This document shows positions 1-64,000 of a stretch of 64,000 nt of DNA, piece by piece; the stretch's first letter is position 1; each line of letters opens with the position of its first letter. Source of the DNA: Panopea generosa. Taxonomy: Eukaryota > Mollusca > Bivalvia > Adapedonta > Hiatellidae. The position numbers and the translations under genes are program-made. The DNA is taken from the NCBI GenBank assembly GCA_029582155.1, contig CM055901.1, positions 2,915,001 to 2,979,000 on the forward strand, written 5' to 3'. Under the pieces are notes generated by a model, which saw only the letters and a list, made by a program, of their open reading frames with translations, was not told the DNA's origin and made no database searches.

Positions 1-3000
1 ACATTAAACAAAATAGAAACTCCCACGCGATTTAAAAAAACGACGTGAATATGATTTTAAACTAGCAGCCCCATTTAAATTGTTTAGAATATTATGAGCG
101 AACATGACCTTCCAGAAGTTACCTGATAATGACCTATGTGTATACCTTGGTAACAATCTAATCGTTCATTATTTTCACAAATGAATCATATAAATTTCAG
201 ACTTAGCATGTTATTTATCAAACAATTCACTTTCAACTAAATAAACTGACGTTCAATTAGACCACATACAAAGTCATTACATTATTGAATAAATAGCCTA
301 TATCTCATATAATGGGAAGAAATGTATGTGCGTGCTTCTGCCATTTCTCATTTTCTCTTATATTTCGTATTGTTACCAACAATAATATTTTATAGCAATT
401 GCTTCGCAAATTATGCTCACTTAGCCAAGCATGCACATGATTTATTTTATATTTCAGATACGCCCATGTGACCGGAAATAAAGGAGTTCAATAGTTTCAG
501 ATTCACCTTCATTTTGCTTTAACATTTTGTCGCATTTTACACCGTGTGTGATTAGTATTTGAAACGTTTGCATTTTCTTGTCCAAACGTTTTACACATTT
601 TTCATATAACATTCTATCGGAGAGCAAGAACTGACAAATGAACAGGGAGACACGTTAAAGAGGATGACATTGCATTGTGGGAGTTTTTGCATTGAACGAC
701 AATAAGGTTAAAGCAACTTTTGGCGATCGGCATAATGTGAATACACATAAACACGGGTATTTGGGGTTGCTAAGGTGACAGAAAACTGAACTAAATGGAT
801 GACGTCACTTATAGTCAGTACACTATATCAACTGGACGTCTCACATGTGTCATTTCACTCCGTGGAGAAAGAGGTCCAGATTCGTAGCAAACAAACTGAA
901 TAATATGTATAAAGTGTGTGGCATAAAGTTTACTGGCAAAACATAAATTATAATGCCACGGTAACACGCGATTGCATGAAAACAAACAAAAACGCTATTA
1001 GATAAGTGGCGTCGTAAACGGTTATGTTATCGGTTCGCACATATTTTCATTTCATATTTATTGGAGAAAACGCAGATAATTATACAATTGCCGAGGCTGT
1101 ATTCCAAACCGAAGAGCGATTTATAGACATTCCGATCCACTGTATGGATGTAAACTTTGAATGGGTGAATCCTGCAATCACAGTATACATAGTCACATGT
1201 GTCTGTAACTGACTGTACGGTCACACGAGCACTCCGTAAGAATGTTTCTTTGAAAATAAGCTATATTGAATAATACCTTGATGTCATAGGTTGTGTCTTT
1301 AAGCAACATGTTTTTTTTTTATAATTAAGTTAAAATACCACAAAAGTGAATAATGGTGATTTAGTCGACAGTTTTGTATTTGGTTAACAATATGAATATT
1401 CTAAATATTTCAAATGTTGATTTCTTTTCGGATGGCCGAAAGGTGCCGTTATATTGGTTTGGGACACTGTTAAATAAAAGATGAACGAAAATCGTAATAC
1501 AATACAACCAGAATTGCATATGTTTATATGGTGCGTAAAAGTAACTTGCTCGTTAAACATGTTATAGCTTATAACGTTTGTGTTATAAACACATTTCTGA
1601 TATGAAAATATAACTGACAAAAGAAATACAATTCTTATTGTTAAAAGGCAGAACAATAACTCTAAAACGTGACTAAAGCACTTAAAAATTCCTTTCAAGT
1701 TGTCGTTGTAGCGACCTAAATATAATAAATTTGCGCACGAGTGTAACCTATTTCTTGTCTGTTTTCTGACAAGCAGATATATTGCACAAGTCCAATGTGC
1801 TCTGACTATCGACACGGTATTTGATTTGCGTTATTATTTTCGACGGGCACTATGACGCCTATGACATTATATGTATCTTAAATCTCTCCAAATATTCTAA
1901 ATCGCGTCAATGTATTTGTAAATATTGATTACCGCACGTGTCGAACTTAAAGTGTGTCCCATTACGCGTTTTTGGTTCATTTGCATCGACCATCCATGCG
2001 AAGCGACATTAACATAATCTTTTATTAAGATCAAATAAATAAACACATTTATTGAGATATTGTCATACACGTTTCTTTGATCAAGCCGGTCTTGCGTAAT
2101 ATACATAATAAACTGTTTGATGTTTTTAATTTAAATACAAATATAATTCACTTTTTTGCTAACATTTACTTACGTTTATATAGCGTGATCACTATAAACG
2201 CAGTTAGCAGTAGTGGGAAACTGTTAAAAAGTATTCATGTTTTTGTTTTATTACTTACTGACTTTTCTCATTGAGTTATCTTTGACAATATCACTTTTTA
2301 AAATAGTGCAATAACAAATATTTTTAGTCATAAAAATGCTGATTTGTGTAAAATATTACATTTTACACGTAAATAATGAAACAGACATGTCCAGACACGT
2401 GCTCACTTGGTGAAATAAAAACAGACATTTCACTGAATAATTTTTGATAAAAAATGACCCCCACAGAATGCAGTCAATAACTCATACAGCATAATCTGTT
2501 TTATTGAATATGTTAATGAGAGATGTCATATGCATGCCCTCGTGCTCCTTTGCACCTGCTTAAGCATTTTTATACTTTGGAGCCCGGCTTAAGTTTGGAA
2601 CCAGGAATAATAAGCTTCATGATTGCAGAGTACCAGGAGCAATAACAACACTGAAACGAAATAAGAAGCAACGTTTTACAACCGCGCCAATGGCTAAGTC
2701 TTTGTTTCGTTTTTGAGAATGGATGCACTTCTGTCTAAATTTAGAGTACACAAAACATGAGCTGCTGGATTGAAAAAAAAGTTTAACATAGATATTTGAT
2801 GGAAGTAAAGCAGTAAATAAGAAATGTATACTGTCTCTGTATTTGAGTTTGGACATTTATGGTTGTGAAACGGATTTGCTATGTTCAGCCAGACGTTCTT
2901 GTTAAAGTTCAAATGCTTATTCTGCGTCTAAATGAAAACAAAACCAACATTTATAACAATTGAAAAATAGATAAACATATCTGTGAATAGTCATTGTTGT

Positions 3001-5269
3001 ACCGTGTAAAAATCACATCAAAATGACACGAATGATTCAAGGAAACAACCACCACAATAACACAAGCACAATCAATACATAAAATAATCACAATAGCACA
3101 ATACAAACATGAAAAAGAAATGAAAACAAGGGACATCGCTTAAATAGTGGACAGCGTATTAGAACGGACAGTAGCAAAATCACCACTGAGACATTAAACA
3201 CCTGACCTCACTCTTTTCCTGCAATCGTCACATCATTAAACAAGATGGCGTAAAATATCCCCGCCGGACATTTACTTAAACACATACCTTTAAAGAACTG
3301 TCGTACATAGCACTACGTATAAGTATTGGTTACCATGATTTTTTTTAATTTTTTAATAAATGTGCTTTTTAAATGATGCGGTTTAGTTCTTCTCACATAT
3401 AATAATGTTATTCTGAAATGAAAAAAAATAATTAGGTGCATTAATAAGGGATTCTTCGACAATGATTCGATTCAAGAACTATATGAAACAAGTTATAATA
3501 TGTTTATAGATATGCTGCTGCGAAAAACCAAATCGGAACTACTCGGTAGCGAAGGGAAGTAACGCTAATATCGACGCCATGGGGAAATAACTTTTGATAT
3601 CGGTAGAACACCATTTTATGGATTCCTTAAAAAATAAAATAGAATGTTGCATACGGAAAAAATAAATCAAAATTTGTTTAAATACCAAGACAGTGATATA
3701 AGAGATGAATGACAGAGGATGGAACTCTGTGAGAGAATGTATCACTTGATACTAATATAAATGTCTTTCATATCCAAAGACTCATAAATGGACATTGTTG
3801 GTTCACGCCTAACATATCCTGGATATGATAATATGCAAGTGTCTCTCAGGTTCAGTATTCAGTGTTGGGGAAAAATGCATCGCTTTAGATTGAATGCAAA
3901 ATATTAATTGGCTACAATATCCAAAATAAATGTTTGTGTATAATGATATTATAAGAGTACCGACATTAATATTGTCCTTTTATTTTCGTTCATTATTACG
4001 TTTTCTTTTCCTATTACTTGTAATATATTTGCGTGTCTGTTTTTCTTATCTTGCAATATTGGTTGTAGAGGCAATCACTTTATCAGGTACATATAGTTTA
4101 TGTATGTATAATTATATATAGTTTATATGTATATAGTTTTAATTATTATAGCTCAAAGGTCATATGAAATCATGCACAGGATATAGGAATACTTTTTTAA
4201 AATAGGAAACAACGTTTGTGCACTTTACCCTATAACCAGTTTTCAGAGCAGTATATAATGGTATATCCCAGTAGATAACATCTTCCGAGTCGGGTCTGCT
4301 ATCTTCTAATGTAAAAACAAGGAATTCCCTGTCTGTCCCACAGTTATAGCACTCTATTTTCGTTTTTCCGAACTATGACGTAATTTAACTTCCTTTGAAA
4401 CAACTGAACAATCGGCGTGCTTATGTGTCACTGGACTGTAACGGTTTCCGGGAATAAGAACTAGGACCGTTTCTATATTCTTTTTTTGAACGATGGTTTT
4501 AATATAAATACAATTTTTCATTAGAATATATCATAAAAATAGACGCTTTGGTTGTTTTGTTTTACTATAAGATAAGGGAAACAATGATTGGTTTCCATGG
4601 TTTCCACTTGTAAGTCACTCAGGCATCAATATACGATAGTTGTGATCTTATGAATTTCGATGACTATATGTTTGTTTGGTTTGTTTGTCTTAAGGTACTC
4701 ACATTAAATTAAAGCTTTCAATAGCATTTACAAATGGAGTATTGTTTAGACATGTTACACAAACGTAAGATCATTATCGCTGATGTTTGCTGAGGCTATA
4801 AATAGAAAGCGCTGTTGAAATAAACAAACATACAAAGTTTTCAGCTTAATATGAAATTTGATATATATGATAAAATATCCTCAGTCAGGAAAACATCATT
4901 TTCACTTTTTAATTAAGCTCCCGTTCGTCCTTTGTTTAAAATGCAATTTTGGGATTAAAACTGTCATTTATTCATATCTTAGCTAAATGTATACACGCAG
5001 TTAGAGTCTATGTAATGACTACTATTTACTACGAATTACAATACAGAATTATATCAGAAAGATTACCCACGTACTTTACACGATTCGGCTATTTACTTGC
5101 ACTTTCCGCTACAATTTATTGGAATTGTAAATGTGATATAACGTCGTATGAATGCGAGCTCTGTATTATGTTTTACCCCCCAATAAAGTGCTTTAACACC
5201 AATACCCAGTTATTATTGTTGTGTTTTTTCCTATATACCAGCAGTCAACACAAAAAAAAGCAAGTTGGT
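1..5269. other. Intergenic, no gene seen
   Basis: AT-rich DNA. ORFs up to 143 aa (for example 1384-1815 minus) lack recognisable motifs and have random-looking composition. No RNA gene, array or clear transposon was recognised. Confidence 0.6.
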
Positions 5270-5281
5270 CCCAACAAGAAA

Positions 5282-5515
5282 GAACGAGGTTTAACACTAT
5301 TTTTAACGCATTTCAGGTTATATGTGACATATTCAGTTTTAGTGGTGGAGGAAGACCTCAGGATGAATCTGAGTAGAATCACCGTCCTTCCGTGAGTAAC
5401 GGGCAAACTTTCTCACATAAAGTTTTTGGAGCGAGCGGGACTCAAACCTACGACCTTAGCGGTGAGAAGTAAGTGACCTTGAGACGGCGCCTAAGACAAC
5501 TCGGACACGGAGGCC
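5282..5515 (-). mobile_element. tRNA-Leu/Ser-like SINE (family B) with target duplication
   Basis: On the minus strand the head reads GGGGGCCTCCGTGTCCGAG then TTGTCTTAGGC (A box) and GGTTTGAGTCCCGC (B box). It is flanked by a 12-bp direct repeat CCCAACAAGAAA (5270-5281 and 5516-5527). The 3' end holds AACGCATTTCAG, shared with other copies. The ORF spanning it is not a gene. Confidence 0.82.
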
Positions 5516-5527
5516 CCCAACAAGAAA

Positions 5528-7035
5528 TAATAAGTTGATATGTAAAAATAATTCTAAACATATTTTCAACATCTGACTAACGTTTGAAGCAGTTTCATTT
5601 AAATTTGGACAACTTGTGGAGAAAGGAAGGCAGACTTCAAATATAAGCTACAAACAAGAGAATCAGGAGTTCACGTTGACTAACCAGTACCATCTGTGCC
5701 ATACAAGACAGCGTAAATATAATGGTATTAAGCCCTAACCGCTATATAAAAGCAGCAAGATGGCTCTGGGCAGGTTTTATATAATTATATACGTGATTTT
5801 AATCAGAGAATTCTTTTTTTTTAAATTCCAAAGTGATCACAACATTGTATTTGTTATAATTCTTCTGCAGACTACTAGATTAGTGTTAAAACATATAATT
5901 GGCAAACTTATATTTTTCAAATTGTGTTTTAAAACAATTAAAATTCAAGAAAGGAGCCTGTGGGGTCATGCATTCAAACATATAAACAAAAGCACATGGA
6001 TCTGTGTTTATGCACACTTCAGCTACCGAATAATGGTGTATTTTTAACAAAGTACCATAACTCACAGGTAAAGAAAAAAGCGGTTGTAATCTCTGCACGG
6101 GCAGAAAGTCTTGGACCTTTAAGCATTGTGTTGTAATTGATCAACTTTTCAAGGAATTGTAATGATTTTGTTATGCTTAATCTATATATTTGCACATAAA
6201 TTACGTTGATTAATCATTTAACACTGAAACATAATGTTTTAAATTGGTTTCAAATATATCTGGCACCGCTCTTAACCAACTACACGTTATAAATTATATC
6301 CTGTTTTATTGGTGAAGAAGCCCACAGACTCATGAACGACACTATGAATAAAATCTAAATCCTTCTGAGAATTACTAACAAGTGTTCTCACAAACATTTT
6401 GGACCGAGCTGGATTCAAACCAGTAACCTCAGCGGTGAGAGGTAAGTGATTCTGAGACTTTTAAGAAAGTCATTTCGCAATAGAAATCACGGTTAATTGA
6501 TTTGTTCTCACTAAATGTATTCTTGAAAGATAAAGAAAACAGGGTGCAATTCAGAGCCAAATTATAAAACTATTGTAAGCGATATTTACAGTCTTAGAAT
6601 ATGCATGTAAATGTATCTCATAAATGATCATGTCAGTATGATATCATTGACAAAATACAACAACAATAAAACAATAGTTTGATAATGTGGCTCTGAAATT
6701 CACCTTGCGTTTCTACCCCCTTCCAGTATTTTTATATACGGTCACCAACGAATTTTAGAGCTATAACTTGGACAGAACTATTGCGTTTAGGAATATTAGG
6801 TACTTTTTCAAAACATTAAACTTGCAGAATAGACAATTACGATGGTGTATGTGCAATATCTTTATAACTTAATAAGGCATTTCATTTCTTAACTACTTAA
6901 GGGCGCGTAACCCATTCAATATATGGTAAGATTAAAGTAAATTTAACTATGAATATATATTATTTTATTATACAACAAAGCATGGTTCAGTTGAAAGTCG
7001 TAACTTAGTATGTCCTGGGCCCAAATGTTCCAAAT
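5528..7035. other. Intergenic, one SINE fragment only
   Basis: Apart from the family B fragment at 6388-6463, nothing recognisable. The ORFs at 5760-6047 and 5886-6098 overlap on opposite strands and show no family motifs. Confidence 0.55.
6388..6463 (-). mobile_element. SINE family B fragment
   Basis: TTCTCACAAACATTTTGGAC, GATTCAAACC and AGCGGTGAGAGGTAAGTGA match the tRNA-like and adjoining part of family B on the minus strand. Both ends are missing. Confidence 0.6.
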
Positions 7036-7272
7036 ATTTGAATCTGAGATTTGGACTCAGACTCAAATCTTACGTTTTTGTAAAACTTTATAAACATACA
7101 ATTATAAGTAATAAATATGATCCTGTAACGTTTTCTGTTAAACAATCATTAAAACTGCTTTCATTTTGCAAATACAATTTAACATAATAATTGGCTTGGA
7201 TAACAGATGTTATTTGAATCTTAAATTCTTTGACATTTTGAGTCTGAGTCTTAATCTCAGACTTAAACTATT
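7036..7272. mobile_element. Possible MITE with inverted repeats
   Basis: TTTGAATCTGAGATTTGGAC TCAGACTCAAATC near 7036-7070 is inverted near 7237-7270 as TTTTGAGTCTGAGTCTTAAT CTCAGACTTAAAC. The ends outside the arms are not resolved and only one copy was seen. Confidence 0.5.
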
Positions 7273-7935
7273 GATGAGTTTTTGTCCTGAGCTTTCTCCG
7301 TAACTCCAGTTGTTCCGACATAAGCAAATTATACATTTATTGTCAATTTAAACGCGATAATTATCCAAAAATATTAAATTGATGACCTTTTCGAAGTATT
7401 GTCAATACCTATCTGCTGTGTATGTTTATCAAACATTCAATAAAAGATAACTTGCTGGAGTGAACACAACACAAGAAGGTTACGGTGACCCTGAGTCGTC
7501 AAACGAAGCGAATTCAAAGTGTAATTCGATATATAGCTACTTATGTAAGAGTGCACAAAATGTCAATAATAAGTTTCTATACTATATTAGTAAGCATCAC
7601 ATCCAAAACAGAACATATAATTTATATGACTTATACATAGTTAATTAGCATTTACATCATATATTACAGAAAAAGATATATATAATTACCTTATTTCACT
7701 TGAAAAGAAACAATATTAAATACAAAAAACATAAATATCAGTGTAAGGGTGCTAAATTAAAATTCAAGACGATATCGCTAATTTATTACATATTTGGAAA
7801 ATATCTTTCATTAGTATACGTGTATTTTCTAACACAATACTTATTATTTTATTAGAATACCAAGCATGATGGGAAAACGCATGCTATTCTTTATTCAAAT
7901 AAGTGAATAATATAACTTGAGAAATTGTCCCAATA

Positions 7936-8113
7936 TATGCAAACCTGTGTTAGTGGTCACCTCTATTAAGCAGCCACTTGTATTAAGCAGCCACATTTAC
8001 TATTTCCCATTCCTATGCTTTCAGAGCAAATTAACCTGTATTAAGCAACAACCTGTCTTAAAAGGCCACTTTTGCTCCTTCCCATGACTGGCTGCTTAAG
8101 ACAGGTTTGACTG
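7936..8113. mobile_element. Pogo-like MITE (AAACCTGTCTTAAG type)
   Basis: The right end in reverse is CAGTCAAACCTGTCTTAAGC next to TA. The interior repeats the TTAAGCAGCCAC motif. It is the reverse of the copies at 25159 and 27389. The left end is diverged. Confidence 0.7.
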
Positions 8114-8215
8114 TATATACAAAGCAAAACCTTTGCTTAACCTTAGAAAACCATTAGATTTCACTGTTTACACACAAGTTTGTATAATTTATGTTAATAT
8201 CAATATTAATACAGT

Positions 8216-8300
8216 GGAACCTCTCTAATCCGAACTTGCTCGTACCAGAAGAAAAGTTCGGATTAGAAGGGTTTTCGGATTAGAAAGGTTTCTATTTTTC
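8216..8300. mobile_element. One end of a pogo/Tigger-like element
   Basis: TACAGTGGAACCTCTCTAAT CCGAAC, then GTTCGGATTAGAAGG and TTCGGATTAGAAAGG, is the typical terminal inverted repeat with subterminal repeats of a pogo-type transposon after a TA. No matching opposite end was seen nearby. Confidence 0.55.
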
Positions 8301-9381
8301 CACTTTTCCATTCAAACCATTATTTATAATTTGAATATTAAGTGATATGTACAAAGGGTACCTAACCAAAACGCCCTATATAGCAGATATACATGTATGT
8401 ATTGCTTATGATACACACATATATACCTACTGTAACTGACATAACATTTTATATTCACCAATTAAATATACAAAACATTTAAGGCCTTTACGGCTTTGCC
8501 AATTAATTGACAGTTGTTAACAGAAAATATTCGTGAATAATTAAAAATGGTTCCCAAATTAAACAAAGCCAGTAACAAGTTTTAGATATATAATAGTGAA
8601 CACAAAGTTTCAATTCAAACAGACGCCTCTTTTTTACCAAAACATCGCAAAACTTTCTTTTTTAATGTATTGAGTTTCGGAATACTTCCGAAAATAATCA
8701 TGTCGTCTGCAAACAGTAATAATATCATAGCAACGTCGTCTATATGTAAACGTCAGTCAATAGCTGGTTGTATAGACAATCCTGAATATGCAATAAAGAA
8801 TAAAATGCTATAACATTACATAGTTACAGCTGTGCCGGTTCCAGTAAATAACTTTTAAAACGCAGCGTCAAAAATATCACTTATTATTTAATAAATACAG
8901 AACAAAAACGTAGTAAGAATCAATTATATAACGCATGCCACTGTAAGGAAACCATTACTTACGGCATTGCATACCAGTTTTGTCTATGGGAGACATAGAA
9001 ATTAATCGGAACACGGCATCCCAATTCGCCCAACGCGTGAGATCTGCAATTGTATCATAGTCTGGAGTTCAACTTTCGGTCCTGAGAAATGTAAACAATA
9101 CCGCTAAGTGTCAATTTCTATTTGTGATGTTGTCAATTTGAACATCGGCAATGAATCTATTTTCGGTGATGGGTTTGAGACCAAGAGAAATGAAAACAAT
9201 CTGTGCAAGGAAGGTATAAAGGTATACAAAGTAGTTCTGTAAATAAAGGACTTAAGGGTTTGTTTTTTTCTATTTCCCTCAACATAAGGAGAGAGAAAAT
9301 GCTTACATACTTGTACCCGAGTTCCATTATTTACACATGCGCATATGATGTTGAGCCATATGGAATGACTTTGAAATCCTT
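8301..9381. other. Intergenic, nothing recognised
   Basis: May include interior of the pogo-like element that begins at 8216, but no transposase or right end was found. The ORF at 9203-9388 has no recognisable motif and stops where the LINE homology begins. Confidence 0.5.
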
Positions 9382-10075
9382 AATATAAACTTCCAGAGTA
9401 TTAAGAATAAGAAAGCTGAGCTGCTAGGCAGTGTCGATAGCTACAATCCGATTGTTCTGATTGGCAGCAAAACATGGCTGGATAACTCCACCCTCAGCTT
9501 ACAATTCTTTCCTGCAAACTACTGTGTACATAGGAAAGTCAGAGAAGACGACATCGGCGATATTCTTATTGCTCTACGTTCAGATATTGCTTTGATCGTA
9601 TTGAGGATGGTGGCATAACAGAGTCCGTCTATGTGTCGTTCAATCTGGAGAAGAACATACTCATTATTGGAGCCGTCTATATACAACCAAGTTCATTCAT
9701 TAAATACATGGACAATATGCATACGAACCCCAAATTGATTACCAGCAGCTATGAGAAGAACGCAGTTCTCCGGATTGGTGGAGACCTGAACATGCCCGAT
9801 ATAATTTGTATCAACTCAATCAACTAGGTGGAATGTTAATTGTATCGCAATAAATAAAAAAAATCTTACCTGCACTCATCAGTGTGCTCTTGATCAACCA
9901 AGCAGTAGACTTTCCTATTCGACATAGTGCCGCACTTGACCTGTTACTGACCAATAGGCCTTCACTGATTAAGGAACTCGCTGCAGAGCTCAACCCTATG
10001 TTCTAAGTCCTCTTAACCAGGGCAAGATACTACCAGAATGAAATTCAGAAAATGTTGTTCACATCTATATAAAAG
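9382..10075 (+). pseudogene. LINE endonuclease fragment (degenerate non-LTR retrotransposon)
   Basis: Translates in pieces as an APE-type endonuclease: NFQSIKNKKAELLGSVDSYN, IVLIGSKTWLDNS, FNLEKNILIIGAVYIQPSS and IGGDLNMPDI, then RHSAALDLLLTNRPSLIKEL and RYYQNEIQKMLF before the reverse transcriptase would begin. The catalytic Glu expected in the SETW motif is Lys (SKTW), and there are several frame breaks, so it is dead. The 5' part and the reverse transcriptase are missing. The clade cannot be set by eye. Confidence 0.72.
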
Positions 10076-10892
10076 GGGAAATAACAGAGCTGTGAATTAT
10101 TGTCCTGCCACAGTCTAACCCCAATGACATACACTCAGAGACTTTGAAACGCACCACTTATATACAGGTAATTTTAGTGCAGAAAATATTATCTGATTTC
10201 AAAGAAAATTTATACAAGTTAAGAGTGATATCTCTGTCTTCTATTGTCAGACATGAATTTTTAATGCATTATTTTTTTTTCATTTTTCGAAGCTACCGTC
10301 ATTGAGGTACTAGTTTTTGTGGGATCTTTGACTAGTATCAAAGTTTAAACAGCCAGGGCTGAGTATTTTGATACAATAACAAATCAATATATAAATGGGG
10401 GAGGTGGTTGAGTGTGGAATTGGGAAGAGGTTTTTGGTTTCCAATATTAGTTTACGGTCTAAAACAAGATATCGGTGGAACATTGGTGCATTCCGAACAA
10501 CTGCTTAAGTAGTTGCTGTTATGTTCGTAAAAGAAAAATGGGTCTAAAGGCACGATTATTTTGGAATACACATGTAGATTGTTGGTGCCTTCACACATTG
10601 ACCTCTACCCATGTTCCAAACCTCAAAGGGCCGTAGACAATATGCACATCTCCACTTGGTAATGATGCCGTCCAGAAAGTTGAATAATTCTCAATTAAAA
10701 AGTCTTTGAGTAATGGTAATGAACGGCGGAACAAAGGGCAATAACTCTGTGAAACACCATCAAACTGAAACCCAGACAACATTCACATCTCCACGTGGTA
10801 GTGATACATCAAAACAAGTTTCATAAAATTCCAACCAATGGTTGTAGAGTCGTACGCCCCCACCCCTAAAATTAATGACGAATCTACTCTTT
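10076..10892. other. Intergenic, possible weak repeat at 10580-10840
   Basis: Two stretches share CACATCTCCACxTGGTA-TGAT (10646-10665 and 10784-10804), suggesting a diverged tandem of about 140 bp. No gene seen. Confidence 0.4.
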
Positions 10893-12311
10893 AAACAAGA
10901 GGCCCAAGAGGGCCTGAGGACGCTCTACTGACTCATAGTGGCCATAGCACTTTTTGAAATTCTACTATGCAATAGAAACATCGGCCATCTTGAATTTTAG
11001 ATAGAAAAAATAAATCATTTGTATAGTCTCCTATGCAGTAGAAACACCCATATGAAGTTTCAGTTTAATTGGACTAGTGGTTTCAGAATAAATGAAAAAA
11101 AAGAGAATTTTCTGTTTTCCCACAGTATCGAAAACAACTTTACTAATTCTCAATTTGTACCCTTTTGGGGGCCCTCCTGACCCCTTAAGACATAGAAACC
11201 CAGCCATTTTTACAAATCTTAACCTCCTTCACCTAACAATGCTTTAGTGAAAATATAGTCAAAATCATTTCCATTTAAAAAAAAAAAAAAAATATTATAT
11301 TGATATGTGTCCCCTAATTGAACTCTCAGGGCAGGGTCATTTTAAACCCTAGGGACACCATTTGAACAAATCTAACAGAACTATAGTTGGTCATCTACAT
11401 AAACATTTTAAAAATCTGTTGGGCCGTTCATGAGAAGAAGATTTTTTAAGTTTTGGACTATTTTTAGTAATGGCGGCCATCTTGAATTTCAGATCGAAAA
11501 AAAAAATCTTCTGTATAGTCTCCTATGCAATAGAAACACCCATGTGAAGTTTCAGTTTAACTGGCCTAGTGGTTTCAGAACAGATGAATGAAAAAGAAAA
11601 TTTTCTGTTTTCCCATAGTATCCCTATGTAAAATTCTAAGTCCCCTTACAGGGCCCCTATAAATTTTAGCCCCTAAATTCTTATCTGCAATCAAACCCTT
11701 ACACATAGGGATAATTTATGCAAAATATGAACAAATGTGACATACCGGTTATTAAGAAAACGAATTTAGTAATTCCCAATTTGTACCCTTTTAGGGCCCC
11801 TCCTGACCCCTTAAGACAGTGGAACACAGTCATTTTTACAAATCTTAACCTCCTTCAACAAACAATGCTTCTGTGAAGATATAGGCAAAATCATTTCCAT
11901 TTAAAAAAAAAATATTATAATGACATGTGTTCCCTAATTGAACCCTTGGGGCAGGGTCATATTAACCCTAGGGACACCATTTGAACAAATCTAACAAAAC
12001 TAAAGTTGGTCATCATTACTTCATAAACATTTTGAAAATCTGTTGGGCCGTTCATGAGAAGAAGATTTTTTAAGTTTTGGAATATTTTTAGTAACAGTGG
12101 CCATCTTGATTTTCAGATCGAAAAAAAAAAATCTTCTGTAGTCTCCTATGCAATAGAAACACCCATGTGAAGTTTCAGTTTAATTTGCCTAGTGGTTTCA
12201 GAGAAAGTGCTGCTAATAGACGACAAACGACAGACAACAGGCAGACGACAGATGACAGACAAGGCGCCATTGCATAAGCACTTCTGGCCTTTGGCCAGTA
12301 GAGCTAAAAAA
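10893..12311. mobile_element. AACAAGAG...GAGCTAA element with 620-bp internal repeats
   Basis: Head AAACAAGAG plus hairpin GGCCC-AAGA-GGGCC (10901-10914) and GCTCTACTGA. The interior is two-plus copies of a roughly 620-bp unit (CCTGACCCCTTAAGACA at about 11176 and 11802; CCATCTTGA at about 10985, 11476 and 12097). The tail has GACGACAxACGACAGACA stretches, hairpin CTGGCC-TTT-GGCCAG and GAGCTAAAAAA. Same termini as the elements at 23243, 38156, 38837 and 43368 but a different interior. No coding capacity. Confidence 0.65.
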
Positions 12312-12423
12312 CGGCGTACGCTCCCCATCCTAGCAAGTTTCATAGAATTCCAATAAAATGGCATATAGTCCAGACATTGATTTGGGGACACATGGACAAA
12401 AAATGGCGACTATGTGCTTCTCC

Positions 12424-12530
12424 GAATTTTTTCAGTAGGATTCCTACCCCTCTACAGAGATCGACAGTGACTCTATTCTTAGCCAGAACGACACAGGCTT
12501 CTACTGTTAAGTCTTACGGATTTAATTATT
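12424..12530. repeat. Family G 3' fragment
   Basis: GGATTCCTACCCCTCTACAG then AGATCGACAGTGACTCTATT nearly matches 13689-13740. Confidence 0.6.
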
Positions 12531-12924
12531 TGGCATTCATTTTGGAAAATAACTAAAAACAAGATCACACAGTATGTACAGTTATTATATTTTAATATTT
12601 ACCATTGACATAAAAACAACAATAATAGTTTGAATACATCATGTATTCTATAATCAATACTCAATAAATATGTCTTAATGTTTATCATAGCATTGTAACA
12701 ACAAAGTCATTTCCATAACCTCCACGTGTATGAACAGAAACAAAACTGAATGTCTTCAAAAATAGGCCTTTACGTTACATTGATGATTTGGTTCTCCTCT
12801 AGTTCGTCATATATGTAAAAAAGTATAACAAACAACTGCCTACAAAAATGAACTTAAACGTATGTTAGTAGCATACAGGGAGGATTCATAAATGAGGTGA
12901 AAGGGTTTGGGGAGTAATCAAATG

Positions 12925-13127
12925 GGGCAGTAGTGTGGTGGATAGTTTTGGCCGCTAATGCTAAAGGTTGCAGGTTTGATTGCCAGCTAGACCCGATGCC
13001 TTTCAAATAACAACACTCCGAACTTGTTCTACCCAGGAATCAGACTCGATAGTGGCTCATAAGGGCTCCTAACTTACTTCTCAATATAGCTAAAACAAGT
13101 AAATAATATAGTATAAACTAATCAACT
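12925..13127 (+). mobile_element. tRNA-like SINE family D
   Basis: GGGCAGTAGTGTGGTGGATA...GGTTGCAGGTTTGATTGCC forms a tRNA-like head. The body has GACCCGATGCC and CTACCCAGGAATCAGACTCG, and the 3' end is TAGTATAAACTAA. Shares its consensus with copies at 28976, 37355, 60031 and 60398. Confidence 0.75.
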
Positions 13128-13324
13128 TTGGTTTATAAACCGATACATTCATATCATACACTGTGCAATAGTCTCTCAAAATTTTTTGACTTTCTTTCTA
13201 TGAAATTATGTTTTATGGCAAAATGTAATTACTGGGATGGGGCCAGATTTCAATGAAGGGATACCTTCGGTACAATAATTGATTGCAGGCCACAGTCAAT
13301 GGCTAAACGGAAAAATAAAGATGT

Positions 13325-13751
13325 AATGAATGAATGAATAGGGTTTTACGGCATAACAACACCATATAGGTCATCCGACGCCAACAGGAAGGAAGATTCC
13401 AGGTTCACTCTACATGTACAAAAACAACAAATTAACATACAGATTTAAAAAAATACATCACCAAATGAATATGCAGAATGAACCTAGAATCTTGATACCT
13501 GCAGAACTGCAGAATTTCAGCAAGTTCTATGTATTACTCAATTTGTCGCTTCTTACGACATGCATAAGCCACAGTGATCCTATTCTTGCCATCACGCATG
13601 GCTCCCTGGAACAACACAGGGGCTGATAATTTAACCACAATAGTGAACATGACAAAAAATGATAAAATGAACATGACACCCATTCGGTGGATTCCTACCC
13701 CTCTGCAGAGATAGACAGTGATTCTATTCTTAGTCGGAACCACACGGGCTT
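13325..13751. repeat. Dispersed repeat family G, longest copy
   Basis: Begins AATGAATGAATAGGGTTTTA CGGCATAACAACACC and ends near CAGTGATTCTATTCTTAGTC GGAACCACACGGGC. Parts recur at 12424-12530, 49032-49124 and 51545-51955. No ORF of note; class unknown. Confidence 0.6.
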
Positions 13752-13960
13752 TAAAGATGTAAAAATGAGCTTGTTAAAACACTACATCAAAACCTAAGGA
13801 GCACCCAAGCTAAAACACTACAATAAATTAAGCTTATATCTGTCATACTATATTATGTATCATCAGATGACAAATATAAGTTTCAAGTGGACACTTTCAT
13901 TGATCATTTTTTATAGCAAGAATAATCACACTGAGTGAATATAAGATAGACCAGGGGTAG

Positions 13961-14200
13961 TATTCACCAACCTTTCTTAAGAACATTCTCAGTCTTGAGT
14001 TGAAAAATGAATTTTGAAAATCACACTTAATGACCATTTTACGAGGCCAAAATTTGAAAGCTTGCAGGGACACCAAATATATAGCCAAATAAACTCTCAC
14101 AATTATTCTATCTGTCATGGTCAACTGAATATCTAAGGTTGAAATTTTGAATTTCAAGCCCAAGTCCAAGAATATTTTCAAGAATGGTTGGTGAATGCGT
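13961..14200. mobile_element. MITE with about 55-bp inverted ends (TATTCACCAACC)
   Basis: The left end TATTCACCAACCTTTCTTAA GAACATTCTC is inverted at the right end as AATATTTTCAAGAATGGTTG GTGAATGC. The inner part (TTGAAAAATGAATTTTGAAA versus AAATTTTGAATTTCAAG) pairs too. Possible 3-bp GTA duplication. Non-coding. Confidence 0.7.
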
Positions 14201-14819
14201 ACAAACTTTTCCCCCATGTCAAATACATCCCTGTCATGTATATAATAATGGAAAATTATACAGGCATTTTCGGACAAGTTGCTGTTTAAAGACACAATGC
14301 TTACATGCACTTATGCTAACAGGTGCTGATTTTAACATGCTGATACTCAGAGACACTGATGTTGACAGACACGGATGCTGAAGGACATTTGTGCCAAATC
14401 TGAAGCTGACAAACAAACACTATCACATTGCTCATCTTGACTCGACCAGTATTTAACAAAACAACCAAAATATGATGGATGGTGCACAACTGCTTATGAT
14501 TTGTGATGTTTGTACTAATCTTTGGTGACTATATATAAATATCAACAGTTGCAGACACCTGACCATACAAATTTACTCTAGCAAACTAAATGCCATTCAA
14601 ATAACAAGTTAATTTATTGCACATATTATTTATTTTACATATTCAATCCTACAGACACCTCAAATCATAAAATTTATTCCAGTTTATATTCATTCCTTGT
14701 TGTGATATTGGTATGTTTGTTATTATTTCTGCATTAGGTAAGTCACAAAGTACTATCCCAGAGAGACAGACAAAAGTACAAAGTTAATAAATCAATCAAA
14801 CTTGATAAATCAATCAATT

Positions 14820-14848
14820 GCGAAAGAGAGAAAGAGAGAAAGAGAGAA
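14820..14848. repeat. Short (GAGAAA)n microsatellite
   Basis: GCGAAAGAGAGAAAGAGAGA AAGAGAGAA. Simple repeat in intergenic DNA. Confidence 0.85.
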
Positions 14849-15086
14849 GACAAACCATACCCTACTTGTGATTATCAGAATACATGACTCTTTTATCTGT
14901 TATACTTGGATTAAATATTTTTTGATAATCATTTTAACTCTTTAAAAATATTTTTTTTATATCTAAACATGAGCAGTAAGAACTGTTTTTGAAATTCAAA
15001 AGTTTAAAATTATTTATTTTACTTTGATTGTGAAACAAATTCTTACAACTTATGCAAATCACACTCGAAATCTTCCTAGTAAGAAC

Positions 15087-15215
15087 CAGTACTAAGCATA
15101 TGCGAAAAAAATTGTCTTGCTCAAGGACACCACGCATAGCTGTGGCAGAGGATCGGACCCAGTCCCCCGGTCATGGGTTCAGTGCTCTACCAATGAACCA
15201 CACTCTACAAAAAAT
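15087..15215 (-). mobile_element. SINE family C, 5' part, reverse copy
   Basis: On the minus strand: GTGTGGTTCATTGGTAGAGC, GACTGGGTCCGATCCTCTGCC and GTCCTTGAGCAAGACA, matching family C. The 3' half is missing. The ORF here is an artefact. Confidence 0.75.
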
Positions 15216-16060
15216 TAACACCAGTATATTAAATTAACAGAAATATTGCAGATGTATAAAAGTATTGAATCAATTTTTGATAACAAAATTTGGTAAATCG
15301 GCAGATTTTATCCACTTTTGGTCACAGCTACATACAAAATATGTAACTCATTAAACAAGTTGAGCTTTTCTTCAACTGAAAAATCTCAATTTCTATAAAT
15401 TATCATTCAACCCCATTACACATTAAATGACATCACAGAATTTAAGATAAATCTTTACTCTTTGGTAAAGGATAAAATGCAAATAGAGTTGAGGAAAATC
15501 TCATGTTAAGTGTTTCATGAAAATCTGACCAGGAACCTAGTATGCACATTTCAAATATTTCAGATTCCAAAAAATCTGTGATGTCAGTTAAGTTAGAATG
15601 CACACTTTACAGATTTCGGATTCCAAGAAACCTGCATTGTCCAGGTACCTCGTACTGGTATGTACATTTCAAAGATGATGGATTCTAAAATATCTGTTTG
15701 TACATAGATGCTTAGACCTGTGGTATAAAATGGGCTTTATTATATTTCAACTACATATAAGTTCTTATCTCTCTAAGCTAAACAACCAATATAAAACAAA
15801 TCTTGTTTCACTCCCTGGTATAAAAAAATCTGTATATATATATCATAAATATAAAAAGGGGTGTAAACGAAATGTAGGTACTAAGAACTAAAATGCCATG
15901 TAAATGCTACACAGTGCTATAAACATATATATTATTCTCTCCAGCAAACTATGAAAACACTTCATTTATATATATATATGTGTAAATATTTGACTTAGTT
16001 TCTTATATCTTAATACACAATAATGAGGTATTCTGCATTTCAACTTACAATTAATAAACA

Positions 16061-16303
16061 TATTTTTTTAATGGAGTTTAAAACCATTTTCAACACATTT
16101 TAGGTAATATATGGAATATCCAGTTTTATTGGTGGAAGAAGACCTCAGAATGAATCTAAGAAGAACCACTTTTTCCTGCAAGTAACTAGCACACCTTCTC
16201 ACTTAGAGTTTTTGAAAGCGGGACTCAAACCTTTGACCTTAATGGTGAGAAGTAAATGATCTTGAGACTTGCCTTAGACCACTCTGCCATGGGGGATCCT
16301 TTA
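16061..16303 (-). mobile_element. SINE family B, second copy
   Basis: The minus-strand head GGATCCCCCATGGCAGAGTG and GTCTAAGGC is followed by the same body as at 5282. Flanked by imperfect repeats ACAATTAATAAACA (16047-16060) and ACAATTCATAAAACA (16304-16318). The 3' motif is TTTTCAACACATTTTA. Confidence 0.8.
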
Positions 16304-16591
16304 ACAATTCATAAAACACATATATTGCTTTTGTTTCTTGAAATAGACACTTGTTTATGTATCAATGATACCTCTATTCATTTCCCCAACGGTTTGCTTT
16401 ATCATGCCATACAGATAAATTCAATAATTCTGTTTAAAATTAAGTGGTATACTTCATCTTTCCAAAGATTCAGCAGTAAAATCATGAATGTTAAAAGGGA
16501 GACAAGAAAAGTATACAACCACACAATGTAAATATGAAATTAAAATACCCCAGTATGTTTCCTGACCTTATATATAGTTTCTATTATGGAA

Positions 16592-16874
16592 GCCGGGCCC
16601 GATTAGCTCAGTCGGTTACGCGTCTGACTATCAATCCAGGGGTCGTGAGTTCGAATCCCCTGCCCTGCAACAGGCTCCGTGATGATTGATATATGACATT
16701 GTGTCTCATTATCATTCGTCTCTCACCACTGATTCAAGTGGGAAAGTTATCAGTTACTTGCGGTGATGGGGTGTGCTCGAGTACTGGTTAATCCCAGGAA
16801 ACAGTGGTTAGGTTAACTGATCGTCTGTTAGCCCTCGATGGCATAAAAATGACGCTAAATATTCAATCAATCAA
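16592..16874 (+). mobile_element. tRNA-derived SINE (family A), full length with 12-bp target duplication
   Basis: The head is tRNA-like with A box TAGCTCAGTCGG and B box GAGTTCGAATCCC; the body is about 200 bp and the tail is GGCATAAAAATGACGCTAA then ATTCAATCAATCAA. A perfect 12-bp direct repeat TCTATTATGGAA flanks it (16580-16591 and 16875-16886), showing a complete and fairly young insertion. Similar to molluscan V-SINE/RUDI-type elements; family assignment not certain. Confidence 0.9.
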
Positions 16875-17073
16875 TCTATTATGGAAAGGGACACAACCCT
16901 CTTAAATATTTGATAGGCATCCTATTCCACAGATCTTTGTTCATCAATGGCAAAAAATACAAGATGTGTAATTTTTAATCACTTTTAATTGTTGTTGTTT
17001 TTTTTCTTAAGAAAATACCAATTTGTATATATTTACATAGTTTCAAAACTAGCCTCACACCTCTGATTGCATA

Positions 17074-17135
17074 ACAACAGCTGCCAAAGGACAGCATGCT
17101 TGACCATTAGAATCATTGATTTAATGACTGAATAT
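17074..17135. mobile_element. Head fragment of the AACAANAG family
   Basis: AACAACAGCTGCCAAAGGAC with imperfect hairpin GCTGCC-AAAG-GACAGC (17080-17095), then ATGCTTGACC, close to the head of the 43368 element (GTGCTCGACC). The rest is not recognisable. Confidence 0.4.
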
Positions 17136-17568
17136 ATGCATGGGAAATTACAAACATCCCATAATAGAGTCCATGAGTATGGATTACATTACATTTTCAT
17201 GATTTCAAAGTTTGAAATCTCTTGGGTAACTTTTGTGTCCCTTTAAAGTCTTTCAAAACCAAATCATGAACCAATATTCAGTATCAGCATTTTTGAGACT
17301 GTTATCAAACATTACATGTTTACTGTTAATTTCAATGTTTTTCTGAACTTAGTATATATATTTCAAACATTTTTTATGAGTTTAATCAAGAAGTTGGTAT
17401 ATAAAAAATGACACAGTTTAACTAAAATTAACATAAACATTCATTCTCTAGCTGAATTCAAAAATGCAATTTTTTATCAAACTTGTTTTCAAATGTATTT
17501 TAAAATAAAATTTATTGCTAAAAAAAGTCAGTTTGTGGCATCAGTCCATCAAATATTTGTACTTAATA

Positions 17569-17850
17569 TTGATTGATTAAATATTTAGCGTCATTTTTAT
17601 TCCATCAAGGGCTAACAGATGATCAGTTAACCTAACCACTGTTTCTTGGGACCCTGGTATGTTAACCAGTACTCAAGCACACCCTATCTCTGCAAGTAAC
17701 TGATAACTTTCCCATTTAAAACAGCAGTGAGAGACGATTGATAATGAAACACAATGTCATATATCAACCATTACAGAGATTGTTGCTGATTCAATGTGAA
17801 CTCAGGACCCCTGGATTTATAGTAACGACTGAGCTAATTAGACCCGGCCC
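17569..17850 (-). mobile_element. tRNA-derived SINE family A, second copy
   Basis: Reverse-strand copy of the 16592 element: TTGATTGATTAAATATTTAG at its 3' end and the tRNA-like head ending CCCGGCCC at 17850. It is more diverged, and no clean target duplication was seen. The two copies form an inverted pair about 700 bp apart. Confidence 0.88.
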
Positions 17851-17939
17851 TGTAAATACAAAAGTTTTCACTAAAAGCAGGTTAATTATATATACATACA
17901 GGCTTAGCTACCCTGATTTGTTCAAATAAGAAATAGCAA

Positions 17940-18032
17940 GTTTGACTGCCCAATGCAGGTAGCTGTTTGATTTAAATAACTTCTAAAGAAATGTAAGTAC
18001 CAAATACAGGTGTTACTAACTGCCTTATACAG
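17940..18032. repeat. Degenerate ACAGG repeats, left part
   Basis: GACTGCCCAATGCAGGTAGC, ACCAAATACAGGTG and TGCCTTATACAGG are diverged units of the same motif found at 18319-18475; the fold-back MITE splits the array. Confidence 0.5.
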
Positions 18033-18318
18033 GCATCAGATACCCACGGGTGTCAATTCTGATACTCTCCATCCATCACCTGCGGGAAATTACGCTAACT
18101 CTGCGTTTTATTTGAAACAAAATACAGCTAAGGATAACAGCAACTTATCAAAAACGGCATTTGCATGAAACTAGCGTAGTGATTAGATAACGTTCCCTTC
18201 ATGAAATTGTGAAGGAACCAATCATGGTTGCATTGTGGCTTTGTAGAAGCTAGTGTTGTATCCCACAAGTGATAAATAGAGAGTATCGGAATGGACTACG
18301 CATGGGTATCCAACAATG
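18033..18318. mobile_element. Fold-back MITE with about 65-bp inverted ends
   Basis: The left end GATACCCACGGG...CTGATACTCTCCATCCATCA is the reverse complement of the right end (GAGAGTATCGG...CATGGGTATC) with mismatches, over roughly 65 bp. A second copy is at 54845. It interrupts the ACAGG repeats downstream of EPS15; ATACAGG lies on both sides but also occurs in the host repeat. Non-autonomous. Confidence 0.78.
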
Positions 18319-18608
18319 AATACAGGCAACGGTTTAATATGAGTAACTGCTAAATAGGGGTTGTAAATACCCAATACAGCTCAGACTTATTGCCTAATAC
18401 AGGTAAATACCTAATACAGGCTCGACCTAACACAGGTTTGACTAATTGCCTAATACAGGTAACTGCCTAATCAGAATTGACAGTTCCAATATATATAAAA
18501 TCTATAATGTACAATGTAATCTCAATATAAGAATCTATAGTTGAAGTAAAACAAATTCATCTGGGAATGGTTGACTATAACACACAGGTTTGGGCAGGAA
18601 GAAACTGT
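18319..18608 (-). other. EPS15 3' flank with degenerate ACAGG repeats
   Basis: Likely 3' UTR. It contains degenerate repeats of a unit like TGCCTAATACAGGTAA (18360-18475 on plus), which also occur at 17940-18032 on the far side of an inserted MITE. An ATTAAA on the minus strand (18333-18338) is a possible polyadenylation signal about 270 nt after the stop; an AATAAA at 18107-18112 lies inside the MITE. Neither is strong. Confidence 0.35.
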
Positions 18609-18857
18609 TTAAGCTTGACTGTCGTTTATCTCCCCTCGACTAAGCTTTAAAGCAAATTGATAATCTGCCTCCTCTTGTTCTCTCTGCGACAGTTTTGGCG
18701 GTGACTTGGTGCTGGAGTGTTTACTAAAGCGTGATGATTTGTGAGGTGATTTCTTCTTGTTACCTCCGCTGGTGGAAGACGAGGTGGTTGATGATGTAGT
18801 AGATGATGTAAAAGCCCACGCGAGCTCATCATCACTGAATACACTAGCTGTGGATGT
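18609..18857 (-). CDS. EPS15: EPS15 exon 21 (residues 817-898, UIM and stop)
   Basis: Opens [16 protein letters not shown], resembling the first half of UIM1 of EPS15L1 (EEQQLAWAKRES), then a Ser/Thr and basic low-complexity stretch. The C-terminus has [17 protein letters not shown], a complete UIM (acidic patch, Ala-x3-Ser-x2-Glu), and ends INDSQA before TAA. Acceptor CTATTTCAG. It lies 10.4 kb from exon 20, but the joined frame and the C-terminal match make it secure. Confidence 0.93.
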   Translation of the reverse strand, partial: TSTASVFSDDELAWAFTSSTTSSTTSSSTSGGNKKKSPHKSSRFSKHSSTKSPPKLSQREQEEADYQFALKLSRGEINDSQA

Positions 18858-21800
18858 CTGAAATAGAGAAGAAAGCTTTGTCTTACTGATACACACTCAC
18901 AAAAGTCAAGTCAATATATGCATGTAACAGATACAATAGCAGAAGTCAAGTCAATCTCTGGACATTACAGATACAATAGCAAAAGTAAAGTCAATATATA
19001 CATGTAACAGTCACAATAGCAAAAGGCAAGTCAATATATGCATGTTACAGTAACAATTGCAGAGGTCAAGTCAATATATGAATGTAACCGTTACAATAGC
19101 AAATGTCAAGTCAATATATGCATGTTACAGTAACAATAGCAGAAGTCAAGTCAATATATGAATGTGACTGTTACAATAGAAAAAGTCAAGTCAATATATG
19201 CATGTAACAGTAACACTAGCAAAAGTGAAGTCAATATATGAATGTAACAATTACAATAGCAAAAGTCATGTCAATATATGAATGTAACTGTTACAATAGC
19301 AAAAGTCAAGTCAATATATGCATGTTACTGTTACAATAGCAAAAGTCATGTCAGTATATGCATGTTACAGTTACAATAGCAGAAGTCAAGTCAATATATG
19401 AATGTAACAATTACAATAGCAAAAGTCAAGTCAATATATGCATGTAGCAATTACAATAGCAAAAGTCAAGTCAATATATGCATGTAACAGTTACAATAGC
19501 AAAAGTCAAGTCAATATATGCATGTAAAGTTACAATAGCAAAAGTCAAGTCAGTATATGAATGTAACAATTACAATAGCAAAAGTCAAGTCAATATATGA
19601 ATGTAACTGTTACAATAGCAAAAGTCAAGTCAATATATGTATGTTACTGTTACAATAGCAAAAGTCAAGTCAATATATGCATGTAACAGTTACAATAGCA
19701 AAAGTCAAGTCAATACACGCATGTAGCAATTACAATAGCAAAAGTCAAGTCAATATATGCATGTAACAGTTACAATAGCAAAAGTCAAGTCAATATATGC
19801 ATGTAACAATTACAATAGCAAAAGTCAAGTCAATATATGCTTGTTACAGTTACAATAGCAAAAGTCAAGTCAATATATGAATGTAACCATTACAATAGCA
19901 AAAATTATGTCAATATATGAATGTAACTGTTACCATAGCAAAAGTCAAGTCAATATATGCATGTTACTGTTACAATAGCAAAGATCAAGTCAATATATGC
20001 ATGTAACAGTTACAATAGCAGAAGTCAAGTCAATACATTCATGTAACAGTTACATTTGTAAAAGTCAAGTCAATATATGAATGTAACAGTTACAATTGAA
20101 AAGTCAAGTCAATATATGAATGAAACTTGTTACAATAGCAAAAGTCAAGTTAATGTATGAATGTAACCATTACAATAGCAAAAGTCAAGTCAATATACAC
20201 ATAAACATTACAATAGCAAAAGTCATGTCAATATATGCATGTAACAGCTACAATAGCAAAAGTCAAGTCAATATATGAATGTAACAATTATAATAGCAAA
20301 CGTCATGTCAATTTATGAATGTAACTGTCACAATAGCAAAAGTCAAGTCAATATATGAATGTAACCGTTACAATAGCAATCTCTCGAAGTGGCTGATAAC
20401 TTTCCAGCGATCGGATCAACATCTTGATGTATGTCATACATTTTCAATTATCTCAAAAGATAAGTTAATATCTGCATGTACCCAATACATTTGCAAAAAT
20501 CAATTCAGAATGAAGTAAATATTTCAATAATCATGACACAATATCATTCGATACAAACTGGAATATGGCTTGTTAAAAATTCCTTCATTCAATAAAGTTT
20601 GATAAAATTGCTAATTAAATCGCTGCTTAAACCGTATTGTATACAAAAAGATATTTCATTGTTTAACTATCATGAGATATGAAAGGAATTAAGTGAAATG
20701 GTTCTACTATAAAAATCATTACTTGTTATGTTTCCTAAAAATAAAGTTAATAGTTTATTTAATGCATGAATTATTTCCAATTATCTGGCACTTGATATGC
20801 AGCCTAAAAGTCTTAAGGGGCAACAAGAGTTAAAATGCTGATGCTTTTCAAAAACCATGTTTTGCACTAAATATTTCTAAAACACGGGGATTCAAAGTTG
20901 ATAAAATATAACCTGGTGCACTTGGGTAATTAATGGATTGTCATCTAAACAGTGAGTAAACATGATGCCCAATACTCATATTAAAAGGACACATAGCAAA
21001 TTTAACGAATGTTCACCTAAATCTATTTCTGTAAATTATGCATCTAAATAAAATATGCTTATATGAAATAGGAATAACCCAGTATCTGATTGTACAGACT
21101 CTTAATTTTGTCTCTTTTTTTGCAAAGACAGACAACTCTTGTAAAACTTTGAAAGGCATCATATTCTGTATAATTGTGGTCATAATATATCACAAAAAAT
21201 GTAACAGTTTCGTTTTTTTTATCAGTTTTCATCATTAAGATAGAAACAATCCTGATTTGTAATTTTTATGGATTTGCACTTATTATCAAAATCATTACAA
21301 CTTCACTAGTCTAGCTAAACAAACACAAAAGTGCGACTGATGTGACGACAACGTGACATTGAGATAATGATCAAAGCAATTGTCTGAAAATTTACAGGCA
21401 AAACAAAAACTATGTTTTGTGGATAAGATATTCCAGGATTCCGAACCTCTGTCAGACTTTCTTACCTACAATGCAATGCTGATCTGGATTTCACTTTACC
21501 TTGCTATTTGACAAAGTACACAACTTAATTTAGGAAATTTTGCAAACCACATGTGAGTGAATTCATAAATATAAACAATCAAAAGTACAGAGAGTGATAG
21601 TTTATATGCAAACTTCGACAAATTGGCTCATTTAATGTTTGTGTTCATAAAAGTGAGTATACATGATATTAAACATAGTCAAAAACAAAACAGTACAAAA
21701 AAAACACACAAATGTGGTTAAGTATAATGTCTTATTTGAGCACTACTTTACCAGCACCAACGTTAATATGGAAAACAAGAATGACAAAGAAAGCACACAG

Positions 21801-24800
21801 ACCATGTTAGGAAAGAAGACTGTAAGAAGAGACAACAATCAGACTACTGGCCCCAGGTCTTGTCTTCCTCAAACTGAGTAGAAATAGAAAACAGACAAAT
21901 GTTAGTTGGAGTATGTGTGCTCGGATATAATGTGCTCCATATAACATCAAGCAATGTCTTATTCATATATTCTCTAAAACATACCCACCATTCATATCTA
22001 CTGACCACTATTCTCTTAACATTTCACTACACAGTTACACCCCTATTTTTCATGGTAACATGATTCTTACACTTAAAAAAAAGGCTTATTTAATTTGGTT
22101 TTGAAATATTTTCAAAATGGTTCATAGTGGTTGTGGTTTCTTGCTGCTGATGTGTAGAGCAAGAGTTGGCAAAGCATATACTGCAATAAGACAACATTGG
22201 TGTTAAAAAAGTGACTTTTATAGGATTTCAACATATGCATGTATTTGTGAGCATTTGAGGACTTCTTTTTTCAAAAAATCTCAGGCGTCACTGCACCCTC
22301 TTTAAGATGCGAAGCTGGTCACCCTACAAGTTATTGTGCATATTTTTGTGGATATACATTCCTGCTATGAAAATAAATTACTTTAAAAAAAAATCTATGT
22401 GAAATTTTCTTTTTACCATGGACATCCTAAACCTTATTTTATAAAGAACATAGAACAAAATTCAACTGTGTAGTGAGACCATAATATATTAAATATATTT
22501 ACATTTAATAAGAAAATTGTTGTTCCTATGAGTAATTTGTCTGTTTTTATATGGAAGCAAAATGATAACAAGACTGGGTGCCACCAGCCCAACATACCCT
22601 ACCACTTGCTCTGTTACATTGCAGATTGAAACCTAGGTTGTAATGTTGTAAAAGGAAGATGTCTCCCTACTATGGTAATTTAAGTGAACTAAATTTACTT
22701 TAACAGATAATACCACCCACTTCTTCAACAAATTTGCAAGTATTAAGGGTTTCATAAACTATATCAACATTTAAGCTCACCCAAACTCTATTTATTGTCA
22801 TTAATACTTGCCCCGGAGCAGGAGGACGTAGAAATACCATGTTTTCAACCACCTTTACCAATCTTTATAGATCTTTAAATGCAGGGTCTTTCCCATTAAG
22901 AAATCATTATATTTCCCTACACTAAACATACAAAAATCTCTTTAAAAAAAATTTGAAATTGCTCTCATACCATTGCCCCAATTTTGTAGGGGGAAGTGAG
23001 CGGGTAGTTCTACTTTTGATCTAAAGTGACTTCCCTAAATTCTATAAAATAGGCTTGAGCCATTTAATTTTCTTGCCTGGCAACCATTTATTATTATGTT
23101 TGACTTAAAAAATAATTAAATAAACAAAAGAAAAACAGTTACAACAATGGCATGATTAAGTAATATTTAGTAATCACCAAAATCAAAAAAATATTCATTT
23201 CACAACACAATTCTTTACATGAATACTTTATTTGAAATTTAAAACAAGAGGGCCAAGATGGCCCTATATCGCTCACCTGACTGACCTTGAGTCACCCGAC
23301 TTAAATAGATTATATAATACATGTACACTAAAAATTCCAGAAAAACAAGATGGGCAAGTAGTTAGAATTTTGATTTGTTTTGAAGATGTAACAGATGCGT
23401 AGAAGAGTTCAAACTTGGTAGAGGTTCACCCATGGTAAATGTCAGTGAAATTACATCGAAATCAGGTCAGTAGATTCTGACAAGAAGGATTTTGAAGTTT
23501 TAACTATAGCTGCCTATATAGTAAACTAGCACCTCACTGTGATGTCATGTTTTTTAACAAATCACAACGGCTTGAACAAACTTGGTAAAAGGTCACCCAA
23601 GGAACATTTCTGCGAAATTGTTTTAAAATTGATCCAGTGGTTTCTGACAAGAAGATTTTTTAAGTTTTACTATAGCTTATAGAGTAAACTAACCGCATCC
23701 CCTGGCCACCATATTTTTTTACGAATCACTACGGTTTGAACAAACTTGGTGAAGGATCCACCAAGGAACATTTCTGTGAAATTATTTTAAAATCGAGCTA
23801 GTAGTTTGACAAGAACATTTTTTGAGTTTTTACTATAGCTTATATAGTAAACTAACTCCACCCACTGGCCACCATGTTTTTTTACGAATCAAGATGGCTT
23901 GAACAAACTTGGTAGAGGGTCACCCAAGGAACATTTCTGTGAAATTATTTTAAAATCGAGCTAGTAGTTTGACAAGAACATTTTTTGAGCTTATATAGTA
24001 AACTAACCCCACCCACTGGGGGCCATGTTTTTTTACGAATCAAGATGGCTTGAACAAACTTGGTAGAAGGTCACCCAAGGAACAGTTCTGTGAAATTATT
24101 TTAAAATCGAGCCAGTAGTTTCTGACAAGAAGATTTTTTAAGTTTTTAATATAGCTTATATAGTAAACTAACCCCATCCCCTGGGGGCCATGTTTTTTGA
24201 CGAATCAAGATGGCTTGAACAGATGTGGTAGAGGGTCACTCAAGGAACATTTCTGTGAAATTATTTTAAAATCGAGCCAGTAGTTTCTGACAAGAAGATT
24301 TTTTCATTTTTACTAATTAAACATGCCCCGCCCCCTGGCAGCCATGTTTTTTGACGAATCAAGATGGCTTGAACAAACTTGGTAGAGGGTCACCCAAGGA
24401 ACATTTCTGTGAAGTTATATCAAAATTGGCCCAGTGGTTTCAGAGGAGAAGTTGTTAGAAGCTAAAAGTTAATGACGAACAACAGACGACAGACACCAGG
24501 GGATCACAAAAGCTCACCTGTGAGCCTTCAGCTCAGGTGAGCTAAAAAATACATCAGATATAATTATACACTGGAAATGTATGACTTCTTGAAATGAATA
24601 CTACTAACTTTATCGAAAGCCACCTATTCCCCAACAAACTAAACTGGACTGGTTACTCTACTTCCTGTTCGCAGCAGGAGTCACAGTCAAGATACGTAGA
24701 CTGGCTACTGCATGCATGTTTTTTCCCCAAATACCATCTTAATAATATCATACTAACCATCACAATTTAAACTTTGATCGCTAAATTAATCTATCTCTCA

Positions 24801-27800
24801 AAATATCCGTGGGATGCTATAACATACATGTGAATCTATCTGCATTCCATTTACTTACCATATATATGTCCACCGTAGAAGTATTACATGTATACGTTGT
24901 TAGTAGTGCAAAAACAAACTTGTATGTAAGATTTTAGAAGGTACAATTAAAGCAATTATTACTAGGCCATAGCCACACTGAGGCAAATGTAGGCACTTGC
25001 CTCCTGTAGAGCTCGTGGAGATTTGAATTTTTCAATTAATATTTTTGTAAAAAAGATAATTATAATTATCCGTAACTTGCAGCAATGTGCCATTTCCTGT
25101 ACATATTTCCACTATCAATATACATCACAGTACAAAGCTAATAGTTTTATTACTCATACAGACAAACCTGTCTTAAGTAGCCAGTCAAGGGAAGGATTAA
25201 AAGTGGCCTTTTAAGACAGGTTGTTGCTTAATACAGGTTACTTTGTTCTAAAAGCATAGAAATGGGAAATAACAGATATGGATGCTTAAGACAGGTGGCT
25301 GCTTAATAGAGGTGACCACTTACACAGGTTTTACTGTAAATGATGTGTACTGATATGTCAGGTCTAAAAAGTCACACATGTGTATTCAAGATATTATTGG
25401 TGGTAAACCATGGTCAAATGTAAAATTCAGTACGAGTTATCGATTTGAAAAGCTTAACAAATGTCTTTCAGATATCAGGAAACCCAAATAAATACGTTTT
25501 GGGAGTTGTTTTTTTTCTGATGAAAAGTGTCCCCCCGATTCCCCAGCAAGGCTGGGATTATACCGCCTATTAAATAAATCTTTCGCTGCTGACCTGTATT
25601 AGCGTTTATGTGAGCCCAACATATTTTTTTTATACAATAAATAATTGACAAATATCATATTTTCTGTTTAATGTGTAAAAATTCATTATATTTTGAACTG
25701 TTAATAAAGAACAAGATGTAAAATTAAATATTTTTAAACTGTTAACTACAAGCTTTGTGTTTCAGTCATCTGAGATAATTCTTATTTCAAACCCTGTCTT
25801 TATGTACATATTATAATGATGACTTCTGCCATCTACACAAGAATTAAATGTATGTTATTTCTGCTTTAGTATAAAAAATCAATTTACTGTAACTTATATA
25901 GTAAACTAACCCCACCCCCTGGCCGCCATGTTTTTAAACAAATCAAGATGGCTTGGACAAACTTGGTAGACGGTCACCCAAGGAACATTTCTGTGAAATT
26001 ATTTTAAAAACGAGCTAGTAGTTTCTGACAAGAAGATTTTTTAAGTTTTTACTATAGCTTATATAGTAAACTAACCCCACCCACTGGGGGCCATGTTTTT
26101 TGACGAATCAAGATGGCTTGAACAAACTTGGTAGAGGGTCACCCAAGGAACATTTCTGTGAAATTATTTTAAAATCGAGCTAGTAGTTTGACAAGAACAT
26201 TTTTTGAGTTTTTACTATAGCTTATATAGTAAACTAACCCCACCCACTGGGGGTCATGTTTTTTGACGAATCAAGATGGCTTGAACAAACTTGGTAGAAG
26301 GTCACCCAAGGAACAGTTCTGTGAAATTATTTTAAAATCGAGCCAGTAGTTTCTGACAAGAAGATTTTTAAGTTTTTAATATAGCTTATATGGTAAACTA
26401 ACCCCATCCCCTGGGGGGCATTTTTTTTGACGAATCAAGATGGCTTGAACAAACTTGGTAGAGGTTCACCCAAGGAACATTTCTGTGAAATTATTTTAAA
26501 ATCGAGCCAGTAGTTTCTGACAAGAAGATTTTTTCATTTTTACTAATTAAACATGCCCCGCCCCCTGGCAGCCATGTTTTTTGACGAATCAAGATGGCTT
26601 GAACAAACTTGGTAGAGGGTCACCCAAGGAACATTTCTGTGAAGTTATATCAAAATTGGCCCAGTGGTTTCAGAGGAGATGTTGTTAGAAGCTAAAAGTT
26701 AATGACGGACAACAGACGACAGACACCAGGGGATCACAAAAGCTCACCTGTGAGCCTTCAGCTCAGGTGAGCTAAAAAATACATCAGATATAATTATACA
26801 CTGGAAATGTATGACTTCTTGAAATGAATACTACTAACTTTATCGAAAGCCACCTATTCCCCAACAAACTAAACTGGACTGGTTACTCTACTTCCTGTTC
26901 GCAGCAGGAGTCACAGTCAAGATACGTAGACTGGCTACTGCATGCATGTTTTTTCCCCAAATACCATCTTAATAATATCATACTAACCATCACAATTTAA
27001 ACTTTGATCGCTAAATTAATCTATCTCTCAAAATATCCGTGGGATGCTATAACATACATGTGAATCTATCTGCATTCCATTTACTTACCATATATATGTC
27101 CACCGTAGAAGTATTACATGTATACGTTGTTAGTAGTGCAAAAACAAACTTGTATGTAAGATTTTAGAAGGTACAATTAAAGCAATTATTACTAGGCCAT
27201 AGCCACACTGAGGCAAATGTAGGCACTTGCCTCCTGTAGAGCTCGTGGAGATTTGAATTTTTCAATTAATATTTTTGTAAAAAAGATAATTATAATTATC
27301 CGTAACTTGCAGCAATGTGCCATTTCCTGTACATATTTCCACTATCAATATACATCACAGTACAAAGCTAATAGTTTTATTACTCATACAGACAAACCTG
27401 TCTTAAGTAGCCAGTCAAGGGAAGGATTAAAAGTGGCCTTTTAAGACAGGTTGTTGCTTAATACAGGTTACTTTGTTCTAAAAGCATAGAAATGGGAAAT
27501 AACAGATATGGATGCTTAAGACAGGTGGCTGCTTAATAGAGGTGACCACTTACACAGGTTTTACTGTAAATGATGTGTACTGATATGTCAGGTCTAAAAA
27601 GTCACACATGTGTATTCAAGATATTATTGGTGGTAAACCATGGTCAAATGTAAAATTCAGTACGAGTTATCGATTTGAAAAGCTTAACAAATGTCTTTCA
27701 GATATCAGGAAACCCAAATAAATACGTTTTGGGAGTTGTTTTTTTTCTGATGAAAAGTGTCCCCCCGATTCCCCAGCAAGGCTGGGATTATACCGCCTAT

Positions 27801-30800
27801 TAAATAAATCTTTCGCTGCTGACCTGTATTAGCGTTTATGTGAGCCCAACATATTTTTTTTATACAATAAATAATTGACAAATATCATATTTTCTGTTTA
27901 ATGTGTAAAAATTCATTATATTTTGAACTGTTAATAAAGAACAAGATGTAAAATTAAATATTTTTAAACTGTTAACTACAAGCTTTGTGTTTCAGTCATC
28001 TGAGATAATTCTTATTTCAAACCCTGTCTTTATGTACATATTATAATGATGACTTCTGCCATCTACACAAGAATTAAATGTATGTTATTTCTGCTTTAGT
28101 ATAAAAAATCAATTTTTTCACTCCTGTACAGATTTTGATGAAAAAGAAAACAAAATGATTTATTTTCCATCAATAACACGAAACTAATAAAATAATTTAT
28201 ATTAAAAATGATAATCGATTTACACACAAGCAAAAATCAATAAAATCTCTTTGACGATAAACTTACTGAGGTGAGATTTTTCATTTATAGAAAAATCCTG
28301 ACTAAGCTTTACCCTTCAGATGAAAAAAAAATCGATCAATACATTTTATTGTCCATTACAAATTATCAGTTTCTTACTGTTTCTATAAAATGAAAAGCTG
28401 AAGAATATAATAGAATATACTGAACACCTTAAAAATGTACAAGTCTGTATGGTCACTCTTGGGAAAGAAAACTAACTTAGTATATTTCTTGAAACAGGTC
28501 AAAAGGTTATAAAACTTTGTTCCATAATCAACTCAACAGTTCGCCTCATTATAACAAAATAAATACTTTTTACCTCAAACCAGCGTTGATACATTGATAC
28601 TTCAACTTCAAAGCTGATTTACATGTTTGCACTTTAATTTATATTTTATATAAAATTGCATTTGAGTGTAAATTTGAGTTGATCATGAAAATAGTTTTAT
28701 AACCTCGTACCAGGATACGTTGTTGCAGCTACATATATTGCAAATATCTTGACAAAGACCATCACTTACCATAGGTCAAATATTCCATAAACTAATGGTA
28801 ACTTTTGTATGATGAAGTTTGTGGAGGAAAAAATTAACTGCAGACAAATTTTATAAATAATTACTTAAGAATTCATGTAAAGCTTTGTTTAGTGTTTTTT
28901 ATTGGATACCACTATGGTTAGTTTATATCAATTTGTTTCCGCTCAATTGTAAAAATAGCTCAGAGTTTAAATGAACCACTCTTGTGTCTGCGTCCTGGTT
29001 AGAACCAGTACTGAGTATTGTTTTTTGAGAGGCAATGGGTCGAGCTGGGGATTAAACCTGCGACCTCTGGTGTGAAGTTCCAACACTTTATCCAATATAC
29101 TATAAGAAACAGTATCAATAAATAATGCCAGTTTTACCTGCTACGATTGTTTACTAAATATTCAAACCTATGACAAATGCCTTTCTCTAGCTGATTAATG
29201 ATAGCAACAGAGTAATTAGATCATATAGATAATACATGTATAAATCTACAATCTAGCGGTCACTCACCTTGCCTGGACTAAAGTCAGCAAAGTTTGTGAA
29301 AGCATCTCCACTGCCGCCACTCACCCCGGTCGAAGATCCTGCAAATGGATCTGCACTTCCAAATGGATCATTAGGAAAACCACCAAAGGGATCTGGTTTA
29401 CTGGGTTTAGATGGACTAGCACTCGGCGACTTGCCCTTGGGTGGAGCTGGCCTCGGAGGGGGTGCTTTCTTTTGTTTTGGGGGAAGTGCCGGACGAGGCG
29501 ACTCAGAACGACTTTTAGCAGGTGATGGTGCAAAAGGATCACTACCAAATAAATCTCCACTAGATTTCTACAAAGGGAAACAGGTTGTAAATGTTATATG
29601 GAATAATGGGAGGAGACTATAGTTAGTAAGAAGGATCACTCAAGTGAAACCCGGCACTAAACAGGTGTATCTCATGCTTATCAATAACCATCTTAATACA
29701 TTTTAGCAGTGAAATAAAAACAAAAGATTTACCCTTTTACAGCTTATCCAAAGAGATAACAGAGATCTTGGGAAAGAGAACTGTGGCCAATCTTTATAAA
29801 AAGTTTCTAAAATTGTTGAAACTTTGAAATGGTCAGACTAACATAAAGATAGCTTTCCACTCTATATTTTTAAACCTGTGTGTAATAATTTAGAGTAACT
29901 CTTCCCTTCCAAATTTTTATTTTAACACCCGAGTGTAATAATTTAAAATAAGCTTGGTCATCAACATTCTTATATCCCAATAGGATATCCACTCTCTTGC
30001 ACATACATGTATTCTCTTCTCAAATCCAAATGCAATAATTTCGAATAGGTCTTCCATTTGTCATGTTGTTTATATATCCCCAAATCAAGTGTGATAACTT
30101 TTCGGTTATAAAAAACTTATATGGGACACTTATTAGATGTATATATGAATTCATGACAGATGTTTGAAGGGTGGGGGAATGGGGGGTAACATCTAAAAAC
30201 TGAGGAAATTAGAAACATTATCTATAGCAAAGGAATATTAAACTGAAAAAATGAACAACCATGACATAACACAGAGAGGGAAGAAATAAAGATGGCCACA
30301 CATTTCTCGTTTCCAACTGAGACATTAGGATAATGGCTGACACAAGATGCACAGATGTATTCAGAGGAGAGGGACAGGGAATCTGGATCCCTCCTAGGAC
30401 TCACTGACAAATATTCAGTAAAAATATATTTAATTCACTATCTTGGAACCATCCTGAAATTGGTGCACCAATCATCTGCCTGCGAGATGAATAACTCTTG
30501 GTATGTGGCCAAGCGATTTTTCTGCATGTGTCTTTCCAAAAAGAAGATACTAACATAACTGTCAAAGGAACAAGAATACCACTTTGAATAAATATATGAG
30601 ATTTTTGTGTAGAGATTCAGAGAGATGGAGATATATAAGCTAGCAAGCTAGCATTAGACACACAGGTACTGGCATTAGCATGCATTTTCTGATTTATATG
30701 GGGGGAAAACGGCAATTTAACATCTTCAAGTCTCATCATCAGTAAGAACTGTTAAGCAAAAAACAAAGCCAGCACACAGCTTCAGCATAAATATTGATGA

Positions 30801-33800
30801 GTATAATAAAATCATTAATGTTGAACAGGTACAAATATGTATTATTTTTTTAAATATACCTTCTTTATTTTTTTTGTTGATAAAACTGTGAAAAAAAATT
30901 ATAAAGGAAAAAAAATCAAAATGTTCGTACTGTCAAGGCCAGCACCTCTGGTACACGTGTGTATTTTACATCTGCATTGTTAAAATTGAAACACACATGT
31001 ATTTTATGCTTGTATTTATAAAACTGAGCTTGTTTTTTTAAACATTTCCCTACATTAATCCTCTTAAAATAAGCTTACTGCCACAAAATTGAAAAATTGA
31101 AACAAAATGATATGAAATCTGATATTAAAGACAATAATTCCTTGGCAGAAACTTAAAAAAAAAACAAAATAAAATTAATACAGTAATCATGGACCATAAT
31201 ACCTGGGTTATACTCGTGTATAGCGTAACAAAAAAAGCCTACCTGAGGTTTATTAGATGATGCAGCTGCTGTTCCAAATGGATCAAAAGCATCTGCAGCT
31301 GTTTTTTTATTAGAACTGGAAGAGCTAAATGAACTACCAAATGGGTCAGCACTAGAAAATGGATCATCCTGAAAATCAAACATGGGAAATGTTTCATTAA
31401 ACAGCAGAAAACATTTGAATATAAACGATATGTTACAAGAGAAAGGTAACAGATCTCTGTTTCCTTATTTATTGGCAGAATAGCAGATCTCAGGCTATTT
31501 ACTATTTTTGTTGTTAAATTACTAATGAAAGATAGGATGTTACTTCTTTTACTTGCTGCATTACTAAAGAAAGATAACAGATCTCAATTATCTTATTTAC
31601 TTGCCGAAATACCAGAGAAAGACAAAATATGTCACGCTACTTATTTTACTAGCTGAATTACAACAGAAAAATAACAGATCTCAGTTTCCTTACTTTACTT
31701 GCTGATATACAAGAGACAGACAAAAATGTTCCAAGTTACTCATTTCACTTGCTGAGCGACTAAAGGAAGATAAAAGATTTCAGATTATTTATTTTACTTG
31801 CTGAATAGCTCAAGAACAATAGCAGATCTCAGTTTCCTTATTTTACTTGCTGATATACAAGAGACATACAAAAATGTTTTAAGTTACTCACTTCACTTGC
31901 TGAGCGACCAAAGGAAGATAAAAGATTTCAGATTATTTATTTTACTTGTTGAATAGCTCAAGAACAATAGCAGATCTCAGGTTACTTACTTTACTTGCTG
32001 AAGTACTGGAGGAAGAAAATGCATCTTTAAATGGGTCATCTGAAGCAAATGGATCCGCTGTAAAACCATCAGATTTAAATGGATCACCTGTAACAATATA
32101 AGATTTGTTAGTGAATGTATGATCTACCTTTATAAGAAAAAGAAATGAATTGTTTATAAATGACAAACATTTTCACAAATTCACATGGCCTTTTATGCAT
32201 GCATAACTGCGGATACCTCTCTTAAAAGTGAATAAATCTTGTTTTAAATCTAAATTAATTGGCCAATTCCATCATCCTTCAGTATTAGAATGATTGCTAG
32301 ATATGTGCAGAGATTTGAATGCAAATATGGATGTGAGAAACCATTTATAAAGCACTGAAGGAAAAAAAATAGTGTAGCCAGGGAAGTTACAAAAAACAAA
32401 AACAACAGATACTTGTCCCAGGATTTGAACCCTGTTCATCCGTGTTATAATCAGTAGATATGACCACTGTGCCATGTCGGAATATCACAAGTTGACCCTA
32501 TTTAAATCTAAGTTTAAACACAACCACTCACTCAGGTTTAATCAATGATGCCTGGAAAGTTCAGAATGTTTACAGATATAACTTAAGATTACATATGCTA
32601 AATCATTTACGTTATTCCACAAATCTGGTCAAAGTCAAATATCGGCCATAATAGCTACTTTAAATACATGTGCATGGTTTTGAAGATAAACATTGATATT
32701 TTGCACATGATCACAATTACACAAGTTTTGAAATAAAAGGGTAGAAAAGACAGGTTATGCCACTTTATGTCATTAATTTTGATACAATATTACGTATTAT
32801 GTTATGGAGTCATTTGTTACAACAAATCTACAGTTGTTTCAGATGGCTGTTCCATTCCAGACTACTTACTACTTTTAAATGGGTCATCAGAAGCAAAAGG
32901 ATCAGCCTGTGTCCCACCACCTCCAAATGGATCTTTATTTTTAAATGGGTCTTCATCAATGGTTGACCCTATACTGAAGTCACTTATTGTACTGCCTGGA
33001 CTTCCTTGCTGTGAAGTTAAAAAATGCATTTCATGTGAAAAAAGTGGTATGCATACATGTATTTATTTCATTTTTTAATACTAAATGAATTGATATAAAA
33101 CATAGTATTGATATTAAGTAAAACAATGTGCGGCTTAAGATTTCTATGATCCCTGGTCAACGGATATTTTCCCACTTCTTCTACATCGAGACATCTGCTG
33201 ATGTACTGAGTGCCATTTCTTCTTACCACCTAGATAAATCATCTACTGATACACGAAACGCATGTTTCATTAATTGACAGCAATCACATGATATTACACA
33301 TATAACTTCTAAAATAATAAACAGAAATGTACTGTTAAGTCATACTGACACATTTTCTCACATGAACTGAGCTTGACTGGAAGACACATTCTCACATGAA
33401 GGTGTTGAACTGAGCTGGACTGGGACACACATTCCCACATCAGGGTGTTGAATTGAGCTAGACTGGAACACACGTTCTCACATGAAGGTGTTGAACTGAG
33501 CTGGACTGGAACATACATTCTCACATGAAGGTGTTGTACTAAGCTGGACTGGGACACACATTCTCACATGAATATGTTGAACTGAGCTGGACTGGGACAC
33601 ACATTCTCAATGTAAGAGTTGAATGATCTCAAGGCAGCCCTTATGACAATTTGGCTACAGAAGACATGTGGTTAAGACAGTTTACTTACTGTAGCGCGTG
33701 TGCTTGACTGTTCATCAAAGGTAGGTGTGACAGAGGTAAATGCCGGAGTAAAGGCAGAGGTTGTAGAACTATTACCGGATACTGTCAACTCTGTGATGCC

Positions 33801-36800
33801 TTGTTGTACTGCCCTATGTTGGTCTTGAAGGTGCTGTACACGAGCCTTAGTCTGTTATGTTATACATGAATTAAAACTACAATCTAGACAAATATGGGTC
33901 TTAAACTAGAAATGTATCCTGCTATATGTTAGAAACTGGGACAAAAACTTAATGTAAAATTTGGCCGGTGTTGACAAATATCGAACTTGACCTGCGTTTT
34001 ATAGTACTGTATCCTCACACCAAATTTTATTGAAATACATATGTCTTTTCAGCTCTTATTGATCAGAAACCAATATGACACACAGCCAGACAGGGATAAC
34101 ACTAAATGCCCTTCACCATCTTTAAATGGTAGAAACATAAAAAATAAAAATCAACCTCCAATAATACACCATTTTTGCCTTTTACTATGACATAGTTTCA
34201 ATGCAACTTGTACATATATATTTAAACTGTTGTGCAAATAGCCATAATTTTTGGCAGCTTGGTATTTTTCGTGTTTCCTCCATAACTTAATTGCCATGAT
34301 AGCTGAACAAATGCCTAGATTTTCTGCATGTTAAATCAGTACATAAACATATTAATAATAATAATAATGTTTTTATTTAGGACAGGTAAACTCATTAAGT
34401 TTTATATACAACATAATACTTATTTTCAATGAGGCCAACACTGTATGTCAGATAACATGTCAGATAATGAATCGGTAATATTGCATTCTGTTTTATACCT
34501 GATTAACTTGTAACAGAACATCCTTGTGACTTTTTACCAGCTGTTCCATCTGTTGTTTACCCGACTCTACTCGCTGTTCTAACTGGTTTTCCTCCTCCCT
34601 CAATTTCCCAAGTTCTATACGTAATCTGTTCAACTCTTCATCTTGTTCCTTGTAAATAGAAGTTGGAATGATTATAGTTTGGTTATATAGTTATAATATT
34701 TACCTGCTAATGATGTCAAATGATTCCAGGTATCTAATTCTGTAATCAATATTTCCATTTTCTTCCCTTTTACATAATTGTTTTTTTTTTACAATATTGC
34801 CGACATCAACAAACTAGTTACAATACATGTAGTGTACACGTAAAAAAAAATGTCATAACATTACCAACATTCTTTGAGCAAAGACATGTCAATTATTTAA
34901 TAAGATTTATAAAATCAGATATGTCACAATATGGCTACATATTATGGCTAATAATTTCTAAAATCACACATAATATAATATCATAATTACTTTTAACATA
35001 CATATTACTGAAATTTATTCTTACAATCAGGAATTAATCCCATTTCAAGTTATAAGTACATGCATATCTGCATGTATAAAGAAAACATATTTACCAGTGC
35101 AGATTTTTCTTGATTTTTAAGTTGATTATTCAATGAATCGATCTGTGAAAGAAAGAATTATGTAAACAAAATATAAACACTGTAATGTATTAATAAATAG
35201 TCTCTTTCCTCAACAGTTTTTTTGTAGGAAGAAATATTTACAAAACACCAATTAAAGAATATCTACAGAACAAGAGGTGTCAGAAGACAACAAAGCTCCC
35301 CTATGTGATAAAACTCACCACCCATGCAAAGATTAAAATTGGAAGCAAACATCAAAACTTAACAGGTCATTGCAATAGCCCTCACATAGTGATACACAGG
35401 GGTTAGTGACAATATATATTCTATATCCCTATATATATTATGATAAAGACTTTATTATACCAAAGTCAAAGGAGCACCTTTAGATAACTTGGCTACAGAA
35501 GAAATAGTATATAATTATATTATCAATCGATAATGTACCTATCTTGGTATACATAAGGCAAAAGTAACAATATTAAAAGAACACCACGGTGATACATGTA
35601 TGTGAAATCAGAAAAGATTTTAACCTGTTTTTGTTCCTCTTCACACTTCAGTTTGACTTCCCTTACACTTGTTTCCAGGCCAGATTTCTATAAAACAAAC
35701 ACACACACAAAAAATTAACTACAGTGAAATTATGTTATTTTGTGATCCCTGTTACAGGTTTGTATTCTGGCATAGTACCACCATTGCAAAAAGGAAGTGC
35801 TTCTGTGGGGTAGTCGCATAATGGCGGTTACAAATAATCCTCATTTCTACTTTTTTAAAAGTGTATTTTCCTTATTTTAATGCTCATTTTTTTATTTGAA
35901 TGGCATTATTGATGCTTGGAAATTGGGGTATGAATACATGATTTCGGAAGTCTACTTTCACTTTTTCAACAGTGTACACACTGAGCAGGAAAAAAATCTC
36001 TTATATGACACATGACACCTACTTTTCTCATCATATTTTGATAGTGCAGAGGTTGACAAACAGTAAAATGTAGGTTTCACTTCTTTCATTTGGGATTCTC
36101 TATGAATGACAAACCTTCAAACTTTTATTAATTACTATAGAATAAAGAACAAAAATCAATGGTGGGGTTACACCTTGTCACTGGCTATATACCAGTACAT
36201 CTTCTGGACAGAAGTGTCTTTCTTTCCTCCTTGACTTCTTAATGATGTAATAAAAAGTAAATAAAAGAACCCAAATATAATTGATGTTCAAACTTCATCA
36301 GAAGTTCATGTTAGAGAGCAAACCTGAAAGAACTCTGAGCTTTACCCACAATCAAGCTAAAATAATTTTGTATAAACTAAACAGTTGCTAGTACTTTTTT
36401 AAATGATAAAATATGCAAAATTTCAATGCAAACAGCACACAAACATAAAATTAGTCATAAAAGACTATTTTTATTATATTTATTCATAAAGATGTTTCTT
36501 AAAATAGCTTCCATTTTTCACAAGTGATCGATGTAAATATTCAATGCAATGCCAATGTGCACAAAGACATTTAAAATTATTTAAGTTTACCTATTTATCA
36601 AACTATAAATTAATAAATCTGAAACTGTAAAGCATCCAGTACAAAGAATTTCAAGAAATTTAGCTGTGATGCATGGATACCTATAGAATCCTCATTTTTC
36701 TTCTTTCAAACAACCATTAAACAATCAATCCTATACACATGTAAGTGTATGCTTACACTACCTACCTTCTCATCAAGTTCGTCGAGGCATTTCTGTGCAT

Positions 36801-39800
36801 CTTTCTTCTGATTTTCCAGTTGGTGTAGTGTACCTGTAACACTGTTTAGTTCCTTCTCCAGTGTCTGTACCTCCCCCTGGCATATACGGATGTCTGCTGT
36901 CTGTTGTTGCTGACCTGCCTCTAGCCGCAACTTCTCCCTGCACATATTGTAAGGTTTTATAATCAATATTAATGACATTTTACTCTTCTTTCCAAGTTTC
37001 TGGAGGTTTAAGTAAAGAATATTACTGACAGAGAGCCAAACAGACAGTTTGATCATTGTTTGCAAATGGCAACATGGTTGTTTAATAATAGCAAATGTTT
37101 TATCAAGCATTGAAACAATGGAAATCAAAGACATTTTCACTATGTAATATCTTACTCAGAAGCCCTGAACTATGAAAGTTTGCTATGACCATCTGCTTCT
37201 TATGAATGCTATGGAGATCCAGTTTCTATCTCAGCTATATAAATAAGAAATTCTTATGGTGACCCATTTAAACAATTGAGTTTTCATGAGGAGGAACACA
37301 ATTTATATAGGAAAATTGTATTACTAGTGTACTACTTGTATTTTCAAAGTTGAGATATAGGATAGGATATTGGCCATTCACACTAGGGGTTGCAGGTCCA
37401 ATCCCCAGCTCAATCTGATAGCCTCTTTAAATACATTCAGTACTGGTTTTGCCCAGAAAGTGGACTTGAGAGCGGTTCATATAACCTCTGAACTTTACCC
37501 CAAATCGAGCTAAAATAAATTTATATAAACTAAAACTCAGATACAGATGTGAATAGGGAGTAATGCTGCAAGCTGCCATCACTACTCAGCACTCAGATAC
37601 ACTAGTAGAATATATAGAATCTTAACAAGGCCTAAAGATGTCATGGTAAAACGAGTTGATATTACTATTAAGTTTTACACTAGTTAGCAAACAATGATAA
37701 TTACTTCTTGATGTCATCTATTTCTTTTTGTATCATATCTAACTCCTTAATGGCAGAGAAGTCTGCAACATGTCCATATGGTCCAGCACTTGTGCCACCA
37801 TCCTGTAACAAACATTTAAAATCATAACTGTGCTAAATATATCTGTAACATTACAAGTGGTATATAAATCATATACAACTAAAATAATAATATTAAAAGA
37901 AAATTTGCAATAGATTTTTGATATTTTGTTTTTGTTTAATATGTAATTATTTTCTGCATTATGATATCCTGGGGAGAAACACTGGATACATTGTGTTTAT
38001 GAATAAAAAAAACACATGATAACTTTATGGTACAATGTTATTGACCAGTATTTGTAACTAGTGCATGGAGAGAACAAATACATTGTATTTATTTTGGTGT
38101 TGACTGTAATTATGCTTAATTAGCAGCTATACTGATTTCAGATCACAAAATTATACAACAAGAGCCCTGCAAGCAGGCGCAGATTCTATTTATGTTATTA
38201 CAGGACCAGATAAATGGTTTGAGCTATATTTGGTGTTCCAGCCATTCATGTTAGAGCCAACAAAGTTCTACTGTAAACCAAAATATTGAATTGTTCTTTT
38301 TGTAAACCTTAGCTTATGTTTGTTTAGGAACAGAGAAAAAGCTCAGAGCTGAACAAAACTTTAAAATGAAGATGATGACAACAAAGCAATGCCGAACTGC
38401 AGTGTTATGGCAATATTATTTTTTTTCAAAAAGATGAGCTAAAAATCAAGTCTTAATATTGTTCTATATGATAAAATTAGAGATAAAAAAAACACTTTAC
38501 AGACCCTAGTTATTCATGATTATCTTACCATGGCTTTTTATTAAAAACAAAATCCAATTAATTCCCATTTAGCTGTAGAAACAAGGTATGTTATTTTGTG
38601 GTATAAACTTACAGCCACACCAAATGTTGTAGTATCTGCGGCTGTGCCTGGTCTCATGGAAGGTGGTACCATGTCTGGGGTGAGCTGTGCTGGTGGATCC
38701 ACACCCTTCATCTTGTTTTGTACCAGGTGCATGGCCAGGGCAAACTGGTCTGATGTCAACTTCCCTATGCCTTTCATGTCAGACAGACTCCTGCATTGTG
38801 TGAATATTATCTCTCAAATTAACCATATTTTTTATAACAAGAGTTGTCAGAAGGCAACAAAGCTTGCCTCTGGGTGTCTAAGTCCAAAAAGGGCCATAAC
38901 TGTGCCAAAATGCAATCCAGAGTTATGGTTCTTGTCTGTGTGTGTTGCAATGATGATGGTGTACACACATGCGAAGTTTCATTCACATCCAATGAGTGGT
39001 TGCATAGATATCTTAAACTAAAATACGAAAGTTTACCCTGGGTGTCTACAGACGCTGCCGCCGCCGACCACGCCGGGGTCATGGCAATAGCTCTCCTTGG
39101 ACTTCGTCCCAGCGAGCTAATAAAATTGTAACATTCACATGACGTTTTACTGATAGTAGTGAATTAAAATGTTATTCAAGTCTTCACCCAGGACTGATTC
39201 CTATAACAACATGAAGACAAATGTAAACTACTGTGACATGTACCTGTTATAACTGTTATCCATAATTATTAGTAAGTCTCAATAAAAATTCAGGTATAAT
39301 CTCTTATAACCATATTCCTATACCAGCAGGTATCCGCAAACTCCAGCTACATACCATATATGGGCAAGCACGTTGTTTTGCAGCCTGCTCTGTAAGAAGA
39401 TATCTCGTATTTCCTGCCCAGACACGTAGCCATCCATGTCCAGGTCAGCCTTACGAAACATAACATCATAGTTAGCTTTCTCTGCTGGTGAAACAATCCA
39501 AGTCTCCTTGCCCTGAAGAAACATTATGAAAAAAAAATAGTATGCTGTCATGGTGTAAAAACCAGCATCAATGAATCAGAGGTGAAGTGAATTGAGATAC
39601 ATTAAACTATTCCTGCTACGAAAAAATGCCTTATAAACAAGTGTGTAAAGCATAAAGAAGATATCTTCCGTGCTCCAGACAAGCAAAGCTTAGAAAAATT
39701 AAACAAAATGGAAGTAATCTGTTAATAAACATATCAAAATTATGCCCTTGTTCACTGAAATCATCACATAGTTCTATAAAAGTGTACAAACTTTGGAGGA

Positions 39801-42800
39801 ATTATCTTCCATACTTTTGAAGTTATGCTTGACCCACAACAGAAGATGGAAGGATGAACAAAGCGACAACTACATTATGATATCCTCCTAACATGTTTGG
39901 AAACTATGAATACCTGTTTCCAAATTTGACTACTTATATTAACCAACTGCTCAAACAAAAAATATTTTGTATATTAGATTAGATATTTAATATCAAAACA
40001 AATATTTTGCATAAATACACTTTTACTTTTTACTATTACAGTATTTAAAAACACGATCATTCATATTTAATGTGTTTTATTCCCTTTTGTTCTACCATTA
40101 ATTACAGTTAACCGATGCATGATTTGTTTTCGACACCCAACCATCTTTATTTTTTCTAATTTGTAAATTTTCTGATTTTGTAGTTTGTGCCTAATGTATA
40201 TGTGTGTCATAACTATCAAACAAGTTTGTGAGTTTGTTCTTAAACTTGTAAATCACAGCCTTAATACAACAATACTGGAATCACTGTCACCCATCTAACT
40301 ATGCTGGAAATTAAACTCAAACTGATGATATATTTATCTAATCACTGTACCATAACAAACAGAATACTCTTACATACCCTCAGTGATGGTGAGTCAGATC
40401 TCAGTGTTGGTGTGTTTCTGCCGCTTCCTGGGCCACCGAAACCTGGGAGAACTGGAACAGCCCCTGGTAATCCTGCTGCAGGTAATCCCTTCCTCTTCGA
40501 TGGAGGAACCAGACCAGGTGGAAGAGCCGCGGGTATGGCCTCTTTGGCCATTCCTTTGTGGACCAGATGCATGGCCTGAAAATAAAGTTGACAAGAAATC
40601 AATGAATTCAGATATGACGCCGAAAACGGCCAAATCTTAAAGGGCATACTTACTGGGGGGGAAAAGTACAATCTGAATGTTGTGACATCAACTGTCATTC
40701 ACCATGTGCATCAGATAATGTCTTAGAATATAAAAATATCAAACAAATAAAAAAAAAATTTCACAATGGAGTTTAATGCCATTTTCAACACATTTCAGTT
40801 ATAATTTTGGTTGTTCACCAGACACTCTAGTGTGACCGTGACCATTAATCTTCATACCTGGTTTTGAATCTTCAAGTGTAGACTTGAACCTAGTTATATT
40901 AAATCCTTCCGTGCATAAGAATTATTGACGTGGCACAAAAATGGAACTGTCAATAAAGACCATAACTATACTCTTTCCCACTATGCGGTCAGGGATAAAA
41001 AAAATAAACAAAAAGCCTGAAGAAGTACATGTAGTGTCATTGTTTATTTTCTGTATTTTCAAGATGTTCTGTTCCTTCGTTAAACATATTCTTGCTCCAC
41101 ATACATTCATATTTACCAGACAAACACTTATACTGCAATATATCTAAACATCATACTTCCAGCCATCAATTAACCATAAGTCCATGTATGTGTCTTTATG
41201 ATGGTCTGTTTCTTCATTAAAAACAAATTACAAATCCATGTTTGTATTTTCATGGGCACTGATTTGTTATAGTGCTCGATGGAATAACAGATACAGCGTA
41301 GTGGACAGTTGCTTTAGTGAAATAGAAATTTGCACAATTCATAGTTCTTACATATGTTAACAAATATCCAGATGTATTCTGAACCTGGTGATTTAAATGT
41401 GTTATGCTATGCTACTGAGAAGTATATATCATCGACCTTAGTCAGATACGACTCATCTTGGCTTATTCATACTTTTTTTTTCAGATAATTTTTATTATTT
41501 TAGAATACCCTTTAAAATCAAGACTAATTGTACAATTATTAATATGCTGTTGACATGAAAAACAATAAACAACTGCAATTTGAGTAAGAACTTAATGTCA
41601 TTCATTTAATTCTTGATCAATTTTAAATATGATATAATTCATACTAGATTTAGCAACTGAAAAATGTAGAGAACCAATACAAGTTTCATATTATTTACCT
41701 ATTGACAATCATAATTTGTAAGATTAGCCCAAAGAAAGATAACTATTTTGTTGATAAAGCACACACCAAAGCAAAAAAACAACATTTCCCCCCCATATCT
41801 ATCAAACTTCATGACAGAGTACCATTAATCAATATCTAAAATACAAAACATTCAATATTTTCCCCCTTATTCATGTCAGACTGAATTTTATAATATACAA
41901 GTATCAATATGTCGATTAAAGAAAGAATATCTTCAAAATTTGAAAATTGGCTAAAAAAAATTGTCCAATAAATCATGTCTACATATACTCAGCGACCCCT
42001 ATTTCCATAAGGATATAAATGTTATCATGCCAAAATATTATATTAAAAAGGGATTTCCTAGTTTACATGCCCAGGATAGACTAAAGTTTTGTGACGTATT
42101 AAATGATTCACATATATTTTTCTTCAATTTGATCTGTCATACTGGTTTACATATTATAGAATATGTTTCATCTTAGAACGAATCCGAATGACAATGTAAA
42201 AGTTTAAAGATTTTGTGCTGTCCATTTTTAGGATGAATATTACATTTGCAATTTAACACTGATTAAAATATTGTCTATTGTGACATTTCGATGGATTTGA
42301 TATACTAAACCATTTGGATTCCATTTTTACATGCTTTGTATCTACAGTAGTTTGAAAATAATTTTATTGTTAAGCCATGTATAGTGGTTTCCCTGATACA
42401 CTACCTTTAATATATGTGGTTTTATGTGGAAAACGAATATTTTATCCAAAAAATGTTCTTTAAATTAAAGCTCAATATTGCAAAAAATGCAATTACTAGT
42501 AGAGTGTGTGTGGTCAAATGGTAGAGTATCGAATCCAGGATCTAAATGTTGCGGGTTCAATCCTCTGCCACGGCTGTGTGTGATGGCCTTGAGCAAGACA
42601 CTTTATCCACATATGCTTTGCACTGGTTCTATCCAGGAAGACTTTAAGTGTGATTTGTCTAAAATTGTAATAACTGAAGTAAAATAAATCAGTTTAAACA
42701 ATGTAATTGTTACAAATATGCATGTATAACTGTAAACAGAACCTAAGTAAACATTTATAACAAAATATCTCACGAGTGCAAATTCATCCCTGTCTAGATA

Positions 42801-45800
42801 ACCATCCTTGTCTATGTCACTGAGTTCCCAGATACGCCCAAGAATGTCTACTGGAAGCTTGGAATTCATCAGCATCTGTCAAAATAAATGAAATATTTGT
42901 ATTTTACAAAGATAAGAGATTTATTAAAACTAACTTATGTTACATATGGATTATATAAATATATGCATAACATTCCAGCATGTAGAGTGTGTAGTCCAGT
43001 AGTACAGCATCAAACCCATGATCCAAGGGTTGTGGGTTCTATCCTCCCTCACGGCTATGTGTGGTGTCCTTGAGCAAGACACTTTTTTCATAAACGCTTA
43101 GTTATGGTTCTACCCAGGAAGACTTCAAGCGTGATTTGTCTAAGTTGTAAGAACGTGTTTCACAATCAAAGTAAAATAAATAAGTTTAAACATACCGGCC
43201 TGACTTTATCTCCACCAAGAAGGTTGTTAACTGGCTGTAAACTGTCAAACACTTGGTCATACTTTGATTTTTCACTTGCCTGAATAATAAGATTAAATTA
43301 AATAAATAATTAAAAAAGTCTAATGGAAAATTTCATAATTTTTACAAAAGATCCAATTAGACATAAAACAATAGCTGTCAGAGGGACAGCGTGCTCGACC
43401 ATTCAAATACAAATATTCAATCAAATACATTGAGTGATTGGTGAGATATAGACTTGATGGTCTTTGCACGCAAAACTTTAACCAGAAATTCTAAGTCAAA
43501 CAAGGGCAATAATTTGCATTATAGTCAGCCAAGAGTTATCTAACTTAGTTCTTGTAGAAGGGTTGATGACTAGGAAGATGTGTAAAGTTTCAAGTCAATA
43601 CATGCAATGGTTACTGAGATATGGACTTGATGGTACTTGCATGCAAAATTTTTAACTAGATTTTCTAAGTCAAACAAGGGCAATATTTGCATAATATTCA
43701 TGCAAGAGTTATCAAACTTAGTTATTGTAGTAGGGTTGATGACTGGGAAGACTTGTGTAAAGATTCAATCAAATACATTGAGTGGTTGGTGAGATATAGG
43801 CTTGATGGTACTTGCATGCAAAACTTTAACCAGAATCAAAGTCAAACAAGGGCAATAATTTTCATGATATTCATGAAAGAGTTGTCTAACTTAGCTATTG
43901 TAGTAGGGTTAATGACTAGGAATGATTGTGTAAAGTTTCAAGTCATGCATGCAATGGTTACTGAGATAGGGACTTGAATGCAAAACTTTAACCAAGGTGT
44001 GACGCCAAAGCCGGCGCTTGGGTGAGTACAATAGCTCTCTTTATACTCCGAATAGTCAAGCTAAAAATTGTACCATTTAGCTACTTAAATACAAATCATA
44101 TTTCATAAAAATTCTAAGAAAAAAACAATATTGTTTCATGTTTTATTCATGAGAGAATGTTTGGTTGTGTAATAAATGACCAATGACAATTGATCAATGT
44201 AAAGTTTTGTAAAAGACCTTAGGTTTTAATAATTTGATGAAGGAAAAGATATAAAATATGTAAGTATGTACATTAAGGGTCCATGGTCCACCAACCCCAG
44301 CTGCAGCAGTGCCTTCTGGTGCAATCTCTACTGGACCCTGAAATATACACAGTGATATATGTTACCATCAAATGTGACATATGTAAATATAGAATATATC
44401 AGTTACAGTAACATATGTAAATATCAAATATATACAGTGGCATATGTAAATATCAAATAAATACAGTTACAATAACATAATTTTATTGTGTAAATATCAA
44501 ATTTATACAGTGGTATATGTAAATATCAAATATATGCAGTGACATACGTAAATATCAAATATATACAGTGGTATATGTAAATATCAAATATACATGTATA
44601 CAGTGACATATGTAAATATCAAATATATACAGACACATATGTAAATAACAAATATATATGTATATACAGTGACATAATGTATATTTCAAATATATACAGT
44701 TGCATATGTAAATATCAAATATATACAATGGCATATGTAAACACAACACCTAGCCAGGCAACAGAAACAATATGAGTGTGTTTCTTGCTGGGTTGTCATT
44801 ATAAATATGTCGAGTTAGTCAGATTTCTTTGGGTGTTTTTTTACACTTCATTTTGAGTGTTCATTGGCCAGGTGGTCTAAATCAGTGTCATCTAATGATC
44901 AGGCATTACCCACTTATCACTGAGGTGGTGGATTCCAGCCAAACTCAGGCAGTAAAGTTTATGTGAGAAGATTTGCCAGTTTCTTGCAAAAGGAGAGTGG
45001 TACAGGGCTTGAAAATGCTTGTAAAAGCTACTCACCCCCCACTTTCTAAGATTCTTTTAATTGAATGCTTAAAATAAAAAATGTAAAGGTCAGTTTCTTA
45101 AATCTTACTCATCCCAACCAAATGCTGACTAGTCATGGCAAGCGTACGAAACTGAAAATTCAACTTCTGACATCCGACATAAATATAACCTTTAGGTACA
45201 ATTTATCTTAAAAAGAAAGAAACCAAAAACTAAAAAAATGCATGACATTACAAACATTTGGCACTATTTACATAGAATCTAGAAAATTAAAATGTTCAAA
45301 CTCAATTTTCAAGTAAATGTAACAGTATTTACAATTTGTCTACAAATTATTAATTTCAAACAAAAAATAAAAGAGTAGAAGTATGTTCTGGTACTTACAA
45401 GGTTTGGCTGTGGGGTTTCAGCAACAAGTTTACCAGCAGCAAGTTCCAGACCATTCTGTGACAGAGAGATATACTTAAGGGCCACAAAGAAACCCAGCTT
45501 CTCCAGGTAGCCTTTACCATTGGGGTCCGACATATCCCATATCTGAAGAAATAGGAACAACAAAGACAACAATAAATTTTGAACTACAGAAAACCTGATA
45601 TATGCTCAAATACAATTGCAATCTTTCTTATCATCAATTTAACTTCACTTCTACTGTTATTTAATACATCAATGAATGAAAAATTGCTCAAAATAAGGAT
45701 TTCTATTTTTTTTTTGGGTATATCATTAAAAGTACATCAGACAGACAAATGAACAGACAGATGAACAAAAGACAGGGGTAACACTTAATTCCCCTTCATC

Positions 45801-48800
45801 ATTCTTCAAATAGCAGAGGCATAAAAATGTGTCTATCCCCGTGTTTCATGAAACATATACAGTTGAAATTTGTTATCTCGATATTACTTTAGTCGATATT
45901 CCAGTATTGTCAATATTTTTTGCCATACCTTACTTTTCCCCTTCTTTGTGTATGTAAATATATTCCTTTTTACTTGATATTGTCTGTACCGATAATTCTG
46001 ATATCTCGATCACAGTTTTAGTTCGCGATTGATTATTTCACAACTTTTTTTGAATGTTTGTCTCAATATAATTATTTTTGATATAATAGAGTGTGTTTCT
46101 CCACGTCATGAGAAAATACACAAGTGCCATTTTTCGCAGTTTGTTTAAGACGCGACACTAATTACCAGTTAACGACAAAGGTGTCAGTTTTAATGACTGA
46201 CAGAATGTTGCAAACTGGTTTCATTGAACTGGGTGATTGCATGTAAATTGTTTAAATATCATTTGATTCAATCAATCAGCCTCAACTTATATCTCACACT
46301 GCCAAAAAATTCAAAGGAGGACCCAGATATCAGCATTTATCACAACAGTGTTATTCCACTGCACGGACCGTAATATGAAAGTGAAAGTACAATTGACGTA
46401 TGACAATTGATCAGGTGATGAAAATAAATATTGATCTTGAGACAAAATCTCTGTTGATATTCGGATATCTCGGGATTTTTTGGCAGTCCTTCCAATATAA
46501 AATAACGAGTTTCAACTGTATATATGATTAGTACACACCTATAAATCAAAAGTTATCACAAACTGCGCATGCATTTACTTTTTAATATTTTCAAAACTAA
46601 GTTTCAGATATTTTAACTTTGAGATTAATATTTCATATTATAATTATACTCAAAGGTATACAACTTGATTTGTAAAATAGATTTCATCATTGCTGTGTGA
46701 ACTTTTAAACACAGAGTTTCTACTATTTACGAGTTGTACGGACATTTATTGTAAATTTAGCACCTATGTTACATGCGAAACAATTTCGCAACGTAAAGTA
46801 TGTATTCACCTTATATGTTACCCTCCTAAACTGAATTTACTGACATAGATAATTGCTCTATATTATTTTAGGACATACTATTTATAAGTAAGTATTTAGT
46901 AAGGGAATATTGTAATATGGTGACTTGTGCTTAAATTGAAATGCACCAACAAATAAGCAACAACAAAATACCCTGTCCTGGCCTATAAGTCACCTGTATA
47001 TTAATATCTTTATAAGTACTTATATGTTTACAGATATTTCTATTGGACTTTTAAATTAAGATTGAAGTGTATTAGTATTCAAAGAAAAAATCAGTTAGTT
47101 TCAATAAACAACGTTTAGTTTTTATACATACCTGTGAAAGAACTAAATCTTTTAAACCAGATTTTTTCAAGAAATTAGCAGCATCCAAAGCGCCCACACT
47201 TCCTGTGTTATTGGGATCAGCCTGACAGTACAAAACATAATGAAGTATCAGTCTATTTTTACATTTAATTACAAAGGAAATGGACTTATTGGCAATTGCT
47301 CATTCTATATTTACCTTGTAATGTGAGTTGTTTAACTAATAAAAATGAGTTCTTTAAGCATGATTCACATGTTATATGTGTTTAAGCAGATGCATACGTG
47401 TGAACTCTCCCACACTGTGCAGGAGTCTCCCGGAATCAAAGAGAAAACATGTGAGTCCCAGACGGGAGCCAAAGTCTTCTGCAATAATAATATCCTGTGT
47501 ATTATATTTTCACCCAACAGCAATTTGTTGTTAAAACAAACTAATTCATAATGTCAATCATTGTCATGACATGACCCACATACATAAGCTCCAACCTTAT
47601 CAGCTGTAAGCCAATCAGATATGATTACATGCGAGAGGTGTTACAAACTTCATGATTTTACATCTACCATTTTATTGGCATAAACTTATCACTCAAATAT
47701 ATCTCGTAGTCTTTTCGGTTTATAGATATTTTGCCACCGAAGCAACGATAAAGAAAAATCAATATAGATTTATATAACTGCATATCAAAGACGATCTTTA
47801 ACAAGGCCTAACATTCCGGAAAAAAACGTGACTTGAAATTTGAAACCCAAAACGAAAAATAAACAAACTACAGATATGAGATGTAAAAATTGTTTTGACT
47901 GTTTGTGTATATATCAGATCTTTAAATGAGCTCATTATATTAGAAAGTATATGTAGAAATTATATGTAGAAATTATTGAAACTTAGGATCACATTTTGAC
48001 ATATAACATTGACAACCAATGGGAAGTAAGATGAACATTACAGTGTAATTTTAGTTAATAAAGCTAAAAACATTAAACAGTATAGGCCTTTGTGGGTAAA
48101 AAGATAATAAAATTTACCACTTTGATATTTATTTTCCAGTTTAAAAAATGATAAGAATTAACAACAAAAATACCTGTCTATAATAAGCCTCATATATTGG
48201 TCCATGTTTGCCCACAATCTGCAAAAAAACAACATTATGCATACATTATATAGAGAATTGATGAGTGTATAAATAGGTGCCTAAACAAGTTAACTTCTTA
48301 CAACATAAACTCAGGACACATGTTGCATAAATGTGGTAAACCAAGTACCTAGCGATCAATCGTTTTTGCTGGTAATTAAAACGGTTTTACTTTCGAAAAT
48401 CTGTGTAGAAAAACATATTTTACAGCTAAACTCGATTTTGGGAGAGCAAAATCAAATTTGGTGTTGCAAAAATGATTATATATGTTGCAATAACTTTTGA
48501 TAAGCATAAAATGTCGTTAAAAACTTTCAATATTGTTTAATACAGGCATTTTAAATCAATTTTGATAAGAGATATTACAAATTCAATATTTTAATTTCAA
48601 TTTACAGAACATATAGCATTTACACAAGTGTTAAATGACAATTATAAATAAGTAGTTTTTTGTTACAGATATCTCCCCATAAGGGATGCCATCCCTTATA
48701 CAGAAATATCTGTAACAAAAAACTACCCATGGTATGTTTATATATCATTTAGAAAGTTTAATCCATTCATCACATAGCTATGGTGTTATGTGTTACAATT

Positions 48801-51031
48801 ATAACCGTAAGTTGATCATTTTTAGTTGATATTGTAATGTATTGGAATACAAAATAAAAAAATTTAGAAAAAACATAAAAAAAATTAAATAATTTTGATA
48901 AGAGATGATACAACACTGAATATAAAATTTAAAAATACATTGGTATGCTATCATCAAGTATCTGTCTCAGTACATGTATTTGTCTGTGCAAGTTTCAATG
49001 TATTAATCCAAAGATCTGACATATCGTTAGCATGATGATGAATGAATGAATATGGTTTTACGGCATACCAACACATTATAGGTTATTCAATGCCAACAGG
49101 AATTAAGATTCCAGGTTAAAGGATCAACTAACACAGCAATTATGGATTAATTATGGGCATAATCAGCACTTGATCTAAAAATAGTAAAATGTCTACTTAT
49201 TATAAAGATTCCCAACTTGGATTTAATTTAATTATATTTTTGTTTTAGATTTCAAGATAGAGCACAAAACAGCATTACCGGTATGTATGATGTCAGTGCT
49301 AGTTGTTGAATCATTATATAATTATTTTATTGAATTACAATAATTGGAACTATATGTATATAATTATTTTATTCATTAATCAGGCTTCTCCCCAGGTCAT
49401 TAAAGCACAGGGGCATCCCAGCATTTGACTGTCATAAATGGTATTCCCGTAGCACTTGAATTCTTTAACAAAATTTTGCTAAAGCTTACTTTCCTCTAAA
49501 TCACTATTTTTCTTTGCATATCTTTTCTCATTTTAATGCCTAAAATGAAACTTACTAAATATGATGACTTAAACTGATTAATACAAGTTTTACTAATGAA
49601 ATACATTTCAATGAGTGCCTAACACAGCGCATGAAAATGTGTTGAAGGTGTTTATGTGCTCTTACCCCAGCGCTTGCATTTCTCCCTGTTGAAAATATTT
49701 ACATCAAGTAATTTTTATACTCATGCTGCTCAACCTAACGCTTTGAAGCCTTTCACCCCATATTTTGAAAATATGCCAGTAACTTGTATAAATAAGTATT
49801 TGTTCCATGGTTTTCTATCTGTATTTATGTTTGATCCAAAGATTTATGTACTTATTGTATGACTTGAGTTCAATCACTTGAATGGATGAACTGGGCCAAA
49901 AATAATTTTGGACTGGGCTGTCAGTTATTTTTGCTGAGCTATCATATTATCACATTAATTCAGAGATTGTCAGACCCTGCAAGTATAATATAATGATAGA
50001 ATACCAAAGATTTATTAAAATGGATCTTTGTAGACGCGTTTACTCCTTCTACAAAAAGCATAAGCTTTGAGATAAACTCAATCTTATTTTTATAGTAACT
50101 TTTTAGTAACTTTTTAATACTGAAACAAAAAATCTGTATTAAAATATATTATCTGTATCTGTGGGATACTCCTAGCCTTGAAGGCTTCTTAAAGAAAATA
50201 ATTGGGAAAGTCGGAAACATCAATATGATTAAATATGAAAGATTTAAAAACATTGGCATTAATCTATATGAGTAAAGATAGCGGGAGGCATCACACAGTT
50301 AATATTTTAAAATTGAATGAATTAAATTATGCATACACAAAATAATTAAGAATTAACCAAACTATCATTATTCTGCAAAACCATTGTTTCAAAATTTCAA
50401 AAACTTCATTAACATATGATTTTTCTACCTCAATGATTGCATTGCTAAGATTTATTGTTGAGATAAAATATTCCTCACCATAATGCACTTTCTGTTTATC
50501 TACTGTACCAAGATTATTTCATTTACAGAGATTGTATTGTTACTTCAAAGACTGTGTTATTACCAGCATAATTTGACTGTCATATATCTATTCTGAACTG
50601 TTTGACAGGCCCCTAAAAATCGAACTTTAAACCGTCTTTAAAAGTTATATTTAGTCTTTAAAAGTTATATTTACACGAAACAAGTTAGGATAGCATTTCC
50701 ACCACAAGACAAAATAATGCAGCAAAAGTTAAAAACTATCCTTTATATACAGATTTAAGTTTGAATGCGTCAAATATAAAATGTACTGCACAAAATCTAA
50801 ATTATGATTAGTACCCCTCCCACTTCCGTGAACTTGAAGGCTAATTGACATATGTAAAATACAATCCTTCGTCAGTTTTGCAATACCATGCGGTGAGTTT
50901 TAAATGTTTTCAATTTAAAAGCAAATATATGCAAAGATATTACTGCAATTTGATCCTCAAAGATACACGAAATAATAAAAAAGGGGATAAATAATATTTA
51001 CAACCTGAGGGATCGGTGGAAACGACGCCAT
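18609..51031 (-). CDS. EPS15: Epidermal growth factor receptor substrate 15 (EPS15/EPS15L1-like endocytic adaptor), complete 21-exon gene
   Basis: Scaffold adaptor of clathrin-mediated endocytosis: in this family EH domains bind NPF peptides, DPF motifs bind the AP-2 alpha ear, the coiled coil oligomerises and C-terminal UIMs bind ubiquitinated cargo. Exons (all minus): 51005-51031, 48174-48218, 47132-47221, 45399-45542, 44272-44337, 43196-43279, 42774-42875, 40378-40575, 39355-39512, 38613-38790, 37705-37802, 36766-36937, 35625-35687, 35095-35142, 34499-34648, 33690-33851, 32870-33008, 31990-32087, 31243-31368, 29268-29567, 18609-18857. They sum to 2697 nt (898 aa plus stop); every intron is GT-AG and phases agree. 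Domains: EH1 about 10-102, EH2 about 118-225, EH3 about 253-350, coiled coil about 385-541, DPF region about 616-800, UIM about 875-892. Orthology is to the EPS15/EPS15L1 pair; a single invertebrate ancestor cannot be assigned to either. No missing exon is implied, but a small alternative exon in the long introns cannot be excluded. Confidence 0.95.
18899..20380. repeat. 40-bp minisatellite, about 37 copies, in last EPS15 intron
   Basis: Tandem copies of a 40-bp unit, AAAAGTCAAGTCAATATATG then CATGTAACAGTTACAATAGC, with a few percent divergence and occasional 1-base indels. Units vary mainly at the central base of GTAAC-(A/T)-GTTAC, an 11-bp palindrome. The array starts about 40 bp from the acceptor of exon 21, so it fills the branch-site region of the intron. 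Confidence 0.95.
20381..23242. other. EPS15 intron 20, unannotated part
   Basis: AT-rich intron. Small ORFs at 21038-21238 and 21663-21881 are on the opposite strand to EPS15 and show no motif. No repeat recognised by eye. Confidence 0.5.
23243..24546. mobile_element. AACAAGAG...GAGCTAA element with internal 160-bp monomers (pearl/HINE-like)
   Basis: Starts ACAAGAG followed by a hairpin GGGCC-AAGAT-GGCCC (23250-23264) and GCTCACCTGA. The interior holds about six monomers of about 160 bp, each with a CCATGTTTTTT...GAACAAACTTGGTAGA core. The 3' end has a hairpin AGCTCACCTG...CAGGTGAGCT directly before AAAAAA. Subterminal inverted repeats, a 3' hairpin and central tandem monomers resemble oyster pearl elements and Helentron-derived HINEs. 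No protein is encoded. Class assignment is inference. Confidence 0.65.
25159..25328. mobile_element. Pogo-like MITE, 170 bp, in first duplication unit
   Basis: Bounded by TA/CAGACAAACCTGTCTTAAG and GTGTAAGTGG-like reverse end CAGTAAAACCTGTGTAAGTG/TA. Same family as 7936. Confidence 0.75.
25886..26776. mobile_element. Second, head-less copy of the 160-bp-monomer element
   Basis: Left part of the second duplication unit: about five monomers (cores near 25926, 26090, 26254, 26420 and 26570), then the same 3' hairpin and GAGCTAAAAAA. The ACAAGAG head is absent, as expected if the duplication broke inside the monomer array. Confidence 0.7.
27389..27558. mobile_element. Pogo-like MITE, copy in second duplication unit
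   Basis: Appears identical to the 25159 element; present because of the 2.23 kb duplication, not through independent transposition. Confidence 0.75.
28116..28975. other. EPS15 intron 20 between duplication and SINE
   Basis: AT-rich unique sequence, nothing recognised. It marks the original continuation of the duplicated segment. Confidence 0.5.
28976..29105 (-). mobile_element. SINE family D, reverse copy in EPS15 intron 20
   Basis: Minus-strand match to family D: the tRNA-like part GGTCGCAGGTTTAATCCCC, plus AACCAGGACGCAG and CAGTACTGGTTCT. The 3' end is lost. It lies about 160 bp from the donor of exon 20. Confidence 0.7.
29268..29567 (-). CDS. EPS15: EPS15 exon 20 (residues 717-816, Pro-rich and DPF motifs 11-14)
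   Basis: One hundred residues with four DPF motifs (SDPF, PDPF, NDPF, ADPF) and a proline-rich stretch [18 protein letters not shown] that includes a PxLPxK-type site like the Crk SH3 ligand of human EPS15 (PPALPPK). It ends [11 protein letters not shown], matching the human NFANFSAY region before the UIMs. Confidence 0.96.
29568..31242. other. EPS15 intron 19
   Basis: 1.7 kb intron. A GC-richer patch at 30340-30410 encodes [15 protein letters not shown] on the gene strand but lacks convincing flanking splice sites. Otherwise only old repeats. Confidence 0.45.
29870..30095. repeat. Three diverged repeats in EPS15 intron 19
   Basis: CCTGTGTGTAATAATTTAGA, CCCGAGTGTAATAATTTAAA and TCCAAATGCAATAATTTCGA occur at about 60-100 bp spacing with related flanks. 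An old tandem duplication. Confidence 0.4.
31243..31368 (-). CDS. EPS15: EPS15 exon 19 (residues 675-716, DPF motifs 8-10)
   Basis: Begins [20 protein letters not shown] and ends KPQ; three DPF motifs separated by Ser-rich spacers. Phase 0 at both ends, donor CAG/GTAGGC. Confidence 0.94.
31430..31989. repeat. 50-bp tandem array in EPS15 intron 18, continuous with exon 18
   Basis: About ten diverged units of about 50 bp with core TTTACTTGCTGAA and GCAGATCTCAG, partly arranged in a higher-order unit of about 150 bp (31690-31838 versus 31838-31980). The last unit on the plus strand, GTTACTTAC/TTTACTTGCTGA AGTACTGGAGGAAG, is the exon 18 donor and coding end. Two other units keep donor-like sequences (GTAAGG and GTGAGT on the minus strand). 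Confidence 0.82.
31990..32087 (-). CDS. EPS15: EPS15 exon 18 (residues 642-674, DPF motifs 5-7)
   Basis: Completes Ser642, then [20 protein letters not shown] and a Ser-rich end ([12 protein letters not shown]). Three DPF motifs. The donor AAA/GTAAGT and the last roughly 40 coding bases form the first unit of a tandem array filling intron 18. Confidence 0.93.
32870..33008 (-). CDS. EPS15: EPS15 exon 17 (residues 596-642, DPF motifs 1-4)
   Basis: Encodes four DPF tripeptides (EDPF, KDPF, ADPF, DDPF), the AP-2 alpha-ear binding motif of EPS15. It ends one base into Ser642 at a GTAAGT donor; the alternative GT three bases upstream breaks the phase. Its [11 protein letters not shown] segment is repeated exactly in exon 18. 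Confidence 0.93.
33345..33615. repeat. 41-bp minisatellite in EPS15 intron 16
   Basis: About 6.5 copies of a unit containing ACACATTCTCACATGAAGGT then GTTGAACTGAGCTGGACTGG. It lies about 75 bp from the donor of exon 16. The reverse-strand ORF with repeated [10 protein letters not shown] is a by-product of the repeat. Confidence 0.9.
33690..33851 (-). CDS. EPS15: EPS15 exon 16 (residues 542-595)
   Basis: Begins [20 protein letters not shown], the last coiled-coil turns, then a Ser/Thr-rich disordered linker ([19 protein letters not shown]). Donor ACA/GTAAGT. The linker has little identity to vertebrates but is in frame with both neighbours. Confidence 0.88.
34499..34648 (-). CDS. EPS15: EPS15 exon 15 (residues 492-541, end of coiled coil)
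   Basis: Fifty residues from [20 protein letters not shown] through [13 protein letters not shown] to LLQVNQ, collinear with human YEEELAKAREELSRLQQETAELEESVESGKAQLEPL in heptad pattern. Acceptor TTTACAAG, donor GTATAA. Confidence 0.93.
35095..35142 (-). CDS. EPS15: EPS15 exon 14 (residues 476-491, coiled coil)
   Basis: A 16-residue exon, [16 protein letters not shown], matching human ISSLKAELTSQESQI. The acceptor is TTTCACAG and the donor CTG/GTAAAT. Being a multiple of three, it could be skipped without a frameshift. Confidence 0.86.
35269..35405. mobile_element. Truncated AACAAGAG-headed element in EPS15 intron 13
   Basis: Has the head AACAAGAGGTGTCAGAAGAC with hairpin TGTC-AGAA-GACA (35278-35289) and AACAAAGCTC, closely resembling the 38837 element. 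No GAGCTAA end is visible, so it looks truncated or diverged. Confidence 0.45.
35625..35687 (-). CDS. EPS15: EPS15 exon 13 (residues 455-475, coiled coil)
   Basis: A 21-residue exon ([20 protein letters not shown], then Q) corresponding to human LEEQLKEVRKKCAEEAQ. Phase 0 at both ends. Too short for an ORF search; found by homology and splice sites. Confidence 0.88.
36326..36388 (+). mobile_element. SINE family D 3' fragment in EPS15 intron 12
   Basis: CTCTGAGCTTTACCCACAAT then CAAGCTAAAATAATTTTGTA TAAACTAAA matches the family D 3' end only. Confidence 0.55.
36766..36937 (-). CDS. EPS15: EPS15 exon 12 (residues 397-454, coiled coil)
   Basis: Completes Lys397, then [20 protein letters not shown] and on to [21 protein letters not shown] aligns with human LLDELDEQK. 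Strong heptad pattern. The acceptor is TGCAG/GGAG and the donor AAG/GTAGGT. Confidence 0.94.
37355..37537 (+). mobile_element. SINE family D in EPS15 intron 11
   Basis: Has GGATATTGGCCATTCACAC, GGTTGCAGGTCCAATCCCC, CAGTACTGGTTTTGCCCAG and the 3' end GAGCTAAAATAAATTTATAT then AAACTAAA. The 5' end is weak. Confidence 0.75.
37705..37802 (-). CDS. EPS15: EPS15 exon 11 (residues 365-397, entry to coiled coil)
   Basis: Contains [20 protein letters not shown], matching human [20 protein letters not shown], the hallmark start of the EPS15 coiled coil. It ends two bases into Lys397 at a GTAATT donor; phase 2 fits exon 12. Confidence 0.93.
38156..38445. mobile_element. AACAAGAG...GAGCTAAAAA short element in EPS15 intron 10
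   Basis: About 290 bp. The head AACAAGAG is followed by hairpin CCTGC-AA-GCAGG and the end is GAGCTAAAAA (38436-38445). No internal tandem monomers and no ORF. It lies between exons 10 and 11 with no effect on their splice sites. Confidence 0.55.
38613..38790 (-). CDS. EPS15: EPS15 exon 10 (residues 305-364, end of EH3)
   Basis: Completes Trp305, then [20 protein letters not shown] and [20 protein letters not shown], collinear with human ISQKLIKGIDPPHVLTPEMIPPS. It ends TTTFGVA at a GTAAGT donor. Confidence 0.96.
38837..39124. mobile_element. AACAAGAG...GAGCTAATAAAA short element in EPS15 intron 9
   Basis: Head AACAAGAG, then hairpin GTTGTC-AGAA-GGCAAC (38843-38858, one G-T pair). The 3' end folds as TAGCTC...GGAC-TTC-GTCC...GAGCTA before ATAAAA. 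Contains a CG-rich patch (GACGCTGCCGCCGCCGACC) unlike its AT-rich surroundings. Small ORFs here are not genes. Confidence 0.6.
39355..39512 (-). CDS. EPS15: EPS15 exon 9 (residues 253-305, EH3)
   Basis: Starts [19 protein letters not shown], matching human TWVVSPAEKAKYDEIF, and includes the canonical EF loop [12 protein letters not shown]. It ends two bases into the codon of Trp305, the NPF-pocket Trp of EH3, so that codon is split by a phase-2 intron. Confidence 0.96.
40378..40575 (-). CDS. EPS15: EPS15 exon 8 (residues 187-252, EH2 end and linker)
   Basis: Begins [20 protein letters not shown], then [10 protein letters not shown], equivalent to human ALVPPSKRK at the end of EH2. The remainder is a Pro/Gly-rich linker ([17 protein letters not shown]) longer than in human EPS15, ending SPSLR. 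The donor is GTATGT. Confidence 0.95.
40576..42497. other. EPS15 intron 7, mostly without features
   Basis: Apart from a possible SINE B fragment at 40770-40880, nothing recognised before the SINE C at 42498. Confidence 0.5.
40770..40880 (-). mobile_element. Possible SINE family B 3' fragment in EPS15 intron 7
   Basis: GGAGTTTAATGCCATTTTCA and ACACATTTCAG match the 3' end of the 16061 copy (GGAGTTTAAAACCATTTTCA). The remainder is diverged. Confidence 0.4.
42498..42703 (+). mobile_element. tRNA-like SINE family C in EPS15 intron 7
   Basis: Contains TGGTCAAATGGTAGAGTATC (A-box-like), GCGGGTTCAATCC (B box), CCTTGAGCAAGACACTTTAT and a 3' end GTAAAATAAATCAGTTTAAA. It ends about 70 bp from exon 7 on the donor side. 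Confidence 0.82.
42774..42875 (-). CDS. EPS15: EPS15 exon 7 (residues 153-186, EH2 core)
   Basis: Begins [20 protein letters not shown] and continues [14 protein letters not shown]. This is the most conserved part of the gene: canonical EF loop [12 protein letters not shown] and the NPF-pocket Trp168. It ends at a GTGAGA donor. SINE-C copies lie in the introns on both sides. Confidence 0.97.
42981..43192 (+). mobile_element. tRNA-like SINE family C, filling most of EPS15 intron 6
   Basis: Same family as 42498: GTAGTCCAGTAGTACAGCATC, GTGGGTTCTATCC and CCTTGAGCAAGACAC, ending AAATAAATAAGTTTAAACA. That 3' end meets the exon 6 donor, read on the minus strand as GTATGTTTAAAC. The SINE takes up about two thirds of the 320-bp intron. 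Confidence 0.82.
43196..43279 (-). CDS. EPS15: EPS15 exon 6 (residues 125-152, EH2)
   Basis: Encodes [20 protein letters not shown] then LGGDKVRP, collinear with human [26 protein letters not shown]. Its donor (GTATGT) lies at the 3' end of an intronic SINE. Confidence 0.95.
43368..44066. mobile_element. AACAATAG...CAAGCTAAAAA element with 175-bp monomers in EPS15 intron 5
   Basis: Head AACAATAG plus hairpin GCTGTC-AGAGG-GACAGC (43374-43390). The interior has about 3.5 tandem monomers of about 175 bp, marked by ACTTGATGGT near 43451, 43626 and 43801 and AAGTCAAACAAGGGCAATA. It ends AAGCTAAAAA. Same architecture as the 23243 element with unrelated monomers. Confidence 0.6.
44272..44337 (-). 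CDS. EPS15: EPS15 exon 5 (residues 103-124, EH1-EH2 linker)
   Basis: Encodes 22 residues ending [14 protein letters not shown] aligns with human LPWAVKPEDKAKYD, the lead-in to EH2. The donor is AAT/GTACAT, chosen because it is the GT that joins exon 6 (ASEKSKYD) in frame. The rest of the exon is a low-complexity Ala/Gly linker. Confidence 0.85.
44345..44745. repeat. 29-bp minisatellite in EPS15 intron 4, next to exon 5
   Basis: About 13 diverged copies of ACATATGTAAATATCAAATA TATACAGTG. It begins within 10 bp of the acceptor of exon 5, so the polypyrimidine tract and branch region lie inside the array. Confidence 0.88.
45399..45542 (-). CDS. EPS15: EPS15 exon 4 (residues 55-102, end of EH1)
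   Basis: Begins [16 protein letters not shown] and continues [16 protein letters not shown]. Trp56 is the conserved EH-domain Trp of the NPF pocket. In the second EF loop ([12 protein letters not shown]) the twelfth position is Gly rather than Glu, so calcium binding there is doubtful. Phase 0 at both ends. Confidence 0.95.
45860..46518. mobile_element. Non-autonomous pogo-like (Tc1/mariner) element in EPS15 intron 3
   Basis: Left end CAGTTGAAATTTGTTATCTC; the right end on the opposite strand is CAGTTGAAACTCGTTATTTT. TA dinucleotides flank both sides (45858-45859 and 46519-46520), the Tc1/mariner target duplication. The 659-bp interior has no transposase. A CAGTNGAAA-type end fits pogo/Tigger relatives. 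Confidence 0.75.
47132..47221 (-). CDS. EPS15: EPS15 exon 3 (residues 25-54, EH1)
   Basis: Encodes 30 residues running [20 protein letters not shown] to KDLVLSQ. It contains the first EF-hand-like loop of EH1 ([12 protein letters not shown]) and the following helix. Phase 0 at both ends. Confidence 0.93.
48174..48218 (-). CDS. EPS15: EPS15 exon 2 (residues 10-24, start of EH1)
   Basis: Encodes [15 protein letters not shown], matching the EH1 opening of human EPS15 (NPVYEKYYRQ). The acceptor is TTTTTTTGCAG and the donor CAG/GTATTT. Too short for an ORF search; recognised by motif and by in-phase joining to exon 3. Confidence 0.9.
48652..48726. repeat. 75-nt near-perfect hairpin in EPS15 intron 1
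   Basis: Arms 48652-48672 and 48706-48726 are perfect reverse complements over 21 bp (GTAGTTTTTTGTTACAGATA and T). Inside is an 8/8-nt internal loop and then a second stem AAGGGAT-GCC-ATCCCTT (48681-48697). It could be a tiny fold-back element or a transcribed hairpin; no second copy was noticed. Confidence 0.85.
49032..49124. repeat. Family G 5' fragment in EPS15 intron 1
   Basis: GATGAATGAATGAATATGGT TTTACGGCATACC and GCCAACAGGAATTAAGATTC match 13325-13410. Confidence 0.55.
49125..51004. other. EPS15 intron 1, 5' part
   Basis: AT-rich first intron. The plus-strand ORF at 49656-49862 has no motif. A short direct repeat (AGTTATATTTA with TCTTTAAA) occurs at about 50635-50675. Possible regulatory DNA, but nothing specific can be shown. 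Confidence 0.45.
51005..51031 (-). CDS. EPS15: EPS15 exon 1 (residues 1-9, start codon)
   Basis: Encodes MASFPPIPQ. The ATG has A at -3 and G at +4, a good Kozak context, and the exon ends CAG before a GTTGTA donor. Exon 2 joins in phase 0 and continues into EH1. The N-terminus is shorter than human EPS15 before its first EH domain. A downstream Met start is unlikely because EH1 begins in exon 2. Confidence 0.82.
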
Positions 51032-51140
51032 TTTGATTTTTCACTCGGCGTTTCGTTAATTCTACTTATGTGTGAAAATCGATAAATCCGAACAGACTTT
51101 TATCTATTTACTTCCTTATGGGAGTATGAACTATATAATA
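51005..51140 (-). promoter_or_regulatory. Probable 5' UTR and start region of EPS15
   Basis: The sequence around the start codon reads AAAATGGCGTC on the minus strand, resembling a YY1 site (AAnATGGCG) overlapping the ATG, as in many animal housekeeping genes. CpG dinucleotides cluster here (ACGAAACGCCGAGTG) in otherwise CpG-poor DNA. No TATA box is obvious. The transcription start is not resolvable. Confidence 0.3.
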
Positions 51141-51544
51141 ATACTTTAATTTATATCACTTTTATGACATCATCATACATTTAACAATAATTACTTAAAA
51201 TGGGGTTGATATCAAGAACACACTGTAGATCTTTTTTTTTTTCTACTTCTTTCTTACGGGCTTGCTTTAAAGCAAATGTTAAATTAGAGATGCAAGTTTC
51301 AATCAGTCAGTTACAATAATTTCTATAACGGTTACTTTATAAAACAACACCATAGTTAAAAACTTATCCAAAACCAGTTTAATTTTCATATAAAGCTACT
51401 CAAAGAAGACAAAAGAGTAATTCAAATCCATTTCTATCGTTAATGTTTCTTGTCGCATTTTCCCATGTTGTCCAGACATTATATGTTGTAACTAATCTTA
51501 CACGATAAACGGAGCAACTTTAGTCATGAACTCATTGTTACGCA

Positions 51545-51955
51545 GCTACAATGAATGAACGACCGAACGAACGAATGGAATGGTGTGAAAGAACGAACGA
51601 AAAAATGGATGCATGCATGGATGTAAATTTTACGGAGCATCATAACATCAAGCTTATTATATGATACTGATAGGAATAGTTATATATTCTCACTCGCCAT
51701 GTAACATACATATTGAAACGATACCCATCAAAATGTGTAAAATGAATATTATGTATGTGGAATGGACACCCGTAGAACGGCAGAGTTTTAACAAATTCTA
51801 TCTCATACTCAATTTGTCGCCTCTCGTGATATACATTCTTGAACTATAGGGGTCTTATTCTGGCCATCACTCCCTTGGTACCCAGGAATCGCACGGAGGT
51901 TTGATAATGTAACTATGAACATGACAAAAATGATCAATCGGACACGACACCCAAT
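51545..51955. repeat. Family G copy upstream of EPS15
   Basis: AATGAATGAACGACCGAACG opens it; CTCATACTCAATTTGTCGCC, ATTCTGGCCATCACTCCC and GAACATGACAAAAATGATCA match the 13325 copy in order. It sits 0.5-0.9 kb upstream of the EPS15 start and could contribute to its promoter region. Confidence 0.55.
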
Positions 51956-52464
51956 CGTTAAGGCGCGAAATGTGAAAGCTGTGCTTGATAATAGTCTGTT
52001 AAAATAGACATTCGTGATTTGAATATTGGATTACATGTGATAAAAATTATATGGGCATGTTCGTGAATGTATGGACAGTAAGATAAGGTAAACATTTGAA
52101 TTAATTTCGCTCTGCATGTGCAGAAAACAATGAAAATCATGAAAACAAAAGATAACAATGGGTACATAAATTGTATGTGGTTAAATTTTCACATCCAGTA
52201 ACCGATCAATACAGGATAAACTACAATAGAAAGGTGTAGTATTTGCCCTTGGGGGAAATGTCCCTTTGTTCGTGTGACTTATGTTTTCAGTGCTAATATA
52301 AGATATAGTACATGAAACTGAACTTTATATTGTACTGTGCTGTGTATTAAAAACAAAATTGAATTGGTAATATACAATCACGCTAACTGGACGTCGTTCT
52401 TACGCTGTATAAATTGATACAACATTGTTTATAAAATTATACATAATAACTTATATCAAGGACA

Positions 52465-52875
52465 ATGTCGGCTCTTTCTTCAAACACGGTATACGCGGAG
52501 CTAGAACCAGTAACACTTGATGACAATACGGATGTGAAGGTTCCTATGCCTATTCCTGTGTCAAATGTGACCTCGTACTCACTGAGGATGAGTGGCGATG
52601 ATAATAATGCTGAATATGATCTTAATGAACTTAATCGCCTGATAAAACAGTTTCGAGATCTGCCGACTGATATGTTCGTTGCCCGTCTTCTACGAGACTA
52701 TTCGTCATGTGAAACAACCCTAGAGCATACTCGCCAAATGCTGTTTGATACCATACGTGAAGACGACGATTTTCCATATGGATTACAAGCTGTACTTAAG
52801 CGACGAGTGTCTACACGTAGTGGTGAAACCATAGCAACGAAGCTGTCTCAAGATATACAAATATTATACAACTAG
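52465..52875 (+). CDS. Unrecognised 136-residue ORF running into a LINE tail
   Basis: Starts MSALSSNTVYAELEPVTLDD and ends KLSQDIQILYN. Acidic N-terminal part, then a helical-looking region (LNELNRLIKQFRDLPTDMFV, RLLRDYSSCETTLEHTRQML). I do not recognise the family. Codon use and composition look more coding than the neighbouring DNA, and the start context GACAATGTC is acceptable. The last 5-6 codons overlap the start of a LINE-like reading frame, so the ORF is probably cut short by the LINE insertion. It could be a host gene fragment or the first ORF of an internally deleted LINE derivative. It lies 1.4 kb from the EPS15 start, divergent. Confidence 0.35.
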   Translation: MSALSSNTVYAELEPVTLDDNTDVKVPMPIPVSNVTSYSLRMSGDDNNAEYDLNELNRLIKQFRDLPTDMFVARLLRDYSSCETTLEHTRQMLFDTIREDDDFPYGLQAVLKRRVSTRSGETIATKLSQDIQILYN

Positions 52876-53687
52876 AACGAGGACATAGATTCTGTATAAA
52901 ATTTATCCAAAATATCCCACAATATGTAAATACGGATTTTGCTTTAAGCTCTATTGGTGTAACTTCACTTGAAACGGAAATCGACTACAGGAAGCTACAA
53001 TTCTTTGGTCAATTATGCAGACTCCCGAATAAGTATATTGCTAAGCAATTATTTGTTAATCGTCTGTTAAGATATTTTAGTGATGATAAACAAACATTAG
53101 GTTTTATTCCTGACATCTATAGAATATTAACGAAGTATGATCTATATAATTATTTGGTTAATTATTCTAAAACAGCAATATTTCCATCCAAGTATGCATG
53201 GAAATATATTCTTAGACAAAAAGTGCTAATACATTACTCAAATACAATGTTAATGAGGTTAGGTGACAAGATGGGTCCATCATATGTCATGAATATGTTT
53301 AGCATAAATAGGCCTTGCTTCCTATGGCAATTAAGTAGGAAAAATCAATATGTAAAAGCACAATGTTTTACAGTAGTGTCACTACTAAGTAAACTGCAAT
53401 CGTTTACAGCTGTACAGCTATGTAACAAATGTAATACGCTTGTAGATAATTTAGTACTACATATTGTTCATTTTTGTATTGCAAACACTGTCGAAAGAAA
53501 TAAGCTTTGGGACGCAGTTATAACGACTTGTGGTCTTCAGGTCTTTAATTCATTTATTAAAAAGACGCCTAAAGATCAGATTTATGCACTGCTTTCCGGG
53601 CTTAATGAATATTTATCTGACATTGAACAGATTGAAGATGTATTATTGTTCAATATTGGGATACTTCACAGTATGTTAAAGTAACTT
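52860..53687 (+). pseudogene. 5'-truncated LINE: C-terminal part of reverse transcriptase ORF
   Basis: One open frame (+1 relative to the preceding ORF) reads QLERGHRFCIKFIQNIPQYV, then TEIDYRKLQFFGQLCRLPNK and NRLLRYFSDDKQTLGFIPDI, up to NIGILHSMLK and stop at 53685-53687. L-E-R-x-H-R-F-C-I-K and K-L-x-F-F-G-Q-L-C-R-L-P are typical of sequence after the reverse transcriptase domain in invertebrate non-LTR elements. About 275 codons without a stop suggest a relatively recent copy. Everything upstream (endonuclease, RT catalytic core) is absent. Confidence 0.72.
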
Positions 53688-54200
53688 TTATCGATACTGC
53701 TAATGTTTACTGTTTGTTACTCAGTGTATGATTAATTTCTTACATTTCGTTTCGGTAAGATACAAAAGGTTCATCGTTGTCATTAGTCTATCACTGGGTC
53801 TTGCATTTTATTTCGGTAAGATTCATTATAGATGGACAATGTTATTATTTCACTTATATTATTTTAAGGTACACTATATGACAGTTAAAAAGCTATACTA
53901 ATTTTTATTAAATCATAATTTATTTAGTTATTTTAACAAATCCATCATGTTATGAATACTCTTACAATATGACATCATATGAGGCGTATCGTATGTTCAT
54001 TCTTCACTTGTAACTCATTGTATATTGTTAATTTATATGTAATTATTTACTGCAATTTTTATATATGTTATTAAATGCTCTCCAATTATGGAGGAAATAA
54101 AGATTCTATCTTTCTAACTTGTACTTGTTTAATTGTTTCATTGTAATATTTATATGCTCTCCTGAAATGGGAAGAAATAAACTATCAATCAGTCCATGTT
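53688..54200 (+). mobile_element. 3' UTR and tail of the LINE
   Basis: AT-rich sequence ending ATGCTCTCCAATTATGGAGG AAATAAAGATTCTATC, repeated in diverged form as ATGCTCTCCTGAAATGGGAA GAAATAAACTATCAATC. A CTCTCC...GGAG(G)AAATAAA tail is common in invertebrate LINEs. TTTCGGTAAGAT occurs twice near 53750 and 53812. The exact end and target duplication were not found. Confidence 0.55.
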
Positions 54201-54844
54201 TTTTCTTATTTGTACTTGTTATACATATAAAATAGATATATACTCTTTGAACCTTTCGTATCAAGTAGTCATGATTTAAAAACGTCATATTACATATTGA
54301 ACGTGTACTGGAACACTACACAGCATGTTTTTAGAATTAAACTGTGAGAGAGATATTCCAAGGAAATATATAAGAAAGAAATGAGCGAATATGTCATGAT
54401 TGTAACACTATATAAGGCGAGTTTTATTCTTCATTAGTATAGAGGTATAGATATATCAGAAATAAATTTATAAAACATACATGTACTATATTAGAAAACC
54501 AAGTATGGTTACGTCTCACCGTTACCACACTCTTCGAACAAAAGTGGAATTACTAAACTAATAATGTATCAGAATCTTTGATAAATAAACTCTTTATTTG
54601 GAACTTTATTTTAGACAAATGAATTCTCACTGAAGCTATGTCAAAATATGTTTTGTATATAGCAAGTTAGTTGAATAAAATTCGCGTGAACACTGTAATA
54701 TTTGTTTCTAATTATACATCCATAACAACAATGAAAATTACTTTTAGATCCTTTTAGATTGAGCAGTTGCTTTTTTACGAGACAAAATGTGTGCATCAGC
54801 CTATATGTGGCAAAGTGGCATAACATCTACAGCTATTTTGAAGA

Positions 54845-55156
54845 CATCGTTGTATCTGACGCGTTATCCATTCCGATACTCTCCATTCACCACCCGTGGA
54901 AGATTACACTAGCTTTGCGTCGTTTTATTTGAACAGAACTGAAAATAGAACTAACGTTAAAAACGTCCGTTATCACAACAGCGTGTGCATGAAAGTATCG
55001 TTGTGATTGGATAACGTTCCCTTCATGGAATCGTGAAGGAACCAGTAACATGGTTGCATCGTGGCTAAGTAGAAACGACGCCGCAAAGCTAGTGTAATCT
55101 CCCATGGGTGATGAATGAAGAGTAATGGAAAAGAAACCAGTGGGTAACCGACGATG
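54845..55156. mobile_element. Fold-back MITE, second copy
   Basis: Inverted ends include TCCATTCACCACCCGTGG AAGATTACACTAGCTTTGCG on the left and CGCAAAGCTAGTGTAATCTC CCATGGGTGATGAATG on the right. The centre ATAACGTTCCCTTCATG and GAAGGAACCA is shared with the 18033 copy, so the two are one family. Confidence 0.82.
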
Positions 55157-55349
55157 CTTTGAAGAACACTATTTCGACTTTTCTTTAAGGTCTAACATGG
55201 TGATGATTCCAAAATTATTTTATACCCGTTGTAACTTTTTTCTTATTCTTTTTTATGATCTTTTTTCATTATTAAAAGAATAATGTTCATATACTAGTAC
55301 TCGTTAACATTGTTTATTTTTTCCGGGCTCCATTGAAACTAGGGTCGCC

Positions 55350-55855
55350 TTTTCACCATAATGGTTTCGTCTTTTCACGATCGTAGTTTCGACTGTGCGG
55401 TAACGTAGTTTCGTTATTTCGAACTTTCACCATCGTTGTTTCGACTTTTTCACCGTCGCAGTTTCGTTGTTTTTACTTTTCATCATCGTAGTTTCGACTT
55501 TTCTCCTTCGCAGTTTCGACTGTTCACCATCTTTGTTTCAATGTTTCGACTTTTCACTATCGCAGTTTAGTTGTCTCGACATTTTACCCTCGTAGTTCAC
55601 CATCGTAGTTTCGACTTTTCTCCGTCGAAGTTTCGACTTTTCACCATCGTAGTTTCGATGTTTCGACTTTTCACCATTACAGTTTAGTTGTTTCAACTTT
55701 TCACCATCGTAGTTTCGATTTTTCACCATCGTAGTTTCGACTTTTCTCCTTCGCAGTTTCGATTTTTCACCATCGTAGTTTCGTTTTTTCTACTTTTCAC
55801 CATCGAACTTTAACTTTTCACCATTATTGTTTCGTTGTTTCGACTTTTTTTAATC
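55350..55855. repeat. Minisatellite built on TTTCACCATCGTAGTTTCGA
   Basis: Many diverged copies of TTTTCACCATCGTAGTTTCG AC with optional inserts, giving units of about 20-35 bp. Translated on the minus strand it gives repeats like KSKHRNYDGE, seen at 55538-55729, but stops elsewhere argue against a gene. Confidence 0.88.
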
Positions 55856-57288
55856 TGATAAATATGCCGCGATGACCCTAATGGGACACCGTAATATACC
55901 GATGTGGATTCTTTACCCTGGGCATATTTCTCTGGTGTATATTTATTTCATGAAGTTTATATACAAAAGGAGAATTTATATCAAATATCGGAATGCTATT
56001 TCGGCTACATCTCTAACAAATTGAACCCCTCTTAGCTTTAGAATGTATAAAAGACATTAAGACAGATTAAACGAATGCATTTTATCATAAAGAAGATAAT
56101 ACTTTGACTTTGGTGTTTAAAACCATCTTAAACCAGTTGTTGTATTAAGTTAAAATCAGAATCAATAAACGCTGGCAAAACAGCGTTTAGTGCAGCAGGT
56201 GCAATTCCGTGGTGTTCACTATTTTTAATTGGTTGTGAATGAACATTTTAATGACTTTCATATAACAGAAACTATTTGGGTATCGATAAGATTTTATTTA
56301 TATATATTTTCAGGGGGTATTTTGGTATTGGTATATCTGTGCTAAAATCAATTAATACATATGTTTTTAAACTTTTCTATTTTTGCTCTAGGCAACAAGT
56401 CTCTTGAACACTTTCAGATGATAAAAAGCATTTTCACAACTTTTCAGTTACAGAAATTAGCCTTCTGTTTTGCATATTTAAAAAAAAAAAACTTTAAAAA
56501 CAATACGCAGATACGCGTACTTGTATACATATGAGGAAATGGAATTACCAAGCAATACAAAGTATTATGTGCGTTGTATACAGCTTTTTATCATGTCAAT
56601 ACTATATAATCCCTACAAAACCTGAACTGATCAATGCGTGTATATAAATTCTAACAAACATGTTTTCCTCTTATGGTTATGGTATTGACTATTTAATGCA
56701 AATAGACTTACTGTACGGCGAACCTTATCATTCCATTCGCGCGCTTATTTGCTTACGATGTTGGACCGGTTCGCAGTTTGAAACGTATCGTAGACGAATT
56801 TGATAACGACAAGTTTAAACTATATATCAAAATGTAAAAAGTCAATGCGTGTTTGCGCATAACTATGATAAATGTCCGCGTAAATCAATCTTTATGTACT
56901 AAACATTGTTGAGCCATCGGCATGCCTCTGATAAGACCCCCTTATCCTCGGAGATTTAATTTGTAAAGCTTGATTCGCTTTGAACGCTCGGAATGAAATT
57001 CTTTTAAATATAACATATTATTAACAAAATTAAAACCATTTTCTATTTGCATTAAGGGATATTACTGATATATAAATAAGCAAACATAAGTATTTTTCTG
57101 TTATATGCATTAACATATTTGATTTGATATTCAAAGGAAAAGGCAATTTTGAGCGTAAGTACAGTTTTATATTTATATTTTTACCTTGATATTCCAAGTA
57201 TTGAAACTTTGATAGCCATTGATTCTTACTTTCTTATTTGTAATATCACAACTGTTATTGCCAATAGCAACAACTAAATATACATCAT
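55856..57288. other. Intergenic, nothing recognised
   Basis: AT-rich DNA with no ORF, repeat or RNA gene that I could support. Confidence 0.5.
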
Positions 57289-57381
57289 AATCATTATGAT
57301 CTTGATCGTGATAATCACAATCATCATCAGCAGCAACAGCAGCATACTTATAATGATGATTATGATGATCATCAGCAGCGT

Positions 57382-57457
<76 letters not shown>

Positions 57458-57850
57458 GTCATCATCATCATCATCTTCAGCAGCAGCAAGATAATAATAA
57501 ATATCATAGTAATGATGATGATGATGATTATTATCATCATCAGCAGCATCGTCATCATCATGATCATCATCATCATCCGCAGCAGCAGCAGCAGCAGCAG
57601 CAAAATAATAATAATATTCATAGTAATGATGATAATCATCAGCAGCAGCATCGTCATCATCATCATCAGCAGCAACAACGTCAGCATCATTATCCCCATC
57701 ATTATTATCATCATCATCATCAGCAGCAGCAGCAGCACTGTCATCATCATCATCCCCATCATCATCAGCAGCAGCAGCAACATCGTTATTACCATCATCA
57801 TCATCATCATCATCATCATCTCATCATCTCCACCGTTATCATCATACCCA
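57289..57850. repeat. Compound CAT/GCA microsatellite
   Basis: A pure CAT run at about 57384-57456 (some 24 copies), then interrupted CAT, GCA and GAT blocks for more than 500 bp. The ORFs across it (poly-Ser/Ile one way, poly-Asp/Met/Leu the other) reflect the repeat, not a protein. Confidence 0.95.
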
Positions 57851-59936
57851 TCATCAGTGCTATCATTCAGTCATCACTTGAAATATCAATTATCTCATAT
57901 TTTCCGAAACACACGCGAGTAGATATCAGAAAGCATGTATTTAGTTGAAGAACTGTGCAGACACCTGAAATAAGTTTTTGATGCTAGGTAAAGAGATTGG
58001 GTCTTTTTTCAGCAAATCATCGTGAGAAAGTTAGCATGCATGTTTCTATTATAATGAGGGTCGGTTTTTTTTTAAAATCACGAACGAACTTTACAGCCGC
58101 TATAACTGGCTATATGTCTATTATGTTAAAGAAATTATAATTAAATACAGTTAAAGATATGAACATTTTAAGAGATGTTAAAATTGAATACATATAATTT
58201 TAAAAAAAACGTTGTGTGTGTTACTTTTAATTTGTGTATCTCGATTCATATACATTTATACATTTACTGCATTTCATGCACTAACAAATGTCATATAAAT
58301 ATATATCTATATATAATTTTTGTTTGACCGTGCGTCCCAAAGGACATACGCCATGTGTAACAAAAAATATTCAAAATTATATTAGTAATTTTAATCAGTG
58401 GTATATTTTTGTTGAAGAAATGATATTGTACATGCATACATATATGGTAAAGCAGGAAAGCAGTATATTTTTTGTTAAAAAAAACGATATAGCACATGAA
58501 TACATATATAGTAAAGCAGGAAAAGTTGAACAACTATACTGAATTATGACTTAACACGGACTTTGTATTAGAAACACATGTCCACATTGTCGCCATCAAG
58601 GGATTATATTAAATTTTAAGAATAATTTCGTGTTTATATAACTAACTTTTCATCGTGCTTTTTTTTGCTCTGTTCTATTAAGACAGCCAGAGACTTATAT
58701 AGAAGGATAGGAAACTCGCATCTCTCTACTCTTCACAGGTGATATATTCTACTACAAAAATTGTAAGCTTTATGTAACCTTAGATGTTTTAGGTTTTGAA
58801 TACGAAATATGTTTTTGAATTAAGATTTTTGCAGTTGGAAGTAAACTTTCAAGCATTATACACCTTTTAACCACAAATACTGAAACAATTTTAAACATAA
58901 TTCGCTGGGAAAAATCTCATTTTATAGAGAATTTCATTGTACAAAGAAAAAAAAAATGATTTGTATTTCTGAGATGAATGGAACTTATGATATTTGAAAA
59001 CGAGATTTCGCGAGATTATGCATGAATTCGCGAGTCGCATTTCCTCCTCTATATAAGTCCTTGAGATAATGTATGGTCGTTGAAATACTGTGCTAAAATC
59101 TTATCTTCAAACATCGATATAATAATATATTATTGCGTCAGTGGCACGATTCTTCCGCTTATAAACTTGTCTATAACAGACCCCATTCTATCGTTGCCAT
59201 GGTGATATGACTTGAAAACTTGAAAACGACACTAAGCACAAAAACAGCGGTAATACGATCCCTGAACGCAGGGGTTTAAATTCGATTCCACTTCAATATC
59301 GCCGTACACGTTCAAGTAATATTCAAAGCAAAAGCCGCTTATATTTTATTAAATTAATATCCCCTCTCTGTCAAACTAGAACATTAAGTGTCATTTAATT
59401 TTACCAGTCATTGATTTTATACGAGTGGGTATATATATCTATATCAATTCAAGAAAAATGATAATGTTTTAGATCGATACAATCAATGACTCTCGAACTT
59501 GAAGACTTTTATCTCCCAGACGATTGATTTATTACATACTTCGTTAGTGATTAAGACCCTGTGTGACAACATGAGTCGACACAGTATCGTATACTAAATA
59601 GTTATTACGGCGTTCCGTAGCTTAATGAAATACATTTAATGACTCTGGACTGGCTCTATATATCGAGAATTATCTCCCTTTAATATCGAGATGGTCTTAG
59701 TCATCTTCGGCGCTATTTCTTTTCTACTAAACAAAACATCTCGATATGTGCTTCTTTATAATCAAAGAACCAAAAACACAAAACTGTTAACACATTGGTA
59801 ATCTTTCAGAGTGCAAATTCATTGTCGATACTTCGTTTCACATTGCTGGCGAAAATGCTTTACCGGGTCGAAAATGTTATTCCTTGTGTGGTTATTTATA
59901 AAGGTTTTATCACGGTTCGTGTCGACCTGCATTAGC
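57851..59936. other. Intergenic, nothing recognised
   Basis: Contains overlapping opposite-strand ORFs at 58288-58542 with a weak internal direct repeat (ATGCATACATATATGGTAAA versus ATGAATACATATATAGTAAA), an old tandem duplication of about 65 bp. No gene seen. Confidence 0.45.
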
Positions 59937-60012
59937 TAGTAGTCACCTGTCTTAAGAGGACACAAAAGCCACAACACCCGAGTTATTACATTAGACAGGT
60001 TTTACTATACAT
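59937..60012. mobile_element. Pogo-like MITE remnant
   Basis: GTCACCTGTCTTAAGAGGAC and TTAGACAGGTTTTACTATA match the ends of the 7936 family; the interior is deleted or diverged. Confidence 0.5.
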
Positions 60013-60030
60013 ACTACAATAAAGTTTCAA

Positions 60031-60232
60031 GCGGGCGGTATTGTAATGGATAGAGTGTTGGCCGATCACACCAGAGGTTGCGTGTTTGATCCCTCGATTG
60101 ACCCGATGCCTCTCATAAAACAACACTCAGTACTGGTTCTACACAGGAAGCGACTCGAGAGTGTTTCATAAAAGCTCTGAACTTTCATCGCAATCGAGCT
60201 AAAATAAATTAGTATAATATATATAAACTAAA
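60031..60232 (+). mobile_element. SINE family D, near full length
   Basis: GCGGGCGGTATTGTAATGGA TAGAGTGTTGGCCG...GGTTGCGTGTTTGATCCCTCG gives a complete tRNA-like head. The body is AACACTCAGTACTGGTTCTA and the tail AATCGAGCTAAAATAAATTA. This is the best preserved copy in the window. Confidence 0.82.
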
Positions 60233-60397
60233 GTTTTACGTTTGTCCAAAGAGTATACGCCTAAAGCATTGGCGTAGGGACGTTTTTTATACATGCGTGA
60301 CGCGAATATGAAATTAAAAACCCTTATGAATATATACCTAATGATAATCTTAATTTATTTAAGATGGATTGCGAAGTAGGCCCAAAACTTATATACA

Positions 60398-60547
60398 TCG
60401 GTCTCGAGTCCGCTTCCTGGGTAGAGCCAGTACTCAGTGGAATTTTTATTTGTATTTAAGCGGCCATTCGGTCGAGCTTGGGGTCGGATCCGCAACCTTC
60501 AGCGCGAGCGGGCGAACACTCTATCCACTTCTCAACCGCTCCTCTTT
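60398..60547 (-). mobile_element. SINE family D, reverse copy facing the previous one
   Basis: Minus-strand match: head GAGCGGTTGAGAAGTGGATA then GAGTGTTCGCCCGC, GGTTGCGGATCCGACCCC, and body CAGTACTGGCTCTACCCAGG. The 3' end is missing. It forms an inverted pair with the 60031 copy. Confidence 0.75.
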
Positions 60548-60989
60548 GTGATCCTCTGTAACAAAATGTGTAAAGTGCATTTTTTTTTTTTTAAACAAAT
60601 CTTAATATTTTTTTAAGAAATTAGCGTAAAACGACCAATTAAAAACTATTTTATATTTTCACATGAGTAAAATGAATATTTTTAAACCTTTAGGATCGAG
60701 ATGTTTCTTCATATGACGGTAAGGTATGTGTTTTATAGCATGTGACGTGATCATGGTTACTATATGCTGTCTTACATCGTCCCGTAAAAACACAACAGTT
60801 GTAAGAGTCAAACATACTTGGTGAAACCGTGATACTTTGGTATCTACGGATTTGCCGAGACAGTCCTATAACGCTTATAAATGTTTATTGTTGACAACGG
60901 CGTAAATATTTTCATGTCTATACAATTCAACAGACATACTTGTCTTTCCTATCTAAAAATATATTCTTTACAGAAAAAAAGGATGAATG

Positions 60990-61095
60990 ATGAATGAATT
61001 ATTGATTGATTGATTAATTGATTGATTGGATAAGTAAGTGAATGAGTGTGTGCGTGCGTGTGAGCGAGCGAGCGAGCGAGTGAATGAGTGAGTGA
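60990..61095. repeat. Tetranucleotide repeats (ATTG)n and (GAGC/GAGT)n
   Basis: ATTGATTGATTGATTAATTG followed by GAGCGAGCGAGCGAGTGAAT, then a purine-rich tract to 61180. Simple sequence. Confidence 0.85.
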
Positions 61096-61744
61096 AAGGA
61101 GCGTAAAAAGGAAAAGAGGAAGGAAGGAATGCAGGTGAAAGGGGATAAAGAAAGAGAAGAGAAGAAGAAATGGAGGAAAATGGAGTTTTCATTATTCTTT
61201 AACTATGGATGTTGCCAATTTCCTGATTGATAATCACACACCTTTGTTAAATGATCAGTTATTTGCCTTCATCCTACAAAACCAAATTGCTAATGTGTTC
61301 CTTTCAATATAGCAACAAAGGAAGGCACACAATCGTTTAGTCGAATAGTTGTTTAGTCGATTAAACTCATTTGTGAACAGTCAGACAATTAGTGCCTTTG
61401 ACTAGCCTGTCAGTGCGCACTATCATATTTAATCGATTAATCAAAGCAACTAAAAGTTTGTATTTGTGAAGCGGGAATTTAAACGATAGCCAGTATTGAA
61501 CGTTGTTATTGATTACAGAATAAATAGGTGTTTTTTAGGGAAAGGCCAGACAAATTCAATTGTTATGCTGCTTCATTCCGTTTCATTCGTGTGTGCACGA
61601 TCCGTGTGGTTTCCCTACTGCTGACTGCCATGCCTATTTATAATAAAAAAAAGAATGATACTCATGCATTTGTGAAGTTTTGTTATGTGTTCAAGGGAAA
61701 ACGATAAACATGCAGCTGTATGTTTCTTTATATAAGTTTTTGAG

Positions 61745-62255
61745 AGAGCGCTATATCCGCAGCTGTGAAGTTTTGTTATAAATTGAGGAGAGAACGATAT
61801 ATCCGCAGCTGTGAAGTTTTGTTATAACTTGAAGAGAGAACGATATATCCGCACTGTGAAGTTTTGTCCGCAGCTGTGAAGTTTTGTTATAAATTGTAGA
61901 GAGAACGATATATCCACAGCTGTGAAGTTTTGTTATAAATTGCAGAGAGAACGATATATCCGCAGCTGTGCATATTTGTAATAAGTTGAATAGTGATGAA
62001 TACATCCGCAACTGTGATTTCTTATAAGTTGAAGGGAGAACGCTATATTCACACCTGTGCAATTCTGTTACAAGTTGAAATAATAGCAATACTTCCGCAG
62101 CTGAACATTTTTGTTATAAGTTGAATGGATAACAATATTTCCGCAGCTGAACATTTTTGTTATAAGTTGAATGGATAACAATATTTCCGCAGCTGAGCAG
62201 TTTTGTTATGAGTTGAATGAATAACAATACTTCTGCAGCTGTGCAGTTTTTATTT
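61745..62255. repeat. 46-bp minisatellite (CCGCAGCTGTGAAGTTTTGTTATAA)
   Basis: About 11 diverged copies of TATATCCGCAGCTGTGAAGT TTTGTTATAAATTGAAGAGA GAACGA with length changes. Each unit carries the palindrome CAGCTG, an E-box core. The reverse-strand ORF is a by-product. Confidence 0.88.
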
Positions 62256-62953
62256 CGACTGTTTAATAGGGACCCGTGTGATTTGCAGAAAAATTCATTT
62301 ATGGCATCAAGGAAACACTTCCAATCGAGGTAACATATCTCTATACTATTGATGTTGGCAAGGAAAGAATATTATCACAGGCATAAGGGCTTAGGCGGCT
62401 TGTAAAGTTAATACAAATGTATTTTAAACTTTTCCATTCATTTGCTCAATCCGTGAAATGTTACCTGTTTAGATATCAAACAGACGCTTTAAAGTATGCG
62501 CATAACTAGATTTTTTTGTGAAAAACATGGCATATCCAGTCGTTCTTTATTATGTTAGTTAAATAACTTTATTACACATGTAGGATTGTTGTCTATGTTA
62601 TTTATCATACTATTAACATTAAAACAAGTTAAAAGTTTTTTAGTTTTATTCGGCAACAAGGCCCATAAGGGAATCAGTGATGATCAGTCACATACAGCAA
62701 AATATTTATAAACATGAAATTAACTTCGTGTATATAATCAAACAGTTACAGAAGCATATTGACTAGTTATAAAACTTAAGGAGCGGACTAGTATATATTG
62801 ACTAGATATCAAACATTCTACATATGACGTTACCCATCACTAAATCTTATATCAGTATTATAATTTTGTAATTCAAAACACATATAGTATGATATAATGT
62901 AAGGAAGATGATATTGTTACCTAAGAACTTGCATTATTTTCTCAAACGATGAT
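62256..62953. other. Intergenic, nothing recognised
   Basis: AT-rich DNA between the minisatellite and the LINE remnant. Confidence 0.5.
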
Positions 62954-63163
62954 TTAAAAAGTTTTAGTTTGTATACGTTCGTGATTCATTTCTTTAACTG
63001 TTCCATTATTGAACGAATTGGTCTTCAGTTTTACAATATCTCGAAACAAAGTTGGAGATGGTACACATTGATTTAACCAATATTCTTTAAATCCTAAGTA
63101 ATTTAATAAAGATTTAGCATAAACTATCAATCGGCTGTGGTTAATATTTTTTGTCAAGTTCAA
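62954..63163 (-). pseudogene. LINE remnant, region C-terminal to reverse transcriptase
   Basis: A short ORF has SRLIVYAKSLLNYLGFKEYW and LNQCVPSPTLFRDIVKLK. The pattern (W/Y)AK..LL...GF...W.NQ....F....K resembles the region after the RT domain in some invertebrate non-LTR retrotransposons. No neighbouring RT core was found, and it may be chance similarity. Confidence 0.35.
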
Positions 63164-63839
63164 ACAATAACGTATACAGCAAATTACTGATTATGTCTTG
63201 CTTAACATTAACTACTTAACACCAGTAGTTTAAAACTCTACACTTAATACCAAATTCACCCCAAACAGTGATTTTCCAATGTCAACTATATTTCATATGG
63301 TATCCCCTTAGCGTCATAGTTCTATCGTTTTGTCATCGGGTTCACACGAATAACACGAACGCTCGATAGCACGACTGCGGTGGAGCGATGCCACGATCGT
63401 GATGGGGTGAAGATTGAAAATAGCTCAATTTATAACTTCGGAAGCATTTATGAGACTACTTTATGTGTTTTGTATTTGTTTATGTATCAATATACCAAAT
63501 TATATTAGTAAAAATACAAGTTGATGTTATAAAATTTGCTTAGTACGTAGCATAAGAAGGTATCTCGTATAGTGTACACTTCATACTTGTAAGTCGGTGG
63601 ATTGTGACATTTAGCAGTATTCTAATAACATGAAATAATAGTACTATCCAACTATTTCAGAGTTGTTTTTAAGTTGTATTGTTGTTTACACTCTACAAAT
63701 AAACTAAATCACAGTATTTTTCCGTTTTAGACTATTATCGTCCTTCAACTATTTTGTATGACATATAGCAGCTGTTTCAGACCCGTAGACCATTACCTGT
63801 TCTTCATGTAATACATGTACTATATTTACATTGTACTAT

Positions 63840-63886
63840 TCGTCTATAAACCCTCGATGGCATAAACTGACGCTAAATATTCAAAC
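63840..63886 (+). mobile_element. SINE family A 3' fragment
   Basis: CCCTCGATGGCATAAACTGA then CGCTAAATATTCAAAC matches the 3' end of the family A SINE; the 5' part is absent. Confidence 0.7.
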
Positions 63887-63934
63887 AAAACATTGTTCTA
63901 ATAATCTTTCTTTTAGCTGTTAAGAGTCGAAGAT

Positions 63935-64000
63935 TATAAATATATATAAGCCACACTTGGGCAAACGGAGGCACTTGTTTCATATTTTGTAAAAATAATA
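63935..64000. repeat. Fragment shared with the duplicated intron segment
   Basis: AGCCACACTTGGGCAAACGG then AGGCACTTG resembles AGCCACACTGAGGCAAATGT AGGCACTTG at about 24970 and 27200. A diverged repeat family cut by the window end. Confidence 0.4.

Follow-up and report, generated by a model that had tools for sequence, protein, structure and literature searches.

A recurrent hairpin in a Panopea generosa locus is most likely the 3' palindrome of non-autonomous Helentron-derived elements

Seven segments of a 64,000-nucleotide stretch of the Panopea generosa genome (the window) begin with the motif AACAANAG followed by a short hairpin, and the question raised by this locus is whether the hairpin is an undescribed 5' feature of transposons that resemble pearl elements and HINEs, as the first-pass annotation had proposed, or is a known landmark seen from the other strand. 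All seven starts are present, at 10894, 17073, 23243, 35269, 38157, 38836 and 43367, some of them one position away from where they had been placed. We conclude that the elements are very probably non-autonomous Helentron-derived rolling-circle transposons (HINEs, of the bivalve pearl/Cg_HINE type) in minus-strand orientation. Read in this direction, the two best examples, at 10894 and 23243, run from TTAGCTC through a 5' inverted repeat, a GTC-rich microsatellite, tandem repeats and a 3' subterminal repeat to a hairpin and TTGTT. Since this is the order of parts published for the HINEs of oyster, mite and Drosophila, the supposed 5' hairpin is most likely the 3' palindrome, located just inside the 3' terminus TTGTT; what had been taken for the 3' end becomes, as part of the same highly probable reading, the 5' terminus TTAGCTC, with its subterminal inverted repeat (subTIR) and an internal inverted repeat. 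The resemblance to pearl elements and HINEs remarked on at the outset is borne out in the part order, the subTIRs and the 3' palindrome (Table 1).

Table 1. Features of the window; left and right are the putative 5' and 3' ends as read on the minus strand, and z is the folding score relative to shuffled sequences (two values, both strands)
Feature	Positions	Strand	Left end	Right end	Remarks
Probable HINE	10894..12307	-	TTAGCTCTACTG; hairpin CTGGCC/GGCCAG; z -2.1; GTC-rich microsatellite from ~12261	subTIR CAGTAGAGC; hairpin AGGCCC/GGGCCT; TTGTT; z -2.5/-3.1	Long repeats at ~625 and ~492 bp offsets
Solo or truncated right end	17073..17112	-		hairpin GCTGTC/GGCAGC, one T-G; z -1.1/-1.3	
Probable HINE	23243..24545	-	5' inverted repeat and short GTCT/GTCG stretch; z -4.0	subTIR TCAGGTGAGC; hairpin AGGGCCA/TGGCCCT; z -3.8/-3.4	163-bp repeats
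Second copy of left part of the preceding element	25885..26775	-	26775	absent	Array and left end, inside a ~2.2 kb tandem duplication
Probable mini-HINE, ~136 bp	35269..35404	-	decayed, boundary approximate	stem GTTGTC/GACACC, one mismatch; z -0.5/-1.5	No array
Doubtful element	38157..38442	-	TTAGCTC; z 0.4	TTGTT; z 0.1/-0.3	No subTIR or supported hairpin
EPS15-like exon	38618..38792	-			Frame matches EPS15 EH domain in solved structures, E 2e-12
Probable HINE	38836..39120	-	hairpin GGAC/GTCC inside GCTC..GAGC; z -1.8	stem GTTGCC/GACAAC; z -0.5/-0.5	No tandem array
Probable HINE	43367..44064	-		subTIR GCTYGACYATTC; hairpin GCTGTC/GACAGC; z -2.4/-2.3	173-bp repeats
Dispersed repeat family	12990..13093, 28941..29049, 37404..37513, 60093..60202				72-80% over 81-104 bp
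Two overlapping open frames	52450..53684				141 and 285 aa; no Pfam match at E 0.01
CAT trinucleotide array	57283..57828				Long, imperfect, ~182 copies

A common right end is found at six of the seven starts; on the minus strand it consists of a subterminal repeat with GCTY, a hairpin of 5-7 bp and CTNTTGTT. Taken singly, the parts are common: there are 27 AACAANAG sites on the two strands of the window, 18 plus-strand and 4 minus-strand sites of [AG]AGCTAA, and a perfect stem of at least 4 bp at a similar offset in 21% of the plus-strand positions examined. Motif and hairpin together are not above chance, with 13 matches against a null mean of 7.35 and a maximum of 18. With GCTY required within 12 nt after the hairpin, seven matches remain, versus a mean of 0.21 and a maximum of 2 in 100 first-order Markov simulations, a contrast that is somewhat flattering, as the GCTY condition was chosen after the elements had been read. 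These seven are six of the original starts and 18679 on the other strand, which is probably a chance match. A second, two-strand scan gave nine matches (null mean 0.84, maximum 2; 50 simulations), namely five of the starts, with 35269 absent, the left-end hairpins of the 23243 element and of its second copy, and two sites, 2379 and 40558, that we judged to be chance. When the right ends were folded as single-stranded DNA on both strands, the hairpins at 10894, 23243 and 43367 clearly beat shuffled sequences (z -2.3 to -3.8); the fold is weak at 17073, not clearly better than shuffles at 35269 and no better at 38836, where the lowest-energy fold differs from the proposed hairpin. By the descriptor, six of the seven starts have a palindrome on the terminal side of the 3' subTIR, with fold support clear at three and weak or absent at four. 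The hairpin claimed for all seven is unsupported at 38157, where the complementarity between the two ends is also at chance (p 0.96); that segment is not supported as a HINE-type element.

The six remaining right ends form three related pairs: 10894 and 23243 (77.5% over 40 bp), 17073 and 43367 (83.8% over 37 bp), and 35269 and 38836 (86.5% over 37 bp). Across the outer five stem pairs of these six elements, 27 of 30 cells are Watson-Crick, versus a permutation mean of 17.3 and a best arrangement of 28; eight of the 720 arrangements of the 3' arms, the true one included, reach 27, although the permutation samples three subfamilies with few independent changes and is uncorrected for relatedness. 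Allowing wobble on either strand brings the count to 29 of 30, which 24 of the 720 arrangements equal; the C-A cell in the 38836 stem, for example, is a T-G wobble on the other strand. The only clear double change inside a related pair distinguishes 10894 from 23243. Pairing is kept more than sequence across the stems, and the evidence for this is modest: the earlier claim that the stems change under maintained pairing survives in these counts, but within three subfamilies, and with three of the six hairpins not clearly above shuffles.

At the opposite side, the left ends at 12307, 24545, 39120 and 44064 start, on the minus strand, with TTAGCTC or TTAGCTT, and the subTIR lies 3 nt from the end. 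All four are supported to differing degrees as termini; 38442 is not, and 35269 pairs with a left end at ~35404, which has 17 of 19 bases in common with the left end of the 38836 element. An alternative partner for 35269 at 36360 (p 0.093) was dropped in favour of ~35404. At the right end, the subTIR is ~26-38 nt from the terminus and is followed by the hairpin, itself 6-7 nt from the terminus, and then by CTNTTGTT. HINEs are recognized by subterminal inverted repeats that lie near the 5' end but farther in from the 3' end, and this arrangement is seen among the six two-ended elements. The match between the two repeats is exact in the 10894 element (9/9, p 0.0125 by shuffling) and in the core of the 23243 element (10/10, p 0.0005); it is approximate in 43367 (10/12, not significant alone, p 0.175) and in 35269 (CCCCTRTGT, 8/9), weak in 38836 (6/7) and absent in 38157. 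When the ends of the six two-ended elements were permuted, four of the 720 arrangements, including the true one, paired as well as own ends do; 17073 was left out, as no left end was recognized for it by eye. Two elements, 38836 and 35269, score slightly better against the left end of another element (5 versus 7 and 7 versus 8, respectively). The right end at 17073 scores 22 against the unrelated left end at 12307, equal to the best own pair, which we read as reflecting the likeness of the hairpins.

A 5' hairpin is seen in three of the five left ends folded, 38442 included (Table 1). The microsatellite scan finds a GTC-rich tract in the 10894 element, and also at 45779, and misses 23243, where a short GTC-rich stretch, 86% identical over 22 bp to that of 10894, was found by reading; the 43367 element has neither a microsatellite nor a clear 5' hairpin. 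Tandem arrays occupy three elements (10894, 23243 and 43367). The interiors had been described as unrelated, but some sequence is shared: stretches of 24-38 bp at 79-96% by 10894 and 23243, and 38 bp at 79% by 38836 and 43367. The flanks preceding TTAGC are T-rich (TTT directly in four of five cases, TTTTA in the fifth), whereas a T follows TTGTT in only three of seven. Joining the flanks and comparing them with the window revealed no empty site and no match across a junction, so that the exact ends and the preference for TT are putative. The flanks of the 10894 element (10635-10834 and 12326-12353) share stretches of 28-32 bp at 86-88%, and it may have inserted into another repeat. The duplication that contains the second copy of the 23243 left part, at 24442-28114, has 1339 bp of flank without a mismatch between copies and an array identical at 736 of 772 positions (36 mismatches); it either arose very recently or is an assembly artefact.

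Three other identities have to be weighed against the HINE reading. The idea of a separate class of transposon, marked by a new covarying hairpin at its 5' end, draws on the pairing that is kept through the stem changes, and on the fact that, for want of a coding frame, orientation is decided by anatomy alone; the authors of DINE-1 called its 5' and 3' ends arbitrary on the same ground (PMC2374699). However, the landmarks fit a HINE in the opposite orientation: the position of the 5' inverted repeat next to the subTIR, the flank of the element that carries the microsatellite, and how far the subTIR lies from either end. Moreover, the same feature has been published: the stem of the DINE-1 3' hairpin differs between Drosophila species, and its authors proposed compensatory mutations in 2008 (PMC2374699). 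With the other landmarks placing the hairpin at the 3' end, the claim of an undescribed 5' hairpin does not hold, and we regard a separate class as very improbable.

The inverted repeats near both ends would also suit MITEs derived from a cut-and-paste DNA transposon, to which pearl elements were originally assigned, but they are unevenly placed (3 nt from one terminus, ~26-29 nt from the opposite one), and by eye the flanks show no duplication longer than T or TT; this origin is, if anything, slightly less credible than a new class. Least likely of all is a canonical Helitron1 in the original orientation, its 3' CTRR beside a hairpin: the ends GAGCTAA and AAGCTAA do match CTRR, with a hairpin beside three of the five, but neither orientation offers a TC at the 5' end, CTAA is followed by A rather than T in four of five, and subterminal inverted repeats are present.

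The HINE reading is consistent, by contrast, with the published accounts of several families. Cg_HINE/pearl (PMC7492417) has, as here, central satellite-like repeats, a palindrome after the 3' subTIR, and subfamilies differing in subTIR, stems and loops; its 5' subTIR with a complementary inverted repeat, its GTCY/GTCK microsatellite and its T-rich targets have probable counterparts in some of the present elements. Compared by description, the elements here depart from it in that 38836 and 35269 lack an array and in that the microsatellite occurs in two elements. DINE-1 likewise combines a GTCY microsatellite with a hairpin a few nucleotides past the 3' subTIR and with differing but paired stems, and its central repeats are unrelated between species; its stems are longer (7-11 nt versus 5-7 here), its subTIR sequences are others, and its stems were compared between species rather than within one genome (PMC2374699). 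The mite HINE-Mo elements and Helentrons share the 3' subTIR, the 3' palindrome and probably the T-rich target, and only 2-4 nt separate their subTIR from the 5' terminus (3 nt in the present elements); their 3' subTIR and hairpin lie 38-60 bp and 8-35 bp from the end, compared with ~26-38 and 6-7 nt, respectively, their subTIRs are palindromic, unlike those here, and they have an autonomous partner, where none was seen in the window (PMC4067079). FoHeli1 and FoHeli2, of the Helitron2 type in Fusarium, also have terminal hairpins, the 5' one included, whose stems differ between two related subgroups; these differ from the present elements in being fungal, with autonomous members known, and in carrying a hairpin at each end, of which the 5' one is located at the very terminus, holds the inverted repeat and has a GAA loop (PMC5148889). 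A literature search with the short end sequences returned no paper with a mobile-element title.

Turning to the setting of the elements, the exon related to EPS15 lies between 38157 and the 38836 element, ~43 nt away from the latter's right end, and the two elements are therefore probably in the flanking introns. All six supported right ends have the minus-strand orientation, which is also that of the exon, although they are too few to judge. Among eight window frames compared with Pfam, from 17 of at least 110 aa, neither a transposase family nor an autonomous partner was seen; one coiled-coil frame weakly resembled a transposase in the PDB (E 0.18), and this match was disregarded. The sites 37513 and 60202 were rejected as HINE ends because they belong to the dispersed repeat family, with which 36360 shares only 28 bp; from its tRNA-like boxes, we take this family to be probably a SINE. 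ARAGORN (bacterial code) and Rfam at gathering scores gave nothing in the window. Outside it, three patterns had no match in a public viral-contig collection, and one pattern matched 84 stretches of a public genome-contig collection, where ~120 were expected by hand calculation; the 80 titles listed were all bacterial or archaeal, GCTY was nearby in 7 of the 85 matches examined, and none was taken as an element.

How stems could change and yet remain paired is suggested by related systems. What the window itself shows is the anatomy, the three right-end subfamilies, and subTIRs and hairpin arms that tend to match their own partners. By analogy, a Helentron Rep/Helicase supplied in trans would start at the 5' end during rolling-circle transposition and would stop at the 3' hairpin; the pairing of the stem would then matter more than its letters, so that stems would drift with compensation. 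In Helraiser, a reconstructed bat Helitron, the 3' hairpin is the transposition terminator: exchange of the stem retained ~90% of activity, whereas changes to the loop together with the pair at the hairpin's base, or replacement of the whole hairpin, lowered activity to the level of deletion (PMC4778049). Such tolerance would explain stems that drift yet stay paired, if it extends from Helitron1 to HINEs. It is also conceivable, if very unlikely, that within one genome each HINE subfamily has its own matched subTIR and 3' stem, the two evolving in concert as an address reserved for that subfamily's helper enzyme; if true, stem and subTIR would be a co-evolving lock-and-key code, as opposed to the product of neutral drift under a pairing constraint. 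With their likely identity and orientation settled, the elements can be given a HINE annotation, and the feature that had seemed new turns out to be the 3' hairpin already known. The locus contributes a small example, from within a single genome, of stem sequences that differ and yet remain paired.
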